64,000 nt of DNA from contig NZ_CP015405.2 in the NCBI RefSeq assembly GCF_001689125.2, positions 711,001-775,000 on the forward strand. The letters run 5' to 3'. Every line of letters begins with the position of its first letter. The first letter of the stretch is position 1. The notes beneath the pieces were generated by a model. That model had not been told where the DNA came from and did not search any database. It saw only the letters and a list, made by a program, of their open reading frames with translations. Shown here in pieces: positions 1 through 64,000 of the stretch. Made by a program: the position numbers and the translations under genes. The stretch is from Blautia pseudococcoides. GTDB taxonomy: Bacteria; Bacillota; Clostridia; Lachnospirales; Lachnospiraceae.

Positions 1-347
1 GCTGTTCTATCTCCTCTGCCATGGGCGTGGCATGCGGCATTGTCTTTATGCTGGGCGGCACTTATGCGCAGATGACCTGGGCAGTCAACAGCATGGTGGC
101 CGATATTTCCGGTGTTGTCTGTGACGGGGCAAAACCGGGCTGTGCCCTGAAAATAGCCACTGCCGTCCAGTCTGCCGTGCGAGCGGCCAATATGGCACTG
201 AACGGAAGCGGAGCGGACAGCCATGACGGAATCGTCCACATAAACGCGGAAAAGACATTGGAAAATCTGGGGATTCTGGGCAATTGGGGTATGAAGGATG
301 CAAACCGTATCATACTTGATCTGATGCTGGAAAAGCAGAAAATATAA
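1..347 (+). CDS. L-cysteine desulfidase / serine dehydratase alpha-like protein (UPF0597), C-terminal part
   Basis: Only the last ~115 codons are inside the window; the frame is open from base 3 and stops at 345-347. The motif VCDGAKPGCALKIAT is the glycine/cysteine-rich signature of the serine dehydratase alpha-chain fold, where such cysteines hold a [4Fe-4S] cluster that activates the substrate. The layout fits the one-piece UPF0597 family (YhaM/CyuA), which makes pyruvate, ammonia and sulfide from L-cysteine, rather than a separate serine dehydratase alpha subunit, but the visible part cannot fully separate the two. The next gene begins ten bases after the stop, with its ribosome site overlapping the stop codon, so the two were probably co-transcribed. 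Confidence 0.75.
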   Translation, partial: CSISSAMGVACGIVFMLGGTYAQMTWAVNSMVADISGVVCDGAKPGCALKIATAVQSAVRAANMALNGSGADSHDGIVHINAEKTLENLGILGNWGMKDANRIILDLMLEKQKI

Positions 348-357
348 GGAGGATGTG

Positions 358-1543
358 ATGGGAGGTGGGGCAGCAGACAGTGAACTGGAAGCATGGCTTT
401 CGGAGAAAGAAGATGCCATGGTGGAGGACATCACTTCCCTGGTGAAGATTCCCAGTGTTTCGGGGGAACAGGAGGGAAGTGCGCCTTACGGAAAAACGTG
501 CAGAGCTGTTCTGCACAGGATGCTGGAAATTGCCGGAGGATATGGATTTTCATGCCACTCATTTCGGGATAAATGTGCGGTGATCCGGTATGGAGACGGC
601 ACAAAAAAAATAGGGATCTGGGGGCATTTGGATGTGGTGCCGGAGGGGACAGGATATGGAGGATGTTGCTTCATATTTAAAGGAAAACCCGGCTCCGGAA
701 GTCTCTTTTGTGACGGACTGCGCATTTCCGGTGTGTTATGGGGAAAAAGGAATCTGCAGAGCGGAAATCGTATCGGAGAAACTTGACGGAAATATGGTCC
801 TATGGGGGGGAAGTGCAGTTAACAGCATCCCGGCATATGCGTGCGCAAAAATCCGGTCCCCGGAAGGAAAGTGGAAGAAGGTACAGGCAGAGGGGATTTC
901 CGGTCATGCAGCGTTTCCCCAGGGGGCAAAAAATGCCCTGGGCATTCTGGCAGAGAGGATACTTTGCAGAAACCAGGAAGAAAATATACTCTCAGATAAG
1001 GAGAAAAGGGTGCTGAAATTCCTGAAAGAAGCCTGCGGGAATGGATATGGAAAAGGACTGAACATAGACTGTGAGGATGAAATCTCCGGTGTGCTGACAG
1101 CATCGGGTACTGTGGTGAGAATGGAGGGAGAAAAGGCCGTTCTGGAGATGGATATCCGCTATCCTGTCACTGCAAAAGCAGAAGAAATTTGGAGACAACT
1201 GGAAAACGAAGCCGGGAAATACGGTTTTTCCATCCGCAGTTTTGAGGACAACGCACCCTCTTACATGGATAAAAATACTCCTTTTGTCACCTGTATTAGC
1301 CGGGCTTATGAGGAAGTCATGAAAGACGGGAAGAAGCCCTATGTCATGGGAGGAGGGACCTATGCCAGAAAGATACCAAACGCAGTGGGATTTGGCCCTG
1401 GCCTGGAGTTTGACCGGAAGGAAACAGGGCTGCCCATGGGACACGGAAACTGCCACAGTGCGGACGAGGCCCAGTCGGTCAGCAATCTGAAAACAGCAGT
1501 GAAAATCTACGTGCAAGCATTACAGAAACTGAATGCGCTGTGA
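358..1543 (+). pseudogene. M20-family dipeptidase, internally deleted and frameshifted
   Basis: The 5' part (ATG 358 with AAGGAGG five bases before; a GTG at 355 is too close) encodes a normal M20 start through the zinc-ligand motif GHLDVVPEGTG. Near base 655 the homology jumps to another frame (ending at 1543), resuming at MEDVASYLKENPAPE and continuing through TDCAFPVCYGEKG, the lid domain (AVNSIP, SGHAAFPQGAKNA) and the C-terminal GGGTYARKIPNA. The stretch normally between them, with the metal-bridging Asp of GRGVxDxKG and the catalytic Glu of the EExG motif, is absent: roughly 60 codons. The family removes N-terminal residues from dipeptides (PepV/Sapep type). Without these residues the product cannot be active, so this is a decayed gene rather than a programmed frameshift. 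Confidence 0.85.
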
Positions 1544-1630
1544 TACCAAGTATCAGCAGCCAATGAAATAATGCAGCTAATTTCAAAATAACAGGTGCAG
1601 TCAGAGGAAAAGAGAGAAAGAGGAATAACA

Positions 1631-2548
1631 ATGAAGAGAATAGAGATTGGAAAAGGGAAGATAAATGCATCAGAGATAGGGCTGGGCTGTATGAGGATTA
1701 CGGGCCTGTCCTCGGTAAAAGAGGTCAGAAGTCTTATTGATACAGCCATGGACTGTGGGATTGATTTTTTCGATCATGCGGATATTTATGCCGGAGGGGA
1801 GGCAGAGCAGATTTTTGGGCAGGCGATAGATACCGGCATCAGAGAGAAGATGATCCTGCAGACAAAATGTGCCATCCGTCCCGGGATCTGCTATGATTTT
1901 TCCAAAAAACATATCCTGGAATCTGTGGATAAAAGTCTGGCACGTCTGAATACGGATTATATAGATATCCTGCTTTTGCACCGTCCGGATACCTTGATGG
2001 AGCCGGAAGAGGTGGCAGAGGCATTTGAGATTTTGGAGAGATCAGGAAAGGTGCGCTGCTTTGGGGTCAGCAACCAGAATGCCATGCAGATAGAACTGCT
2101 GAACCACTACTGCGGAGGCAAGATCCTCGTGGACCAGCTTCAGTTCAGTATTGCACACTGTGATATCATTGATTCCGGAATCAATGTGAATGTCCACAAT
2201 GATGCAGGAGCCAGCAGAGACGGCAGTGTGCTGGAATACTGCCGCCTGAAGGGAATCACCATTCAGGCCTGGTCTCCGTTCCAATACGGGATGTTTGAGG
2301 GTGTTTTCCTGGACAATGAGAAATTTCCGGAGTTAAACTGCCTGATCGGCCAGCTTGCCCGGAAATACCAGGTGACCAATAATGCCATAGCCGTTGCCTG
2401 GATCCTTCGCCATCCGGCCAGGATCCAGACCATTGTGGGCAGCACCAGCAAAGAACGTCTGCGCGGAATCTGCGGGGCATCTGATGTACACCTCACCAGG
2501 GAAGAATGGTATGCCTTATATATGGCTGCGGGAAAGCAGCTTCCATGA
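1631..2548 (+). CDS. aldo/keto reductase (YdhF-like)
   Basis: 305-residue NAD(P)H-dependent oxidoreductase of the aldo/keto reductase TIM-barrel family. The catalytic tetrad is visible: Asp and Tyr in FFDHADIYAGG, Lys in LQTKCAIRP, His in LLLHRPD. The C-terminal cofactor stretch (QTIVGSTSKERL) carries the usual Ser/Arg contacts to the nicotinamide cofactor's phosphate side. ATG 1631 is preferred over an upstream in-frame start because it gives the family-typical N-terminus (MKRIEIGKGKINASEIGLG) and follows an AGAGGAA-type ribosome site. The substrate cannot be read from sequence. It stands alone: a broken gene upstream, its own terminator downstream. Confidence 0.88.
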   Translation: MKRIEIGKGKINASEIGLGCMRITGLSSVKEVRSLIDTAMDCGIDFFDHADIYAGGEAEQIFGQAIDTGIREKMILQTKCAIRPGICYDFSKKHILESVDKSLARLNTDYIDILLLHRPDTLMEPEEVAEAFEILERSGKVRCFGVSNQNAMQIELLNHYCGGKILVDQLQFSIAHCDIIDSGINVNVHNDAGASRDGSVLEYCRLKGITIQAWSPFQYGMFEGVFLDNEKFPELNCLIGQLARKYQVTNNAIAVAWILRHPARIQTIVGSTSKERLRGICGASDVHLTREEWYALYMAAGKQLP

Positions 2549-2575
2549 AAAAGGAAGAATCCGGGGACCATCAAT

Positions 2576-2613
2576 AGCAGCAGTCCGAAATGACGAATTT
2601 CGGGCTGCTTTTT
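2576..2613 (+). terminator. rho-independent terminator after the aldo/keto reductase gene
   Basis: GCAGCAGTCCGAAAT pairs with ATTTCGGGCTGC across a GACG loop, followed by TTTTT. Confidence 0.8.
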
Positions 2614-2663
2614 CCTTAAAAACATGAGAAACCCCCAATTTTCATGATTTTCACCATTCTTAC

Positions 2664-2692
2664 TTGACTAATATTCCCAAAATGATTAAAAT
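2664..2692 (+). promoter_or_regulatory. sigma-A-type promoter of ppdK
   Basis: TTGACT (2664-2669), a 17-bp spacer and TAAAAT (2687-2692). Transcription would start near 2699, giving a ~90-nt leader with a small G/C-rich hairpin (GCGGG-ctct-GCCCGC, around 2703). This placement rules out translation starts upstream of the leader. Confidence 0.65.
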
Positions 2693-2789
2693 AGGTTGTG
2701 TGCGGGCTCTGCCCGCCAGCGTGATACGGCAGAGGGGGATACGCTTCTCTGTACAAGTCATACAACTACTTTTAGGAGGAATGTTCAAA

Positions 2790-5414
2790 ATGGCAAAATG
2801 GGTTTACTTATTTAGTGAAGGAAACGCCAACATGAGAAACCTGCTCGGTGGTAAAGGTGCCAACCTTGCAGAAATGACCAACTTAGGCATGCCGATTCCG
2901 CAGGGCTTCACTGTTACAACTGAAGCTTGTACAAACTATTACGACAATGGCAAAAAAATCTCTGAAGAAATCCAGGGTCAGATTTTCGAGTCTCTGACAG
3001 AACTGGAAAAAATTCAGGGAAAGAAATTTGGAGATAATGAAGATCCGTTACTGGTATCTGTTCGTTCAGGTGCGAGAGCATCTATGCCCGGTATGATGGA
3101 TACTATCCTGAACCTGGGTCTGAACGATATCGCAGTGGAAGGTTTTGCTAAGAAAACCGGAAACGCTAGATTCGCATACGATTCCTACAGACGTTTCATC
3201 CAGATGTATTCTGACGTAGTTATGGAAGTGCCCAAGTCCTTCTTTGAAAAAATCATTGATGAAGTAAAAGAAGCAAAGGGTGTTCAGTATGATACGGAAT
3301 TAACTGTAGATGATTTAAAAGAGCTGGTTCAGAGATTCAAAGCTATCTACTCTGAGGAGATGAATGGCGAAGAATTCCCGCAGGATCCGAAAGAGCAGTT
3401 ACTGGGAGCAGTAAAAGCTGTATTCCGTTCCTGGGACAACCCGCGTGCTATTGTATACCGCCGTATGAACGACATTCCGGGAGACTGGGGAACAGCCGTT
3501 AACGTACAGGCAATGGTATTCGGTAACATGGGTGAGACATCTGGTACAGGTGTTGCATTTACACGTAACCCATCCACAGGTGAAAAAGGTATCTATGGTG
3601 AATACCTGATCAATGCCCAGGGTGAGGACGTTGTTGCCGGTGTTCGTACACCGCAGCCAATCAGCAAACTGGCAGAAGACATGCCGAAATGCTACAGACA
3701 GTTCATGGAGCTGGCTATGAAACTGGAAAACCATTACCGTGATATGCAGGATATGGAATTCACCATCCAGGAAGGAAAACTGTACTTCCTGCAGACACGT
3801 AACGGTAAGAGAACTGCTCCGGCAGCCATCCAGATTGCCTGCGACCTGGTTGACGAAGGCATGATCACACCGGAAGAAGCTGTTTGCCGTATCGAAGCAA
3901 AATCCTTAGATCAGTTGCTGCATCCTACCTTCAATGCAGAAGCATTAAAAGCAGGTGAAGTGATCGGTTCCGCTCTGCCGGCATCTCCCGGTGCTGCAGC
4001 AGGTAAAGTTTACTTCACAGCCGACGAAGCAAAAGCTGCTCACGAAGCTGGCGAGAGAGTTATCCTGGTTCGTCTGGAGACATCTCCGGAAGATATCGAG
4101 GGTATGCACGCTGCTCAGGGTATCCTGACAGTTCGTGGCGGTATGACATCTCATGCAGCCGTTGTTGCACGTGGTATGGGAACATGCTGTGTATCCGGAT
4201 GCGGAGAGATCAAGATCAACGAAGAAGAGAAATGGTTTACATTAGGCGGATATACATTCAAAGAAGGAGATTACATCTCTCTGGATGGTACATCCGGTAA
4301 AATCTACAAAGGTGATATTCTGACAGAGGAAGCTTCTGTAGGCGGAAACTTCGGCCGTATCATGAGATGGGCTGACCAGTTCCGTAAATTGCAGGTTCGT
4401 ACCAATGCAGATACACCGATTGATACAGAAAATGCAGTAAAACTGGGCGCAGAAGGTATCGGTCTTTGCCGTACAGAGCATATGTTCTTTGAGCCGGACC
4501 GTATTCCGAAGATCCGTAAGATGATCCTGTCCGACAATGTGGAAGCAAGAGAAGCAGCGCTGAATGAGCTGATTCCTTTCCAGAAAGCAGACTTCAAGGC
4601 TATGTACAAAGCCCTGAGAGGACGCCCGATGACAGTTCGTTATTTAGATCCGCCGCTTCATGAGTTCGTTCCTACAGATCCGGAAGACATCAAAGCACTG
4701 GCAGCAGATATGGGTCTGACAGCAGAAGAAGTACAGGCTAAATGTGATGACCTGCATGAGTTCAACCCAATGATGGGACATCGTGGATGCCGTCTGGCAG
4801 TTACCTATCCGGAAATTGCTAAAATGCAGACAAGAGCCGTGATCGAAGCTGCGATCGAAGTAAAAGAAGAGATGGGATATGATATCGTTCCGGAGATCAT
4901 GATCCCGTTAGTAGGCGAGAAGAAAGAGCTGAAATTCGTTAAAGATGTTGTTGTTGCAACAGCAGAGGAAGTTATGAAAGAGAAAGGCGAATACATCAAC
5001 TACCATGTAGGAACCATGATCGAGATTCCTCGTGCAGCTCTGACAGCAGATGAGATCGCTGAAGAAGCAGAATTCTTCTCCTTCGGTACCAATGACTTAA
5101 CACAGATGACATTCGGTTTCTCCCGTGATGATGCTGGTAAGTTCTTAGGCTCCTACTACAGCAGCAAGATCTACGAATCTGATCCATTTGCAAAACTGGA
5201 TCAGACAGGTGTAGGCCAGTTAGTACAGATGGCTGCAGAAAAAGGACGTAAGACTAACCCCACTCTGAAAATGGGTATCTGCGGCGAGCACGGCGGAGAT
5301 CCGTCTTCCGTAGAATTCTGCCACAAAGTTGGTCTGAACTACGTTTCCTGCTCACCGTTCCGTGTGCCGATCGCAAGACTTGCAGCAGCACAGGCAGCGC
5401 TGAATAATAAATAA
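2790..5414 (+). CDS. ppdK: pyruvate, phosphate dikinase
   Basis: 874 residues. Interconverts ATP + phosphate + pyruvate with AMP + pyrophosphate + phosphoenolpyruvate; in gut clostridia it often runs in the glycolytic or gluconeogenic direction as a pyrophosphate-saving step. Domain order: N-terminal ATP-grasp nucleotide domain (start MAKWVYLFSEG), central swivelling phosphohistidine domain with GGMTSHAAVVARGMG (His455), and C-terminal PEP/pyruvate TIM barrel with MGICGEHGGDP (Cys831). Both catalytic positions and the total length equal those known for the Clostridium symbiosum enzyme. ATG 2790 is chosen because AGGAGGA ends nine bases upstream; ATG 2781 touches it. Codon use is more biased than in neighbours (GGT, CGT, GTT rich), as for an abundant enzyme. 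It has its own promoter and terminator. Confidence 0.98.
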   Translation: MAKWVYLFSEGNANMRNLLGGKGANLAEMTNLGMPIPQGFTVTTEACTNYYDNGKKISEEIQGQIFESLTELEKIQGKKFGDNEDPLLVSVRSGARASMPGMMDTILNLGLNDIAVEGFAKKTGNARFAYDSYRRFIQMYSDVVMEVPKSFFEKIIDEVKEAKGVQYDTELTVDDLKELVQRFKAIYSEEMNGEEFPQDPKEQLLGAVKAVFRSWDNPRAIVYRRMNDIPGDWGTAVNVQAMVFGNMGETSGTGVAFTRNPSTGEKGIYGEYLINAQGEDVVAGVRTPQPISKLAEDMPKCYRQFMELAMKLENHYRDMQDMEFTIQEGKLYFLQTRNGKRTAPAAIQIACDLVDEGMITPEEAVCRIEAKSLDQLLHPTFNAEALKAGEVIGSALPASPGAAAGKVYFTADEAKAAHEAGERVILVRLETSPEDIEGMHAAQGILTVRGGMTSHAAVVARGMGTCCVSGCGEIKINEEEKWFTLGGYTFKEGDYISLDGTSGKIYKGDILTEEASVGGNFGRIMRWADQFRKLQVRTNADTPIDTENAVKLGAEGIGLCRTEHMFFEPDRIPKIRKMILSDNVEAREAALNELIPFQKADFKAMYKALRGRPMTVRYLDPPLHEFVPTDPEDIKALAADMGLTAEEVQAKCDDLHEFNPMMGHRGCRLAVTYPEIAKMQTRAVIEAAIEVKEEMGYDIVPEIMIPLVGEKKELKFVKDVVVATAEEVMKEKGEYINYHVGTMIEIPRAALTADEIAEEAEFFSFGTNDLTQMTFGFSRDDAGKFLGSYYSSKIYESDPFAKLDQTGVGQLVQMAAEKGRKTNPTLKMGICGEHGGDPSSVEFCHKVGLNYVSCSPFRVPIARLAAAQAALNNK

Positions 5415-5469
5415 TCTATTTTGCCAATAGAATAAATGTGCGCGAAAGCGTATTGTGTCCAAGCAGAAA

Positions 5470-5500
5470 GCACCCCCGCATGTAAGTGCGGGGGTGTTTT
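5470..5500 (+). terminator. terminator after ppdK
   Basis: GCACCCCCGCA pairs with TGCGGGGGTG around TGTAAG, followed by TTTT; a very stable stem. Confidence 0.8.
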
Positions 5501-5516
5501 AATGGGGGAAGAAAAA

Positions 5517-6743
5517 ATGTTTCAGCCGTATTTTCTGGAACAAATGGTAAATATGATGCATGCGCCATTTTACATCTTTGCTGACCAGAAAGAAATGATA
5601 CAAAAATTTGGCGGCAGAGAGATAGAGACAATTCTTTTTGAAAAAAATCCGGAATTGGTGCAGAATGCATTTTCCAAGAAGAATAAAGAGTATCCGGTTA
5701 TTTTAACAGACAAGGTTCTGGTATTCGCAGTGTTTGACAGCGGCATGGCAGAGGGGGCCATAATGATTGCCGGGCCTGTAACCATAGGACGTCTGAGTCA
5801 GGAAACGCTGCTCCAGCTCCGCAGGGAATATAAACTGGGAAGAAAGAGCGGATATACCCCTCCCGTGTGCCCGCTGGATAAATTTGTCTCAGGGATTTTG
5901 CTGCTGCACTGGCATCTGACGGGACAGAAACTGACATCCGCTGAACTTTGGCAGAAGAATCAGCGATACTATTCAGCAACCGTAAATATCCAGAACCGTA
6001 TATCTCAGGATATTTTCATGAGGCAGGAGAATGCAGGGCTGCACAATCCCTATGAGCAGGAGCTAAGAGAGCTGGACAGCATTGAGAGAGGAGATACAGA
6101 GGCTTTGAAACGAAGTATCTCAGAGACCTATGAGGGTGAGATCGGAATCCTTGCAAAAGATCCTCTCCGCTCCCATAAAAATGTGGCGGTAGGTAATATT
6201 ACATTGGCCTCAAGAGCTGCGATCCGGGGAGGGATCAGTGTAGAGAAATCATTTTCCATGGCGGACAGTTTTATACAGCAGGTGGAGGAAATTGACAATG
6301 TGCCGGAAGTGGAGGCATTTAAGCGGGAGTCCCAGTATTTTTATGCCAGACTTGTAAACGAGGAAAATACCCGGGGAGGAGAAAAGCAGAATGTTAGAAA
6401 GAATCCGCTGATTGGACAGGTCAAGGATTATATTTTCAACCACCTGCATGATACCATACAGGTGTCAGACATCGCAGCGCACATGCAGGTGAATCCGGAT
6501 TACCTCTCCCATCTGTTCAGTTCCCAGGAAAAAATGACTATCACCAGTTATATCCGTCAGGAGAAGGTCAGAAGAGGGGAGAATCTTCTGAAATATTCAG
6601 ATTACCGGGTTCAGGAAATTGCATTTTATCTGGGTTTCTGTTCTCAGAGCCATTTTGCCAGAGTGTTTCAGCAGATTGTGGGTATAAGTCCAAATGAATA
6701 CCGCAAGAAATTTGGAAATAGGAAAAAATGGAAAATGAAATAA
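5517..6743 (+). CDS. AraC-family transcriptional regulator
   Basis: 408 residues. The N-terminal ~270 residues form an undefined sensor region of the kind seen in large Firmicute AraC regulators; the last ~100 form a double helix-turn-helix domain (IQVSDIAAHMQVNPDYLSHL and VQEIAFYLGFCSQSHFARVF, then GISPNEYRKKF). ATG 5517 follows GGGGGAAG at a good distance; an ATG at 5502 lies in the same frame without a site. The gene sits 146 bp upstream of the giant surface glycosidase on the same strand, with a terminator between, so it is a good candidate for the activator of that gene, switched on by a product of arabinogalactan breakdown. That role is inferred from position only. Confidence 0.85.
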   Translation: MFQPYFLEQMVNMMHAPFYIFADQKEMIQKFGGREIETILFEKNPELVQNAFSKKNKEYPVILTDKVLVFAVFDSGMAEGAIMIAGPVTIGRLSQETLLQLRREYKLGRKSGYTPPVCPLDKFVSGILLLHWHLTGQKLTSAELWQKNQRYYSATVNIQNRISQDIFMRQENAGLHNPYEQELRELDSIERGDTEALKRSISETYEGEIGILAKDPLRSHKNVAVGNITLASRAAIRGGISVEKSFSMADSFIQQVEEIDNVPEVEAFKRESQYFYARLVNEENTRGGEKQNVRKNPLIGQVKDYIFNHLHDTIQVSDIAAHMQVNPDYLSHLFSSQEKMTITSYIRQEKVRRGENLLKYSDYRVQEIAFYLGFCSQSHFARVFQQIVGISPNEYRKKFGNRKKWKMK

Positions 6744-6754
6744 GAATTGTGACT

Positions 6755-6788
6755 AACAGCTAAGATATGTGATATATCTTGGCTGTTT
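6755..6788 (+). terminator. terminator after the AraC-type regulator
   Basis: AACAGCTAAGATAT pairs with ATATCTTGGCTGTT over a short loop, followed by a run of T. It separates the regulator from the surface glycosidase gene, which therefore needs its own start of transcription. Confidence 0.8.
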
Positions 6789-6889
6789 TTTTCTTTATAA
6801 TTATAAAAGGTAACAGCATGGCTGTGATTAGGTCATGCTTCTCAACCGTGTTTGGGAAAGTACCGAAAAGGAGATTAGGAGGAAAGAAA

Positions 6890-9800
6890 ATGAAAGGTTT
6901 TAAGAGAGGAATTGCTGCGGTATCCACAGTGGCACTCTGCCTGACGTCCATACCGATGAACGGGCTTTACCTGGTGTCTGCGGCAGAACTGGACAGGACA
7001 GTTAAGCTTCAGCCCAGTCTCGCATCCACCTTCCATGACACCAATGAAGACGGTCTCGGTGAATTTGAAGGATGGGGAACATCGCTCTGCTGGTGGGCAA
7101 ACCGCATTGGCTACAGCGATGCAATGACAGATAAAGCGGCAGAAGTGTTCTTCAGTGATAAGGGACTGGACATGAACATTGGCCGTTATAATGTGGGCGG
7201 CGGTGACCATGTGGGAGTGCCCACGGAAGTGCCGGTAAATGAAAAGGCACAGTTTTACGATCTGGAAACAGAAGGGTATACGCCGGAGTATTCGGGAAGT
7301 AAAATGGCAGTTGGTGAGAATTCAGCAATGAAGGACCTGCAGTATACAGTGTCGGATGCTGATTTTGGTATTACAAAGGGAAATAAGGTTGGGACTTTTA
7401 AGTCGATTGGCTGGATCAATAAGCTGGGAGATAACCCGGGTGACGGGGATAATCTTCGCTACACAGTCAATGCAAAAGAGGAAGGCAGATATACGGTAAA
7501 ACTGTTATTGACCCTGACAGGCAGCAATAAAAGGGACGTGGCTATCCGGGTGAATGACAGTGAGGATCATATAATTGACGCGGATACCATCAACAGTAAT
7601 CTGATCGCGTCAGGAAACAATAATCTGCTGTTTCTTGTGACAATTCCGGATGTGGTTTTGATAGCGGGAGAGAACACCATAAATATTGCAGGAAAAAATG
7701 ACTGGACACTGGATTTTGTAAAGATGGCAGTGATCAAATCCGGTGAGGAAGGTACATTGCCGGAGGGGGAAGAATATCTTCACAGCCCACATATTACCCG
7801 TTCTGATTCCGCAGTTCCGGGATATGCGGCAGATGTGACAAAGATTGATACCAGCAAGCATGAGTTATCATGGTATGAGACTGAATATGACAGAGCTGAT
7901 GAGGCGTGCGGCTATGCGTGGAATTATGACTGGGATGCAGATGTAAACCAGCTAAACATTTTAAAAGCGGCAGCAGAAGCCAGCGGTGAAGATTTCATAG
8001 CAGAAGCCTTCTCCAACTCCCCGCCGTATTTTATGACAAACAGCGGCTGCAGTTCAGGAGCAGTGGATTCCAGCAAGGATAACCTGCGTACGGATTCCTA
8101 TCATGCGTTTGCGGTTTATATGGCAGATGTGATCGAACATTGGAATAATGAGGGTGTTATTACATTCCAGAGTGCAACGCCTATGAATGAGCCATATACA
8201 AACTATTGGGGAGCGTACAGCAACAAACAGGAAGGATGCCATTTTGACCAGGGAGAATCCCAGTCAAAGATCATAGAGGCATTAAATGAAGAACTGGAGA
8301 AAAAAGGGATTGACATTATAATCTCAGGAACAGATGAGACAAGCATTGATACAGCCATCAGTTCCTACAATGCGCTCTCTGATGAGGCAAAGAATATTAT
8401 CCAAAGAATTGATACCCATTCATACGGAGGTTCCAAACGTTCCGAGTTGAAAGCCCTGGCAGAAGACCAGGAAAAGAATCTGTGGATGTCAGAAGTGGAC
8501 GGCGCCTACACAGAAGGAACGAATGCAGGTGAAATGAGTGCGGCCCTTGGCCTGGCAAAAGCCATGATGAAGGATGTAAACGGACTGAACGCAAATGCAT
8601 GGATTCTCTGGAATGCCATTGATATGCATGTGGACAAGGAGATTCAAACCAGCAGTGATGCTGATTATGCAAGTTTGGAGGAGCTGTATAAGAGAGTTAA
8701 TATGAACAGCGGTTACTGGGGCATTGCCATAGGTGACCACGACAATAAAGATATCCTGCTTACCAAAAAGTATTATGCATACGGACAGCTTTCCAGATAT
8801 ATCCGTCCGGGCTATACGATCATTGGTTCCAGTGACGATACACTGGCAGCATATGACCCGGAAGGCGGAAAAGTCATAGTCGCAGCAGTGAATACTTCAG
8901 GCGAGGACAAGACATGGAAATTTGATCTATCCAGCTTCAGTACCATGGGTGGCCATGTGACTGCCATTCGCACCAGCGGTTCTCTGGCAGATGGGGAAAA
9001 CTGGGCAGACGTTTCCTCAGACGGTGATATTACCGCAGATACGGCTAAAAAGAGTATCACTGCCACACTGAAAGCAAATTCCATTACTACATATATTGTT
9101 GATGGTGTCACTTATGATAGTACAGCAGAAGAGATTACTAAGATCGAGGATGTAAACGTATACACCATAGAAGGTATTCCGGCTGTACTGCCAAAAACAG
9201 TGGAGACTGTTACAAATAAAAACAATACCGCAGAAAAGAAAGTAACATGGAATCTTGAGGGTGTGGACTTGACCCAGAGTGGAGAAGTTACAGGTACAGT
9301 GGAAGGCACAACATTGACAGCTAAAGCAAAGGTACAGGTTGTGGCACCCAATATGATTTATTTTATTGACTGCAACAGCCCGGAATCACCTAAATATGCA
9401 GCCATGGATCAGTATGCGGACCTTCTTAATGAAAAGGCGGATCAGGAATATACAGAAGATTCATGGGGATATCTGGATGAGTACGGGAAGTACAATGGTG
9501 ATGTGAACGATGAATATGATACCGGCTGGTATGCAAAATCCGGTCAGTCCATCAAGTACACAGTCCCCCTTGATGCAGGAACCTATAAAGTTACCTTTGG
9601 CTTTAAAGAATGGTGGCGGGATAGTAATAAATCTCGTAAGATGACAATATCCGCAACACAAAACAACGGGACAAAAGAACTTGGATCGTCCAATACATGG
9701 AACGGTGGCAACTGGTGGAATACCGATACGTTTGACTTGGTCTGTGAGGATACCGGAAATGTAACGTTCAGTATTGAAAAACAATCCGGACAGCCGGACC

Positions 9801-12800
9801 CGGCCCTTTCTTTTATCCAGATTCAGAAAATCTTGGATTTAGATGAATTAAAAGCAGCGCTGAAAGCAGCATCTGAAGTGAACAGAGGACAGTACCCTGC
9901 ATCAAAACTGGCTGTTCTGGATGAGGCAGTAGAAGCAGGAAAAGTCCTTGCTCTGAAGTCTTCCGCAACACAGGAGCAGATTGATGACAGTGCAAAAGTA
10001 ATCACAAAAGCTATGGAAGCACTAGGCACAGGATATACAGAAGAAGAGATCGCGGCAAATGATTATGTACTGTATTTGGTAAACTGTGGTACTCCTGATG
10101 CATCTGTTATACCGGACAGCTATATCCGTGGCTTATATCAGTCCAATGTTGACCAGCAGTATGCAGCAGATGCCGATACAGGTTTAAGCTGGGGCTACGA
10201 GCCAAATGATGAGAATTCAAGGATCGTCAACGGCGGCAGCAGCGCAGCGGATATTACAGGCAGCTATATTTATATGGCAGATACAGGCATCACATTTGTC
10301 AAAGATGTCAGTGGATTCAAATATAAATTTGAACTCCCGGACAGAGCAAACAGCGATTATGCAGTGACATTAGGATTTAAAAATCCATGGGATACAAGAA
10401 ATGTAGATATCAAGCTGGAAGGGGGCACCGTTGAAAGCGATCTAACCCTGACCAAATCACAGTTGATTGAAAAAACATACAAAACAGAGGTTACAGACGG
10501 AGAACTGAACGTGATGGTCCACAGTCCAAAACGTACAAACCAATATGGGGACCCAATACTCAGTTATATTATTGTCAAAGCCGTTGCGGCATATACAACG
10601 GACAGAATCACAGAAGTGATCGCATCCTATCAGTCAGCTATGGACGGTCACAACTATTCCGAATCAACCCAGGGAGCTTTTGATAAAGCAGTGCAGGAAG
10701 CCCAGACGTTAGTTGAGAACAATTCAACCGATCAAAAGGCGGTCAAAGATGCTTTGAACAAATTGGAAGAAGCATTCAATGCTCTGAAGGAAGTTCATAC
10801 ATATTCTTCTATTACAGGTACAAACGGAGCACAGCTTTTTGACAACAACGGCAATAAGATCCAGGCGCACGGCGGACAGATTCAGCAGTTCACGATCAAC
10901 GGGGAAACCAAGTACTATTGGTACGGGGAAGATAAAACAAATGGTTACCGCCCGGTTGTAGGGGTACATTTGTATACTTCTTCAGATTTGTACAACTGGA
11001 CAGACGAAGGTGTTGTGCTGAGAAGTATTCCTGTATCTGAGGAAGACTATGATAAAGATCAGACAGAAGGGTATAAAGCAGACCTTTCTATCTTTGAGAC
11101 AGATGAATATTTCAAAAAACTATATGGTGAATATGAAGGCCAGGACCCGGATGATACAGACAACTACAACAGTAAGCTGGAAGAGGTTTACTGGAATCTG
11201 GCTGAAGACAGAACTGTTATTGAGCGGCCAAAAGTTTTATACAATGATGTAACCGGAAAATATGTAATGTGGTTCCATGCAGATGGACGTACCCCTGCCA
11301 GTGATGCTGATTACGGCAAAGCAAGGGCCGGCATTGCCATCAGTGACGATCCTGCAGGACCATTTAAACTGCTGGGAACCTATAAGCTGCATGACAGTAA
11401 AGATGCTGATCACAGTTGGGATAATGCGGGCGGTGCAGTACGTGATATGAACCTGTTTAAAGATGACGAAGGACAGGGATATGTTATTTATTCATCAGAT
11501 GGAAACCTGACAACGTATATTGCAAAATTAAATGAGTCTTATACAGGCCTGATCGCAGACCCTAAAGAGGCTGTGGAGGGTACAGGCAAAGATGTAGAAG
11601 AACTGACAGCATCCGACTATACGAGAAACTTTATCAATGCTTCAAGAGAAGCACCGGCAATGTTTAAGTACAAAGGAAAATATTATATTGTCAACTCAGG
11701 ATGTACGGGATGGGCACCAAATAAGGCCCAGTATGCCGTAGCAGACCATCCTCTGGGACCATGGACCGTGATGGGTGATCCATGTGTAGGCGATACAAAG
11801 GGAACGACTTTTGACACCCAGAGCACTTGCGTATTCCCTGTCGATGCAGAGAACGGCAAATTTATTTACATGGGTGACCGCTGGTATAATCCGGACACAG
11901 GCGGAGATTTAAGTGATTCCAGATATGTATGGCTGCCGGTTGAATTCCTTCCGGGCGATCAGATCCAGTTAAAAGACTATGCGGACTGGACATTGGATGA
12001 ACTGGAAAATAAGGCTAGTTTTGAGATCGTCAGTGACCTTCCCACTGTTGTAAGCTCTGTGTCTGAAATTGCAGAATCCCTGCCAAGTACAGTCACAGTA
12101 GATTTTGGAAGCGCTACTGCTGAGAAAGATGTGACATGGGATTTGGGTAATTTGGCTGAGGATAAACTGGGTGCTGCCACAGTGACCGGAATCCTGACTG
12201 ACGGAAACAGGGAATTTACACATAATATCAGCATCGTGAATCCTAAATTGATCTACTTCTTTGACAGCGGTGCAGATACATCCGAATACTTTGATACAGT
12301 AAACGCAAATCTGTTTGGCAGACTAAAGAACAGTGTACCGGACAGCGCTTACACGGTTGAAAACGGTGCCGGATATACCGGTGTTTTGCAGTCCCAGGAT
12401 GAGGATAACTATGATCTGGGACATCACTCCGGCGATGACTATCTCTCAAATGGCTGGTGGGCAGGCTCCGGAAAAAATATTGAATATGCGTTTAATCTTG
12501 AACCGGGTACCTACACGGTATCTGCCGGATTCCAGGAATGGTGGAATACAAGCAGGCCGTCAAGGATGACGGTCACCTCAGGAGACGAGAAAATAGCTGA
12601 AAAGGACTTTACTGTTTATAATTCAAGTACAGACCTTCAGGTTAACCGGACATTTACCGTGACAGAAGAAAATGCAGGTAAGATCACAGTTACCATCAGC
12701 AAAACCGGAAATCCTGATCCTGTGCTCAGCTGGATCGCAGTGACACATGACGATGCTGCGGTAAATACAGATAAGCTGGACACATTGATCGCGGCAGCCA

Positions 12801-14461
12801 GTGTTTTGAAGGAAGAGAACTATTCAGCGGAAACCTGGGAAGCTCTTTCAATAGCGCTGGAAGAAGCAAAGAATGCGCAGGGAACGGAAGAAGCAGACCA
12901 GAAAGCCATAGACAAGGCTGTTAAAGCTTTGATGACTGCAATAGAGGCCCTGGAAAGCACAGTTGACAAGAAAGAACTTCAGGAACTGGTTGACGAAGTA
13001 AACGAATTCCAGAATTCCATATATACGGCTGCATCCTGGAGTGAATACGAGGCAGAAACAGCGCAGGCTAAAGAAGAGGCACAGGGAGTGCTGGATAATA
13101 AAGCGGCATTAAAAGAGGATGTTGATAAGGTACTGAAAGCGTTGCAATCGGCATTTACATCCGGAAAAGAAAAATTAGTGACTATCCAGTCTGTGCTGGA
13201 ATCCGGTATTGCAGAAAATGAGATTCCGGAGAGCAGCAAGGATAGTTATACAGAAGAGAGCTGGGCAGAATATGAGGAAGCTTTATCAGCAGCGAAAGCA
13301 TTGATCGGTTCTAACGATGAGGACGCTGTGAATGCAGTTATTGCTGATCTTGTAGCAGCGAGGACAGGGCTGACAGAAAAACCAGACCATGCTGCTAACA
13401 AGGCAGAACTTATTGAGGGAATTGAGAATGCACCTTCAGAAGAAGAAGCCGGGCTGTATACTTTCGATTCCTGGACGCCTTACGCAGCAGCATTGGCAGA
13501 AGCTATAAGTGTTCGTGACAAGGATGAGGCGTCACAGCTGGATGTTGACAGTGCATTGGCGGCATTGAAACTTGCGCTGGGAAAACTGGTGACATTAGAA
13601 ACGAAACTGGCAGAAATGATTGAAAAGTATGAAGCAGATATCTCTTCTCAGGAAACTTATACAGAAGAAAGCTGGACAGCCTATGCAAACGCACTTGCAG
13701 CAGCAAAGGGCCTGCAGGGCAAAGAAGGTCTTACAGAGGAAGAAATAGACGCAGCAGAGCTGGCTTTATCGGATGCATATGAAGGTCTTACACGGAAAGA
13801 AGTGAACACAGTGGATAAGGACGCGCTGAAAGTGGTTCTTGGGCAGGCAGAGCAGCTGGAAAAAGAGGATTACACTGAACAAGCATGGGCTGCATTTACA
13901 GATTCACTCAACAAAGCCAAGACTGTTTACGACAACAAAGATGCATCTCAGGAGGAGGTAAATAAAGAGGTTACCGCGCTTGCGGAGGCAATGGCAGAGC
14001 TGAAAAAACATCCGGCCGAAACAGAAGAAAAGACTGATAAATCTGCTTTAAAAACACTTTTAGATAAGGCTTCCCAGTTGAAGAAAGATGATTACACAGG
14101 AATAACATGGGAGAAATTCCAGAAAGCATTTGACGATGCATCAAACATCTATGAGAGCACCAAAGCTACACAGGAGCAGATTGATACAGCAGCAGCAGCT
14201 TTGGAAGCAGCAATGGGCCAGCTGGAAAAAGTCACTGCCGGACCAAAGGAAAAACCGAGAGCACCGTCAGGTAACACAAACAATGGCACTGGCAATAATG
14301 GAAAACAACCATCCACCCGTGGAGGAAGCCCAAAAGGAACCTCTTCTGCAAAAACCGGAGACGAAACGCCAATTGGCATGTTTGCGGGAGTTGGAGCACT
14401 TGCACTGATTGCTATATTAGCGTGTGTGATCAGCATTTTAAAGAAGAGAAAAAGGGCATAA
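6890..14461 (+). CDS. giant wall-anchored multidomain glycosidase: GH30 + GH43 (subfamily 24-like), FIVAR stalk
   Basis: 2523 residues, secreted (signal peptide ~1-32, ending VSA-AE). Order: GH30 barrel ~35-745 with acid/base Glu434 in ATPMNEPYTNYWG and nucleophile Glu535 in WMSEVDGA; a ~150-residue beta-sandwich, CBM35-like, is inserted in the barrel at ~127-284. Then Ig-like (~748-820), malectin-like sugar-binding domain (~822-982), FIVAR, second malectin-like domain (~1057-1234), FIVAR, GH43 propeller (~1304-1695; IQAHGGQI, AREAPAMFKYKGKYY, YMGDRWYNP), Ig-like, third malectin-like domain (~1784-1954), seven FIVAR repeats, a Gly/Asn linker, and the anchor AKTGD (Lys2488) with a membrane helix and KKRKRA. 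The GH30 part resembles endo-beta-1,6-galactanases and the GH43 part exo-beta-1,3-galactanases, so type II arabinogalactan is the likely substrate. ATG 6890 follows AGGAGGAAAG. Specificities are family inference. Confidence 0.9.
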   Translation: MKGFKRGIAAVSTVALCLTSIPMNGLYLVSAAELDRTVKLQPSLASTFHDTNEDGLGEFEGWGTSLCWWANRIGYSDAMTDKAAEVFFSDKGLDMNIGRYNVGGGDHVGVPTEVPVNEKAQFYDLETEGYTPEYSGSKMAVGENSAMKDLQYTVSDADFGITKGNKVGTFKSIGWINKLGDNPGDGDNLRYTVNAKEEGRYTVKLLLTLTGSNKRDVAIRVNDSEDHIIDADTINSNLIASGNNNLLFLVTIPDVVLIAGENTINIAGKNDWTLDFVKMAVIKSGEEGTLPEGEEYLHSPHITRSDSAVPGYAADVTKIDTSKHELSWYETEYDRADEACGYAWNYDWDADVNQLNILKAAAEASGEDFIAEAFSNSPPYFMTNSGCSSGAVDSSKDNLRTDSYHAFAVYMADVIEHWNNEGVITFQSATPMNEPYTNYWGAYSNKQEGCHFDQGESQSKIIEALNEELEKKGIDIIISGTDETSIDTAISSYNALSDEAKNIIQRIDTHSYGGSKRSELKALAEDQEKNLWMSEVDGAYTEGTNAGEMSAALGLAKAMMKDVNGLNANAWILWNAIDMHVDKEIQTSSDADYASLEELYKRVNMNSGYWGIAIGDHDNKDILLTKKYYAYGQLSRYIRPGYTIIGSSDDTLAAYDPEGGKVIVAAVNTSGEDKTWKFDLSSFSTMGGHVTAIRTSGSLADGENWADVSSDGDITADTAKKSITATLKANSITTYIVDGVTYDSTAEEITKIEDVNVYTIEGIPAVLPKTVETVTNKNNTAEKKVTWNLEGVDLTQSGEVTGTVEGTTLTAKAKVQVVAPNMIYFIDCNSPESPKYAAMDQYADLLNEKADQEYTEDSWGYLDEYGKYNGDVNDEYDTGWYAKSGQSIKYTVPLDAGTYKVTFGFKEWWRDSNKSRKMTISATQNNGTKELGSSNTWNGGNWWNTDTFDLVCEDTGNVTFSIEKQSGQPDPALSFIQIQKILDLDELKAALKAASEVNRGQYPASKLAVLDEAVEAGKVLALKSSATQEQIDDSAKVITKAMEALGTGYTEEEIAANDYVLYLVNCGTPDASVIPDSYIRGLYQSNVDQQYAADADTGLSWGYEPNDENSRIVNGGSSAADITGSYIYMADTGITFVKDVSGFKYKFELPDRANSDYAVTLGFKNPWDTRNVDIKLEGGTVESDLTLTKSQLIEKTYKTEVTDGELNVMVHSPKRTNQYGDPILSYIIVKAVAAYTTDRITEVIASYQSAMDGHNYSESTQGAFDKAVQEAQTLVENNSTDQKAVKDALNKLEEAFNALKEVHTYSSITGTNGAQLFDNNGNKIQAHGGQIQQFTINGETKYYWYGEDKTNGYRPVVGVHLYTSSDLYNWTDEGVVLRSIPVSEEDYDKDQTEGYKADLSIFETDEYFKKLYGEYEGQDPDDTDNYNSKLEEVYWNLAEDRTVIERPKVLYNDVTGKYVMWFHADGRTPASDADYGKARAGIAISDDPAGPFKLLGTYKLHDSKDADHSWDNAGGAVRDMNLFKDDEGQGYVIYSSDGNLTTYIAKLNESYTGLIADPKEAVEGTGKDVEELTASDYTRNFINASREAPAMFKYKGKYYIVNSGCTGWAPNKAQYAVADHPLGPWTVMGDPCVGDTKGTTFDTQSTCVFPVDAENGKFIYMGDRWYNPDTGGDLSDSRYVWLPVEFLPGDQIQLKDYADWTLDELENKASFEIVSDLPTVVSSVSEIAESLPSTVTVDFGSATAEKDVTWDLGNLAEDKLGAATVTGILTDGNREFTHNISIVNPKLIYFFDSGADTSEYFDTVNANLFGRLKNSVPDSAYTVENGAGYTGVLQSQDEDNYDLGHHSGDDYLSNGWWAGSGKNIEYAFNLEPGTYTVSAGFQEWWNTSRPSRMTVTSGDEKIAEKDFTVYNSSTDLQVNRTFTVTEENAGKITVTISKTGNPDPVLSWIAVTHDDAAVNTDKLDTLIAAASVLKEENYSAETWEALSIALEEAKNAQGTEEADQKAIDKAVKALMTAIEALESTVDKKELQELVDEVNEFQNSIYTAASWSEYEAETAQAKEEAQGVLDNKAALKEDVDKVLKALQSAFTSGKEKLVTIQSVLESGIAENEIPESSKDSYTEESWAEYEEALSAAKALIGSNDEDAVNAVIADLVAARTGLTEKPDHAANKAELIEGIENAPSEEEAGLYTFDSWTPYAAALAEAISVRDKDEASQLDVDSALAALKLALGKLVTLETKLAEMIEKYEADISSQETYTEESWTAYANALAAAKGLQGKEGLTEEEIDAAELALSDAYEGLTRKEVNTVDKDALKVVLGQAEQLEKEDYTEQAWAAFTDSLNKAKTVYDNKDASQEEVNKEVTALAEAMAELKKHPAETEEKTDKSALKTLLDKASQLKKDDYTGITWEKFQKAFDDASNIYESTKATQEQIDTAAAALEAAMGQLEKVTAGPKEKPRAPSGNTNNGTGNNGKQPSTRGGSPKGTSSAKTGDETPIGMFAGVGALALIAILACVISILKKRKRA

Positions 14462-14588
14462 TCGGGAACAAAAATAGAAACTACGCTATTATGTTAAAAC
14501 ATTCTGGCAGTTGATTACGTTCACAACTGCCGGGCAAAAGGGAGAATGCCTTTATATCTTCCACGAAAAAGTTTTGTATAACAGGAAG

Positions 14589-14620
14589 AATCCTCTGTAT
14601 ATAGATACAGGGGATTTTTC
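14589..14620 (+). terminator. terminator after the surface glycosidase gene
   Basis: AATCCTCTGTAT pairs with ATACAGGGGATT around ATAG, then TTTTT. A second inverted repeat without a T run (GGCAGTTG/CAACTGCC, about 14505-14530) lies between it and the stop codon. Confidence 0.7.
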
Positions 14621-14632
14621 AATGTAGATATC

Positions 14633-14795
14633 AGGTGCGAATGCCTAGTGAACATAAAATTCAGGGGGGATTCGCACCTATATTTTGATGGAAAAAGTGG
14701 AGTATTTGTGGTAAAATAAAATAATAGATATACAAAACTTATAATATTTATGTGAAATTCACAAAAATGGCTTATGGTTTTTGTGAAATGTTGCT
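14633..14795 (+). promoter_or_regulatory. CRISPR leader
   Basis: A/T-rich stretch directly before the first repeat, on the side opposite the decayed repeats. It opens with a 10-bp perfect inverted repeat, AGGTGCGAAT (14633-14642) and ATTCGCACCT (14670-14679). From memory, similar GTGCGAA...TTCGCAC pairs occur in the leader of many type I-C arrays, just past cas2. Here no cas2 precedes it: the 334 bp between the surface glycosidase stop and the array hold only its terminator and this leader. Confidence 0.65.
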
Positions 14796-15701
14796 GTCAC
14801 TCTCTGCGAGGAGAGTGTGGATTGAAATGTCAGATATGCTGTCAGGCTTGTCTTTGTCTGCCTGTCACTCTCTGCGAGGAGAGTGTGGATTGAAATCAAG
14901 AGAAGTGTACTGCGACGAGCCAAAGCGGCGTCACTCTCTGCGAGGAGAGTGTGGATTGAAATTCTATCATTGCCGCCTGTATTTCTGGCGGTAAAGTCAC
15001 TCTCTGCGAGGAGAGTGTGGATTGAAATAGATAATGCTATACAATAGCCCAGTTGAATCTTTGTCACTCTCTGCGAGGAGAGTGTGGATTGAAATTCAGG
15101 CATACCTGCACAAGTAATGTGTAAGATACCGTCACTCTCTGCGAGGAGAGTGTGGATTGAAATTGGTATATCTGTCCACCATGTGTTAGATACCCATGGT
15201 CACTCTCTGCGAGGAGAGTGTGGATTGAAATCGGTGAAGTGGGAAGAGTGCAGCCTGATCAGGAAGTCACTCTCTGCGAGGAGAGTGTGGATTGAAATAC
15301 CTGCTTTTGTAGCATTCGCCTCTGCTTTATTTGTCACTCTCTGCGAGGAGAGTGTGGATTGAAATGTTTCGTGTATAAAGCCATGTTCAAATAGCCAACG
15401 TCACTCTCTGCGAGGAGAGTGTGGATTGAAATCATACATTCGTAACCGTAGAGCGAATCCCATTCGTCACTCTCTGTGAGGAGAGTGTGGATTGAAATTT
15501 GCGCTATTGCAAGTACAGCTTCATGTACTAGGGTCACTCTCTGCGAGGAGAGTGTGGATTAAAATCGTTCTGGCTGCAGGCGGAACATAGTGTAATGTCG
15601 TTACTCTCTGCAAGGAGAGTGTAGATTGTAATTCTTGTAAATAGGTAAATATCTGTACTCGGGCAAACGTCACTCTCTGCAAGGAGAGTATTGAATGAAT
15701 T
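14796..15701 (+). CRISPR. type I-C-like CRISPR array, 14 repeats and 13 spacers, no cas genes nearby
   Basis: The 33-bp repeat opens GTCACTCTCTGCGAGGAGAG and ends TGTGGATTGAAAT. It folds as CACTCTC/GAGAGTG with a 6-nt loop, and the ATTGAAAT tail and length are typical of subtype I-C. Repeats begin at 14796, 14864, 14930, 14996, 15063, 15131, 15199, 15266, 15333, 15400, 15466, 15533, 15600 and 15669. Spacers are 33-36 bp. Repeats 1-10 are identical; repeat 11 has one change, 12 one, 13 four, and 14 has lost its 3' end, so the old end is on the right and the leader on the left. No cas gene is found in the 64 kb. Confidence 0.97.
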
Positions 15702-15735
15702 TTTACATATTATATGATAGTGTTCCTCCAAACTG

Positions 15736-15762
15736 GTCACTCTTCACAAGAACAGAATAACA
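15736..15762 (+). repeat. vestigial 15th CRISPR repeat
   Basis: GTCACTCTTCACAAGAACAG matches the start of the repeat only. It lies 34 bp after repeat 14, the normal spacer length, so it is the eroded last unit of the array. Confidence 0.6.
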
Positions 15763-15769
15763 TTCTACC

Positions 15770-15812
15770 AGAGCATCTGCCGAAGACAAAGACGGCAGGT
15801 GCTCTGTTATCT
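15770..15812 (+). terminator. terminator-like hairpin after the CRISPR array
   Basis: AGAGCATCTGCCG pairs with CGGCAGGTGCTCT over AAGACAAAGA, followed by GTTATCTTTATTT. It would end the array transcript before the lipid gene cluster. Confidence 0.6.
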
Positions 15813-15914
15813 TTATTTGCATAAAACAGTAAAATATTGTTATTAAGATAATTTTATTAGACTATTTGCTGAAATCTGTTATAATACCTTTTAGATGTAT
15901 TAAGGAGGAAAACT

Positions 15915-16628
15915 ATGCACAACAAACAAAAAAAGAATGCATGGATACCTTCATACGCAGTATTTCCGCTGCTTTCCTGTGTGACGGTAAATTGTATTGT
16001 ATATTTTGGGATTTCCAGGATCGCCGATGAATGGAAGCATTATGACCTGACGCTGCCTGTTGACAGGGCAGTGCCTCTGATTCCCGGATTCGTATCGGTT
16101 TATCTGGGGTGCTATCTTTTTTGGATTATCAATTACATATTGATCGCGAAACAGGGTGAAGAACACTGTGTCCGTTTTGCCGCGGCAGATATTATGTCAA
16201 GACTGGTCTGCTGTGTGTTTTTTTTATTGCTGCCCACAACCAATGTGAGGCCTGTACTGAACGGGGACGGCATTTGGGTGAGCTTATTGCAGGCTGTATA
16301 TAAGATGGATGCACCGACGAATCTTTTTCCGTCCATCCACTGTCTGGTAAGCTGGTTTAGTTTTATCGGTATTCGCGGAAGGAAGTCTGTTCCCAAAGCG
16401 TACAGGTTTTTTTCCTGCCTGTTTGCCATTCTTGTATGCGTATCCACCCAAGTGACCAAACAGCACTATATTGTGGATGTGTTCGGAGGGATCGCCATAG
16501 CGGAAATCACCTATTACATTGCATTCCATACGAATATTTACAGACTCTTTAAAAGGGTGTTTAACAGATTATATGAAATGTTTTTTAGCAGGAGAAAAAG
16601 TACCTGCGGGAAAGAGAGTGAAGTTTGA
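15915..16628 (+). CDS. PAP2-superfamily membrane phosphatase
   Basis: 237 residues with about six membrane helices. The PAP2 motifs are FPSIHCLVSW (motif 2, catalytic His) and STQVTKQHYIVDVFGG (motif 3, HxxxD). Members dephosphorylate lipid phosphates (phosphatidate, phosphatidylglycerophosphate, undecaprenyl pyrophosphate) or exchange lipid headgroups, with the active site near the outer membrane face. Start: TAAGGAGGAAAACT precedes ATG 15915, and a TATAAT box at 15880-15885 suggests a promoter close by. It opens a tightly packed set with a flippase-like protein, PssA and Psd, so a role in phospholipid turnover or headgroup transfer is the natural reading; the substrate is not known. Confidence 0.85.
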   Translation: MHNKQKKNAWIPSYAVFPLLSCVTVNCIVYFGISRIADEWKHYDLTLPVDRAVPLIPGFVSVYLGCYLFWIINYILIAKQGEEHCVRFAAADIMSRLVCCVFFLLLPTTNVRPVLNGDGIWVSLLQAVYKMDAPTNLFPSIHCLVSWFSFIGIRGRKSVPKAYRFFSCLFAILVCVSTQVTKQHYIVDVFGGIAIAEITYYIAFHTNIYRLFKRVFNRLYEMFFSRRKSTCGKESEV

Positions 16629-17662
16629 CAAGTAAGAAGAAAAAAATCGGAAACGGTCTGTTTCTGGCAGCTGTTTTCATTTTAACTATTTACAGTGTCT
16701 TCCACGGAGAAGACCTGCATGCTGTGCTGAAAGCCATTGTAAGGGTAAATCCCTGGTATCTTCTCCCTGCTGTATCGGGTGTGATCATTTTTATATGGGG
16801 CGAATCCATCATTATTCATTACATGCTGGGCACATTGAATATCATGACAAAGAAGAGGACTTGTTTCCAATATTCCTGCATCGGGTTCTTTTTCAGCTGC
16901 ATCACGCCGTCCGCCAGCGGCGGCCAGCCCATGCAGATTTATTATATGAGGAAGAATAAAATCCCCATTCCAGTGGCAACCATTGTTTTGATGATTGTTA
17001 CCATCACCTATAAATCTGTGCTGGTGTTTATTGGCCTATTCGTTGCATTTTTCCAGAGAGGTTTTGTACATAAATACCTGGAAGGAATTCTTCCCGTATT
17101 TTATCTGGGGGTGATCTTGAATGTATTCTGCTGTATTGCCATGTCAGTTCTGGTTTTGTGCCCTTCCCTTGCCAAATTTATTATGATGAAGGGTCTGGTG
17201 ATTCTGGAACGCGTGCGGATTTTCAGGAAAAAGGAGGAGAGGACCAGGAAATTGGAGGAGTCCATGAATCATTATACTGTTACTTCCGATTACCTGAAAG
17301 GACATGGAAAAGTTATAGTCCATGTGCTGCTGCTCACATTTCTGCAGAGATTTGCCTTGTTTTTTGTGACATGGTTCGTTTACAGGGCTTTTGGCCTTCA
17401 CGGAGCGAGTATTTACGATGTGGTCATGCTTCAGGCGGTGGTGTCTGTTTCTGTGGATATGCTGCCATTGCCGGGAGGCATGGGAATCAGTGAAAATCTG
17501 TTTTTGATCATATTCAAAACTGTTTTTGTGGGCAGCCTGCTGCTGCCCGGCATGGTTTTGAGCAGGGGGATCGCTTTTTACGTGCAGTTACTTTTCAGCG
17601 CATGTATGACTGCGGCTGCGCATTTTACCATTGGCCGAAAAGCTCTGGACATCGGTGTATAA
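16625..17662 (+). CDS. flippase-like integral membrane protein (YbhN/AglD/MprF transmembrane family)
   Basis: 345 residues, strongly hydrophobic, with eight or so membrane helices. The segments FFSCITPSASGGQPMQIYYM and VSVDMLPLPGGMGISENLF are the two hallmarks of the lysylphosphatidylglycerol synthase transmembrane family (UPF0104), whose members move or accept lipid-linked groups. The soluble aminoacyl-transferase domain of MprF is missing, so this is the flippase part only. It starts at a TTG that overlaps the stop of the PAP2 gene (TTGA), which implies translational coupling. The pairing with PAP2, PssA and Psd suggests it acts on a phospholipid or lipid precursor. Confidence 0.82.
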   Translation: MTSKKKKIGNGLFLAAVFILTIYSVFHGEDLHAVLKAIVRVNPWYLLPAVSGVIIFIWGESIIIHYMLGTLNIMTKKRTCFQYSCIGFFFSCITPSASGGQPMQIYYMRKNKIPIPVATIVLMIVTITYKSVLVFIGLFVAFFQRGFVHKYLEGILPVFYLGVILNVFCCIAMSVLVLCPSLAKFIMMKGLVILERVRIFRKKEERTRKLEESMNHYTVTSDYLKGHGKVIVHVLLLTFLQRFALFFVTWFVYRAFGLHGASIYDVVMLQAVVSVSVDMLPLPGGMGISENLFLIIFKTVFVGSLLLPGMVLSRGIAFYVQLLFSACMTAAAHFTIGRKALDIGV

Positions 17663-17892
17663 ATTCCGGTGGACAGAATGTCTTCTGTGCGCCAATACCT
17701 ACACATTTTGTACAAATGCTCCATCCCGCCGGAATTACACTTTACACTTCCAGAACGGCCCGTTTGTCCATCTGCTGCGCTGTTATAAGCCTTATAAGGC
17801 CTTGCAGTATGGTAAAAACATCCGGCATCGGCAGTGTAGTGACTGACTGGTTGGTGTACCGGAAAGGATAAAGAAAAGAGGAACAGAAAAAG
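17663..17892. other. 230-bp spacer inside the lipid cluster, no gene recognised
   Basis: Two short overlapping open frames run here (to 17846 and 17871) but neither has a ribosome site or recognisable product. AATTCCGG near 17662 and CCGGAATT near 17732 form an 8-bp inverted pair about 60 bp apart. It may be a gene remnant. I see no clear promoter or terminator. Confidence 0.3.
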
Positions 17893-18570
17893 ATGATAGG
17901 ATTTTATAATTATTCAGTGATCTTGACTTATTTAAGCTTGATTTCTTCCGTATTCGGAATGACGCAGGCGATACACGGCAGATTTAAAATAGCAGTATTC
18001 TGCCTGGCTTTGTCAGGACTTTGTGACATGTTTGACGGAAAAATAGCAAGGTCCATGAAAAACAGGACAGAGGATGAGAAATCTTTTGGTATCCAGATTG
18101 ATTCCCTGTGTGACGTGGTCTGTTTTGGCGTGTTTCCGGCTATGATTTGTTATCTTCTGGGTGTGAGGGGACCTGTGGGACTTGTCATCATTGCCCTGTA
18201 CTGTGTGAACTCGGTCATACGTCTTGCCTACTTTAATGTTATGGAAATGAAAGGGGCATTGGTCAGTGAGGAGGGGGAGAAATATTACAAAGGCCTTCCC
18301 ATTACGTCTATGGCTGTGGTATTGCCTTTGGTGTTTATGATCCAGTTTTTTGTGTCAGATTTTGTGTTCGTCATATGTCTGCATCTGGCACTGTTGGTGG
18401 TAGGCACCCTTTTTGTGGTAAATTTCCGGTTTAAAAAGCCTAAGAATTCCACACTGGCGGTGCTGGTGGCAGTGGTGGCGTCAGCCCTGTGTATTATGCT
18501 GCTCAGAACCAGATACCGCATTGAATTCAGACATGGATGGCCGTGGCTTCCGTGGCTGCGGAAGCTGTAA
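17893..18570 (+). CDS. pssA: CDP-alcohol phosphatidyltransferase, likely phosphatidylserine synthase
   Basis: 225-residue membrane enzyme. The CDP-alcohol phosphotransferase signature is complete: DGKIAR, a 13-residue gap, then GIQIDSLCD with the metal-binding aspartates. It joins CDP-diacylglycerol and L-serine to give phosphatidylserine and CMP on the inner membrane face. The assignment to serine rather than glycerol phosphate rests on the neighbour 19 bp downstream, phosphatidylserine decarboxylase, and on Bacillus-type PssA length and topology. ATG 17893 follows AAGAGGAACAG. Confidence 0.9.
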   Translation: MIGFYNYSVILTYLSLISSVFGMTQAIHGRFKIAVFCLALSGLCDMFDGKIARSMKNRTEDEKSFGIQIDSLCDVVCFGVFPAMICYLLGVRGPVGLVIIALYCVNSVIRLAYFNVMEMKGALVSEEGEKYYKGLPITSMAVVLPLVFMIQFFVSDFVFVICLHLALLVVGTLFVVNFRFKKPKNSTLAVLVAVVASALCIMLLRTRYRIEFRHGWPWLPWLRKL

Positions 18571-18589
18571 TATATAGGAGGATGACAGG

Positions 18590-19462
18590 ATGAAGTACAT
18601 AGACAGAGAGGGCAGTATTACAACAGGGGATTCCGGGCAGGACAAACTTTTAAATTGGATGTATACCAAAAGAGCAGGGCGTCTGGCTTTAAAGGTGCTG
18701 GTCCAGCCTGTGGTTTCCAAGGCCGGGGGCTGGCTGCTGGACAGAAGGTGTTCTAAAATTTTCATAAGACCATTTGTGAAACAGCAGGGTATCAATCTTG
18801 AACGGTATGAGAATAAAGATTATGCTTCCTACAATGATTTTTTCACAAGACAGATTAAAAAAGAATATCGGCCAATAGAGGGAGAGGCAGATACCCTGAT
18901 TAGCCCCTGTGACGGAAAGCTGAGCGTCTATCCCATTGACGGGAAAAGACGCTTTTCTATTAAGGGGACAGAGTACACTGTGGATTCCCTGCTGCGTTCA
19001 GGGCGTATTGCAAGAAGGTATCAGGGGGGATATGCATGCATCTTCCGTCTGACCGTGGATGACTATCACCGCTATTGCTATGTGGATGACGGCTTAAAAT
19101 CCATCAATATCAGAATACCCGGTATCTTTCACACGGTGAACCCGGCGGCTAATGCTGTGTGCCCTGTCTATAAAGAGAATACAAGGGAATTTTCTCTGCT
19201 TAAGAGCAGGCATTTTCAGGTGGTACTTATGATGGAGGTGGGGGCACTCATGGTGGGGCGGATCACCAATTATCACGAGGAATGCCAGGTGAAAAAAGGG
19301 GAGGAGAAGGGACGCTTTGAATTCGGCGGCTCCACCGTGATTCTGTTGTTTCAGAAGGATGCAGTGGCGTTTGACAGGAGGCTGCTTGTGAATACACAAA
19401 ACGGTTATGAGACAATTGTAAAAATGGGAGAGAGGCTGGGGGAGGCAGCAGACAACAGATGA
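18590..19462 (+). CDS. psd: phosphatidylserine decarboxylase proenzyme
   Basis: 290 residues. Turns phosphatidylserine into phosphatidylethanolamine at the membrane. The self-cleavage site is FGGSTVIL: the chain breaks before Ser248, which becomes the pyruvoyl group on the small alpha chain. Other family marks are YNDFFTRQ, SPCDGKL, RLTVDDYHRY with the catalytic His, and HTVNP. The GGST form instead of LGST is common in clostridial enzymes. TAGGAGGATGACAGG gives a good start at 18590. With pssA it forms the complete two-step route to PE, and its stop overlaps the next gene (ATGA). Confidence 0.95.
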   Translation: MKYIDREGSITTGDSGQDKLLNWMYTKRAGRLALKVLVQPVVSKAGGWLLDRRCSKIFIRPFVKQQGINLERYENKDYASYNDFFTRQIKKEYRPIEGEADTLISPCDGKLSVYPIDGKRRFSIKGTEYTVDSLLRSGRIARRYQGGYACIFRLTVDDYHRYCYVDDGLKSINIRIPGIFHTVNPAANAVCPVYKENTREFSLLKSRHFQVVLMMEVGALMVGRITNYHEECQVKKGEEKGRFEFGGSTVILLFQKDAVAFDRRLLVNTQNGYETIVKMGERLGEAADNR

Positions 19463-20271
19463 TAAAGAGAAAAATAGCAGACCTGGATTTAAGACAGATC
19501 GCAGAGTCCGGGCAGTGTTTCCGTATGACCCAAAAAAGTGAAGGGGTGTATACTGTTTCGGCATTTGAAAAATACCTGGAAATAGAACAGAAGGGGGATC
19601 TGTTTTTCTTTTCCTGTGCAGAGAAAGAATTTGAGGAGATTTGGGAAGATTATCTGGATCTGCACACAGACTATGGGGCGATCAAAAAATCTGTGGATGA
19701 AGAGGATGCCTATCTTCAGGAGGCTGTACGGGAAGGATGGGGTATACGGATCCTGCGGCAGGATCTGTGGGAAATGATTGTGACCTTTCTGGTGTCCCAG
19801 AACAACAATATATCACGAATCAGAAAAAGTATTGAATTGTTGTGTCATACCATGGGGGAAGAACTGTACACTGGGGAGGGCGTGAAATATTATGCTTTTC
19901 CCAAACCGGAAGCAGTTGTGCGTGCCGGTATGGAGGCGCTCTCCACCCTGGGGCTTGGATACAGGGACAAATACATTTTCCGTACAGCACAGGCCGTTTT
20001 AGATGGCAGCCTTGACCTGGAAATGCTGCGGGCAGCAGATTATGAGACTGCCCACAGAGAACTGGTAAAGCAGTATGGGATCGGCAGAAAAGTGGCAGAC
20101 TGTATCTGTCTCTTCGGGCTTTATCATATAGAGGCCTTTCCTGTGGATACCCACATGAAGAAAATTCTGGAAACGCACTATCCAAAAGGGTTCCCCCATG
20201 ACCGATATAAAGGGTGCGGAGGAATACTGCAGCAGTACATGTTTTATTATGATTTAAAAGCTGCCGCGTAA
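19459..20271 (+). CDS. 8-oxoguanine DNA glycosylase / AP lyase (OGG1 type)
   Basis: 270 residues with the OGG N-terminal domain followed by the HhH-GPD fold. The hairpin and active site read YGIGRKVADCICLFG with the Schiff-base Lys211 (like human Lys249) and PVDTHM with Asp230 (like human Asp268). It removes 8-oxoguanine from DNA and nicks the abasic site. It starts by an ATGA overlap with psd, so it is made from the same transcript as the lipid genes, an odd but solid operon partner: membrane lipid synthesis and oxidative DNA repair may simply share a promoter. Confidence 0.9.
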   Translation: MIKRKIADLDLRQIAESGQCFRMTQKSEGVYTVSAFEKYLEIEQKGDLFFFSCAEKEFEEIWEDYLDLHTDYGAIKKSVDEEDAYLQEAVREGWGIRILRQDLWEMIVTFLVSQNNNISRIRKSIELLCHTMGEELYTGEGVKYYAFPKPEAVVRAGMEALSTLGLGYRDKYIFRTAQAVLDGSLDLEMLRAADYETAHRELVKQYGIGRKVADCICLFGLYHIEAFPVDTHMKKILETHYPKGFPHDRYKGCGGILQQYMFYYDLKAAA

Positions 20272-20283
20272 AAGGAAATCTGT

Positions 20284-20952
20284 CTATAGATCAATGGAAG
20301 TGATTTTGGGATTTTTCCGGAGCAGCTCCAGGGTATGGAAGATATCATAGCTGTCCGGAAATTTAACGAAGAGCTTCACTTCCACCTGGTTTTCTTTCAG
20401 GCGTTTTACTTTCATACTGGTGATCTTTACTTCATCCATCTGAAAGGTATCGGTCAGAATACTGCGCAGGTCATCCTCCTGTTCCATGACAAGAGTTACC
20501 TGTTCAATGCTGGAGGATTTCAGCCATCGGAAATTCCGGTGAAAGAAAAACTGCAGAAGCAGTATCATGACCGTAGCAGTGATGCCGGGAACATACATGC
20601 CTGCACCGAGAGCCATACCTACGCCTACGGTTGCCCACAAACCCGCAGAGGTGGTGAGGCCGCTGATGTTCATTTTGTGGGTGAAGATGACCCCTGCACC
20701 CAGAAAGCCGATAGCAGTGACCACACCGGCGGCGATTCGGGAAGGGTCCAGGTTGATATGGGAGGACAGGACATCGAAAAAACCGTATTTTGATACGATC
20801 ATCATGAGTGCAGAGGCAAGGGACACAATGGAGTGTGTGCGGATACCGGCCATTTTCATCTGATTTTCCCGTTCATATCCGATGAGGGCACCGCAGAGAA
20901 TGGCACCCATCATGCGGAGTGGGTATTTTAAGTAAAGTAGAACGAATTCCAT
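20284..20952 (-). CDS. MgtC/SapB-family membrane protein
   Basis: 222 residues. N-terminal helices carry the family motifs GALIGYEREN, AGIRTHSIVSLASA and IGFLGAGVIF, followed by GLTTSAGLWATVGVGMALG, then a soluble ACT-like C-terminal domain. The protein family is linked to growth at low magnesium and to control of membrane energetics; the precise activity is unsettled. Start at 20952 is chosen over an upstream in-frame ATG (20982) because GGAGGG lies just before it. It converges with the glycosylase gene, 12 bp apart, with no strong terminator between. Confidence 0.88.
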   Translation of the reverse strand: MEFVLLYLKYPLRMMGAILCGALIGYERENQMKMAGIRTHSIVSLASALMMIVSKYGFFDVLSSHINLDPSRIAAGVVTAIGFLGAGVIFTHKMNISGLTTSAGLWATVGVGMALGAGMYVPGITATVMILLLQFFFHRNFRWLKSSSIEQVTLVMEQEDDLRSILTDTFQMDEVKITSMKVKRLKENQVEVKLFVKFPDSYDIFHTLELLRKNPKITSIDL

Positions 20953-21153
20953 AAAAATCCCTCCGTTTCTGTTTTCACCCATTATAACAGAATATCATTT
21001 CAATAGCTAGTGCTCCATCCGGCCAGAAAACACCCCATCTTCTTTCTTACCTTGCAGGTTTTCAAAAAAACAGCATTAACAGTGGGTTTCTGGCCGGATA
21101 GACCGCAAATGAAGGTATGTATAAAAAAGCAAAAAGATAAGGAGGATTGCGCT

Positions 21154-21945
21154 ATGGTAATTATTGATCAGGAGATTTGTGTGGGATGTGGGGCATGTGT
21201 AAAGGACTGTCCAGGCAGTGCCATCCGTTTGGAGGAGGGAAAGGCAGAGGTTTTCCGTTCCTGTATCCAGTGCGGGCACTGTGTTGCAGTCTGTCCGGTA
21301 GATGCAGTATCTATACCAGAATTTGACATGGAGGATGTGGAGGCGTACCGGGAAGGAGAGTTTTCTGTCTGTCCGGAGCATTTTTTGAGGGCTGTAAAGT
21401 TTCGCAGAAGTGTCCGTAACTTTAAGAAGGAGATTCCGGACAGGGACGTGATAGGAAAAATTTTGGAAGCAGGACGGTACACAGCCACAGCCAAAAACAT
21501 GCAGGACTGTACCTTCGTGGTGGTCAGGAAGCAGCTTTCGGAATTCAAGGATCTTGTCTGGCAGGAAATGCCGGGGATCATCCAGTCGCTGAGAGAGACG
21601 GGACCCGACTATGCCAGGGCATTTTCCTATTTCTATAAATTATGGCAAAGAGATAAGGAGAAGGATACATTCTTTTTCAACACCCCTGTATTCTTAGTCA
21701 TTGCCTCCGAAAATCCCCTGGACGGAGGGCTTGCGGCAGCCAATATAGAGAACATGGCAGCAGCAAAAGGCCTGGGAGCCCTCTACAGTGGTTATATGAT
21801 GCGTGTCATCAGGGAAAACCCTGTTTTACAGGAATGGCTGGGGATAGGAGAAAAGACAGTCTCCTGCTGTATGCTGCTGGGATACCCGGACGTGAAGTAC
21901 AGACGCACTGCCCCCAGGAAAAAGGCAGATATTTTGTGGAAATAA
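21154..21945 (+). CDS. nitroreductase-family protein with N-terminal 2[4Fe-4S] ferredoxin domain
   Basis: 263 residues. Residues ~1-60 hold two CxxCxxCxxxC clusters (CVGCGACVKDCP and CIQCGHCVAVCP). From ~80 on is an FMN nitroreductase fold (RRSVRNFKKEIP, then GRYTATAKNMQ, later AAKGLGALYSG). Such fusions feed low-potential electrons from iron-sulfur clusters to the flavin; substrates are mostly unknown. Start 21154 has AAGGAGG eight bases upstream; an upstream in-frame start at 21010 lacks one. A WYL regulator follows 23 bp later and may sense its substrate. Confidence 0.9.
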   Translation: MVIIDQEICVGCGACVKDCPGSAIRLEEGKAEVFRSCIQCGHCVAVCPVDAVSIPEFDMEDVEAYREGEFSVCPEHFLRAVKFRRSVRNFKKEIPDRDVIGKILEAGRYTATAKNMQDCTFVVVRKQLSEFKDLVWQEMPGIIQSLRETGPDYARAFSYFYKLWQRDKEKDTFFFNTPVFLVIASENPLDGGLAAANIENMAAAKGLGALYSGYMMRVIRENPVLQEWLGIGEKTVSCCMLLGYPDVKYRRTAPRKKADILWK

Positions 21946-21968
21946 AAAGTTGGAACTGAGGTAAAGGG

Positions 21969-22901
21969 ATGAAAATAGACAGGCTGATCGGCATACTCTC
22001 CATTCTGCTGCAGCAGGATAAAGTGACAGCGCCTTATCTGGCAGAAAAATTTGAGGTCTCTAGACGGACCATCAACCGTGATGTGGAGGATATCTGCAAA
22101 GCAGGAATCCCTCTTGTCACCACACAGGGACAAAACGGCGGGATTTCCATTATGGAGGGATACCGTCTGGATAAAACGCTGCTCACCTCCAGGGACATGC
22201 AGTCTATTCTGGCGGGGCTCAGAAGCCTGGACAGTGTGGCGGGGACTAACCGGTACCAGCTTCTCATGGAAAAGCTGTCTGTGGGAAGCCGGGAGGTGTT
22301 GACCAGCAATGACCATATCAGAATTGATCTGTCCTCCTGGTATAAATCTTCCCTGGCGCCCAAGATAGAACTGATTCAAAATGCCATTGAGGCCTGCCGT
22401 CTGATAACCTTCCGCTATTATTCTCCCAAAGGGGAGGGGGAGCGGGAGATAGAACCCTATCTGCTGATATTCCAGTGGTCCTCCTGGTATGTATGGGGAT
22501 ACTGCGGGCAGAGAGGGGACTATCGATTGTTCAAATTAAACCGTATGGACAAACTTTGTGATACGGGTGTGAAGTTTGAAAAAAGGCAGATTCCGGACTG
22601 TGACTGTTCCCCAAGGCGCATGTATACCGCTTCCATCCATGTGAAGGTCCGCTGTGCTCCGCAGTCGAAATGGCGTTTGATCGAGGAATACGGGATTGCA
22701 TGCCTAAGAGAGCAGAAGGACGGATATCTGCTGTTTGAATGGGATTTTGCAGACAGGAACAGTTTATTTGGGTGGCTTCTGAGTTTTGGAGAACAGATAG
22801 AGCTTCTGGAACCCCAACAGATACGGGAGGAATTGGCCGGGATGCTGGACAGAATGCAGAGACGTTATAAAAAAGAGATTCATATGCCGGAGGAATCATG
22901 A
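21969..22901 (+). CDS. WYL-domain transcriptional regulator (YafY type)
   Basis: 310 residues. N-terminal DeoR-like winged helix (RLIGILSILLQQDKVTAPYL, then FEVSRRTINRDVEDI), middle WYL domain (FRYYSPKGEG, PYLLIFQWSSWYVWGYC), and a C-terminal WCX extension. WYL proteins bind small ligands or nucleic acid and control nearby genes. It is co-transcribed with the ferredoxin-nitroreductase and lies before a GyrI-like ligand-binding protein. The stop codon is inside the terminator stem. Confidence 0.88.
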   Translation: MKIDRLIGILSILLQQDKVTAPYLAEKFEVSRRTINRDVEDICKAGIPLVTTQGQNGGISIMEGYRLDKTLLTSRDMQSILAGLRSLDSVAGTNRYQLLMEKLSVGSREVLTSNDHIRIDLSSWYKSSLAPKIELIQNAIEACRLITFRYYSPKGEGEREIEPYLLIFQWSSWYVWGYCGQRGDYRLFKLNRMDKLCDTGVKFEKRQIPDCDCSPRRMYTASIHVKVRCAPQSKWRLIEEYGIACLREQKDGYLLFEWDFADRNSLFGWLLSFGEQIELLEPQQIREELAGMLDRMQRRYKKEIHMPEES

Positions 22902-22926
22902 CAGGCAGTTGTCATGATTCCTTTGT
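22892..22926 (+). terminator. terminator overlapping the WYL gene stop
   Basis: GGAATCATGACA and TGTCATGATTCC form a perfect 12-bp stem around GGCAGT, followed by TTTGTT. Confidence 0.85.
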
Positions 22927-23082
22927 TATAGTAGCCTTAACCCGTGACGGATTCACAGCCATTGCCCCGGAATGTTTTTTATGGCGGCGGCTGCCAGGTA
23001 CGCGGCAAAATCCTGAAACGGCTCCGGGATGTAAATGGTTTTGAATGGATACGGGAAAAATGAAGAGATGAGGCTGTTATAA

Positions 23083-23538
23083 ATGGAATATGAAATTGTG
23101 GAATTGGAAGAGAAAACTGTAATTGGTATCAGCACCCGTACAAATAATCAGGCGCCCCATATGGGAGCAGTGATCGGAGGGCTTTGGGAGAAGTTTTTTA
23201 CCCAGGGTATTTATGAGGGTGTACCGGACAAGAGAAGCGGGATGCCTCTTGGGATTTATTCCGACTATGCGGGCGGTGTCCTGGATGACTATGATTTTAC
23301 CGTGGGATGTGAGACAACAGCAGGAGACTATGTTCCGAAAGGAATGGAAAAGAGGCAGATCCCGGCCGGGAGATACGCCAGATTTGTGGTAAAAGGCCAT
23401 ATGCAGAGGGCAGTGGCAGCATTTTGGCAGGAACTGTGGAGTATGGACCTGGACAGGGCGTTTGGCGCCGACTTTGAAGAATACAGGAATCAGGACGTGG
23501 AGAACGCGGAAGTGCATATTTATGTGGGACTGAGATAA
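23083..23538 (+). CDS. GyrI-like / AraC effector-binding domain protein
   Basis: 151 residues, a single-domain protein of the GyrI-like small-molecule-binding superfamily (AraC_E_bind). Marks are the N-terminal MEYEIVELEEKTVIGIS strand, a central GIYSDYAGGVLDDYDFTVG and the C-terminal AEVHIYVGL strand. Relatives sequester toxic compounds or serve as stand-alone ligand-binding partners of regulators. No DNA-binding domain is present. A TGAGG-type site sits before ATG 23083. The 150 bp upstream hold the preceding terminator and no other recognised gene. Confidence 0.8.
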   Translation: MEYEIVELEEKTVIGISTRTNNQAPHMGAVIGGLWEKFFTQGIYEGVPDKRSGMPLGIYSDYAGGVLDDYDFTVGCETTAGDYVPKGMEKRQIPAGRYARFVVKGHMQRAVAAFWQELWSMDLDRAFGADFEEYRNQDVENAEVHIYVGLR

Positions 23539-23647
23539 TATAACACCCAGCCTTTTCCTTAGACAGAAAATATGATATACTGACAACGCGGCCGGAGAGT
23601 ATAAATTTCCGGACAGAACAGAGAAAAACAGGAAAGGCATGAGAGAT

Positions 23648-24256
23648 ATGAAGAAATGGAATTTTTTACTGGCAGCAGTGACGTTAGCATTGTCTGTTAT
23701 ACTGACAGGCTGCGGAGGACAACAGCAGGAGGAGGAGCAGGTCAGTCAGACTTCCCCGGAGGACCTGCATCATGTGAAAATTAAAGTGAAGGACTACGGA
23801 ACCATCTCTGTGGAGCTGGACAGCCAGGCAGCGCCGTTAACAGTGGAAAATTTTATCAATCTGGCAAAGGATGGATTTTACGATGGCTTAACCTTTCACC
23901 GGGTGATAAAAGGTTTCATGATCCAGGGCGGTGACCCAAACGGCGACGGTACCGGCGGTTCGGAGAAGACTGTTAAAGGAGAATTTGCCAAAAACGGAGT
24001 GGAGAATCCTTTAAAACATACAAGAGGGACCATTTCCATGGCCCGTTCCAGTGATATGGACAGCGCCAGTTCACAATTTTTTATCGTGCAGGAAACATCT
24101 GCGCATCTGGATAAAGAGTACGCCGCGTTCGGCCATGTGACAGAAGGGATGGAGATTGTGGACAAAATCTGCGATGATGTTAAAACAGAGGACAGCAATG
24201 GAAGTGTGGCCCCTGAAAACCAGCCGGTTATTGAAAGTATTGAAGTGGTAGATTAA
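23648..24256 (+). CDS. peptidyl-prolyl cis-trans isomerase lipoprotein (cyclophilin)
   Basis: 202 residues. Lipoprotein signal MKKWNFLLAAVTLALSVIL with lipobox LTGC, then a short Gln/Glu linker and a compact cyclophilin domain (VENFINLAKDGFYDGLTFHR, GFMIQGGDPNGDG, SSQFFIV, YAAFGHV). It speeds proline isomerisation in exported proteins on the outer membrane face. ATG 23648 is preferred to 23639 because GGAAAGG lies ten bases upstream of it. A single gene; its terminator is shared with the convergent lipoprotein gene. Confidence 0.92.
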   Translation: MKKWNFLLAAVTLALSVILTGCGGQQQEEEQVSQTSPEDLHHVKIKVKDYGTISVELDSQAAPLTVENFINLAKDGFYDGLTFHRVIKGFMIQGGDPNGDGTGGSEKTVKGEFAKNGVENPLKHTRGTISMARSSDMDSASSQFFIVQETSAHLDKEYAAFGHVTEGMEIVDKICDDVKTEDSNGSVAPENQPVIESIEVVD

Positions 24257-24282
24257 TGACTTTAAGTCTGCCGGACAGGCAG

Positions 24283-24343
24283 AAAGCTGCTGTACAGAAT
24301 GTCAGGAAGCAGATTCCATGACTATCCGTACAGCAGCTTTTTT
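24283..24343. terminator. long-loop terminator between convergent lipoprotein genes
   Basis: AAGCTGCTGTAC and GTACAGCAGCTT pair over a ~30-nt loop, followed by TTTT on the plus strand. On the minus strand the T run is weaker. Confidence 0.7.
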
Positions 24344-24357
24344 GCAGCGGGTATATA

Positions 24358-25215
24358 TTACTGCAGAATATTAGAGCGGAACAGATATGTGTCACCGCTT
24401 TTTTCAAGCGTCAGCGCAGTGTGCATGGTTCCATCCGGGGTTTGACAATCAAGGTAATACATGCCGTCCTCTGTCCAGCCGCTGGTACAGATAAAGGTCA
24501 CACAGTTGGTATCCCCGTGCTCCACATAGTAGCTGTCGAACTGCTCCAGATAAGTCCAGTTAAACTTACGGATTTCTCCCAGGCTGATGCCCAGCTTGCG
24601 CTGCAGGAACTCCTCGATCTGCTGTGAAGTCAGATGGATCACGTCTGTCATAAACGGCTGTCCGTTTGCGGCCTGAAGCGCAGCGCTCTCCTCAAAGGTA
24701 AGCGGTTCAAAATCCATGCCTGCACCGGTGTACAATACCTGATCCAAATCCACTTCCTGGGGAATGCTGTAAGAGGAGCAGAGAAATCCATAATTCTCCA
24801 TGTCGCTTACGAAGGAGGAAAAATAGTCCAGTTCCTCTGTGCTCAGGTCACGGCGTTCCTCTGTGCCTGTCAGGGGATCAGGCATCTCGGTAGTCTTGTT
24901 TTCCTGCGTATTGTCCGGAACTTCTGTCTCAGGTGTCTTTGCAGGAGCCGTTTCCTCCTGGCCGGAATCCGCAGGTGCAGATATTGGATCATTATTCAGA
25001 GAAATGCCTTTTCCGTCCAGTATCTTTGTCGTGCTTTTTTTGCTGCCGGAATTATTTTCCGCTTCACTGTCCCCGGTATCTTTTTTTGTTTCCGCGGATG
25101 TTTCTGTCTCAGCAGAAGCCTCTTTGGCTTTTTCATTGCCGCAGCCGCTCACAGAAAAAAACATGGAAGAAGCTAGAAGTGCTGCCAGTATCAAAGTTAT
25201 AAATTTTTTCTTCAT
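24358..25215 (-). CDS. predicted lipoprotein of unknown function
   Basis: 285 residues. Signal peptide with lipobox VSGC, then ~90 residues rich in Glu, Ser, Thr and Lys (a disordered tether), and a globular C-terminal domain of ~170 residues (starting about LSTEELDYFSSF). I do not recognise the domain. AAGGGGGA lies before the ATG at 25215. It is a stand-alone gene on the minus strand, downstream of the DEAD-box helicase but separated from it by that gene's terminator. Confidence 0.75.
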   Translation of the reverse strand: MKKKFITLILAALLASSMFFSVSGCGNEKAKEASAETETSAETKKDTGDSEAENNSGSKKSTTKILDGKGISLNNDPISAPADSGQEETAPAKTPETEVPDNTQENKTTEMPDPLTGTEERRDLSTEELDYFSSFVSDMENYGFLCSSYSIPQEVDLDQVLYTGAGMDFEPLTFEESAALQAANGQPFMTDVIHLTSQQIEEFLQRKLGISLGEIRKFNWTYLEQFDSYYVEHGDTNCVTFICTSGWTEDGMYYLDCQTPDGTMHTALTLEKSGDTYLFRSNILQ

Positions 25216-25263
25216 TTGTGTTCCCCCTTATCAGCCGCAGCATATGTATGCTGTATTTCGGCA

Positions 25264-25313
25264 TAAAAAAATATCTGTATCCCCTTATTTCATTCAGGAT
25301 ACAGATATTTTAT
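25264..25313 (-). terminator. terminator of the DEAD-box helicase gene
   Basis: Read on the minus strand: AAATATCTGTATCC pairs with GGATACAGATATT and is followed by TTTTTTAT. Confidence 0.85.
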
Positions 25314-25374
25314 CATAAGAACGGATGGTTGTATAGCCTCTTGGGCTGCCTGTAAACCACAGTATTACCGTTCA

Positions 25375-26964
25375 CTACCTCTGATTGGCAGGCTCAATGG
25401 CTATGGTGTTGCCTTTGATCTTAGCGGTCTTCATGGCATTAAGTACGTCTTTTGCGTATTCTCTCGGAACTTCTACAAAGGTGTATTTATCGAACATGTC
25501 AATGCTTCCGATAAGCTTTCCTGGCATTCCGCTTTCACCGGCAATGGCGCCCAGGATGTCACCGGGGCGGACACGCTGTTTTTTACCGATGTTGATGAAG
25601 AGACGTACCATTCCGGGCTCCTCCGCACCAGTGTCACCGAAATCAACCACTTCCTCATCCGGCTCCTCCTGAACCATACCCATATACATTTTAAGCAGGG
25701 CAGCAGCCAGGTCTAAGGTGGTGTAGTCAGAATTGTTGACTTTTTCATCAATAGCGTCGATCATAAGGGAAAGGTTTTCTCTTTCAATGACAGAATCCAC
25801 GTTTTCCAAAATGTTTTCCATCTTGGTGTTGGCCACATCATTTAAAGAAGGCACTTTCTGGGCATAGATTTTAGTCTTGCAGTAGCGCTGGATCTCTTTT
25901 AATTTGTAAAGTTCCTTTCCGCTGGCAAATGTGAAGGCACGGCCGCCTCTTCCTGCACGTCCCGTACGCCCGATACGATGTACATAATACTCGTCATCCT
26001 GGGGAAGGTCGTAGTTAAATACTGCCTCAATGTCATCCACATCAATGCCGCGGGCAGCCACATCTGTGGCAACCAGAATGTCAGTCCTTCCTTTTCGGAA
26101 GCTCTGCATCACCCGGTCACGCTGTGCCTGCTTCATATCTCCGTGCAGGCCTGCGGCAAAATAACCTCTGCCGATCAGGGCATTGACCAGAAGATCCACC
26201 TGTTTTTTGGTGTTGCAGAACACTACGGAGAGCCTTGGGGAGTAGAGGTCCAGAAGACGGGAGAGCACTTCCTCTTTATTCTTAGGTTTTACGTCATAGT
26301 AGAACTGTTCAATATTGGGAACGGTCAGTTCTTTTTTTGTCACCTTGATGACTTCCGCGTCTTTTTGGAACTTTTTGGTGATCTCCAGAATAGGCTTCGG
26401 CATGGTGGCTGAGAAGAGAACAGTCTGACGTTCCTCTGGAACACCGCTTAAAATAGTTTCAATATCTTCACGGAATCCCATGTTGAGCATTTCGTCCGCC
26501 TCATCCAGAACAACTGTGTGTACGTCATCCATTTTCAGGGTTTTTCTGCGCATATGGTCCATGACACGGCCCGGTGTGCCGATGATCAACTGTGTTCCAC
26601 TTTTTAGGGAACGAATCTGTTTTACAATATCCTGACCGCCATAGATGGGGAGCACCTTGATGCCGTGCAGGTATTTTGCCAGGTTACGGATTTCGTCCGC
26701 TACCTGTATGGCCAGCTCTCTTGTGGGGCAGAGTACAATGGCCTGAAGTTTTTTGTCCTTAATATCTATCTTCTGCAAAAGAGGGATACCAAAAGCTGCG
26801 GTTTTTCCTGTTCCGGTCTGTGCCTGGCCGATAATGTCACGACCGCTTATCATAGCAGGAATTGCTTTGGCCTGAATGGGGGAGGCCTCCTCAAATCCCA
26901 TGTAACTCACTGCTTTTTCAATTTCAGGAAATAATCCCAATTCTTCAAATTTCATTGTTTCCAT
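25375..26964 (-). CDS. DEAD-box ATP-dependent RNA helicase
   Basis: 529 residues. Helicase core with Q motif, motif I AQTGTGKTAAFG, PTRELAIQ, DEAD, SAT (FSATMPKP) and HRIGRTGRAGRGG, then a C-terminal RNA-binding domain (VRLFINIGKKQRVRPGDILGA) of the DbpA/CsdA type. It remodels RNA in ribosome assembly or mRNA decay, often needed at low temperature. Start 26964 (METMKFEELGLFPE) gives the usual N-terminus; an extension to 27051 would be translated through the leader hairpins and is rejected. A ~110-nt leader carries three stem-loops. Confidence 0.93.
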   Translation of the reverse strand: METMKFEELGLFPEIEKAVSYMGFEEASPIQAKAIPAMISGRDIIGQAQTGTGKTAAFGIPLLQKIDIKDKKLQAIVLCPTRELAIQVADEIRNLAKYLHGIKVLPIYGGQDIVKQIRSLKSGTQLIIGTPGRVMDHMRRKTLKMDDVHTVVLDEADEMLNMGFREDIETILSGVPEERQTVLFSATMPKPILEITKKFQKDAEVIKVTKKELTVPNIEQFYYDVKPKNKEEVLSRLLDLYSPRLSVVFCNTKKQVDLLVNALIGRGYFAAGLHGDMKQAQRDRVMQSFRKGRTDILVATDVAARGIDVDDIEAVFNYDLPQDDEYYVHRIGRTGRAGRGGRAFTFASGKELYKLKEIQRYCKTKIYAQKVPSLNDVANTKMENILENVDSVIERENLSLMIDAIDEKVNNSDYTTLDLAAALLKMYMGMVQEEPDEEVVDFGDTGAEEPGMVRLFINIGKKQRVRPGDILGAIAGESGMPGKLIGSIDMFDKYTFVEVPREYAKDVLNAMKTAKIKGNTIAIEPANQR

Positions 26965-26985
26965 ATAAAATAAAAATCCTTTCTG

Positions 26986-27076
26986 TCGGGGGACTGCCCC
27001 GAATCCTTCAAAAATAGGACCGCTTGCGGTCATCAAAAATAGGCGCCGCATAAGCGATGTAAATGCTTATCGCGGC
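26986..27076 (-). promoter_or_regulatory. structured 5' leader of the DEAD-box helicase gene (three tandem hairpins)
   Basis: Read on the minus strand: (1) 27076-27045, GCCGCGATAAGC paired with GCTTATGCGGC; (2) 27031-27018, GACCGC/GCGGTC; each followed by the same CCTATTTTTGA; (3) 27002-26986, TCGGGG/CCCCGA just before the ribosome site AAAGGA. Hairpins 1 and 2 with their T runs look like weak terminators, which would allow attenuation. The rest of the 332-bp gap up to the GH31 gene holds that gene's promoter (27209-27237). Confidence 0.55.
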
Positions 27077-27208
27077 ACCCTCTTATACACAATCAGCAGC
27101 TTCTATCATACCAGAATCAGAAACTAATGTCAATTAGAAGATATCGACAGGATAAAATGGCAAAAATAATAATATTGCATAAAAATGTGAGGTTTTCTTA
27201 AAAAACCT

Positions 27209-27237
27209 TTGCGGGTATTATACAAAACAATTACAAT
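27209..27237 (+). promoter_or_regulatory. sigma-A-type promoter of the GH31 gene
   Basis: TTGCGG (27209-27214), 17-bp spacer, TACAAT (27232-27237). A small AGGTTTT/AAAACCT hairpin lies directly upstream. Confidence 0.5.
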
Positions 27238-27296
27238 GAAAGAAAGCGAAGGCGAGGCTTCGGTGAAAATTAATTACAAACAGGAGAGGTACAGAC

Positions 27297-29672
27297 ATGA
27301 ACGGAATAAATGAGAAGCTGGATGCAAGGCCAATGGCGGCAAAGGCAAGTATGATTCAGGGGGAAAATTACAGAATTACGGTTTTGACAGAATCCCTTTT
27401 GCGTCTGGAATACAGCAGAGAGGGTGTTTTTGAGGACAGGGCCACCCAGACAGTCCTGAACCGGGATTTTCCGGTACCTGCTTTCAAAGTAACAGAGACA
27501 GCGGAGGAGCTGAGACTTTTTACCAGTGCCCTGGAGATGACATACAACAAGAGGGAGTTTGCCCCAAACGGTCTGTTCATTAAAGTGACCGGCGGAAGAT
27601 CCAATGAGACAAACTGGCATTACGGGGACCCGGTGAAGGACTTAGGCGGAACAGCCCGTACCCTTGATGAGGCGGACGGCGCCATTCCCTTAGAGAGCGG
27701 TGTAGTGTCAAGAAATGGATTTTCCATTGTGGATGACAGCAGCAGCATGGCCATTACAGAGAACGGATGGGTGGAAGTGCGTCCGAAAGACAGTATAGAT
27801 TTCTATTTCTTTGGTTACGGACACAGGTATCAGGAGGCAGTAAAAGATTTATATTACCTTTGCGGAAAGACACCGCTTCTTCCCCGCTGGGTATTTGGAA
27901 ACTGGTGGAGCCGTTATCACAGATATACGGAGAAGGAATACAAGGAGCTGATGGAGCGCTTTGAGCAGGAGCGGATTCCGTTTTCTGTGGCAGTGGTGGA
28001 TATGGACTGGCATCTGGTGGATATTGATCCAAAATACGGGAGCGGATGGACGGGTTATACATGGAACCGTGATTTTTTTCCGGACCCCGGTGAGTTTATG
28101 GACTGGCTGCATGGCAGAAATATGAAGATCACGCTGAATGTGCATCCTGCAGACGGGGTCCGCGCCTATGAGGAGGCCTATGAGCGGGTGGCAAAGCGTA
28201 TGGGAATAAATCCGGACAGCCAGGAACCGGTGCAGTTCGATGTGACGGACAGACATTTTCTGGAGGTGTATTTTGAAGAACTGCATCATCCCCTGGAGGA
28301 TGAAGGTGTGGATTTTTGGTGGCTGGACTGGCAGCAGGGAACTGTCACAAAGATTCCGGGATTAGACCCGCTGTGGATGCTGAACCATTTTCATTATCTG
28401 GACAGTGCCAGGAGAGGGAAGCGGCGTCTTACCTTTTCCAGATATGCCGGAATCGGAAGCCACAGGTATCCCATTGGATTTTCAGGAGATACGGTGATCA
28501 CCTGGGACAGCCTGAAATTCCAGCCCTATTTTACAGCCACTGCCAGCAATGCGGGATACGGATGGTGGAGCCATGATATCGGAGGCCATATGCACGGTGT
28601 CCGGGATGATGAGATGACAGCCAGATGGGTGCAGTTAGGTGTCTTTTCACCTTTAAACCGTCTGCACAGCACAGATAATCCTTTCAACGGAAAGGAACCA
28701 TGGAAATATAATAAGATAACCCAGAGTGTTATGGAAGAGTTCCTGCGTCTGCGCCATAAAATGGTGCCGTATCTGTACACCATGAACCGTTATGCCAGCA
28801 GGGACGGGCAGCCTCTGGTGCGCCCTATGTACTGGCTGGAGCCGGAGCGGGAGGAAACCTATGATGTGCCAAATGAATATTATTTCGGGACAGAGCTGAT
28901 TGCAGTGCCCATAACAGACCCTGCAGATCCCTGTACCTGTATGGGATGTGCAAAGGCATGGCTTCCGAAAGGCACCTGGTTTGATTTCTTTACAGGACGC
29001 CGCTATGAAGGCGGACGTCTTCTTTCCGTCTGGAGAAGTGTGGAGGAGATGCCTGTGTTTGCCCGTGCAGGAGCCATTGTACCTATGCAGGAGCTGCCGG
29101 AGCAGATGAATGACCTGAGCAATCCTGAAAAAATGGAGATTTACGTTTTTCCGGGAGCTGACAACTGTTTTTCTCTCTGGGAGGATGAGGGAGATTCCCT
29201 GGAGGATGCAGATGAAAACTGGGTCTGCACGAAATTGACACTAAAGAACAAGGAAGGCTTTTTCGTCTCTGCTGCCCAGGGAAATATTTCCGTACTGCCG
29301 GGAAAAAGAACATGGACCCTGCATTTCAGAGGGGTGGAGAATGCTACTGTCAAAGTGCAGGCAGAGGGACTAAACGTGGCAGCAGAGCAGTCTTATGATG
29401 CCGCTGCATGTACCCTCACTGTCCGGACAGCGGATATTCCGGTGACCAGTGCACTTGAGGTGCAGTTTGAAGAAGGGCTTTTAACGGCTGAAAATCACAT
29501 GACCCAATTTGTATATGAGATCCTGGAGCGTGCACAGATCGCTTATGACTTGAAGGAAGCTGTGCTGAAAACCGTGGAGGAGCTTGGTGAGAAGGCGGTT
29601 CCCGCACTCTTTGCCATGGAACTGGATGAGGCGCTGCTTTGCGCAGTTACAGAAGTGCTGACAGCGTGCTGA
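27297..29672 (+). CDS. GH31 alpha-glycosidase (alpha-glucosidase-like)
   Basis: 791 residues, no signal peptide, so cytosolic. N-terminal beta-sandwich, catalytic barrel and C-terminal sandwiches of family GH31. The nucleophile is Asp344 in FWWLDWQQG; the acid/base is Asp398 in GFSGDTVITWDSL; GWWSHDIGGHM and PLNRLHS complete the sugar site. It cleaves terminal alpha-linked glucose, xylose or similar residues from imported oligosaccharides; the WWLDWQQGT form of the nucleophile loop is common in uncharacterised gut members, so substrate is open. The last ~60 residues (after ~735) are a helical extension I do not recognise. Start follows AGGAGAG. A single gene with its own promoter. Confidence 0.92.
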   Translation: MNGINEKLDARPMAAKASMIQGENYRITVLTESLLRLEYSREGVFEDRATQTVLNRDFPVPAFKVTETAEELRLFTSALEMTYNKREFAPNGLFIKVTGGRSNETNWHYGDPVKDLGGTARTLDEADGAIPLESGVVSRNGFSIVDDSSSMAITENGWVEVRPKDSIDFYFFGYGHRYQEAVKDLYYLCGKTPLLPRWVFGNWWSRYHRYTEKEYKELMERFEQERIPFSVAVVDMDWHLVDIDPKYGSGWTGYTWNRDFFPDPGEFMDWLHGRNMKITLNVHPADGVRAYEEAYERVAKRMGINPDSQEPVQFDVTDRHFLEVYFEELHHPLEDEGVDFWWLDWQQGTVTKIPGLDPLWMLNHFHYLDSARRGKRRLTFSRYAGIGSHRYPIGFSGDTVITWDSLKFQPYFTATASNAGYGWWSHDIGGHMHGVRDDEMTARWVQLGVFSPLNRLHSTDNPFNGKEPWKYNKITQSVMEEFLRLRHKMVPYLYTMNRYASRDGQPLVRPMYWLEPEREETYDVPNEYYFGTELIAVPITDPADPCTCMGCAKAWLPKGTWFDFFTGRRYEGGRLLSVWRSVEEMPVFARAGAIVPMQELPEQMNDLSNPEKMEIYVFPGADNCFSLWEDEGDSLEDADENWVCTKLTLKNKEGFFVSAAQGNISVLPGKRTWTLHFRGVENATVKVQAEGLNVAAEQSYDAAACTLTVRTADIPVTSALEVQFEEGLLTAENHMTQFVYEILERAQIAYDLKEAVLKTVEELGEKAVPALFAMELDEALLCAVTEVLTAC

Positions 29673-29702
29673 GAAGAATACATGCTTGTTTATTTATAAA
29701 AT

Positions 29703-29748
29703 GAAATGCTGCCGTACAGTGGTTTTTGACGCTGTGCGGCAGCATTTC
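29703..29748. terminator. bidirectional terminator between convergent genes
   Basis: GAAATGCTGCCGTACAG pairs with CTGTGCGGCAGCATTTC over a 12-nt loop; A/T tracts flank the stem. Confidence 0.75.
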
Positions 29749-29764
29749 TGCTTACTTCCTTACC

Positions 29765-30721
29765 TTATATGATATATTTGTCCAGAAAACGGTCTACCGT
29801 GCGGAAATACAGTTTGGGGTCAGTGGCACAGGAAAGCGCGTGGCCCGCGCCGTCTATAACCAGTTTTTCTTTTTCACATTTGGCTGCATGGTACAGCTTG
29901 TTCAGCATGTAGAATGGAACAAACGCGTCCTTTGACCCGTGTATAAAAAGAATGGGGCGGTTGCATTTTGCCACCTGCCGTATGGCGCTGGCTTCCTTGA
30001 AGGAGAAACCGTAACGGATCCTGGAAGCAAGGGAGGACAGGTGCAAAAAGGGAAAGGCCGGCAGATGGAAATAATTACGGATCTGCACGCTGAATTCTTC
30101 CCAGACACTGGTATATCCACAGTCCTCAATGATGGCTTTAACATTAGACGGCAGATTCTCGCCGGAAGTCATCATGACTGTGGCGGCACCCATGGAAATA
30201 CCCATCAGGACAATCTGGGATTTCGGGTCTTTCTGGCGGAGAAAATCAACCCATTCCAGCACATCTTTTCGCTCCTGCCATCCCATGCCAATGTATTTGC
30301 CCTCGCTGTCCCCGTGGCCTCTGGCGTCAGGCAGAAGGACAGAATATCCCCTGTGCCAGAAATGTCTGGCGTACACGCCCAGTTCGCAGCAGTTGTTGCG
30401 GTAACCGTGACAGAGAATCACATAGCGTGTGCTTCCCGCCTGTATGGATGGAAGAAAAAGCCCGTTCAGCTTCATGCCGTCCCGGTTAATGAGTGTCACC
30501 GGGGAGGCCTCTTTTTTGATCCACTCCTTACCGGGACGGAGAAAATCACCTAAGGGATCAGGCTTGTCTGCGTTTTTCCGCTCGGTCCGGTACATGGGAA
30601 ATGTACGGGAGAGAGCAAAGCGGCGCAGAAAACTGGTGAGTACATAAGATGCGCCCACGCAGACACCTGCTCCTGCGATCGCAGCATGTTTTAAAGTTTT
30701 GGAAGATAATTTTTCCTTCAT
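29765..30721 (-). CDS. alpha/beta hydrolase with N-terminal membrane anchor
   Basis: 318 residues. One N-terminal hydrophobic helix (HAAIAGAGVCVGASYVL) followed by an alpha/beta-hydrolase fold: oxyanion turn CHGYRNN, nucleophile elbow GISMGAAT, later an Asp in FIHGSKDAFVP and the His in GAGHALS. Likely an esterase or lipase-like enzyme tethered to the membrane (BAAT/YqkD-like group). The start has AAGGAGC nine bases upstream. It is 54 bp downstream of the ferredoxin-type aldo/keto reductase on the same strand and may share its transcript. Confidence 0.85.
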   Translation of the reverse strand: MKEKLSSKTLKHAAIAGAGVCVGASYVLTSFLRRFALSRTFPMYRTERKNADKPDPLGDFLRPGKEWIKKEASPVTLINRDGMKLNGLFLPSIQAGSTRYVILCHGYRNNCCELGVYARHFWHRGYSVLLPDARGHGDSEGKYIGMGWQERKDVLEWVDFLRQKDPKSQIVLMGISMGAATVMMTSGENLPSNVKAIIEDCGYTSVWEEFSVQIRNYFHLPAFPFLHLSSLASRIRYGFSFKEASAIRQVAKCNRPILFIHGSKDAFVPFYMLNKLYHAAKCEKEKLVIDGAGHALSCATDPKLYFRTVDRFLDKYII

Positions 30722-30775
30722 GTGTCAATGCTCCTTTATACCTTTCCGGTGTGTAACGGTTCTGTATCTTTGCGG

Positions 30776-31900
30776 TCAGAGTTTCTCCATGGTTTCTTTT
30801 ACGCGTTCCAAATCATCCCGGATGGACATTGCCTGGGGACAGACCTCCTCGCACTTGCCGCATTTCTGGCACTGGTCAGCACGGGCATCCTCTGCCAGGT
30901 CATTAAAGTAGGCACGTTTTGCCTGCTCTTTATTTTCATACATGGACAGATCATTCCAGATGCGGAAATTCTGTGGAATATTGACGCCAAAAGGACATGG
31001 CATACAGTAAGCGCATCCGGTGCAGCCGTTTTTCGTCCGCTGTTTGATGGCAGAAGCTACATCAGCTACAATTTCCTTCTCTTTCAGGTTGAGAGGTGTG
31101 AAGTTCTCAAATGTGTTCAGATTGTCTTCCACCTGCTCCATTGTAGTCATACCGCTTAATACAACTTTGACATTGGGTTTGCTGGCCACCCAGCGGAGAG
31201 CCCAGGAGGAAATGCTGGCGTTTGGTTTGTAATCTTTGAAGGGTTCTGTCACTGCGTCCGGCAAAGTGGCAAGAGAACCGCCTTTGACCGGTTCCATGAT
31301 CACCAGCGGAATGCCCAGTTCCTCTGTCAGTTCATAGCCTTTGTCTCCGGCCTGGATATCTGTGTCAACATAGTTGTACTGAATCTGGCAGAAATCCCAT
31401 TTGCGGTAAGTGGCTATGGTTTTAAAAGTTTCAAAATCATCGTGGAAGGAGAAACCGAAGAATTTAATTTTTCCTTGTTTTTTCATTTCTTCCATATAAG
31501 GAATGATCCCCAGATCCAGAACGTTCTGCCATTTTTCCTTATCCAGGCAGTGAAGCAGATAGAAGTCCACGTAATCCACTTCCAGACGGTCAAGCTGTTC
31601 CTGGAAAATCCGTTTTGCGTCATCCAGGGTTTTCACGTTCCATACAGGCAGCTTGGTTGCCAGATAGAAACTTTTACGGTCATATTTTTTCAGGACCCTG
31701 CCCACAAATGGTTCACTGTCCCCGTTGTGGTACGGATAGGCGGTATCTATGTATGTGACTCCGGCCTTCAATGCACGGTCCAGCATGCTCTCGGCTTTAG
31801 CCTCGTCGATATTTCCGTCTGCTGTCTGCGGAAAGCGCATACATCCAAAGCCCAGAAGGGATGGGGATACACCCAGATTCTCAAATTTACGGTATTCCAT
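30776..31900 (-). CDS. aldo/keto reductase with C-terminal 4Fe-4S ferredoxin domain
   Basis: 374 residues (COG1453 type). The barrel holds Asp/Tyr in YIDTAYPYHNG, Lys in LATKLP and His in YLLHCL. The C-terminal ~100 residues carry GCTGCAYCMPCPFGVNI and CQKCGKCEEVCPQAMSI, i.e. iron-sulfur sites that could exchange electrons with ferredoxin instead of only NADPH. Very frequent in anaerobic Clostridia, substrates unknown. GAGGAGG lies upstream of the start. Confidence 0.92.
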   Translation of the reverse strand: MEYRKFENLGVSPSLLGFGCMRFPQTADGNIDEAKAESMLDRALKAGVTYIDTAYPYHNGDSEPFVGRVLKKYDRKSFYLATKLPVWNVKTLDDAKRIFQEQLDRLEVDYVDFYLLHCLDKEKWQNVLDLGIIPYMEEMKKQGKIKFFGFSFHDDFETFKTIATYRKWDFCQIQYNYVDTDIQAGDKGYELTEELGIPLVIMEPVKGGSLATLPDAVTEPFKDYKPNASISSWALRWVASKPNVKVVLSGMTTMEQVEDNLNTFENFTPLNLKEKEIVADVASAIKQRTKNGCTGCAYCMPCPFGVNIPQNFRIWNDLSMYENKEQAKRAYFNDLAEDARADQCQKCGKCEEVCPQAMSIRDDLERVKETMEKL

Positions 31901-32106
31901 TGTGTAAAAACCTCCTCTATTTCAGTCAAAATAATTTAATTAGTAGCTGATATCTATTTTATCATTCTATGCAGGGAGATGACAAGAGATTTCCTGAATT
32001 ATTAGGCCATGCCCATATCTTTTTCATGGAAATGGATGAGAAAATAAAGTATACTGGAGAAAAGACAGACAGCTGTCTGTAAATGCTAAAAAGGAGAGTA
32101 AATGAT

Positions 32107-33291
32107 ATGCAGGAATTTATTTATTATGCGCCTACAGAAGTGGTGTTTGGAAAAGATGCGGAGAAGAAGACAGCAGCGGAAGTGAGGAAGTGGGGCGGCA
32201 GCCGGGTGCTTCTTGTCTATGGGAGTGGCAGTGTAAAAAAGAGTGGTCTGTTGGACACCATTGAGGGGGAACTTGCGGATGCGGGGATCGCCTTCAAAGA
32301 GTGGGGCGGGGTTAAGCCAAATCCCAGACTGTCTTTTGCGGAGGCAGGTGTGGAGGCTGCGGTTTCTTTTGGAGCGGATTTTATTTTGGCTGTAGGTGGG
32401 GGAAGTTCCATTGACACGGCAAAAGGTATTGCGCACGGAACAGCAAACCCGGGAACTGCACTTTGGGATATCTGGACGCAGAAGGTGCCGCTGACAAAAA
32501 GTCTTCCGGTGGGGGTTGTCCTGACCATTGCGGCCGCGGGCAGTGAGATGAGCGACTCCGCGGTGCTGACGAATGAAGCGATTGGAAGGAAGCAGGGATT
32601 GAGCACGGATTTTAACAGGGTGAAATTTGCTGTTATGAATCCGGAGCTTACTTACACGCTGCCGAAATATCAGGTGACATGCGGTATTGTGGATATTATG
32701 ATGCATACGCTGGACCGGTATTTTACCCATACAAAGGGAAACCGGATGACAGATGAGATTGCGGAAGCACTTCTGAGGACTGTGATTGAAAATGGAAGAA
32801 AGGCCTGGGGGGACCAGACGGATTATGAGGCCATGAGTGAGCTGATGTGGTGCAGCAGCCTGTCCCATAATGGGATCACAGGACTTGGGGCAGAAAAGGA
32901 TTTCGCGCCTCATAAAATAGGGCATGAGCTCAGTGCAAAATATGATGTGGCTCACGGGGCCAGTCTGTCTGCTGTCTGGGAGGCATGGGCAGAGTATGTG
33001 TATATGGAAGAACCGGCACGGTTTGCTCAGTATGCAAGAAAGGTGTGGGGCGTGCAGGAGGATGATGATGTGGAGGCGGCTAAAGAGGGGATCAGGAGGA
33101 CTGTGGGATATTTTAAAAGTTTGAATATGCCTGTGTGTCTGGGAGAACTGGATGCGGGAGTGCTGGCGGAGGATGCGTTGGTGGATATGGCTGAGAGGGC
33201 GACGGGGAAGGATACGTTTTGTGTGGCGAAGTTTAAGGAATTGCATCAGGGGGATGTGTATGAGATATTGAGGAGGGCGAATCATATGTGA
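32107..33291 (+). CDS. iron-containing alcohol dehydrogenase (BDH type)
   Basis: 394 residues. GGGSSIDTAKG binds the nicotinamide cofactor; metal ligands lie in CGIVDIMMHTLDRY (Asp, His), APHKIGHELS and VAHGASL (His). It reduces aldehydes such as butyraldehyde to alcohols, normally with NADPH. ATG 32107 follows AAAGGAGAG; an upstream in-frame ATG at 32083 has no site. Codon use in the last 150 codons turns G-rich (AGG, GGG), a drift that continues into the following gene. Confidence 0.92.
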   Translation: MQEFIYYAPTEVVFGKDAEKKTAAEVRKWGGSRVLLVYGSGSVKKSGLLDTIEGELADAGIAFKEWGGVKPNPRLSFAEAGVEAAVSFGADFILAVGGGSSIDTAKGIAHGTANPGTALWDIWTQKVPLTKSLPVGVVLTIAAAGSEMSDSAVLTNEAIGRKQGLSTDFNRVKFAVMNPELTYTLPKYQVTCGIVDIMMHTLDRYFTHTKGNRMTDEIAEALLRTVIENGRKAWGDQTDYEAMSELMWCSSLSHNGITGLGAEKDFAPHKIGHELSAKYDVAHGASLSAVWEAWAEYVYMEEPARFAQYARKVWGVQEDDDVEAAKEGIRRTVGYFKSLNMPVCLGELDAGVLAEDALVDMAERATGKDTFCVAKFKELHQGDVYEILRRANHM

Positions 33292-33297
33292 ATATAG

Positions 33298-33341
33298 TTG
33301 ACTTATGTTAATAATGTGATATAATGGGCATATGTTAATAA
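33298..33341 (+). promoter_or_regulatory. promoter with direct repeats before the DUF134-NifX gene
   Basis: TTGACT (33298), 16-bp spacer, TATAAT (33320-33325). TATGTTAATAA occurs twice, at 33304-33314 between the boxes and at 33331-33341 just after them, 27 bp apart. The copies are placed to block or alter RNA polymerase binding and may be the operator of the DUF134 protein encoded next. Confidence 0.55.
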
Positions 33342-33382
33342 AAATGCATTGAGAAGGCGGAGTGTTGTTGGGAGGTGAGGAG

Positions 33383-34132
33383 ATGTCCAGGCCTAGTAAG
33401 GAAAAGAGGATTTGCAGACTGCCGGGGTGCGGGTTGTTTGTGCCGGGTGAGGGGGGTGAACCTGCGCATCGGATTCGGATGACGGTTGATGAGTATGAGA
33501 CGATTCGGCTCATTGATTATTTGGGGTATACCCAGGAAGAATGTGCGGTGCAGATGGAAGTAGGGAGAGCTACTGTGCAGGCAGTTTATGCAGAGGCCAG
33601 GAAGAAACTGGCACGTTTTTTGGTGGAGGCGTCTTCTCTGGAGATCAGCGGCGGAAGCTATAGGATCTGCGGGCAGGATGGCCGTCGGCAGAACGGGTGC
33701 GTTTCATCAATCAGGAGAGGAGATTCAAACATGAAAATTGCAGTGACATATGACAATGGAGAGGTATTTCAGCATTTTGGACACACAGAGCAGTTCAAGG
33801 TATATGAGGTGGAGGATGGAAAGATCGTGTCATCTGAGGTGATTGATACCAATGGCAGCGGACACGGTGCGCTGGCAGGATTTCTGAACCAGTGCGGTGC
33901 ACAGGTGCTCATCTGCGGAGGTATCGGCGGTGGTGCAAGGAATGCGCTGGCGGAGGCGGGAATCCAGCTTTATCCGGGAGCGTGCGGAGATGCGGATGCA
34001 CAGGTGGAAGCATTTTTGGCCGGAAGCCTGAATTATGACCCGGATACAGTCTGTGCACATCACGGTCACGGACATGAGGGCAGTAACTGTGGGGAACATA
34101 CCCATGAGTGCGGCCATCACTGCGGGAATTAA
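33383..34132 (+). CDS. DUF134 helix-turn-helix protein fused to a NifX/NifB-type cofactor-binding domain
   Basis: 249 residues. Residues 1-~90 are a UPF0251/DUF134 DNA-binding domain (RPSKEKRICRLPGCGLF, MTVDEYETIRLIDYLGYTQE). Residues ~115-225 match the dinitrogenase iron-molybdenum cofactor fold (MKIAVTYDNGEVFQHFGHTE, CGGIGGGARNALAEAGI). The tail, about HHGHGHEGSNCGEHTHECGH, is packed with His and Cys and looks like a metal ligand. A metal- or redox-sensing regulator is plausible. No nif genes are near. ATG 33383 follows GGAGGTGAGG. The internal ATG at the domain boundary (MKIAVTYD, 33731) has its own AGGAGAG site and could also yield the NifX part alone. Confidence 0.88.
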   Translation: MSRPSKEKRICRLPGCGLFVPGEGGEPAHRIRMTVDEYETIRLIDYLGYTQEECAVQMEVGRATVQAVYAEARKKLARFLVEASSLEISGGSYRICGQDGRRQNGCVSSIRRGDSNMKIAVTYDNGEVFQHFGHTEQFKVYEVEDGKIVSSEVIDTNGSGHGALAGFLNQCGAQVLICGGIGGGARNALAEAGIQLYPGACGDADAQVEAFLAGSLNYDPDTVCAHHGHGHEGSNCGEHTHECGHHCGN

Positions 34133-34152
34133 TACGGTTATAACTGCAAAAG

Positions 34153-34197
34153 AAACGGCATCGGCAGGTGAAGGTTCATCTGCCGATGCCGTTTTTA
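34153..34197. terminator. bidirectional terminator
   Basis: AAACGGCATCGGCAG pairs with CTGCCGATGCCGTTT, then TTT; on the minus strand the stem is followed by TTTCTTTT. It serves the DUF134-NifX gene and the convergent sodC-like gene. Confidence 0.85.
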
Positions 34198-34216
34198 TGG
34201 GATAAAAAGCCGTTTT

Positions 34217-34726
34217 TTAATCTTCCAGATTGCTTTTTATTTCCCCACACGCGATTTTGCTGCCGGAATCCCCTGATGGCTGTGTTTTAAAGTCATCAGG
34301 TTTTTCATGGATGATTACCGTCCGGCCTATGATTTCTTCCGGAACGAACCGGTTTGTATAGAACATAGAAAGCGCATACCCGTCATTTTCAAAGAGCGGA
34401 GGTAAATCCCCGGCATGTTCCGGGTGCGGACAATCTTTGGGATTTAAATGGCTGCCGGTAAGAGGATAATCCCCCTCTGCGTTTTCTTCGCAGGAAGAGC
34501 CTTCATGAATGTGAAAGGCAAAGACTTTTTCCTGACAGGCAGCTTCCGAAGTGGGAAGTCCGGCAATGTCGGCAAGGACAACCGTACCGCCCCACAGCGG
34601 GAAAAAGTATACGAAACCTTTGATATTGGGGTATCTCTTTCCTCCGTATACAAAGGAATAGGCTTCCGGTGCAGTGGTGACTACCTTTTGCATGGCTTCT
34701 AATAATTCCCGGCGCATATATGTCAT
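34217..34726 (-). CDS. sodC: Cu/Zn superoxide dismutase family protein
   Basis: 169 residues. Metal ligands are in FAFHIHEG (two His), GSHLNP (His), HPEHAGDLP (His, Asp) and VIIHEKPDDF (His); Cys in GSSCEE and KIACGEI can make the conserved disulfide; PSGDSGSKIACG is the family end motif. Disproportionates superoxide. No signal peptide, so the protein is likely made inside the mother cell or spore. Its ATG overlaps the cotJC stop (ATGA), so it is the last gene of the cotJ operon. With the element inserted, it is cut off from the cotJ promoter, which lies 24 kb away. Confidence 0.9.
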   Translation of the reverse strand: MTYMRRELLEAMQKVVTTAPEAYSFVYGGKRYPNIKGFVYFFPLWGGTVVLADIAGLPTSEAACQEKVFAFHIHEGSSCEENAEGDYPLTGSHLNPKDCPHPEHAGDLPPLFENDGYALSMFYTNRFVPEEIIGRTVIIHEKPDDFKTQPSGDSGSKIACGEIKSNLED

Positions 34727-35169
34727 TTGCTGCATCCCGGATCGCAGCTGCATTTGGCGGGCATGTCAAAGCTGGGGTTAAAGGCATAGAAGTTCTTAAA
34801 GTCCAGTTCTTCCTGTACGGAACGTAGGGTTTCACCGAAACGCTGGAAATGCACAACTTCTCTTTCACGCAGGAATCGGATGGGGTCTATAACATCCGGG
34901 TCTTTGATGACACGGAGTATGTTGTCGTAAGTGGAGCGTGCTTTCTGTTCAGCAGCCATATCTTCAAATAAATCTGTGATGGGATCTCCTTTTGACTGGA
35001 ACTCACAGGCATTAAAGGGGATACCTCCGGCAGCCTGCGGCCAGATGCCTACGGTATGGTCGATATAATAGGGGCCAAGACCGGACTTTTCTATTTCTTC
35101 CATGGAAAGGTTGCGGGTGAGCTGGTGTACAATGGTGGATACCATTTCCATGTGAGCCAGTTCCTCTGT
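34723..35169 (-). CDS. cotJC: cotJC, 3' part (manganese catalase / spore coat protein), separated by a 23.7-kb insertion
   Basis: Encodes the last 148 residues of a manganese-catalase-type CotJC. It begins abruptly at TEELAHMEMVSTIVHQL, which holds the Glu/His pair matching Glu66 and His69 of Lactobacillus plantarum Mn-catalase; later AAEQKARSTYDNI and REREVVHFQRFGETL supply the other Glu and His. The N-terminal ~62 residues with the first Glu ligand are missing here and lie at 58843-59028. A frame continues upstream to a GTG at 35196 inside the inserted DNA but has no ribosome site. As it stands the fragment should be silent and inactive; excision of the insertion would rebuild a 210-residue protein. 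Confidence 0.9.
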   Translation of the reverse strand, partial: TEELAHMEMVSTIVHQLTRNLSMEEIEKSGLGPYYIDHTVGIWPQAAGGIPFNACEFQSKGDPITDLFEDMAAEQKARSTYDNILRVIKDPDVIDPIRFLREREVVHFQRFGETLRSVQEELDFKNFYAFNPSFDMPAKCSCDPGCSK

Positions 35170-35182
35170 ACCTGTATCGTTA
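35164..35182. repeat. left attachment site of the cotJC element
   Basis: TACCT (35169-35173) is shared with the right end, within a longer match TACCTrTATCrTT (12 of 14 identical). The inner side carries the arm TATCGTTA (35175-35182), the exact reverse complement of TAACGATA at 58834-58841 at the other end. Confidence 0.8.
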
Positions 35183-35267
35183 TCGGTATTGTACACGTGA
35201 AGTAATGATTAACGTGGTGCTGCCTGTACGGAAGTGTTATACTATAAGAAAAAAGGAGGAGTATGAT

Positions 35268-35819
35268 ATGTACAAAACAGAAACTTACACAGCAGTGGTA
35301 CCGGTGGAAGACTACATAGAAGGTTATGTGGATGTGGTCACGTTTCTAGAGTGCTGCAGAGCATGTCCGAATTACGATACGGTATGGTCCTGCCCGTCTT
35401 ACGATTTTGATGTTTTGTCATACTGGAGAAAATACAAGAATCTGGAACTGACCGCCGTTAAAATAATATTTGACGAGGATTTTGCAGGAAAGGCATTTAC
35501 AAAGGAGGAGCAGGACGAGATCCTTGGGCAGTCCCTCCGTGTGGAGAAGGGAAAGTTATCGGAAATACTCTGGGAAAAAGAAAAGGAATATCCGGGAAGT
35601 ATCAGCCTGTCAGCAGGTTCCTGCGATTTGTGTCAAGGAAACTGTACCAGACCGGATAAAAAAGCATGTCGTTTTCCGGAAAAGATGCGTTATTCCATAG
35701 AATCCATGGGAGGCAATGTGGGGCTCACACTCAGTAAGCTCATGGGAATCGAGCTGGAATGGATGGAAGAGGGGAAGCTGCCCCATTATTTTGTGCTGGT
35801 GTGCGGGCTTTTAAAGTAA
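35268..35819 (+). CDS. DUF2284 predicted metal-binding protein
   Basis: 183 residues, Cys-rich: FLECCRACPNYDTVWSCPSY near the N-terminus and AGSCDLCQGNCTRPDKKAC later, the pattern of the DUF2284 family, presumed to bind a metal or iron-sulfur cluster. The biochemical role is unknown. AAAGGAGG stands before ATG 35268, with a TATACT box about 25 bp further up (near 35239). It is the first gene inside the left end of the cotJC element, starting under 100 bp from the junction. Confidence 0.85.
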   Translation: MYKTETYTAVVPVEDYIEGYVDVVTFLECCRACPNYDTVWSCPSYDFDVLSYWRKYKNLELTAVKIIFDEDFAGKAFTKEEQDEILGQSLRVEKGKLSEILWEKEKEYPGSISLSAGSCDLCQGNCTRPDKKACRFPEKMRYSIESMGGNVGLTLSKLMGIELEWMEEGKLPHYFVLVCGLLK

Positions 35820-35917
35820 ACTGCAAATGGGTAAAAAGGGAACTTGACAAAGAATGTCGTTTGTTATACGCTTCTATCATAAACTTATAAAAGTATCTGA
35901 TAAGAGTGTAAAGTAGA

Positions 35918-36976
35918 ATGCATATGGACACTCTGACTGCCAGACCAAAAGTATTAAAACAGGCAAATCTTTCCCTCATACGGAAAGTTCTGAAAGCAAA
36001 AGGAACTGCCACCAGGGCAGAGATTGCCTATGAGACAAAGATCAGTTCCACCACAGTCCGCTCCCTGTTGTCTGAAATGATGCAGAACGGAGAAATTGAG
36101 AGTATTGGATACGATGAGTCCAGCGGAGGAAGAAAAGCGGAGCGCTATGGATTCAGGCCCCATCGGTATTACGGTGCAGCTTTCTGTATCACAGGAGACC
36201 AGATCTACGGTTTGTTGATCAATGTCTGCGGCGAGATCGTGGAAAAAACAAGGCTGGAGGCGGCCAACGGTGATTTTGAGAGCGCCGTCACCGCCTGGCT
36301 GGATGAGCAGGTCAAAAAAAGAGAACTCAAGTCCATAGGCATTGGCGTGCCCGGTGCAGTGGAAGGGGGAGGGTACTGGAGAACCAATGAGACTGACGGG
36401 AAATTATATAAAATAAATATAGGTGACAACCTTGAAAAACGGTACAAAATACCGGTAGTGCTGGAAAATGACTTAAATGCCACTGCCTTCGGATTCGGGC
36501 GGTGTTACGCAAAAGAGTTTCTATGTGAGAATCCGAATAACGTGAATATGGCATTTCTCTATTTTGAAAAGGGCTGTGTAAGCGCGGGCTTTATCTCAGG
36601 GGGCAGGGTTGTCCGCGGAAATAATAATTTTGCCGGGGAGCTGGGACTGCTGCCCATGGAACACGGAAAGACGCTGGATGCGTGTATGGCAGAACCTATG
36701 GAGGCTGTCAGATATGTCAATCTGGTGGTCCAAGTCATCAGTTTTATCTGCGGAATTCTGAATCCGCAGTATGTGGTCCTTGGCGGTCCCAGTCTGCGGA
36801 AGAACTGTATCGGGCCTGTTGGTGATGGGCTTTCCGCCTTTCTGCCGAAGCATCTTCTGCCTGAGATCCTCTATTCTCCGGATGTGTGGCAGGATTATTT
36901 TGACGGTATGGCAAGTCTTACCGCCGGGAAAATGTTCGACGAGGTACAGTTTATAAAAGAGCAGCCATGTTTATGA
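35918..36976 (+). CDS. ROK-family transcriptional regulator
   Basis: 352 residues. N-terminal winged helix (LIRKVLKAKGTATRAEIAYE, ISSTTVRSLLSEM) and a ROK sugar-kinase-like domain (GIGVPGAVEGG, ENDLNATAFGFG, GELGLLPMEHG). The CxCGxxGC zinc motif usual for NagC/XylR-type ROK regulators is missing after GELGLLPMEHG, as in some divergent repressors. It likely senses a sugar and controls neighbouring carbohydrate genes. A TTGACA box lies at 35844-35849; the ribosome site is weak. Its stop overlaps the start of a small membrane protein gene. Confidence 0.87.
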   Translation: MHMDTLTARPKVLKQANLSLIRKVLKAKGTATRAEIAYETKISSTTVRSLLSEMMQNGEIESIGYDESSGGRKAERYGFRPHRYYGAAFCITGDQIYGLLINVCGEIVEKTRLEAANGDFESAVTAWLDEQVKKRELKSIGIGVPGAVEGGGYWRTNETDGKLYKINIGDNLEKRYKIPVVLENDLNATAFGFGRCYAKEFLCENPNNVNMAFLYFEKGCVSAGFISGGRVVRGNNNFAGELGLLPMEHGKTLDACMAEPMEAVRYVNLVVQVISFICGILNPQYVVLGGPSLRKNCIGPVGDGLSAFLPKHLLPEILYSPDVWQDYFDGMASLTAGKMFDEVQFIKEQPCL

Positions 36977-37197
36977 GTAAGAGAAAGAAAATCCTCCATA
37001 CCAGGCCGATTTTGGGGCCAATGATCGGTGGGGCCGTAAAAGGCATTCAGGAGTCAGGTGATGCCGTGAGATCTGCTGCCGCTATGAACGGGATACGTGG
37101 TCTGTATCTGATATCCACAGCGGGTATTTTGCTTCTGCAGGTGATTTATCATCACCTGCAGGGAAAAAGGGAGGTGTGTGTCCATGTCAAAGGTTGA
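36973..37197 (+). CDS. small membrane protein of unknown function
   Basis: 74 residues. Starts by an ATGA overlap with the ROK gene and ends 14 bases inside the PHP gene, so it is translationally linked to both. The N-terminus is basic (MSKRKKILHTRP) and there is one probable membrane helix (GLYLISTAGILLLQVIYHH). I recognise no family. The tight packing is the main argument that it is real. Confidence 0.5.
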   Translation: MSKRKKILHTRPILGPMIGGAVKGIQESGDAVRSAAAMNGIRGLYLISTAGILLLQVIYHHLQGKREVCVHVKG

Positions 37198-38083
37198 TTT
37201 CCATATCCATACCAAGTTCAGTGATGACGGAGAATTTTCTCCAGGAGAGATTGTCAGACAGTGTGAGGCCGAAGGGATGGAGTGGATTGCCGTTACAGAC
37301 CATAATTCTGTCCGCGGCGTGCCAAAAGCTATGGAGGAGGCTGTTTCTGTCCGTGTCATATCCGGTGTGGAGCTGGACTGTGTGTACAGGGGGCATAATT
37401 TTCACCTTTTGGGATATGGCATTAATGCGTCCCGGGAGGAATTTTGGGAGATAGAACAGGATATCCTCAGCCAGGAGAGAAGGGCAGCAGAGGAAAAAAT
37501 CAGGCTGTTTTCAAAGGCGTCCGGCATTTATGTTGATGCAGATAAAATTCTTGCAGAATCAGAGAGTGGTGTTGTGACAGGAGAGCAGATCGCTGCTTAT
37601 GTCCTGGGCCGGGAGGACGCAGAGAGAGATGAGAGACTGGTGCCTTATCTTCCCGGCGGACAGAAAAGTGATATGCCCAATGTGCGGTTCTACTGGGATT
37701 TTTTCTCCAAAGGAAAGCCTGCCTATGTGGAAATCTCTTATCTTTCCCTTCCAGATGCTGCATCTCTGATACACAGCGCCGGCGGCATGGCGGTTCTTGC
37801 ACATCCGGGCCAGAATCTGAAAGGGGATGATGAACTGTTGGATAGAATAATAGAGGAGAAGATTGACGGGATTGAGGCATTTTCTTCTTATCACAGCAGG
37901 GCAGAAGCGGCGCATTATCTGGAAGCTGCCATACAGGGTGGTCTTCTTGCTACCTGCGGCAGTGATTTTCATGGCAGACATAAGCCAAATATCAGGCTGG
38001 GAGGTCACAACGCCCTGTGGAGTGACGAAAAACTCCTGTCAGAAATGAAAAAAAGCCCCTTACTGAGGCAGCCTGTTCTATAA
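37184..38083 (+). CDS. PHP-domain metal-dependent phosphoesterase
   Basis: 299 residues. PHP motifs in order: VDFHIHTKFSDDG, WIAVTDHNSV, ISGVELDC, AVLAHPG, and CGSDFHG. The histidines and aspartates bind two or three metal ions. Relatives hydrolyse phosphoesters such as 3',5'-nucleoside bisphosphates (YciV/TrpH group); the exact substrate is open. AAGGGAGGTG lies eight bases before ATG 37184. The operon with a ROK regulator gives little hint of its role. Confidence 0.88.
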   Translation: MSKVDFHIHTKFSDDGEFSPGEIVRQCEAEGMEWIAVTDHNSVRGVPKAMEEAVSVRVISGVELDCVYRGHNFHLLGYGINASREEFWEIEQDILSQERRAAEEKIRLFSKASGIYVDADKILAESESGVVTGEQIAAYVLGREDAERDERLVPYLPGGQKSDMPNVRFYWDFFSKGKPAYVEISYLSLPDAASLIHSAGGMAVLAHPGQNLKGDDELLDRIIEEKIDGIEAFSSYHSRAEAAHYLEAAIQGGLLATCGSDFHGRHKPNIRLGGHNALWSDEKLLSEMKKSPLLRQPVL

Positions 38084-38097
38084 AAGAACAGGCTGCC
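38067..38097. terminator. long hairpin between convergent PHP and GH120 genes
   Basis: GGCAGCCTGTTCT and AGAACAGGCTGCC form a perfect 13-bp stem with a TAAAA-type loop, spanning the PHP stop codon. There is no T run on either side, so termination is likely but not certain. Confidence 0.5.
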
Positions 38098-38117
38098 CGG
38101 TCAGGAGCGGGAATTGC

Positions 38118-40127
38118 TTATAATACATCCTCTGCTTCACATCCGCAGGCAAAAGGTCCTGCAAGAGGCATCATATCACGTTTTTTACCAAAATAATCCT
38201 GGTCAAACACAATAGGAGTTCCGTCAGGCGCTTCAAATTTCTGTTCCGGCTCAAAAGCCTCTCCCAGCAATTCCGTGCTCACAAACGGGGTCTCAAATTT
38301 TGGCAGGAATTCATACAGATTCGTCTCCAGGCGGTATTCGCCGCCTTCTTCTTTCAATTCCAGTGTGATCTTGTTTTCCTCATCCACTTTATAATTTTCC
38401 TCTGCATCACACGGTTTAGCGCCATTAAAGTATACATTGCCTCCGGTGTAGATGGGAAGATGGTCATAATAGATGTCTTTGTTGTCGTGGTCCACAGCAG
38501 TCTCTGCGTTGAAACGACCAAAGTATGTCTCTGCCGTGGGATATCCGTCGTACGGTTTCGTACCGCAGATAAACTGGTATTTATCCATGGTTCCCATGCC
38601 TTCAGCCTCTGCATAGGCAGCCAGGTCCCGGCGGATATCCTTCTGTACAAATATGTTGTTGTAGAAGCGTGCATCACCGTGGAGGATGGTCATGAAACCG
38701 GCAACCTCTGTGCGGTGGGGAACGTGGTATGGTGTATATCTTGGGGTAGGCAGATATTGTCCGCCGTTATCCACTCCGGCGCCTACCCAGGTAAAGGAGC
38801 CTGCGATCAGGTTGTGCACAAGAGCAGTGCCCTGTGTGCTGATGCGGCATGCGCAGTCGGACAGGAGCAGGTTGTTGTCAACCAGTGTGGGACCATGGGA
38901 AACCTCAATAAAAATGTCCTCAGCCAGAGCCAGCCCATTGGCGATCTCCGTACCTTTTGGCGGAACATTGTCGTGGAACAGGTTTTGTGTGACACGGGTT
39001 CCCTGTGCCTGCCAGTCAAGCCACAGACCACGGGTGCAGTGGTGGAAATGGTTGCGGCGGATGATCACATCAATGGCAGCATGCATTTTGATACCGCCGA
39101 TTTCCGCACCGGCCAGGTCCTGTTTGTTATTGATATGGTGAATATGGTTGTCCTCTATGACAGAGAACACACCGCCTAAATGTCCTACAATACCGGTCTG
39201 CCCACAGTCGTGGATGTTACAGCGGCGGACTGTGTGAGAGCCGATGTTCTCTTTGGTCCAACCCTCTGTCTGTGCCTGGCAGATAGCATCACGTTCTGTC
39301 TGGGTGCCGTCTTTATAGAATTTGGTGGTCCACTTGTTTTCATTGTTGGGCTGCAGATATTTTCCAAGGGAAATACCGGAGCATTTGGAATCAGAGACTT
39401 CACAGTCCTCGATGATCCAGCCTTTTGACCAGTGAGGGCCGATCATGCCTTCCTGGTAAGCAGTGGGCGGTGCCCAGGTAGTAGCTGCCTGTTTTACGGT
39501 AAATCCGGACAGGGTGATGTGATTTACACCTGTCTTATCCGGATAGAAACAGTTCCGGCGCACATTGATCTCTACAGTTTCCTCATTAGGGTCAGCGCCC
39601 TGGAAATTGGCGTAGATCACCGTGAAGGCACCGTCCTGTTCGGTATACCATTTGTAGAGGGTAAAATCCGGGTCCCAGGAGCCTTTGTATACTGTTGGGT
39701 TTGCCACGTCTTCCAGAGAAAATGTCTCGTACATGGATTTGCCGTTTATGTACACTTCTCCGGTATGGACTGGTTCCAGAGCGCGGTACCAGTCACCGGC
39801 GATCACTGTGGTGTAGGGATTGTAGCTGCCGAAGATTCCATTAGGGATGCGGGCCATCCATACATTGCCTTGGTACTGCGTCCAGTTTTTTACAGGTTCC
39901 GCGCCGGTTATGACAGCGGCCATCGGCTCCTCAGAGCGGTATACAATGCGGTTCTGGTCATCGGTACCGCCGTTTGCCGGATTTACATATTCCCGGTAGA
40001 TACCGGGAGCTACCAGAACTTCATCGCCTGCACAAGCGATTTTAGCTGCCTCGCTGATGGTCTGGAACGGTTTTTCTTTTGTACCGCATCCGTTTCTCGG
40101 AGCATTTGCGGCTACATAATAAATCAT
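38118..40127 (-). CDS. GH120 beta-xylosidase (right-handed beta-helix)
   Basis: 669 residues, no signal peptide. The sequence follows the Thermoanaerobacterium saccharolyticum XylC pattern throughout: YANFQGADPNEE, GPHWSKGWIIEDCEVSD, HDCGQTGIVGHLGGVFS and GGIKMHAAIDVIIRRNHFHH. The nucleophile is Asp371 in GLWLDWQAQGTR and the acid/base Glu408 in FIEVSHGP, matching Asp382 and Glu405 of XylC. It releases xylose from xylo-oligosaccharides in the cytosol. AAGGAGG lies nine bases before the ATG. Divergent from an AraC-type regulator, which probably controls it. Confidence 0.93.
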   Translation of the reverse strand: MIYYVAANAPRNGCGTKEKPFQTISEAAKIACAGDEVLVAPGIYREYVNPANGGTDDQNRIVYRSEEPMAAVITGAEPVKNWTQYQGNVWMARIPNGIFGSYNPYTTVIAGDWYRALEPVHTGEVYINGKSMYETFSLEDVANPTVYKGSWDPDFTLYKWYTEQDGAFTVIYANFQGADPNEETVEINVRRNCFYPDKTGVNHITLSGFTVKQAATTWAPPTAYQEGMIGPHWSKGWIIEDCEVSDSKCSGISLGKYLQPNNENKWTTKFYKDGTQTERDAICQAQTEGWTKENIGSHTVRRCNIHDCGQTGIVGHLGGVFSVIEDNHIHHINNKQDLAGAEIGGIKMHAAIDVIIRRNHFHHCTRGLWLDWQAQGTRVTQNLFHDNVPPKGTEIANGLALAEDIFIEVSHGPTLVDNNLLLSDCACRISTQGTALVHNLIAGSFTWVGAGVDNGGQYLPTPRYTPYHVPHRTEVAGFMTILHGDARFYNNIFVQKDIRRDLAAYAEAEGMGTMDKYQFICGTKPYDGYPTAETYFGRFNAETAVDHDNKDIYYDHLPIYTGGNVYFNGAKPCDAEENYKVDEENKITLELKEEGGEYRLETNLYEFLPKFETPFVSTELLGEAFEPEQKFEAPDGTPIVFDQDYFGKKRDMMPLAGPFACGCEAEDVL

Positions 40128-40166
40128 AGGTGTATCCTCCTTTGATCGTGTTAAGCGTATTTTCTA

Positions 40167-40196
40167 TTGACCTTTTTGGTCTCGCAATAATATAAT
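40167..40196 (+). promoter_or_regulatory. promoter of the AraC-type regulator in the divergent GH120 region
   Basis: TTGACC (40167-40172), 18-bp spacer, TATAAT (40191-40196). GACC-ttttt-GGTC (40169-40181) is an inverted repeat that overlaps the -35 box. A/T-rich boxes facing the GH120 gene overlap the same region. Confidence 0.5.
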
Positions 40197-40273
40197 TATA
40201 CTGTGGATTTAGGTATATAAAAATAATCATACTGCCTGAAAATATAAAAATCCTGCCATTTACGGAGGGGCCT

Positions 40274-41206
40274 ATGGTACAATTTAGAAAATTTGATATA
40301 GACGGAAGAAAAAAAGAGAAAATCGTGTTTCAAAACCAGATGCTTCACTATGGATTGTATGTGCCAAGGCCGGAGGCGTATTTCTTTGGGGATATTCCCT
40401 GGCATTGGCATGATGAATTTGAGTTCGGGCATATTTTAGGGGGAAGTATGCAGTATAAAACCAATCATCACGAATTTATACTGCATGAAGGAGACGGGAT
40501 ATTTATCAATTCCGGTGTCCTGCATTATCTTCATCCCCTAAAGCCTGTGGAGGATGTGAGACTGCAGTCCCAGTTCTTTGACCGGTCTTTTCTGGCGGGT
40601 GCTTCCGGAAGTATACTGGACATTAAGTACATTGCTCCGGTGCTGGAACAGAGACAGCTTGATGCAGTGCCGCTTTACTGTTCTGATGCGGGGAGCGCCA
40701 GATTTCTGGAAAAAATGAGAGAAGGCGCAGAGCTGAGCATCAAAGGGGAGCGTTTTTTTGAACTGCGCCTAAGAAGTCTTTTTTCAGAACTCTGGGAGAT
40801 TGTGTATTCCTGGGCTATGGATGAGAATAAGAAGGGAACAGGGTACAATACCCTGGAGGACGAACGGATCAAACAGATGCTATCCTATATCCAGGAACAT
40901 TACAATGAGAAGATAACAGTAGAGGACATTGCGTCCAGTATACATATCAGCCAGCGGGAGTGCTACCGTCTGTTCCAGACAAGTCTTGGGGAGACACCTG
41001 GGGAATTTATGGTTTCCCTGCGCCTTCAGAAGGCGCAGGAGCTTCTGCGCTATACGGATAAAAGTGTCCTGGAGGTTGCTGTGGAGACCGGCTTTGGGAC
41101 CAGCAGCTACTTTGGGAAAATTTTTAAGCAGTATCACCATATAACGCCGAAACAGTACAAAAAGCTCAATGTTGACAAGAGTGACCGACCGGTACAGGAT
41201 ACTTGA
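40274..41206 (+). CDS. AraC-family regulator with N-terminal cupin
   Basis: 310 residues. Cupin-type sugar-binding domain (IPWHWHDEFEFGHIL, GDGIFINSGVLHYL) followed by the two helix-turn-helix units (ITVEDIASSIHISQRECYRL; VLEVAVETGFGTSSYFGKIF, then ITPKQYKKL). GGAGGGG lies before the ATG. Divergent from the GH120 beta-xylosidase, so control of xylo-oligosaccharide use is the likely role. Confidence 0.88.
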   Translation: MVQFRKFDIDGRKKEKIVFQNQMLHYGLYVPRPEAYFFGDIPWHWHDEFEFGHILGGSMQYKTNHHEFILHEGDGIFINSGVLHYLHPLKPVEDVRLQSQFFDRSFLAGASGSILDIKYIAPVLEQRQLDAVPLYCSDAGSARFLEKMREGAELSIKGERFFELRLRSLFSELWEIVYSWAMDENKKGTGYNTLEDERIKQMLSYIQEHYNEKITVEDIASSIHISQRECYRLFQTSLGETPGEFMVSLRLQKAQELLRYTDKSVLEVAVETGFGTSSYFGKIFKQYHHITPKQYKKLNVDKSDRPVQDT

Positions 41207-41221
41207 TCAGCCGTATGTTTC

Positions 41222-42607
41222 TCATGCTGGCAGTTCCCCGTCCGCAGGCATCCGCTTTATCTCTTTCCGGACCAGAAGAACAGCCAGAATACCGGCAGCC
41301 CCATCCGCGATAGGACCTGCATACATGACTCCGTCAATTCCCATAAAGAGCGGGAAGATCAGGATCAGCGGAATCAGAAACAGGATCTGCCTGGTCATGG
41401 AGAGCACAATACCCCTGGCAGCTTTGCCGATGGAGGTAAAAAAGTTTGCTGTCACCGGCTGTAAGCCGTTTAAAAAAGTGCAGAACATAAAAATGCGGAA
41501 ATACTTCTGGGCAAATTGATAATAGAGTTTATCTCCGGAACCGAAAAGTCCCACTATCTGCCGGGGGAAAAGCTGGAAACATAGAAAGGCGGCAACAGCC
41601 AGTATAGTTGCAGTTCCGGCAGCACACAGATAGGTCTTTTTTACACGGGTATAGTTTTTTGCTCCGTAATTGAACCCCACAATAGGCTGGGACCCTTGTG
41701 CGATCCCAATGACAATGGACAGAAACACCATGTTTACTTTGGCCACAATCCCTACCACAGCCAGAGGAATGTCGCTTCCGTAAACGGAATGTGAACCAAA
41801 GTGGCGCAGGACATTGTTCATGGTTATCTGTACCACAGTGAGCGCCAGCTGGTTGAAGCAGGAGGCCATTCCAAGGGAGGCGATGGCCTGCACACAGGAC
41901 ATCCTGGGAATGAGAGTCTTCAGCTTCAAATGTACGGTCTTATACTGCGGAAGATAGAAGAGGACCATACAGGCTGAAAAAACCTGACCGATCACGGTTG
42001 CCCATGCAGCACCGGCGATCCCCCAGCCAAAGGTAAAGATAAACAGAGGATCCAGCACTGTGTTGATCAGTGCCCCGGAGACCATGGAGATCATGGAATA
42101 TGTGGGACTGCCGTCTGCCCGGATTAAATGATTGCCTCCGGTTGTCAGCATAAAAAAGGGGATACCCCAGGTAGTGATTCCCACATAAGTCATGGCATAA
42201 GGCAGAACCTTGGGGGTAGCTCCGAAGGCCAGAATCAGCGGTTTCAAAAACAGGCGGATAATGATTATCAGGACAATGCCGCACAGTATCAGACTGCCAA
42301 ACCCGGCGCCTGCAATATGCTTTGCTTTTTCTTCATGCTTGCGGCCAAGTTCCAGATTAAAGTTGGATGCCCCTCCGATTCCTATAAGGAGAGCGATCGC
42401 CGTGGTTATGGTGGTGATAGGGAAAGCCACATTGGTCGCGGCGTTTCCGTACATACCGACACCCTGTCCGATGAAGATCTGGTCCACAATGTTATACAGT
42501 GCATTTACCAGCATACTGATAATGGCCGGCACTGCGAATTTGGGCAGTAATTTACCAATGGGACTGCATCCCAAAGGGTTTTCCTTTATCTGTTGTGTGT
42601 TCTCCAT
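41222..42607 (-). CDS. MATE-family efflux transporter
   Basis: 461 residues, twelve membrane helices in two MatE halves (LVNALYNIVDQIFIGQGVG; GIAQGSQPIVGFNYGAKNY). MATE pumps export drugs or metabolites using H+ or Na+. The protein belongs to the clostridial branch near DinF/NorM. Its stop nearly meets that of the AraC gene (15 bp apart, convergent). A GGATGGAG site precedes the start. Confidence 0.9.
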   Translation of the reverse strand: MENTQQIKENPLGCSPIGKLLPKFAVPAIISMLVNALYNIVDQIFIGQGVGMYGNAATNVAFPITTITTAIALLIGIGGASNFNLELGRKHEEKAKHIAGAGFGSLILCGIVLIIIIRLFLKPLILAFGATPKVLPYAMTYVGITTWGIPFFMLTTGGNHLIRADGSPTYSMISMVSGALINTVLDPLFIFTFGWGIAGAAWATVIGQVFSACMVLFYLPQYKTVHLKLKTLIPRMSCVQAIASLGMASCFNQLALTVVQITMNNVLRHFGSHSVYGSDIPLAVVGIVAKVNMVFLSIVIGIAQGSQPIVGFNYGAKNYTRVKKTYLCAAGTATILAVAAFLCFQLFPRQIVGLFGSGDKLYYQFAQKYFRIFMFCTFLNGLQPVTANFFTSIGKAARGIVLSMTRQILFLIPLILIFPLFMGIDGVMYAGPIADGAAGILAVLLVRKEIKRMPADGELPA

Positions 42608-42701
42608 AAAATAACTCCATCCTTTCTGGTTTTATTTTAAGCGATTTTGAGGAAAAATCCAATATTAAATTTAAAAAAGGGGTTATATTGCATAAAGAAG
42701 C

Positions 42702-42731
42702 TTGACAAGAAATTGCGTGGGATAGTATAAT
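42702..42731 (+). promoter_or_regulatory. strong sigma-A promoter of the GH43 surface protein gene
   Basis: Consensus TTGACA (42702-42707), 18-bp spacer, consensus TATAAT (42726-42731). The start would be near 42738, leaving a ~200-nt leader. The 328-bp gap (42608-42935) also holds two operators (next entries). Confidence 0.75.
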
Positions 42732-42737
42732 TTTATA

Positions 42738-42751
42738 TGAAATGGGTTTCA
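42738..42751 (+). promoter_or_regulatory. operator 1 (LacI/CcpA-type half palindrome) over the transcription start
   Basis: TGAAATGGGTTTCA: arms TGAAA/TTTCA with a centre one base off the CG core of LacI-family sites. It sits on the expected +1, where a bound repressor would block initiation. Confidence 0.55.
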
Positions 42752-42825
42752 AAAATAATTCGGAAATAAAATGCAGAAATACCAGGTAATATCTTATAAA
42801 TTCTTATAATATTTTGTGTAAATAA

Positions 42826-42839
42826 TGAAACCGATTTCA
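42826..42839 (+). promoter_or_regulatory. operator 2, a perfect match to the catabolite-responsive element consensus
   Basis: TGAAACCGATTTCA fits TGWNANCGNTNWCA at every position and shares its arms with operator 1, 88 bp upstream centre to centre. Could bind CcpA or a LacI-family repressor; no such gene is in the window. Confidence 0.65.
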
Positions 42840-42935
42840 TATGGACATATCCCATATTGTACATAGCAAGTGATCATCCGGTCATCTGAGGCCTTGGGAC
42901 AGGATGTGCTTGAATAAATTTTTAAGGAGGAAGTT

Positions 42936-45900
42936 ATGGAACAGACAAAGGCGAAGAGAAAGCGGCACTCAAAATTCCTGAGTGCCCTGCTGGCGGTCTG
43001 TGTAGTATTCTCAGGCGGCGGAATGACAGTTCCGGTGCAGGCGGATGCAGAACAGACGGAGCAGAACACCATTGTGAACGGGGCATTGTGGTATGATGAC
43101 CGTGGAGAGAACATTCAGGGGCACGGCGGCAATATCCTGGAGTATGAGGGCAGATATTACTGGGTAGGGGAGTACAAGGAGAACGCCAATTTCAGCGGCA
43201 TTGCCCTTTATTCATCCTCAGACCTGGCAGACTGGAAATTTGAGAACATGATTCTGACACCGGATACGCCGGATGATGACGGTACCATAGGCTTCTGTAC
43301 CATAGAGCGTCCGAAACTGATTTTTAATGGCTCGGAATTTGTACTGTGGGCACATTGGGAAAACGGCAAAGATTATGGCGAATCAAAATTGATCGTAGCC
43401 AAATGTGATACGGTCAACGGTGATTACGAATTTGTAAACCGCTTCAATCCCAAGTCCAAAACGTATAATGCGGAGACCGGTGAATATGAGATAACTACCA
43501 ACCGTTCCCTGGATATGACTATTTACAATGATACGGAAACCGATGCGGATGGAACGGTACATAACCAGGCGTATCTGATTTCCGCCAATGGTCATAATAT
43601 GGCACTCTATAAGCTGACCCAGGATTGTATGGATGTAATTCCTGAGGAGAGTTACCAGTTCTGGATCGGAGCAGGAAGGGAGGCCCCTGCCCTTGTAAAA
43701 TCCGCCGATTATTACGTGCTGGTGACTTCAGGCCAGTCCGGCTGGTATCCCAATCAGTCCATGTACGGGTATACAAAAGATATCACAGATCCCAACGGAT
43801 GGACACCGGCAGATGAACTGAAAACCATTGGAAACAATTCAACCTTTTACAGTCAGCCAACCAATATCGCCTCGATTGGAGATGGACAGTACATTTATAT
43901 GGGTGACCGCTGGAATCCCGGTGCGTTGGGAAAATCCACATTCGTATGGCTTCCGCTCAATATAGAAGCCGGGGAGGAGGGGGTTACCGCATCCATGGAT
44001 TATGTGGATGCGTGGTCATTCAATGCAGGAAGCGGCAAAGTTGAGCTTCCGGACAGCGAACTGGTATCACAGGGAAAAACCGTGGAGGCCAGCGTGGCAG
44101 GTAGTGATGCTCATCCGGTAGAACAGGCTGTGGACGGCATTCGTGACACTACCTCAGAATGGGGGAACAGCAACTATTTTGCGCCTGCATCCGTGCCCTT
44201 TTCCTACACTATTGATCTGGAAGAGGTATATGATCTAAATAGATTTGACCTTTCCACACGTCTGTGCAACGGCTCTGAGACTTATTACCAGTACCGTGTG
44301 GAGGGAAGCAATGACAAAGTAAACTGGGAACAGATCTTGGATGAGTCATCCAATACAACTGCCGCCTTTAGAAGCAATCCTGTAAGCGGGTCCTACCGTT
44401 ATGTGAGGCTGGTCGTCGACAATGTGGTCAATGCCCATAATGGCAATGGCGCGGCCTGGGCAGCGGGACTGGTAGAGGTGGAAGTCTATGCCTCTCAAAA
44501 AACGGCTTCCCATAAAGTCCTGGATATTTTATATGAACAGTACAAATCTGTTGAGCAGGGCTATTACACCAGAGCCTCCTATAAAGAATTTCAAAAAGCA
44601 CTGAAGAAAGCAAAAGAAATCCTGGAAAAAGGGGAAGCGGCAGAGTCGGAATACGAAGATGCTGTAAAAGCGTTAAAGACTGCATACGAGGGGTTGAAAA
44701 GGGGTGCCGGGACTCCGGTGAAAGTGACAGGAGCGGTCAGTGACACGGCAACCGCAGCGGGCACACTTCCGGCATTGGCACCTGTAGTGATGGTGGAGAC
44801 ACAGGAAGGTCTGTCTGCAGAGGCAGAGATTGACTGGAATATTTCAAAAGAACAGTTCACCTCCCCTTACAGCACAGTTTCTGTTGAGGGAGTGGTGAGA
44901 AATACGGGTTTGAAAGTAAGCTGCAGTGTGGAAGTGATTCCGGATAACCTGATCTATTTTATTGACTGCGGTACACAGGAAACAGGCTCCGGGGCATTCA
45001 ATGCAGTAGCTGCGTCAGGAACCGTGATGAAGAATCAGGTGTCTGACCAGACCTATTCTGAGGAGAGCGGCTGGGGTATTTTAAGTGGATATGATGGCGC
45101 AAAGACAGGGGAACATGCTGATAAATACACTACCGGATACTATGGAGTCAATGCAGCAGGAAAAGAGAAAGGCTATGCCTACAAATTTACATTAGATGCA
45201 GGGGAATATGATATTACAGTGCAGTCTCATGAGTGGTGGTCAGGCCCGCGTACCAGTAATTTTGAAGCTGTTTATACAACAGCAGCCGGTGAGCCACAGT
45301 CCGTTATGATCGCGGAAGGACTGTCAGTGGGAAATGGCTACAGCCCCAATGCAATAGGCAGCGGCAGGCTCACCCTTGAGGAAAAGACAGAGGTACAGCT
45401 TAATGTCTACGCTTCCACCGATCAAGGGGCAGTCATTACATTTTTGGGTATTGCAAAGTCAGGTGAAAAACCCGACAAGGGAGAACTTATCCGTCTGTAT
45501 GAAGCAAACAAGGACAAAGAATCCGAGAAATATACAGAGGAGAGCTGGCGGGCTTTTCAGGAAGCCCTTGACCAGGCAGACGCAGTCATCAGAAATGAGG
45601 AAGCAGATGCGGAAATGGTGAAGAATGCGAAAAATTCATTGGTAGAGGCTGTACTGAACTTAAGAGCTGATAAATCCGTACACACAGATGTTTTGGAAAC
45701 CTTGATCGGTCTGAATAAGAACAAGAATCCGGAAGATTATACTGCAGAAAGCTGGGCTGCCTTTGCGCAGACACTTTCAGCAGCCGTAAATCTTCTGGAA
45801 CAGGGAGAATACACACAGGTATCTGTGGATGAAGCCGCCAATGCAATTTTGGAGGCAGCAGGAAAGCTGACTGCTTCCACAAAGGCGGATAAAACCGATC

Positions 45901-47225
45901 TGCAGGCTCTCGCTTCCATATTTGAGGAAAAGGATTTAAGCATTTATACAAGAGAAACCAGGGATATCTGTCAGGCAGCTTTTGACAATATGCAGAAAGT
46001 CCTGGAAAATGACTCGGCTGTTCAGGCAGATGTGGATAGGGCAGCAGAGGCAGTGACAGATGCAGTGGCTGGGCTGGAACTTCAGGAAATAGCTGAAGGA
46101 CAAACAACTATAGGGCTCTCCAACCTTCTGGAGCTTTGTATACAGTACAGAAAGGAAAATTATACACAGGACAACTGGAGTATTTATTCTGAGAAAAAGC
46201 AGACAGCAGAGGCACTTCTTCAGAAGCTTTCAGTTACAGAAACTGTAGCAGCAAAGGAGGAATCCGGGGATACGGCAGCGGATATAAGCCAGGCAGAGAT
46301 AGATGCTGCTGCCGCGGAACTTTACAGCGCCATGAAAGGCCTGGTGAAGATCCAGAAGGAAAATCTGGCGGACAAGACAGGGCTGCAGAATCTCTATGAG
46401 ATGACAGGCATTCTGTCAGAAAATGATTATACAGCAGAAAGCTGGGAAAATCTTGTAAAGGCGCAGGAAGCAGCCAAAATGGTCCTGGATTCTGAGCTGG
46501 CTGACCAGCAGAAGGCAGATGAAGCAGCAAACGCACTTCTTCAGGCGGCAAAAGAACTGGTAAGGGAAGAGGAGGATGCAAAACAGGCAGATAAGACCCC
46601 CCTTCAGAATGTGTACGATGTGTGTGCAGGATATCTGGAGGAGAATTACACAAAAGAGAGCTGGGAAGCATTTAAGACGGCAAAAGAGCAGGCCGGTGTG
46701 GTGCTTCAGAAAGAAGATGCCAGTCAGGCGGAAATCGACCGTGCAAAAGACGCACTTTTCACAGCGATCAAAGGCCTTGTAAAAGCAGAGCAGCTTCAGA
46801 TTGTGGATAAGAGCAGTCTGCAGCAATTGTTCAATGCAGCGTCTAAGCTTAATAAGGAAGACTTTACAGAAGAATCCTGGAAGGCACTGCAGGCAGCAAT
46901 GGAATCGGCAAAAAGTCTGCTGGCCTCCGAAGAGGCATCCCAGGAAGAAGTCAATACCGCCGCGGATGCTCTTGATAAAGCAGTGAAAGGTTTGAAGACG
47001 GCAGACAAGAAAGAGTCATCTGATAAGGAAAAAAATACGAATAACGGCACAGACACAGGGAATAAGAAGAGTCCAAAGGCTAAAGTGGGAAATGCAGCTA
47101 AGACAAAAACAGGCAGTGTTAAAACAGGAGATTCCACCCCCGTTGTTCTGTTTATAGGAACTGGAGGGATTGCTCTTGCCGGGATCACCTATCTTTTGGC
47201 ATCCAGAAGAAAAAGAAACAAGTAG
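42936..47225 (+). CDS. wall-anchored GH43 (subfamily 24-like) surface protein with CBM32 and FIVAR stalk
   Basis: 1429 residues, secreted. Signal peptide (FLSALLAVCVVFSGGG, cleavage near VQA), GH43 propeller ~45-365 (NIQGHGGNI, IERPKLI, AGREAPALV, YMGDRWNPG), F5/8C-CBM32 ~369-519, one FIVAR, Ig-like ~590-668, malectin-like ~670-843 (LIYFIDCG...), seven more FIVAR repeats ~847-1355, Lys-rich linker, anchor VKTGD (Lys1396), membrane helix and RRKRNK tail. The GH43 features match exo-beta-1,3-galactanases, which cut the backbone of type II arabinogalactan. The architecture mirrors the giant protein at 6890, but this one lies inside the cotJC element. AAGGAGGAAGTT precedes the ATG. Confidence 0.9.
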   Translation: MEQTKAKRKRHSKFLSALLAVCVVFSGGGMTVPVQADAEQTEQNTIVNGALWYDDRGENIQGHGGNILEYEGRYYWVGEYKENANFSGIALYSSSDLADWKFENMILTPDTPDDDGTIGFCTIERPKLIFNGSEFVLWAHWENGKDYGESKLIVAKCDTVNGDYEFVNRFNPKSKTYNAETGEYEITTNRSLDMTIYNDTETDADGTVHNQAYLISANGHNMALYKLTQDCMDVIPEESYQFWIGAGREAPALVKSADYYVLVTSGQSGWYPNQSMYGYTKDITDPNGWTPADELKTIGNNSTFYSQPTNIASIGDGQYIYMGDRWNPGALGKSTFVWLPLNIEAGEEGVTASMDYVDAWSFNAGSGKVELPDSELVSQGKTVEASVAGSDAHPVEQAVDGIRDTTSEWGNSNYFAPASVPFSYTIDLEEVYDLNRFDLSTRLCNGSETYYQYRVEGSNDKVNWEQILDESSNTTAAFRSNPVSGSYRYVRLVVDNVVNAHNGNGAAWAAGLVEVEVYASQKTASHKVLDILYEQYKSVEQGYYTRASYKEFQKALKKAKEILEKGEAAESEYEDAVKALKTAYEGLKRGAGTPVKVTGAVSDTATAAGTLPALAPVVMVETQEGLSAEAEIDWNISKEQFTSPYSTVSVEGVVRNTGLKVSCSVEVIPDNLIYFIDCGTQETGSGAFNAVAASGTVMKNQVSDQTYSEESGWGILSGYDGAKTGEHADKYTTGYYGVNAAGKEKGYAYKFTLDAGEYDITVQSHEWWSGPRTSNFEAVYTTAAGEPQSVMIAEGLSVGNGYSPNAIGSGRLTLEEKTEVQLNVYASTDQGAVITFLGIAKSGEKPDKGELIRLYEANKDKESEKYTEESWRAFQEALDQADAVIRNEEADAEMVKNAKNSLVEAVLNLRADKSVHTDVLETLIGLNKNKNPEDYTAESWAAFAQTLSAAVNLLEQGEYTQVSVDEAANAILEAAGKLTASTKADKTDLQALASIFEEKDLSIYTRETRDICQAAFDNMQKVLENDSAVQADVDRAAEAVTDAVAGLELQEIAEGQTTIGLSNLLELCIQYRKENYTQDNWSIYSEKKQTAEALLQKLSVTETVAAKEESGDTAADISQAEIDAAAAELYSAMKGLVKIQKENLADKTGLQNLYEMTGILSENDYTAESWENLVKAQEAAKMVLDSELADQQKADEAANALLQAAKELVREEEDAKQADKTPLQNVYDVCAGYLEENYTKESWEAFKTAKEQAGVVLQKEDASQAEIDRAKDALFTAIKGLVKAEQLQIVDKSSLQQLFNAASKLNKEDFTEESWKALQAAMESAKSLLASEEASQEEVNTAADALDKAVKGLKTADKKESSDKEKNTNNGTDTGNKKSPKAKVGNAAKTKTGSVKTGDSTPVVLFIGTGGIALAGITYLLASRRKRNK

Positions 47226-47272
47226 GGCGGCAGGAAGACAATGAGCACTATTAAATAAATTTAAACCTGAAA

Positions 47273-47316
47273 CAGAGCGGCAGCAGCTTGTAATGAGCGC
47301 TGACGCTCTGTTTTTT
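47273..47316 (+). terminator. terminator of the GH43 surface gene
   Basis: CAGAGCG pairs with CGCTCTG, with inner pairing in between, followed by six T. Confidence 0.75.
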
Positions 47317-47338
47317 AATTGTTTTTTAAAGAAAGGTA

Positions 47339-47397
47339 TTGACAGACCGGAAAATACTTTGTATATTATATATGAACATATGAATAAATGTTCATAT
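47339..47397 (+). promoter_or_regulatory. promoter with ArsR/SmtB-type operator for the metal-export genes
   Basis: TTGACA (47339-47344), 17-bp spacer, TATATT (47362-47367). Directly after it ATATGAACAT (47370-47379) and ATGTTCATAT (47388-47397) form a perfect 10-bp inverted repeat over 8 bp. The TGAACA...TGTTCA core is that of zinc/cadmium-sensing ArsR-family repressors (CzrA, CadC). A bound repressor would cover the transcription start. No arsR-type gene is nearby. Confidence 0.7.
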
Positions 47398-47429
47398 GAA
47401 AATAATAATAGTATAGGGAGAATATAGTT

Positions 47430-47651
47430 ATGAAAAAAACATTTAAGTTGTTAGATTTAGACTGTGCACACTGTGCTGCAAAAATTGAGGACTCCGTGAG
47501 AAAGATAGAGGGGGTAGCCAGTGCTGAAGTTAATTTTTTGAATCAGAAAATGGTATTAGAGGCAGATCAGGAGCATTTTCAGGAGATTGCAGAGAAAGTG
47601 GTTACATTGATCCGGAAAATCGAACCGGATGTCACGGTAAAGAAAATCTAA
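47430..47651 (+). CDS. stand-alone heavy-metal-associated (HMA) domain protein
   Basis: 73 residues, a single HMA fold with the metal motif DLDCAHCAAKIE. It binds a soft or borderline metal through two Cys and could pass it to the ATPase encoded 57 bp downstream, which lacks its own HMA domain. The Asp before the first Cys (LDCAHC) is typical of zinc/cadmium/lead rather than copper domains. GGGAGAATATAG precedes the ATG. Confidence 0.88.
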   Translation: MKKTFKLLDLDCAHCAAKIEDSVRKIEGVASAEVNFLNQKMVLEADQEHFQEIAEKVVTLIRKIEPDVTVKKI

Positions 47652-47708
47652 GTCAGTAGCGGCAGGTCTGCGGGACCGCCGCTGTCATTCAAAGAAAGGA
47701 TGAAAAAA

Positions 47709-49604
47709 ATGACCAAAAAACAGAAAAAACAATTATACAGGATTCTAACGGCTGTTCTTATTTTCCTTCCGGTTTTATGGCTTCCCATGAATGAAACAGG
47801 GAAATTTATAGGATTTCTGGTCTGTTATGCAGTGATCGGGTGGGATATTATCTGGAAAGCTATTTCCAATATTCTCCACGGTCAGGTGTTTGATGAAAAT
47901 TTCCTGATGACAGTAGCCACTGTGGGTGCTATGTACTTGGGAGAATATAAAGAGGGCGTTGCAGTCATGTTGTTTTATCAGGTGGGAGAGTTATTTCAGT
48001 CTTATGCTGTCAGCAAATCACGCCGTTCTATTGCAGGGCTGATGGATATACGGCCTGACTATGCCAATGTGGTGCGGGAAGGAAAAGAAACCAGAGTTGA
48101 CCCGGACGAAGTTCTTGTAGGAGATGTGATACTGGTGAAGCCGGGAGAAAGGGTACCTCTTGACGGAACGGTTCTGGAGGGAAATTCCACTTTAGATACC
48201 TCCGCGCTCACCGGGGAATCCATGCCCAGGGAAATCGGAGCCGGCGCAGAAGTCATCAGCGGATGTATTAACCAGACAGGAACGCTGAGAATCCGTGTGG
48301 GCAGGCTCTACGGAGAATCAACGGTATCTAAAATACTGGACTTGGTAGAGAATGCCAGCAGTAAAAAGTCAAAATCCGAGGCTTTTATCACACGATTTGC
48401 AAAATATTATACACCTTCTGTTGTAGCCGCGGCCGCGCTGCTGGCTGTTTTACCTCCTTTACTTATGGGGCAGGCATTTGCACCCTGGATACACAGAGCG
48501 CTCACATTCCTTGTGATTTCCTGCCCGTGTGCCCTTGTGATCTCTGTCCCCCTGAGTTTCTTCGGAGGAATCGGCGGTGCTTCAAAATGTGGTGTGCTGA
48601 TTAAAGGAAGTAATTATCTGGAAGCTCTTGCAAAAGCGGAGACAGTGGTGTTTGATAAAACAGGAACACTTACAAAAGGGTCCTTTGCTGTGACTAGATG
48701 TTATCCCCAGGGGATTTCCGGTGAAAGACTGCTGGAACTGGCCGCCCGTGCGGAAAAAGACTCCAGCCATCCCATTTCCAGGTCTATTGTGAAAGCATAC
48801 GGAAAAGACACAGAGCGGTTTGGGGTAACAGATGTGCAGGAGATCGCGGGCCACGGTATCTCTGTCTCTCTGGATGGGAAAAAGGTACTGGCTGGAAACG
48901 CAAAGCTGATGAGATCAAAAAACATACCATTTCAGCCTGTTACCGAAGCCGGTACAGTTGTGTATGTTGCCGAAGATGGGAAATACCGGGGAGCTGTCCT
49001 GATTGAGGATGAGATCAAGGATGATGCAGCGTTTGCAGTCAGGGAACTGAAAAAAGCCGGTGTCCGGAAAACCGTTATGCTCACCGGAGATGCGAAGGCT
49101 GTGGGAGAAAAAGTGGCAGAAAAACTGGGGCTGGATTTGGCTTATACAGAACTGCTTCCTGCGGATAAAGTGGAGCATATGGAGAGACTGCTGGAAGAGA
49201 CAAGCGAAAAGGGCAGGCTGGCCTTTGTTGGGGATGGAATCAACGATGCCCCTGTACTTGCCAGGGCTGACATCGGAATTGCCATGGGAGGTCTGGGGTC
49301 TGATGCGGCCATCGAAGCGGCGGACATTGTCATTATGACAGATGAGCCGTCAAAAATCGCGGCAGCCATAGGCATTTCAAGAAAAACACTGCGGATTGTC
49401 CGCCAGAATATAATATTTGCCCTGGGAGTCAAAGGCATTGTGCTGCTTCTCGGAGCTCTTGGAATTGCATCCATGTGGGCAGCCGTATTTGCGGATGTAG
49501 GCGTATCTGTCATTGCCATCTTAAACGCGGTACGTGCACTGAGGGTGCCGAAGGAAGACAGAGTGCTGAAGAAGGAGAGCATCCGGGAGACTGCGGCTGC
49601 ATAA
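47709..49604 (+). CDS. P1B-type ATPase, zinc/cadmium/lead exporter
   Basis: 631 residues. Eight membrane helices; ion-path motif SCPCALVISVP (CPC), phosphorylation site DKTGTLTKG, the SSHPIS nucleotide-binding histidine, and GDGINDAPVLARADIGIAMG. The CPCALVISVP form and the DKVEHM segment place it with ZntA/CadA. No N-terminal HMA domain: it starts straight before the first helix, and the HMA protein upstream supplies it in trans. ATG 47709 is preferred over 47700 because AAAGGA would touch the latter. Under an ArsR-type operator, so induced by zinc or cadmium, by inference. Confidence 0.93.
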   Translation: MTKKQKKQLYRILTAVLIFLPVLWLPMNETGKFIGFLVCYAVIGWDIIWKAISNILHGQVFDENFLMTVATVGAMYLGEYKEGVAVMLFYQVGELFQSYAVSKSRRSIAGLMDIRPDYANVVREGKETRVDPDEVLVGDVILVKPGERVPLDGTVLEGNSTLDTSALTGESMPREIGAGAEVISGCINQTGTLRIRVGRLYGESTVSKILDLVENASSKKSKSEAFITRFAKYYTPSVVAAAALLAVLPPLLMGQAFAPWIHRALTFLVISCPCALVISVPLSFFGGIGGASKCGVLIKGSNYLEALAKAETVVFDKTGTLTKGSFAVTRCYPQGISGERLLELAARAEKDSSHPISRSIVKAYGKDTERFGVTDVQEIAGHGISVSLDGKKVLAGNAKLMRSKNIPFQPVTEAGTVVYVAEDGKYRGAVLIEDEIKDDAAFAVRELKKAGVRKTVMLTGDAKAVGEKVAEKLGLDLAYTELLPADKVEHMERLLEETSEKGRLAFVGDGINDAPVLARADIGIAMGGLGSDAAIEAADIVIMTDEPSKIAAAIGISRKTLRIVRQNIIFALGVKGIVLLLGALGIASMWAAVFADVGVSVIAILNAVRALRVPKEDRVLKKESIRETAAA

Positions 49605-49627
49605 GTAAAGAGAAGTAAAATCAGTTT

Positions 49628-49662
49628 GTAACCGTTCGGATCACCGAGCGGTTACGTCAATT
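49628..49662 (+). terminator. terminator of the metal ATPase gene
   Basis: GTAACCGTTCGG pairs with CCGAGCGGTTAC around ATCA, then GTCAATTTT. Confidence 0.65.
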
Positions 49663-49739
49663 TTACTAAGTCGTGCCGGCTGCTTTTGTCCATTATTTAC
49701 GAAAACATGGTGCTGTGGTAAAATTATCTCCGAATAATA

Positions 49740-49791
49740 TTGACAGAAAAGGAAAAAGGATTATAATGAACTTATCACTTGTCCTACAAGT
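49740..49791 (+). promoter_or_regulatory. promoter and operator of the GntR-type regulator
   Basis: TTGACA (49740-49745), 16-bp spacer, TATAAT (49762-49767). ACTTGT-CCT-ACAAGT (49777-49791) is a perfect palindrome on the expected start of transcription and has the form of FadR-group GntR operators. A near copy lies before the next operon at 50617. This suggests autoregulation. Confidence 0.7.
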
Positions 49792-49810
49792 TGAGGCGAA
49801 GGGAAGAGAT

Positions 49811-50479
49811 ATGAAGATAAAACGTGTCAATGTAACCAGCCAGGTGGTGGATTATCTGAAGAAGAATATTGAATCCGGAAACTGGGCCGTTGGGGAGAAG
49901 ATACCATCAGAGAATCAGATGACAGAAGAACTTGGTGTGAGCCGTTCCAGCATCAGGACCGCGCTGCAATACCTGATTGGCCTGGGTGTTCTGGAAAGTG
50001 TGCATGGAAAAGGCACCTATCTGATCAACAGCCGTGTGGAAAACTGGGATGAGACTGAGAACAAAATCACATCGGAGGACTGCAGGGATATTGAAAAAGT
50101 GCTGGAATTCAGAAAGATACTGGAACCGGATGCCTGCAGACTGGCGGTGGAAAAGTCTACCCCTGAGATTATGACCGCTCTGGAGACATATCTGGAGCAG
50201 ATGCAGATGTTTCAGGGAAACCGGGAAAAGTTTGTAAACGCAGACCTGAAGTTCCATGAGGTCATCTGCCGTTCAACCGGCAATCCTTTACTGGAAAAAA
50301 GTCTTCACAAAGTTTTTCAGGAGACAAGGCAGAATCATGAACAGATGAATGAACTGTTTGGTTACGATTCAGGTATTCATTATCACGCTCAGATTCTGGA
50401 TGCGTTCAAAAACAGGGATGCGGATGCGGCCCATGATATTATGTATGAACATCTGGATGCTGCCATGAAAAAACTGTAA
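49811..50479 (+). CDS. GntR-family regulator, FadR/FCD subgroup
   Basis: 222 residues. N-terminal winged helix (EKIPSENQMTEELGVSRSSIRTAL is split by the usual turn; VHGKGTYLI wing) and an FCD ligand domain (EFRKILEPDACRLAV; FHEVICRSTGNPLL; HYHAQILDAFKNRD) whose Asp and His residues bind a metal and often a sugar acid. It lies directly before the mannonate dehydratase/TRAP operon, and a shared palindrome stands before both units, so it most likely represses that operon until a hexuronate-type acid is present. Start 49811: the predicted transcript begins downstream of an earlier in-frame ATG (49766), which is thus excluded. Confidence 0.9.
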   Translation: MKIKRVNVTSQVVDYLKKNIESGNWAVGEKIPSENQMTEELGVSRSSIRTALQYLIGLGVLESVHGKGTYLINSRVENWDETENKITSEDCRDIEKVLEFRKILEPDACRLAVEKSTPEIMTALETYLEQMQMFQGNREKFVNADLKFHEVICRSTGNPLLEKSLHKVFQETRQNHEQMNELFGYDSGIHYHAQILDAFKNRDADAAHDIMYEHLDAAMKKL

Positions 50480-50616
50480 GTAGTTCTGCCGGATGGGAAA
50501 CCTTGTGCATTTCAGAGCGGCAGATATGATAGGTTGGACAGTTACTGCCTGTTTTGATCATGGAACAGGCAGTTATATGGGGAACAGACAGGGATGACCA
50601 TGATTTTTATACGCTA

Positions 50617-50631
50617 ACTTGTATGACGAGT
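50617..50631 (+). promoter_or_regulatory. GntR operator before the sugar-acid operon
   Basis: ACTTGT-ATG-ACGAGT, the same spacing and five of six bases per arm as the perfect palindrome at 49777. It lies 23 bp before the dehydratase start codon and just after a TTTTATAC element that may be the -10 box. Upstream, ACTGCCTGTT/AACAGGCAGT (50544-50573) is a hairpin without a T run that may end the GntR transcript. Confidence 0.65.
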
Positions 50632-50653
50632 AATAAGTATTAGGAGGAGAAAG

Positions 50654-51901
50654 ATGTCAGTTAAAATTCAGGACATACGGGTCATATGTACGGCGCCGGA
50701 GGGTATCAACCTTGTTGTGGTCAGGGTGGAGACAAACCAGCCGGGGTTGTACGGTTTGGGATGTGCCACATTTGCATACCGCCATTTGGCGGTCAAACAT
50801 TTGATTGAGGAGTATTTGAAACCGCTTCTTCTGGGGCGTGATGCTGAGAATATTGAGGAATTATGGCAGCTCATGCATCAAAATGGTTATTGGAGAAACG
50901 GTCCGATTGAAAATAACGCCATATCCGGTATTGATATGGCCTTGTGGGATATCAAAGGAAAGTTGGCAGATATGCCGCTGTATCAGCTATTTGGAGGCAG
51001 GATGAGAGAGGGGATACCGGTTTACCGCCATGTGGACGGGAGAGATATTGAGGAAATCTGCGATAATATCCATAGATTTCAAGAGATGGGCATTACACAT
51101 CTGCGCTGCCAGTGCGGCGGCTACGGCGGGACCCCTTACGGACAGACCCCTAAGACAGCGCCTGTGGGGGCGCATGACGGTATGTATCTGGATTCCAGAA
51201 AATATGTCCGTGACACAGTCAAGCTTTTTGGGGAAATCCGTGACAGAATCGGGTATGACATGGAATTGGTACATGATGTACATGAGCGGATCGCTCCTGT
51301 GGAAGCCATCAAACTGGCGAAAGAACTGGAACCCTTTGATTTGTTTTTCCTGGAGGACCCGGTACCCCTGGAGCAGACAAACTGGCTGAAAAATATGCGG
51401 GAGCAGACCAGCATCCCCATTGCCCAGGGAGAGCTTTTCAATAATCCCAGAGAGTGGAAACAACTCATTGCGGAACAGTTGATTGATTTCATTCGTGTAC
51501 ATATCAGCCAGATTGGGGGGATCACGCCGGCCAGAAAGCTCCAGATTTTTGCGGAACAGTTTGGTGTGCGCACTGCGTGGCACGGACCCGGGGATATGTC
51601 TCCTCTGGCTCATGCGGCTAACATTCATATTGATCTGGCAGCACCTAATTTTGGGGTGCAGGAATGGTCCGGGATTGAACCGCCTAATTTTGTGATACAG
51701 GATTTGAAGGGACCCCACGGTGCCCTGCTGGATGTATTTCCGGGACTGCCACAATTTTACGAAGGCTATGTATATGCCAATGACAAACCAGGACTTGGCG
51801 TGGATGTGGATGAGAAGGAGGCAGCAAAATATCCATGTGAGAAGACAGTCACTACATGGACACAGACAAGATTGAGAGACGGTTCTCTTCAGACACCGTA
51901 A
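50654..51901 (+). CDS. enolase-superfamily sugar-acid dehydratase (ManD/RspA subgroup)
   Basis: 415 residues. Lid domain then TIM barrel. Metal ligands: ELVHDVHER (Asp, with catalytic His), FFLEDPVPLE (Glu), AQGELFNN (Glu); TAWHGPGD and GVQEWSG carry the catalytic His and Glu of the D-mannonate dehydratase subgroup. Members dehydrate D-mannonate or D-gluconate to 2-keto-3-deoxygluconate, some with low activity. First gene of an operon with a TRAP importer, a zinc dehydrogenase and a KduD-like reductase; the RspA/RspB-like pairing suggests entry of L-gulonate, fructuronate or a similar acid. TAGGAGGAG precedes the ATG. Confidence 0.9.
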   Translation: MSVKIQDIRVICTAPEGINLVVVRVETNQPGLYGLGCATFAYRHLAVKHLIEEYLKPLLLGRDAENIEELWQLMHQNGYWRNGPIENNAISGIDMALWDIKGKLADMPLYQLFGGRMREGIPVYRHVDGRDIEEICDNIHRFQEMGITHLRCQCGGYGGTPYGQTPKTAPVGAHDGMYLDSRKYVRDTVKLFGEIRDRIGYDMELVHDVHERIAPVEAIKLAKELEPFDLFFLEDPVPLEQTNWLKNMREQTSIPIAQGELFNNPREWKQLIAEQLIDFIRVHISQIGGITPARKLQIFAEQFGVRTAWHGPGDMSPLAHAANIHIDLAAPNFGVQEWSGIEPPNFVIQDLKGPHGALLDVFPGLPQFYEGYVYANDKPGLGVDVDEKEAAKYPCEKTVTTWTQTRLRDGSLQTP

Positions 51902-51913
51902 AGGGAGGGTAAC

Positions 51914-52915
51914 ATGAAGGTAAAAAGACTGGCAGCATTGTCCATGGCAGGAATAATACTGGCGCTGGCTGTGGCGGGATGCGGCAAAAACAGCAATATT
52001 TACGACGAAAATGGTAAGGTGAGCCTTAGAATGGCGCAGACATCAGCAGCGGACGGGGCAATTGGAATCTCCATGGAGACTTTTGCGGAAAATGTCAGGG
52101 AAAAGTCAGGGGGAAGAATTGAAATCTCTGTTTTTCATAATGGACAGCTTGGTTCAGAGCGAGATAATATCGAGGCATGTGAACTTGGAAACCTGGACAT
52201 GGCGGTGGTAAATCAAAGTGTGCTGGCAAATTTCATCCCTGAGATCGCGGCCTTTGACCTACCATATGTGATTGAGGGAACAGAGCATGCGGATAAGGTA
52301 TTTATGGGGGAGATTGGACAGGATTTTCTCAAAAGACTGGAAAAAGTGGAACTGAAGGGTCTTGGTATTTGGGAATCCGGCTTCCGCAATCTGACAAATT
52401 CCAAGAGGGATATCGGTAGTGCGGGGGATGTGAAAGGGCTTAGAATCCGTGTTATGGAAAATGAGATTCATCAGAAGCTATGGAAAGCCCTGGGAGCTGA
52501 TCCGGTACCCATGGCTTGGAGTGAAGCTTACACAGCTATGCAGCAGGGGGCCATTGACGGGCAGGAAAATCCAGCCACGGTTATTGATAAAAACAACGTG
52601 GTGGAAGTGAATAAATATATGGCGATCACAGAGCATGTGTACTCCACCGTATATGTTCTGATGGCACCAAAGACATGGGATGCCCTTTCAGATGAGGATC
52701 GGCAGATCATTACGGAATGTATGGAGGAAGCCAACCTGGCGGAGCGTGAACTGAGCAGACAGATGGATAAGGAGGCTATTTCCACACTGGAGGAACAGGG
52801 GATGGCAGTGACTTACCCGGACAAGACAGAGCTGATCACTGAGACACAGAGCGTCAGGGATACTTACGGTGCGGATTATAAAGAGACTCTGGACAAAATA
52901 GCAGCGGCAAAATAG
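51914..52915 (+). CDS. TRAP transporter solute-binding lipoprotein (DctP family)
   Basis: 333 residues. Signal and lipobox AVAGCGK at the start: a lipid-anchored receptor, as expected in a Gram-positive cell. DctP fold marks are FAENVREKSGGRIEISVFHN, GQLGSERDNIEA, the arginine motif GLRIRVMENEIH (carboxylate binding), and MQQGAIDGQENP. It captures an organic acid outside the cell and delivers it to the DctQM membrane parts encoded next. GGGAGGG lies before the ATG; the operon gap to the dehydratase is 12 bp. Confidence 0.95.
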   Translation: MKVKRLAALSMAGIILALAVAGCGKNSNIYDENGKVSLRMAQTSAADGAIGISMETFAENVREKSGGRIEISVFHNGQLGSERDNIEACELGNLDMAVVNQSVLANFIPEIAAFDLPYVIEGTEHADKVFMGEIGQDFLKRLEKVELKGLGIWESGFRNLTNSKRDIGSAGDVKGLRIRVMENEIHQKLWKALGADPVPMAWSEAYTAMQQGAIDGQENPATVIDKNNVVEVNKYMAITEHVYSTVYVLMAPKTWDALSDEDRQIITECMEEANLAERELSRQMDKEAISTLEEQGMAVTYPDKTELITETQSVRDTYGADYKETLDKIAAAK

Positions 52916-52930
52916 TGGAGGAGAAGGAAA

Positions 52931-53431
52931 ATGGAGAAAGCAAAGCAGGTTTTTAACAGGCTGCAGAATGCTGTGAATGCATTGACTGCGGTCATACTGG
53001 TGGCGATCATGGTGATCATCCTGGTGCAGACCTTTACCAGATATGTGATTTTTTACAGCATACCCTGGTCTGAGGAGGCATCCAGATATCTGTTTGTAGC
53101 AATGATTCTGCTGGGGATCAATATGGGTATTTCCCAGAACCTTATGGTCCGCATAGACATTATAGATAATTTTCTTCCGGGCAGGATGAAGAAGGCTTTT
53201 GAGATAGGAAGACAGGTTCTGGCGCTTGGCATATCTGCAGTGTTTTTTTACAGCACCTTTGGTATGCTGCGCATCGGAGGGTATCAGATGAGCCCGGCCA
53301 TGAGGATTCCCATGAATGTTATGTATGGAATTTTATGTCTTGGGTTTGGGCTTGCAGTGGTTTCCGTCATCTTTAAACTGCAGGAAACCATAATGATGAA
53401 AACTACAGAAAAGAAAGGGGGAAATCACTGA
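52931..53431 (+). CDS. TRAP transporter small membrane subunit (DctQ family)
   Basis: 166 residues with four membrane helices. The typical DctQ signature is YSIPWSEEASRYLFVAMILLG, with GISQNLMVRIDIIDNFLPG after it. It bridges the receptor and the DctM channel. Its stop codon overlaps the ATG of dctM by one base (TGATG). Confidence 0.93.
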   Translation: MEKAKQVFNRLQNAVNALTAVILVAIMVIILVQTFTRYVIFYSIPWSEEASRYLFVAMILLGINMGISQNLMVRIDIIDNFLPGRMKKAFEIGRQVLALGISAVFFYSTFGMLRIGGYQMSPAMRIPMNVMYGILCLGFGLAVVSVIFKLQETIMMKTTEKKGGNH

Positions 53432-54714
53432 TGTCAGCTTCCGCAGTTGCTTTAATCGTCGTACTTATCGTTCTCATGCTTCTTGGCCTTCCTATCACCT
53501 GGGCTTTGGGAGGGGCATGCATCTGTGCTATATTTTTAGACCCGGCGTTATCTTTTGCCATGATCACTCAGAAAATTTTTACGGGGTGTGATAACTTTTC
53601 TATGCTGGCACTTCCGGCTTTCTTTCTGGCAGGGGACATTATGTCAAAAGGCGGCTTGTCCAAACGGCTGGTGGCTTTTGCGGATTCCTTTGTGGGGTGG
53701 ATCTCAGGGGGGATTTCCCTGGTATCTATAGTGGCATGTACCTTTTTTGCGGCAATTTCCGGTTCATCTGTTGCCACAACAGCGGCGATCGGCGGTTTGA
53801 TGTATCCGGAAATGGTAAAACGTGGATATCCGAAGGATTATGCGGCAGCCGTACAGGCAATCGGCGGAACACTGGGGATCGTGATCCCGCCGTCCACTGT
53901 CTTTGTTATATATGGTAATATTACAGGTGTATCGGTGGCAAAACTTCTGATGGCGGGCGTCCTGCCGGGGATATTATGCGGAATACTGCTCTGTGTATAT
54001 GCATTTTACAAAGCTAAGAAATGTAATTTTCCAAAAGAAGCCGGATTTTCTTTCAAGAGGTTTTTGCTCTCCTTCAAAGATGCGATCTGGGCATTGATCA
54101 TGCCAATCGTTATTCTGGGTGGCATTTACGCGGGAATTTTTACGCCCACGGAGTCGGCTGTGGTTGCCGTGTTCTATGGTTTTCTGGTTTGTATTGCCAT
54201 TTACAGGGAAATCAGCGGAAAAGATGTGTGGGAGATATTGAAAGGAACGGCTGTAAGCACCGCTAATCTTATGTTTCTGGTGGTTACGGCACAGATGTTC
54301 GGATATCTGATCACTTATTATAAGATTCCGGTTGCAGTGACCAATGCATTTATGGCAGTGGCAAGTAATAAATATGTATTCCTGGCACTGATCATTGTTC
54401 TGCTTCTCATCTGCGGTATGTTTCTGGAAGTAGGAGCCACCAACCTGATTCTCGGTCCTATTCTGGCACCTATCGCTGTGGCATTTGGGGTGGACCCGGT
54501 TCATTTTGGTATGCTGTTTGTATTTCTGCTGGCACTTGGACAGGCTACACCGCCTTTTGGAACCACCATGTTTGTGGCATGTGGATTCTCGGAGCAGCCG
54601 GTCAGTAAAGTGGCAAAGAATCTGATTCCCTTTGTGGCAGTGGAAGTGGTGTGTGCTGTTATTTTTGCCTATGTTCCCGCCCTATCCACACTGCTGCCGA
54701 ACCTGGTTTCCTGA
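53431..54714 (+). CDS. TRAP transporter large membrane subunit (DctM family)
   Basis: 427 residues with about twelve membrane helices. ALPAFFLAGDIMSKGGLSKR, ISGSSVATTAAIGGLMYPEM, GIVIPPSTVFVIYG and GIFTPTESAVVAVFYG are the conserved DctM blocks. It drives uptake using the sodium gradient. With the receptor and small subunit, this is a complete TRAP importer for the acid processed by the neighbouring dehydratase and dehydrogenases. Confidence 0.95.
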   Translation: MSASAVALIVVLIVLMLLGLPITWALGGACICAIFLDPALSFAMITQKIFTGCDNFSMLALPAFFLAGDIMSKGGLSKRLVAFADSFVGWISGGISLVSIVACTFFAAISGSSVATTAAIGGLMYPEMVKRGYPKDYAAAVQAIGGTLGIVIPPSTVFVIYGNITGVSVAKLLMAGVLPGILCGILLCVYAFYKAKKCNFPKEAGFSFKRFLLSFKDAIWALIMPIVILGGIYAGIFTPTESAVVAVFYGFLVCIAIYREISGKDVWEILKGTAVSTANLMFLVVTAQMFGYLITYYKIPVAVTNAFMAVASNKYVFLALIIVLLLICGMFLEVGATNLILGPILAPIAVAFGVDPVHFGMLFVFLLALGQATPPFGTTMFVACGFSEQPVSKVAKNLIPFVAVEVVCAVIFAYVPALSTLLPNLVS

Positions 54715-54804
54715 AGGAGTGATATGGTTGGACTTTAATTTGTGAAGATAAATACTGCCCGGGTATTTTTCCGGGCAGAGGGGATTACCCGGAAAGGAAA
54801 GAAA

Positions 54805-55839
54805 ATGAAGAATACCATGAAGGAAGTAGTTGTAGTAAAGCCTCATCAGGTGGAAGTGCGTGAAGTCCCTATTCCCGTTCCCGGTGATGATGAAGTCCTG
54901 ATCCAGATGAAAGCTGCAGGTGTATGCGGAAGTGACCACCATATTTATCACGGTGCGAATCCCTGCTCCACATATCCCCGTATTCCGGGTCATGAAAATG
55001 CAGGAATTGTGGTGAAAACAGGAAAAAATGTGGCAGATATAAAAGAGGGAGACCATGTGATCGTGGACCTGATCCATACCTGCCAAGAGTGCTATCAGTG
55101 CAGGATTGGAAGAAAGAATGTATGTGAGAAGGTAATGGTCAGGGGCTCCGGTATGGACGGCGGCTGGAGGGAATATTTTACAGCGCCTGCAAAGGAGGTC
55201 TACAGGATCGCTGACAGCGTGACATGGGAGGATGCTGCGCTTGTGGAGCCTTACGCAATCGGTGCACATTGTACGGCAAGAGGCCGGGTGGTGCCTGAGG
55301 ATACAGTCCTGATACTTGGGACGGGTACGATCGGAGCTATTATACTGCAGACCTGCAAGGCAAAAGGATGTAAAACCGTCATCTGCTGTGATATCAGCGA
55401 CAGTTCCCTGGAACGGGCCAGGGGATACGGTGCAGACCATGTGATCAATACAGAGAAGGAAAACCTGGCAGAAGCGGTACAGAGGATCACAGAGGGCCAT
55501 GGAGTTACCATCGCATTTGATTCAGCCTGTTTTCCGGGATCTCTCACTATGGTCATGCAGCCGGGGATCATCTGTAATGCAGGGCGTGTGGTTCCCCTGG
55601 GATTCTGTACAAAACCGGAAGAAATCACACAGGCCATGATCAACCAGAGAGAGCTGGATATTATTGGAACCAGAATGTCATGTTATAAATTTGAGCCGAC
55701 TATTTCTGGTATGGAAAATAAGAAGTTTGATACAAAGGGAATTGCCACTACATTTATAAACTTCAGTGAAATAGATAAAGTATTTTATTATATGGACCAT
55801 CCGGAACCTGCAGTGAAGAAAATGGTCATCCTGTTTTAA
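54805..55839 (+). CDS. zinc-dependent sugar-acid/polyol dehydrogenase (RspB-like MDR)
   Basis: 344 residues. Catalytic zinc site: AGVCGSDHHIYHG and PGHENAG; structural zinc: four Cys in CQECYQCRIGRKNVCEK; NAD site LILGTGTIGA. The pairing with a ManD/RspA-type dehydratase matches the rspAB arrangement, in which the dehydrogenase oxidises L-gulonate or L-galactonate to a keto-acid. The substrate is inferred. An upstream in-frame ATG at 54742 gives an unlikely N-terminus; 54805 follows AAAGGAAAG and yields the normal MDR start. Confidence 0.9.
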   Translation: MKNTMKEVVVVKPHQVEVREVPIPVPGDDEVLIQMKAAGVCGSDHHIYHGANPCSTYPRIPGHENAGIVVKTGKNVADIKEGDHVIVDLIHTCQECYQCRIGRKNVCEKVMVRGSGMDGGWREYFTAPAKEVYRIADSVTWEDAALVEPYAIGAHCTARGRVVPEDTVLILGTGTIGAIILQTCKAKGCKTVICCDISDSSLERARGYGADHVINTEKENLAEAVQRITEGHGVTIAFDSACFPGSLTMVMQPGIICNAGRVVPLGFCTKPEEITQAMINQRELDIIGTRMSCYKFEPTISGMENKKFDTKGIATTFINFSEIDKVFYYMDHPEPAVKKMVILF

Positions 55840-55912
55840 GTATGGTATGTAAACAGGGCGACATGATGCTGCTCGGTGATGAGCGATTACAATAGGGATT
55901 TTAGAAAGGAGG

Positions 55913-55930
55913 GCAGGATATAAATCCTGC
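55913..55930 (+). promoter_or_regulatory. hairpin between the ribosome-binding site and start of the SDR gene
   Basis: GCAGGAT-ATAA-ATCCTGC is a perfect 7-bp stem with a 4-nt loop. It begins directly at the end of AAAGGAGG (55905-55912), and the start codon is at 55940. Unfolded, the spacing is 27 nt, too long; folded, 9 nt remain, which is ideal. Confidence 0.6.
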
Positions 55931-55939
55931 AGTATATGT

Positions 55940-56710
55940 ATGAAGGGAAATGAATTATTTAATATTGAAGGGAAAAAGGCGATCGTGACAGGCGGGACAA
56001 GAGGCCTGGGATATGGGATGGCAGAGGGTCTTATGGAAGCCGGCTGTGAAGTGGCCATTGTAGGAACATCTGCGAAGGTACACGAGGCGGCAGCACATTT
56101 TCGCGGGAAAGGTTTTAAATGCCATGGCGTAAAAGCGAATCTTGCCGTCCGTGAGGAAGTGTATCTCTGCTTCCGGGAGTGTGTGGAGAAGCTTGGAAAA
56201 GATTTGGATATCCTTGTGACTGCTCATGGGATTCAGAGACGCCACAGTGCAGAGGTTTTTCCGATTGAGGAATGGGATGAGGTTTTGAATGTCAATCTGA
56301 ATTCGGTATTTATCCTGTGTCAGGAAGCGGCAAAAGTCATGCTGGAAAAGGGCTATGGTAAGATCATCAATATTGCCTCCATGGTATCCTGGTTTGGCGG
56401 ACAGACAGTTCCAGCCTATACTGCGGCAAAGGGTGGAGTGACACAGCTTACAAAAGAGCTGAGCAATGATTGGATCGCAAGAGGCATCAATGTAAATGCT
56501 ATTGCGCCCGGATATATGGCTACAGAGATGAATGCGGCTCTTTTGGACCAGGAAAATCCAAGATATCAGCAGATCACAGACAGGATTCCAGCCAACCGGT
56601 GGGGGACCGGAGAGGATATGAAAGGTGCCTGTATTTTCCTGGCATCACATGCCAGTGATTATTTGGGCGGAGCCATAATTCCTGTGGATGGAGGATATCT
56701 TGTAAAGTAA
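55940..56710 (+). CDS. short-chain dehydrogenase, KduD-like (2-dehydro-3-deoxygluconate 5-dehydrogenase)
   Basis: 256 residues. Rossmann start AIVTGGTRGLGYG, TAHGIQRRHSAEVFPIEEWD, catalytic Ser in INIASMVSW, YTAAKGG (Tyr, Lys), NAIAPGYMATEMNAAL and RIPANRWGTGEDMKG; the last two are close to KduD. KduD interconverts 5-keto- and 2-keto-3-deoxygluconates in uronate breakdown, which fits the dehydratase upstream. The ribosome site AAAGGAGG is 27 bases from the ATG with a hairpin between. Confidence 0.9.
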   Translation: MKGNELFNIEGKKAIVTGGTRGLGYGMAEGLMEAGCEVAIVGTSAKVHEAAAHFRGKGFKCHGVKANLAVREEVYLCFRECVEKLGKDLDILVTAHGIQRRHSAEVFPIEEWDEVLNVNLNSVFILCQEAAKVMLEKGYGKIINIASMVSWFGGQTVPAYTAAKGGVTQLTKELSNDWIARGINVNAIAPGYMATEMNAALLDQENPRYQQITDRIPANRWGTGEDMKGACIFLASHASDYLGGAIIPVDGGYLVK

Positions 56711-56733
56711 TAAAATTAAGAAAAGTATGACAG

Positions 56734-56785
56734 TAAGTGCCTAAAAGCGGCAGAGACCAGCAGCCGCTTTCAGGTGCTTTTTTGT
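56734..56785 (+). terminator. terminator of the sugar-acid operon
   Basis: AAGTGCCTAAAAGCGGC pairs with GCCGCTTTCAGGTGCTT, then TTTT. It separates the operon from the recombinase unit. Confidence 0.8.
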
Positions 56786-56911
56786 CTGTCATCCTGCCCG
56801 TATATCTGTACATTGTCCAGGATGTTAGTTTTAAGGTAAGTGTTCAGCAGGTCTGCGCATTTGCTGCGCTGACCGTAAAAACATAACAGTATGGCAAAAG
56901 TTTTGTTTCTG

Positions 56912-56927
56912 CATATTCTATTATAAT
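56912..56927 (+). promoter_or_regulatory. candidate promoter of the recombinase unit
   Basis: CATATTCTA (56912-56920) matches the -10 form CATANNNTA of mother-cell sigma-E/K promoters; TATAAT (56922-56927) right after it matches sigma-A. Neither has a good -35 box, so both readings stay open. Confidence 0.35.
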
Positions 56928-56977
56928 GACAAAGCAGGGGATGCCATGTGGGAAATTGTAATGAGAAGGATATCTGG

Positions 56978-57133
56978 ATGCAGCAGGAAGGTATGGAAAA
57001 TATTGTGCTGACGCCAAAACAACAGATGCATTTTTGCAGGCAGTTAAAACGGGGAATCTGTAAAGAGCTTCATGGAAGCGGCCTGCTGACAGATGAGCAG
57101 CTCAGTCAGCTGCTGAATGAACTGGAACCATGA
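56978..57133 (+). CDS. small protein upstream of the serine recombinase
   Basis: 51 residues, helical, with the segment KELHGSGLLTDEQLSQLLNE that resembles a SHOCT motif. Short proteins of this kind are often encoded directly before serine recombinases in Firmicutes elements; their role is unproven. ATG 56978 follows GAGAAGGA. Its stop overlaps an ATG (57130) in the recombinase frame. It is a candidate accessory or directionality factor, by position only. Confidence 0.6.
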   Translation: MQQEGMENIVLTPKQQMHFCRQLKRGICKELHGSGLLTDEQLSQLLNELEP

Positions 57134-57201
57134 AATCATGTGGCTGCCGGAATCATTTTCCGGGTCATATATTTGATATGATAAGTTTGGAGGCTTTCCA
57201 G

Positions 57202-58836
57202 ATGAAAAAGAAAGTAAGGGCAGCTGCGTACGGAAGAGTATCCACAGAGAAGGATGATCAGGTGAATTCCCTCATAAGCCAGCGGGAGTATTTTTCTGAT
57301 TACATTCGTCAGCACGAAGATTGGGAATTGACCGGTATTTATTATGATGAAGGTATCAGCGGAACCCAGACTGCAAACCGAAGAGGGTTTAACCAGATGA
57401 TTCAGGATGCCATGGCTGGTAAAATAGATTTAATCCTTACAAAAGAAGTATCAAGATTTGCCAGGAACACGGTGGATACTCTTTCTTATATAAGAAAACT
57501 GAAGGAAAAGGGAGTCCGCGTTATTTTTACCATTGATAATATTGATACCATGGACGGAGATGGAGAACTTCGTCTGTCTATCATGGCAACCCTTGCCCAG
57601 GATGAAAGCAGAAAGACATCTGAACGTGTGAAATGGGGACAGAAACGCAGGATGGAACAGGGAGTGGTATTTGGCAGGGACCTGCTTGGGTATACGGTGA
57701 AGGCAGGCAATTTATTTGTCAATGAGGAGGAGGCAGGGATCGTCAAAGCCATATTCCACAAATATACAAATGAACAAAAAGGCACGCATGTTATTGCCAG
57801 AGAGCTTACGGAGGAGGGGATACCGCCTAAACAGGGAGAGAGATGGTCTAATACTATGATTTTAAAAGTTCTGAAAAACGAGAAGTACGCAGGGGATCTG
57901 TGCCAGAAAAAAACAATCACCCCGGATTTCTTGTCCCACAGAAAAAAAAGAAATGAGGGGGAGGAGGAAATGGTATATTTGAAAAACCATCACACACCGG
58001 TCATTGACAGGGAACTGTGGGACAGAACACAGAGAGAGCTGAAAGTAAGATCCTCATCGCAGCAAAGAGTGGCCGGGCAATGCAGTCATTATTGGTGCAG
58101 TGGAAAAGTAAAATGCGGGGAATGCGGAGGAAGTTTCGTGATCCGTACAAAAAAACGCAGCGATGGAAGTATCTACAAAAGCTGGAGATGTTATAATCAT
58201 GCAAATCATGGTAAATCCTGCTGCCAAAACACAGCAGTCAGTGACTTGGCGCTGCGTGCCTGTGTGTCTTTTGCGGTAAAGCAGGTAAGGATTGAAAAGG
58301 ATACTATAGCGGCAGAACTTCTACAGAGCATTAAAAGGCTGAAACGGACAGAGCTATACACGGACGATGACTCTTTTATTGAGAAAAGGATAGGAGAAAT
58401 TCAGTCCAAAAAGAAAAAATGTGTTGATTTGGCGTTGGAGGGAATCTTAAATGCCCAAGAATTGGCTGAACAGAAAGATTGGTACGACGGGCAGATCAAA
58501 AGACTGGAAAGAAGGCTGTTAAAAATAGAAAAGGAGAAGGAGATTGAGGAGAAAGAAAGTAATTGTCCGGAAAAATACATAAAAACGATCAAAGGTATCT
58601 TGCGTTTTCAGGAGGAGGAAGATGTCCTTTACCGAGAAATACTTGATAAGGCTGTCGTGTATCCTGGACAGATTGTTTGTATATGGCTGAAAGATTTGCC
58701 GTTTGGGATAAAAATGCGGATACAGACCAGCGGCAAACGTGAAAATTATACTACGGAAATCCTGGATGTGTGTCTTGTTAAGAAAAATATGAATAACGGC
58801 ATGGTGGGGAAAGGTAAATGGGGGGCAAAGCGGTAA
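57202..58836 (+). CDS. large serine recombinase of the cotJC element
   Basis: 544 residues. Catalytic domain with nucleophile Ser14 in AAYGRVSTEKDD, QREYFSDYIRQH, YYDEGISGT, VSRFARNTVDTL and MATLAQDESRKTSERVKWG; recombinase domain (LLGYTVKAGNL, GTHVIARELTEEGIPP); zinc ribbon CGECGGSF ... CYNH ... CC; and a coiled coil (~380-460). It integrates or excises DNA between short att sites without high homology. ATG 57202 follows GGAGG at eight bases; an upstream in-frame ATG (57130) overlaps the small gene and has a weak site. The stop lies inside the right att arm, six bases from TACCT, as for phage-type integrases. Confidence 0.95.
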   Translation: MKKKVRAAAYGRVSTEKDDQVNSLISQREYFSDYIRQHEDWELTGIYYDEGISGTQTANRRGFNQMIQDAMAGKIDLILTKEVSRFARNTVDTLSYIRKLKEKGVRVIFTIDNIDTMDGDGELRLSIMATLAQDESRKTSERVKWGQKRRMEQGVVFGRDLLGYTVKAGNLFVNEEEAGIVKAIFHKYTNEQKGTHVIARELTEEGIPPKQGERWSNTMILKVLKNEKYAGDLCQKKTITPDFLSHRKKRNEGEEEMVYLKNHHTPVIDRELWDRTQRELKVRSSSQQRVAGQCSHYWCSGKVKCGECGGSFVIRTKKRSDGSIYKSWRCYNHANHGKSCCQNTAVSDLALRACVSFAVKQVRIEKDTIAAELLQSIKRLKRTELYTDDDSFIEKRIGEIQSKKKKCVDLALEGILNAQELAEQKDWYDGQIKRLERRLLKIEKEKEIEEKESNCPEKYIKTIKGILRFQEEEDVLYREILDKAVVYPGQIVCIWLKDLPFGIKMRIQTSGKRENYTTEILDVCLVKKNMNNGMVGKGKWGAKR

Positions 58837-58851
58837 CGATATACCTATATC
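58834..58851. repeat. right attachment site of the cotJC element
   Basis: TACCT at 58842-58846, preceded by the arm TAACGATA (58834-58841) that includes the recombinase stop. Locally GATATA-CC-TATATC is symmetric around CC, the likely 2-bp crossover. Confidence 0.8.
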
Positions 58852-59028
58852 ATTCAGGGTACCCATGGCGATGCGGTTAGGCATTGCGAAACGCTGTGAC
58901 AGATAACGCATAGAAGCGGCGATTTCTCCATCAGGTCCACCATACTGACTCATAATATACAAAGCAGCCTTGGCATTCGGAGTCTTAATATTAATCGGAT
59001 ACTGTAATCTCTTCTCATAATTCCACAT
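58843..59028 (-). CDS. cotJC: cotJC, 5' part (first 62 codons), separated by the element
   Basis: Encodes M1-G62 of CotJC: MWNYEKRLQYPINIK, then QYGGPDGEIAASMRYLSQRF with Glu35, the first ligand of the dimanganese site (same number as in L. plantarum Mn-catalase), ending GTLNDIG. Beyond this the frame runs on antisense through the recombinase gene to a stop at 58519, adding ~107 unrelated residues. The ATG follows AAAGGAG and lies 18 bp after cotJB. The missing 148 residues are at 34723-35169. Neither part alone can form the metal site. Confidence 0.92.
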
Positions 59029-59046
59029 ATTCTAGCAAACTCCTTT

Positions 59047-59307
59047 CTATTCCCAAGGCCACGGCTGCATCACCCAATCCCATGAGTTGCTGCAGTCATC
59101 ATCAGCAGTTGCAATGGTAAGCGGGCCATAGTACATGGCATATTCTTTCAGTGCTTCTTCGCGGATGCGGATTTTATCGCACATAAATTCCATGGCGGAC
59201 TTGTCATCCGGATGGGTGTCAAGATAGAGGTTCATATCGTTGACAGCAAAGCTGACTTCATTGATCAGCTGCATTAACTGCGCTTTACTGCGTCTGCATT
59301 CTTTCAT
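59047..59307 (-). CDS. cotJB: spore coat protein CotJB
   Basis: 86 residues. CotJB pattern: LMQLINEVSFAVNDMNLYLD, THPDDKSAMEF and a C-terminal aromatic tail PWPWE. In Bacillus subtilis it is part of the CotJ inner-coat complex made in the mother cell. Start 59307 overlaps the cotJA stop (ATGA); a longer in-frame start at 59343 lies within cotJA and is rejected. AGAGGTGG serves as ribosome site. Confidence 0.93.
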   Translation of the reverse strand: MKECRRSKAQLMQLINEVSFAVNDMNLYLDTHPDDKSAMEFMCDKIRIREEALKEYAMYYGPLTIATADDDCSNSWDWVMQPWPWE

Positions 59308-59591
59308 CGACAGCCACCTCTCTTTCCGCAGAATGGCTTGCACAGTTCAGGGAAGATGGTTCCCATCTGCAGGCCTTTGCAGAGTTCAAATGTTTTTTTG
59401 TATTTCTGCATGGGTACATATGCCATGGTAAGCGGCAGCTTATCGGCATGTTCATAGATTGAGGTGTTGTCTACCATATCGCAGTTACAGCCGCAGGGTG
59501 TACGGCGGCCGCAGTTTTCCCGGGCCGGCATTTCTCTGTTCGGCGGATAATGCGGACGGACGCCCTGATAATTCATTCGACATTTTTCCAT
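59304..59591 (-). CDS. cotJA: spore coat protein CotJA
   Basis: 95 residues. N-terminal Pro/Cys-rich part (RRTPCGCNCD) and the CotJA core LPLTMAYVPMQKYKKTFEL, then GTIFPELCKPFCG. First gene of the cotJ operon, with AAAGGAT before the ATG and a sporulation-type promoter upstream. Confidence 0.93.
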   Translation of the reverse strand: MEKCRMNYQGVRPHYPPNREMPARENCGRRTPCGCNCDMVDNTSIYEHADKLPLTMAYVPMQKYKKTFELCKGLQMGTIFPELCKPFCGKRGGCR

Positions 59592-59625
59592 ATCTGTTTA
59601 TCCTTTTTATTTACTTATACAGTAA

Positions 59626-59653
59626 TATCTTATGAAAGAAAGCATAAAATGTT
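59626..59653 (-). promoter_or_regulatory. cotJA: sporulation (sigma-E/K-type) promoter of the cotJ operon
   Basis: On the minus strand: AACA (59653-59650), 15-bp spacer, CATAAGATA (59634-59626), matching the mACm and CATANNNTA boxes of sigma-K; sigma-E is closely related. The start would be ~28 nt before the cotJA ATG. In B. subtilis the operon is made in the mother cell under sigma-E. Confidence 0.6.
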
Positions 59654-59804
59654 AAATATTCTTTACGCTGAAGCGCTAAAATGATATAATAACAAAAACG
59701 AGCCGCTGCAGGACAGGTTTGGCGGCAGGCGTGTCAGGACCGAAACAATAGATGGTCCGGGATGTTGTTTTTATAGTAAAATGGATGGAAAGGAATTTAC
59801 AGCA

Positions 59805-61106
59805 ATGGAGAATTATTATCAGCCGGATGTCGAATGTGCCTCAAGAGAGCAGATTCGGGAGTGGCAGGACGAGCGCCTGGCAAAACAGGTAAAGCATGTA
59901 TATGACAACGTGCCCTATTACAGAGCGAAAATGGAAGAAAAAGGCATAGTGCCTGAGGATATTAAATCCGTGGATGACTTACATAAGCTTCCCTTTTTGA
60001 CGAAAGAAGACCTGCGTGAGGCATATCCCTACGGACTGCTGGCAGTTCCCCTCTCTGACTGTGTGCGTATTCAGTCAACCAGCGGCACTACGGGCAGAAG
60101 AGTGGTTGCATTTTATACCCAGCATGATTTGGATTTGTGGGACGACTGCTGCGCCAGAGCGATCATGGCAGCAGGCGGTACAAAAGAGGATGTGGTACAT
60201 GTATGTTATGGATATGGACTGTTTACCGGCGGTCCTGGTCTGAACGGCGGTTCCCACAAGGTAGGCTCCCTGACGCTACCCATGTCCTCCGGAAATACGG
60301 ACAGGCAGATACAGTTTATGTGTGACCTTGGCTCCACCATCCTCTGCTGTACCCCTTCTTATGCGGCGTATCTGGCAGAGACCATCTGTGAGAGAGGCCT
60401 CAGGGACAAGATCAAGCTGAAAGCAGGTATCTTTGGAGCAGAGGCCTGGAGTGAGGAAATGCGCCGTGATGTGGAGGACAAGCTTGGAATCCGCGCGTAT
60501 GATATCTATGGCCTCACAGAGATTTCCGGCCCTGGTGTATCTTTTGAGTGCAGCGCACAGGGTGGTATGCATATTAATGAAGACCATTTTATTGCTGAGA
60601 TCATTGACCCGGCCACAGGTGAAGTGCTGCCGGACGGAGAGAAGGGCGAACTGGTATTTACCAGCATTACAAAAGAAGCGTTCCCTCTTCTGCGCTACAG
60701 GACCAGAGACATCTGCGTGCTGAACCGTGAAAAATGTTCCTGCGGCAGGACTCATGTGCGCATGTCCAAACCAATGGGCAGAAGTGATGATATGCTCATT
60801 GTCAAAGGCGTCAATGTATTCCCAAGCCAGATTGAAACCGTACTTCTCAACAAGGGGTATCCGGCCAACTACCAGATCATCGTGAGCCGCGAAAAGAACA
60901 GTGACAAGCTGGAGGTACAGGTGGAGATGACACCGGAAATGTTCTCTGACTCCATCCGCGAGATCGAAGTGAGAGAGCGGGAGCTGATCGAGGCCCTGAA
61001 GTCCATGCTGGGTATCTATGCCGTTGTGAAGCTGGTTGCGCCTAAGACTATTGCCAGAAGCGAAGGAAAAGCAAAACGTGTGATTGATAACCGCAATCTT
61101 TACTAG
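59805..61106 (+). CDS. phenylacetate-CoA ligase (PaaK type)
   Basis: 433 residues. Adenylate-forming enzyme: STSGTTGRRVVAF (phosphate loop), DIYGLTEISGPGVSFEC, RYRTRDICVLN, and the C-terminal lid ending in GKAKRVIDN. It activates phenylacetate or another aryl acid with ATP and CoA. In anaerobes such PaaK genes travel with ACT-domain proteins and indolepyruvate ferredoxin oxidoreductase in aromatic amino-acid metabolism; only the ACT partner is present here. AAAGGA stands ten bases before ATG 59805; an earlier ATG (59781) lacks a site. Confidence 0.93.
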   Translation: MENYYQPDVECASREQIREWQDERLAKQVKHVYDNVPYYRAKMEEKGIVPEDIKSVDDLHKLPFLTKEDLREAYPYGLLAVPLSDCVRIQSTSGTTGRRVVAFYTQHDLDLWDDCCARAIMAAGGTKEDVVHVCYGYGLFTGGPGLNGGSHKVGSLTLPMSSGNTDRQIQFMCDLGSTILCCTPSYAAYLAETICERGLRDKIKLKAGIFGAEAWSEEMRRDVEDKLGIRAYDIYGLTEISGPGVSFECSAQGGMHINEDHFIAEIIDPATGEVLPDGEKGELVFTSITKEAFPLLRYRTRDICVLNREKCSCGRTHVRMSKPMGRSDDMLIVKGVNVFPSQIETVLLNKGYPANYQIIVSREKNSDKLEVQVEMTPEMFSDSIREIEVRERELIEALKSMLGIYAVVKLVAPKTIARSEGKAKRVIDNRNLY

Positions 61107-61123
61107 AAAAAGGGGGGATTTTT

Positions 61124-61561
61124 ATGACAGTAAAACAGATTTCCGTATTTGTGGAAAATAAACCGGGTATGCTGGCAGAGCTGGCGAACGCTCTGAATGA
61201 AAATAAGATCAATATGAGGGCATTGTCTTTGGCTGAGACCAAGGATTTCGGAATCATCCGCCTGATCTTGGATGATCCCTTTAACGCAGTCAGAGTTTTA
61301 AAAGACTGCGGGTATATCTGTTCCATCACAAAGGTATTGGCAATAGCCATTTCCAACAAACCGGGAAGCCTTGGAAAGGTGATGCAGATTCTGGGGGATG
61401 ATCAGATTAATGTGGAGTACACATATGCCTTCACCGCAGGCGTGAAAGATAAAGCATGTATGATTTTAAGAGTAGGCGACAATGAAAAAGCAATCGAAGC
61501 CCTGACAAAGAACGGGGTGAAACCACTCTGCCAGGATGACCTGGATGAATTGTACAAATAA
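61124..61561 (+). CDS. tandem ACT-domain amino-acid-binding protein
   Basis: 145 residues made of two ACT domains (QISVFVENKPGMLAELANAL; LAIAISNKPGSLGKVMQIL). ACT domains bind amino acids and regulate partners. It follows the PaaK gene by 17 bp, a pairing conserved across Clostridia and archaea, and probably senses an aromatic amino acid. GGGGGGA precedes the ATG. Confidence 0.9.
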   Translation: MTVKQISVFVENKPGMLAELANALNENKINMRALSLAETKDFGIIRLILDDPFNAVRVLKDCGYICSITKVLAIAISNKPGSLGKVMQILGDDQINVEYTYAFTAGVKDKACMILRVGDNEKAIEALTKNGVKPLCQDDLDELYK

Positions 61562-61574
61562 TTAATATTATCAA

Positions 61575-61622
61575 AAAGATGCCGCTGGATCACTTAACAG
61601 TAACCAGCGGCATCTTTATTAT
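61575..61622. terminator. bidirectional terminator
   Basis: AAAGATGCCGCTGG pairs with CCAGCGGCATCTTT over a 15-nt loop; A/T tracts on both sides serve the ACT gene and the convergent gene. Confidence 0.85.
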
Positions 61623-62143
61623 ACTTCCACAAGCATTCCCTGTACTTTGTCATACCTGCAGTATTTTCCGTTTTCGGATATAAATGGGAAATAATCTCCT
61701 GTCCGGATATTCTTTATGTACACAATATTGGTGGCCTTCATATAGACAAAGGAAAATCTCTCATTGGGTGAGGAGATCCATTCAAAGAGATTCTGTTTGC
61801 CATCCTCGGCCAGAACCAGCGAGTAGCCGCCCTCACAGGCATCCAGATGGAAATAGCTCCTCTTTTGTTCACGTTCCTCTGCGAATACGTGGTCATAGAT
61901 ATAGTCGGAAAATGTATTTTCCACATATTTCCTAAAAATTTTCAGATTTAAGACATCTCCGGAATCCTCCACAGTGATCCTGTCCCCACGCTCCAGACGT
62001 GCCCGGAAAACACTGAGGATCTCAACAGCCTGGTTTAGAAAGGAAATACTGCTGTACTCCAGCGATTCCAATAAAGTATCGGTTACTTCCTGTGACAGGA
62101 CCGAAGATTCCTTGGCCTGCGTATACAATTCATCTGGTGTCAT
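61619..62143 (-). CDS. protein of unknown function
   Basis: 174 residues, soluble, no signal or motif I recognise. The N-terminal half is helical and acidic (LLESLEYSSISFLNQAVEIL); the C-terminal half looks beta-rich (FSFVYMKATNIVYIKNIRTG). GTGGAGGG lies before ATG 62143; a GTG 15 bases upstream would place the start on the ribosome site itself. Single gene on the minus strand. Confidence 0.7.
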   Translation of the reverse strand: MTPDELYTQAKESSVLSQEVTDTLLESLEYSSISFLNQAVEILSVFRARLERGDRITVEDSGDVLNLKIFRKYVENTFSDYIYDHVFAEEREQKRSYFHLDACEGGYSLVLAEDGKQNLFEWISSPNERFSFVYMKATNIVYIKNIRTGDYFPFISENGKYCRYDKVQGMLVEV

Positions 62144-62338
62144 AACGTTACCCTCCACTACATGTTTTTAACTACCTAAATTCATTATAATATAGAGGAG
62201 GAGAAAGTCAAGGTTTGCTTTGCAGCATAAATAATTATTTGTATACTTGTGTTTCGGGTATAATATTTGTTAAAATAGAAGAAACAGCCGGCGCGGCATC
62301 TGTGGGCTGACAGAATCATAGGCGGGAAGTGACAGGGC

Positions 62339-64000
62339 ATGAAGCAGATTTTCAAAAGTATGTTAAGGGCAGTAAAAAAGAATATGGTAAGTCTTATACT
62401 TTTTGAGACGGGTTACAGGACGGCATCCTTTCTGCTGGTGATGCATGCTGTCTCCGCTGCGGTCAATTACTCACTGAAAGCACAGAACTTCAGTTACCTC
62501 ACAGCGGAAAACTATCTGAAATTTCTGGCAAGTCCGTTGTCCATTGTGCTGCTGCTGGGGATTCTGGTGCTTATCCTTTTATTGTTTTTGATAGAGATCT
62601 CTGCCCTTCTGTCCTGTTTCCGGCACTCTTACCAGGGCCGGAAGATTTATATCAGTGATATGCTCATTGAAGGTGTGAAGCGTTCCTGGGATTTTCTGAA
62701 AAACAGTCATGTTTCCTGGTTTTTGTGTATTATTCTGGCGGCTCCCTTTTTGTCCATGTATTTTCTCATTCGGGAAATCTCATATATCAGGGTTCTGGAA
62801 TTTACGGCCAGACAGATTTATAAAGTGATAAGGCCGCACTGGATTTTGTATGGCCTTTTGGGGATCACACTGTTGGTCTCCTTCTTATTTATCTTTTCCC
62901 TGCCCTACTGTCTTTTAGAGGAGCAGAAGAGTATTAAGGGAATGAAGGACGGTCTCAGGCTGCTGAAAAAGCAATGGAAAAAAACGCTTGGCGGATTTGT
63001 ACTGCTCCATATAGGAATGCTGGTATTTATCGCTGTGGTCTACGTTCTGGTGCAGGCAGGCATGACCGGGGCTGCCATGCTTACAAAATCCGGCTCCTCG
63101 GTAGTCAGTACAGTGCTCATATACAGCAGCTGGATCGACATGGGCCTCGGAATCTTTGCCGGTGCGGTGCAGTTGATCTGCAGCCTGGCATTTGTGTACG
63201 TGATATATGCCAGATTCCACGTACAGCCCCAGACGGAGGCTGCCATGGAGGCGATCGTCCGGAACCATATCTGGTTTTCAAAAGTGGGCAGGCGTAGGAT
63301 AGCAGCGGTACTTACCCTGATACTGCTTATCGGAGAAGGGGCTTATCTTGTGGTTTTGGCTTCCGCCCACGACAGTGCGGTGAGTAGCCAGCTGACTGCC
63401 ATGGGAGTTACGGCCCACCGGGGCGGGGCTTTGATGGCACCCGAGAACACAATAAGCTCTCTGGGCTATACCATTGACAGCGGCGCGGATTTTGCAGAGA
63501 TTGATGTGCAGGAGACAAAAGAGGGGGAGCTGGTGCTGCTTCATGACAACTCTTTGAAGCGGACTGCAGGTGTCAACAAAAATGTGTGGGAAATGGAATA
63601 CGCGGAGATTGAAAAACTGGATGCCGGTTCCAGTTTCCATAAAAAGTTCAGAGGTGAAAAAATCCCCACTCTGGATGAGGTTTTAAAATTTTGTAAAGGA
63701 AGACTGGACTTAAATATAGAGATTAAGTATAATGGTAAAAATAAGGGCATTGTAAAAAAGGTGGTCAGGGTCATCGAACAGAATGGATTTGAAGACCACT
63801 GTGTCATCACTTCCATGAATTATGGTTTTTTGCAGCAGGTGAAAAAGGCAAACCCCAATATCAGAACCGGCTACATCATGACCATGACATACGGAAGTGT
63901 TTCTCGGATCACAGCAGCGGATTTTTTCAGCGTAAAGTACACTTACATTGACGAAGCCTTTGTCAGAGAAGCACATTCCCTGGGTAAAGAAGTCCATGCA
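62339..64000 (+). CDS. membrane-anchored glycerophosphodiester phosphodiesterase (partial)
   Basis: 554 residues visible, open at the window end. About residues 1-350 form six or more membrane helices (GPDPase membrane domain: FLVMHAVSAAVNYSL, LLGILVLILLLFLIEISALL, with the last near RRRIAAVLTLILLIGEG); from ~360 on is the GDPD barrel with AHRGGALMAPENTISS (catalytic His, Arg), FAEIDVQETKEGELVLLHDNSL (Glu, Asp, His within 22 residues) and EIKYNG. It releases glycerol phosphate from glycerophosphodiesters, or acts on polyglycerol-phosphate teichoic acid outside the cell. A TATAAT box at 62259-62264 is the probable -10. The start has GGGAAG upstream, not strong. Confidence 0.88.
   Translation, partial: MKQIFKSMLRAVKKNMVSLILFETGYRTASFLLVMHAVSAAVNYSLKAQNFSYLTAENYLKFLASPLSIVLLLGILVLILLLFLIEISALLSCFRHSYQGRKIYISDMLIEGVKRSWDFLKNSHVSWFLCIILAAPFLSMYFLIREISYIRVLEFTARQIYKVIRPHWILYGLLGITLLVSFLFIFSLPYCLLEEQKSIKGMKDGLRLLKKQWKKTLGGFVLLHIGMLVFIAVVYVLVQAGMTGAAMLTKSGSSVVSTVLIYSSWIDMGLGIFAGAVQLICSLAFVYVIYARFHVQPQTEAAMEAIVRNHIWFSKVGRRRIAAVLTLILLIGEGAYLVVLASAHDSAVSSQLTAMGVTAHRGGALMAPENTISSLGYTIDSGADFAEIDVQETKEGELVLLHDNSLKRTAGVNKNVWEMEYAEIEKLDAGSSFHKKFRGEKIPTLDEVLKFCKGRLDLNIEIKYNGKNKGIVKKVVRVIEQNGFEDHCVITSMNYGFLQQVKKANPNIRTGYIMTMTYGSVSRITAADFFSVKYTYIDEAFVREAHSLGKEVHA

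Follow-up and report, generated by a model that had tools for sequence, protein, structure and literature searches.

The minus-strand genes cotJA, cotJB, cotJC and sodC of Blautia pseudococcoides are separated in the middle of cotJC by more than 23 kb. CotJC is a spore-coat protein, and the locus raises the question of whether its split gene is a remnant or is rebuilt by removal of the intervening DNA. We analyzed a window of 64,000 nucleotides from this genome (5.13 Mb, one contig), which is close to that of Blautia parvula. Genomes are designated by G numbers, G000 being that of the window.

Results

A large serine recombinase element inside cotJC

The features of the locus are as follows (window positions).

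34217..34753, minus strand: sodC (Cu/Zn superoxide dismutase; PF00080), overlapping the end of cotJC
34723..35170, minus strand: 3′ part of cotJC, beginning immediately after the core and ending with the stop codon (Pfam Mn_catalase profile 64-198; joined translation of 210 aa)
35171..35172: att core at the cargo end (CC on the plus strand), with the crossover placed at GG
35173..58845: intervening element, 23,673 bp, its ends shiftable by the 2-bp core
35205..56710: cargo genes of the element (Pfam)
56894..56920, plus strand: tentative sigma-K-like promoter block, GC-N16-CATATTCTA, conserved in G301 and G305
56948..57133, plus strand: 61-aa small protein overlapping the recombinase start by 4 bp, candidate accessory or directionality factor (clustered small ORFs upstream of A-type recombinases)
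57130..58836, plus strand: large serine recombinase (LSR), 568 aa (PF00239, PF07508, PF13408; phrog_95 integrase)
58844..58845: att core at the recombinase end (CC on the plus strand, GG on the coding strand), within the shared AGGTA and at the center of the attP palindrome
58844..59028, minus strand: 5′ part of cotJC, through the GG core in codon 62 (Pfam Mn_catalase profile 1-62; joined translation)
59047..59343, minus strand: cotJB (ORF and gene order; homologues in relatives)
59304..59591, minus strand: cotJA (ORF and gene order, the order being the same in G307, G301 and G305)

An earlier note on this DNA had claimed that a 23,673-bp element breaks cotJC between codons 62 and 63, the gene continuing from 35169 on the same strand; the ORFs, the Pfam matches and the placement of the core confirmed this. 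The N-terminal piece matches Mn_catalase over profile positions 1-62 (E 1.9e-15) and the C-terminal piece, in a GTG-started frame of 157 aa, over positions 64-198 (E 5.8e-24). The LSR gene lies, as claimed, at one end of the element, with its stop 7 bases before the core. The core common to both ends is AGGTA; with the crossover placed at the GG within it, the joined pieces translate without interruption into 210 aa, which strongly supports the note's further proposal of a single, precise LSR insertion able to restore cotJC.

As deduced, attP forms an imperfect palindrome centered on GG, with 13 of 20 arm positions paired (10 for the next best center). Across element types the scores are 13 (A), 15 (B), 16 (C) and 18 (D) of 20, with next best centers at 9-10. 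Long direct repeats at the element ends were rejected, the longest shared word being 9 bp, A-rich and not at the cores; LSR cores are usually short, and so is the true core here. The element has a GC content of 0.470, and its flanks 0.468 and 0.462. The attP pattern had no match in viral_contigs, where none would be expected.

Joining at the deduced cores in silico yields 210 uninterrupted codons in the window (one insert), in G305 (three inserts) and in G301 (four inserts). A script with an automatic longest-match rule found short in-frame joins in 7 of 10 further cases. It failed for G136, joined in the wrong register, and for G122 and G138, for which it found no open frame; by eye, the joins of the latter two are in frame at GG and GA.

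cotJC is split in many relatives

A search of 120 family genomes found cotJC in 75, and in 27 of these, about one third, it lies in separated complementary pieces. In this hand count, the pieces are on one contig in 13 genomes (G000, G028, G046, G033, G029, G014, G133, G136, G003, G122, G138, G047 and G098) and on different contigs in 14. One-sided or unclear cases were left out of the 27 (G048, G040, G057, G132, G095, G037 and G123); G037 was dropped as a split gene, its two pieces being abutting, and G123 has an LSR at the cotJC break. Within the genus, all 20 genomes have a match, of which 11 are uninterrupted, representing empty sites, 7 are interrupted (G308 seen from one side only) and 2 are unclear. 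The uninterrupted cotJC followed by sodC that the earlier note told us to look for is present, with paaK, in G307.

The breaks fall near codons 33, 62-66, 137 and 178, beside metal-ligand codons. The comparison indicates that cotJC is interrupted at five sites by unrelated mobile elements in many relatives, the window element occupying one. In B. parvula the gene is cut by four elements into five pieces, one of them 7 bp long, and 210 intact codons result when the pieces are joined at the four cores. This 7-bp exon, located between two elements, reads TACTGAG and TACAGAG (G301 and G305) and encodes Thr-Glu only after joining. The G301 piece carrying codons 30-62 measures 98 bp.

An LSR is present at the cotJC break in 40 genomes, chosen by LSR similarity or by a split-looking cotJC. 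None was found near the break in 4 of 14 fetched genomes (G046, G033, G132 and G280) or in G308, nor in 8 of 15 of another set (G558, G532, G420, G427, G572, G533, G506 and G485), G533 having a 204-aa LSR piece 2.8 kb off.

The window genome has a second, intact cotJ operon (G000:C1:112499), whose CotJC is 64% identical, and an intact paralogue is also found in G301 and G305. The earlier note had named a second intact copy, in combination with a consistent failure to find an excision product, as evidence against its reading; the first of these two points holds in the window genome. The function of cotJC may thus be backed up in these genomes. Some genomes with a split cotJC, G028 among them, gave no second cotJC match. 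Sporulation genes are present, namely spoIVA (600.9 bits) and an uninterrupted sigma-K-like gene whose 295 bits fall just below the cut-off of 298.65.

Cargo and element classes

The cargo comprises DUF2284, ROK, PHP, GH120, AraC, MATE, a FIVAR surface protein, HMA and a metal P-type ATPase, together with GntR/FCD, an enolase-family dehydratase, a TRAP transporter (DctP, DctQ and DctM), ADH and an SDR named from its translation, which is outside the 17 island proteins scanned. Among those 17, which include the LSR and the 61-aa ORF, Pfam detected neither phage structural or replication genes nor conjugation or mobilization genes. This content indicates that the window element is a non-phage metabolic island. 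In G301 and G305 the cargo shows 76-99% amino acid identity in the same order, with some genes missing. The dS of the island is 0.42-1.26, versus 0.27-0.65 for the flanks; the island has thus diverged for about as long as its flanks and was not recently exchanged among these species.

Other elements in cotJC are of different kinds. Element B of G305 is a prophage (portal, small terminase, tape measure, polymerase and endolysin families), element C of G305 is a Tn916-like ICE (TcpC, TcpE, AAA_10, Rep_trans and FtsK), and element D at locus L138 carries early phage genes. Further inserts are 2-3-kb elements with little besides an LSR. The LSR frame is short in two A-type elements (402 aa in G122, 288 aa in G459).

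The split gene is under purifying selection

The dN/dS ratios of split cotJC are 0.031, 0.029 and 0.012, at dS of 0.45-0.57. Those of intact cotJC pairs are 0.020-0.064 and those of intact paralogues 0.009-0.015, values quoted for 9 of 65 pairs (55 intact, 10 paralogue) with dS between 0 and 1.5. These ratios indicate that split cotJC is under strong purifying selection, like intact copies. Their best reading, for a gene in the split state, is as indirect support for cotJC being regularly rebuilt by excision.

Recombinase, small ORF and promoter region

The window LSR has Resolvase, Recombinase and Zn-ribbon domains (Pfam). Its dN/dS of about 0.11-0.13 indicates selection for its maintenance, though no transfer gene was detected among the 17 island proteins scanned. 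LSRs and sites are paired: a cotJC-like piece lies in the fetched flanks at 14 of the 16 best LSR loci (at least 381 bits, window included) and at none of the next 14 (274-295 bits). The two groups were divided by bit score, and some loci of the second reach 42-46% identity over part of their length. The LSR matches 259 phage records, all below 60% identity; among the 15 matches listed, the best two, unannotated fecal records, have about 50% identity and the other 13 have 35-41%.

The 61-aa protein, which has no Pfam or PHROG match, is an unproven candidate for the directionality factor. Of the 14 A-type loci examined, 8, the window included, share one cluster of similar small ORFs ahead of the LSR, and 4 others have a second. 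Small ORFs that fall into clusters are found ahead of 8 of 10 control LSRs too, and of only 2 of 5 B-type and 2 of 10 D-type ones.

Three related genomes share a conserved promoter-like block, CATANNNTA, ahead of the LSR, whereas most other cotJC LSRs lack it. Visual inspection places a sigma-A-like -10 element shortly after the sigma-K-like block. Such blocks precede 4 of 16 A-type LSRs (0.77 expected) and 1 of 13 control LSRs, and none of the B (0/3), C (0/3), D (0/10) or E (0/3) types. That cotJC LSRs are generally preceded by a sigma-E/K promoter was rejected as a rule. The LSR promoter may be uninformative either way, because in the skin element of Clostridioides difficile the LSR is constitutive and the RDF mother-cell specific, according to PMC5025042.

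Discussion

We consider it probable that cotJC is a standing target of LSR elements and that the window island is excised precisely, rebuilding cotJC, most likely in the sporulating mother cell. Each LSR group would recognize a single conserved segment of cotJC that adjoins or covers a metal-ligand codon. In the window, the LSR would cut the island out exactly at the GG core, probably aided by a small directionality factor, restoring the 210-codon cotJC and its link to sodC. Loss of the island would cost nothing in the mother cell, because that cell dies. The earlier note's reading of an interrupted sporulation gene thus held as to the precise, restorable insertion; that excision takes place, with its timing, cell and factor, is what we infer from the sequences.

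The elements might instead practice active lysogeny, their random or stress-induced excision in some cells keeping cotJC under selection outside sporulation. Prophages (B in G305, D at L138) and a Tn916-like ICE (C in G305) do use cotJC, and the LSRs lack a general sporulation promoter. However, apart from its recombinase, the window island has no phage or conjugation family among the 17 proteins scanned, and so no evident reason to excise other than the host gene; moreover, the target is named for the spore coat, a pattern common to sigK, spsM, spoVFB, gerE and yabG. We regard this explanation as unlikely. It is very unlikely that cotJC is a dispensable safe harbor whose fragments are remnants. 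An intact paralogue exists in the window genome, Bacillus subtilis mutants lacking CotJC reportedly show no apparent defect (cited in PMC12122855), and the LSR frames of G122 and G459 are short, but dN/dS is 0.012-0.031 at a dS of about 0.5 while the gene is split, the exons of G000, G301 and G305 contain no stop or frameshift, and the 7-bp exon is retained with a synonymous difference.

Purifying selection would also be explained if the fragments were made separately and assembled as proteins without DNA rejoining, and the C-terminal part does have its own GTG-started frame. The 7-bp piece of G301 and G305 and the 98-bp piece of G301 are hard to use as separate proteins, which makes this highly improbable. 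An assembly artifact or chance juxtaposition is scarcely credible: a contig break could mimic a split in the 14 genomes with pieces on different contigs, but the other 13 have them on one contig, G000, G301 and G305, each a single contig, are concordant in site and cargo, and LSRs lie at the break in 40 genomes.

Beyond precise excision of the window island, we lean slightly toward a broader proposal, in which cotJC would be developmentally spliced across much of the order. Up to four unrelated elements, each with a recombinase aimed at a catalytic-ligand motif, would all be excised in one terminal mother cell to rebuild the coat catalase, even across a 7-bp exon; the motifs would serve as attachment sites since their DNA changes least. 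The developmental rearrangements named in the available literature concern a handful of genes, sigK, spsM, spoVFB, gerE and yabG. Here a single gut-bacterial coat gene is broken up by phage, ICE and island elements and by others with hardly more than a recombinase, in some cases by several together. If the proposal is true, gut spore formers would offer a rich natural set of recombinase-site pairs, and truncated-looking cotJC fragments may be exons. It would also become testable why intervening elements favor spore genes and how many excisions one mother cell manages.

Our literature search, whose scope excluded subscription papers and preprints, found no report naming cotJC as an interrupted site. 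The gin element in gerE of Bacillus cereus ATCC10987 (28.6 kb, 9-bp core, excision restoring the gene; PMC5595907) is likewise a sizeable island, not a prophage, within the coding sequence of a sporulation gene, with a serine recombinase and a short direct core. Unlike gin, which has three recombinase genes and was shown to excise in sporulation, the island here targets cotJC and has one LSR, metabolic cargo and an excision that we propose. The skin elements in sigK of B. subtilis and C. difficile, inserted independently at different sites of that gene, are also LSR-bearing elements inside a mother-cell gene (PMC5025042); sigK, however, encodes a regulator and cotJC a catalase-like coat protein, in which five sites are used and one copy can hold up to four elements. 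Prophage-type elements that interrupt sporulation genes, namely SP-beta in spsM (PMC4191935) together with vfbin (in spoVFB) and yin (in yabG; PMC10747680), resemble the B-type (G305) and D-type (L138) elements, which carry phage genes; the target here is a different one, and several unrelated element classes use it. The prophage phi027 of C. difficile also lies beside a CotJC homologue, but that neighbor lies beyond attR, on its downstream side, and is reported as an unsplit ORF of the bacterium (PMC11222575, PMC12122855).

Structure of the interrupted cotJC locus

In the genome holding the window (G000; a single contig of 5,128,746 bp, of which the window is G000:C1:711001-775000), the minus-strand cotJA-cotJB-cotJC operon is interrupted inside cotJC, which encodes a spore-coat Mn-catalase-like protein, and the remainder of the gene lies 23.7 kb off, overlapping sodC. 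The two pieces match complementary parts of the Mn_catalase profile (Pfam), and AGGTA is common to both junctions. Joining them in silico at a GG core removes 23,673 bp and yields a 210-residue protein with no internal stops, which bears out the earlier note's claim of one insertion of that length. The combined half-sites form an imperfect palindrome centered on GG (13/20 arm positions; next best center, 10), fitting what would be expected of the attachment site (attP) of a large serine recombinase (LSR). The main features are the following.

35171-35172 and 58844-58845, GG core (CC on the + strand), joining point of cotJC
57130-58836, LSR gene at one element end, 568 aa, with Resolvase, Recombinase and Zn ribbon (Pfam)
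from 56948, 61-aa ORF preceding the LSR gene, with a 4-bp overlap

The island cargo is metabolic, comprising DUF2284, ROK, PHP, GH120, AraC, MATE, a FIVAR surface protein, a metal P-type ATPase with HMA, GntR/FCD, an enolase-family dehydratase, a TRAP transporter, ADH and SDR (the last named from translation, outside the 17 island proteins scanned with Pfam); among those 17, phage or conjugation families had no matches except the recombinase. Its GC content is 0.470, versus 0.468 and 0.462 in the flanks. The FIVAR protein gene (42936-47225) has no match in the fetched regions of G301 (taken as Blautia parvula NBRC 113351) and G305, two genus relatives, and the HMA/ATPase pair (47430-49604) has none in that of G305, so genes have come and gone in the cargo. 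In these three genomes, the products of 56948-58836 (LSR, ~74% amino acid identity; 61-aa ORF, 56 to 62%) are more diverged than the cargo (76 to 99%), although the LSR is under selection.

Evolution of the split gene

All 20 genus genomes have a cotJC match, which is uninterrupted in 11, interrupted in 7 (G000, G301, G305, G304, G300, G028 and G308, the last on one side only, near a contig end) and unclear in 2 (G314 and G315). The intact cotJC followed by sodC that the earlier note proposed seeking in relatives was found in G307, an empty site with the order cotJA-cotJB-cotJC-sodC-paaK.

Selection on split cotJC was estimated by NG86 in three genomes of one clade, using 198 codons that avoid the cores. 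Its dN/dS was 0.031 between G000 and G305 (dS 0.446), 0.029 between G000 and G301 (dS 0.565) and 0.012 between G305 and G301 (dS 0.526); intact cotJC gave 0.020 to 0.064 (6 pairs with usable dS) and intact paralogues 0.009 to 0.015 (3 pairs). The dS values were 0.27 to 0.65 for flanking genes and 0.42 to 1.26 for shared island genes, in estimates where dS is high in some genes and recombination is possible. The island has been diverging in the three lineages for about as long as the flanks or longer, so the split of cotJC at codon 62/63 has lasted over that time. Low dN/dS in a gene so divided is the main evidence pointing to its regular rebuilding.

Against this reading stand an intact cotJC paralogue in G000, G301 and G305, the failure to see an excision product, and the short LSR frames of some elements of the island's type (A-type; 402 aa in G122, 288 aa in G459), so that some copies may be dead. 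The earlier note had counted a second intact cotJC, combined with lasting absence of an excision product, against its proposal; the part concerning a second gene holds in G000.

Site specificity and multiple elements

Five LSR groups correspond to five cores in cotJC, at codons 30-33 (D), 62-63 (A), 64-65 (B), 134-136 (C) and 172-175 (E). In the 210-aa reference, the motifs GGPDGE (30-35), TEELAH (63-68), AAEQKA (134-139) and REVVHFQ (165-171) hold E35, E65/H68, E136 and H169, the metal ligands as judged from ligand positions in the L. plantarum enzyme and alignment to solved Mn-catalase relatives; each core thus lies on a ligand or within ~3 codons of one. The fetched flanks contained a cotJC-like piece at 14 of the 16 best LSR loci (at least 381 bits, the window among them; at L018 the piece is a 38%-identical homologue) and at none of the next 14 (274 to 295 bits).

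In G301, cotJC is in five pieces with four elements between them, and every element's LSR gene adjoins a cotJC piece. The orders in the two relatives are as follows.

G301: codons 1 to ~32; element D (6,844 bp); codons up to 62; element A, the island of the window (20,414 bp); TACTGAG, a 7-bp piece; element B (80,621 bp); codons 65-~136; element C (22,826 bp); rest of cotJC
G305: element A, 22,303 bp; 7-bp piece TACAGAG; element B, 50,321 bp; element C, 24,934 bp

Joined in silico at the deduced cores, G301 (four cores) gives 210 uninterrupted codons and G305 gives 210 codons. The deduced attP palindromes score 15/20 (B), 16/20 (C) and 18/20 (D), with next best centers of 9, 10 and 10. In G305, B has matches to portal, small terminase, tape measure, DNA polymerase and endolysin families of phages (among the first 25 of 131 families, from a scan of 33 of 44 picked ORFs), and C is Tn916-like, with TcpC, TcpE, AAA_10, Rep_trans and FtsK (19 of 20 picked ORFs). 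On L138, an IMG/VR contig read over 11.9 of its 36.8 kb, cotJC codons 30-62 sit between an A-type LSR 95% identical to the window's and a D-type LSR, after which come DnaD-like, RusA-like and Sak-like genes of the early phage kind. The viral contig L139 (IMGVR_UViG_2585427808_000005), has an A-type LSR (75%), a cotJC piece spanning codons 30-79 and one more LSR-like match, an arrangement similar to that of L138.

Control and relation to known elements

The genome has spoIVA (600.9 bits), and its sigma-K-like gene is uninterrupted, scoring 295 bits, slightly below the cut-off of 298.65. A block upstream of the 61-aa ORF, [AG]C-N16-CATA[CT]TCTA, is kept in G000, G301 and G305 amid diverged DNA; it was compared with the sigma-K consensus, and a sigma-A-like -10 lies close to it. 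The motif precedes 4/16 A-type LSRs, 0/19 of types B to E and 1/13 controls, and is not a general feature of cotJC LSRs. Clustered small ORFs, candidate directionality factors, lie upstream of the LSR in 12/14 A, 6/6 E, 3/3 C, 2/5 B and 2/10 D elements, but 8/10 control LSRs are likewise preceded by small ORFs of other kinds.

In the literature searched, no paper was found that describes cotJC as a site for intervening elements. The sources consulted describe skin (PMC5025042), gin interrupting gerE (PMC5595907) and yin in yabG, the last alongside spsM, spoVFB, gerE and sigK (PMC10747680); related literature includes PMC10083194, PMC11222575, PMC12122855 and PMC12629997. The cotJC element resembles skin and gin in structure and by that measure belongs to their class, with excision as a prediction. 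For Clostridioides difficile skin, mother-cell specificity is ascribed to the recombination directionality factor, not to the LSR (PMC5025042).

Distribution

Among 120 family genomes at least 90% complete, 75 had a cotJC match, and in 27 of these, by our reading of the matches, complementary pieces were separated (13 on one contig, 14 on different contigs). Breaks fall near codons 33, 62-66, 137 or 178, with scatter in the BLAST ends; G136, G111 and G059 each have three pieces, that is, two sites. The same positions recur outside the family among the matches listed, and an LSR lay at the break in 7 of 15 such genomes with flanks checked (G433, G459, G547, G570, G577, G504 and G492), with none in the fetched stretch of the other 8. 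Altogether 40 genomes, chosen by LSR similarity or split-looking cotJC and therefore not a rate, have an LSR within ~1.2 kb of the break. Near-empty elements, with an LSR and little else, measure ~2.15 kb (G201), 2.55 kb (G029), 2.7 kb (G136), 2.9 kb (G149) and 3.1 kb (G547).

Two C-type LSRs from genomes in different families, both of 519 aa (L191 from G570:C58, 1720-3279; G304:C302, 547-2106), align at 1181 bits, which suggests that one element was recently transferred between them, entering cotJC at the same site. In G485 (L195, G485:C3:118000-136000; at 1447-1713, 11056-11322 and 15636-16010), G560 (G560:C70) and G060 (G060:C68), the 3′ portion of cotJC, starting at ~codon 60 or 98, is present in repeated copies kilobases apart, and G588:C1 has a separate 3′ piece, as if elements bring a replacement 3′ gene end. 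In the small E-type elements of G029 (L163) and G201 (L173), a Phd/YefM-like ORF lies upstream of the LSR, and G029 also has a RelE-like partner for it (both identified by eye in the translations), perhaps an addiction module keeping the element.
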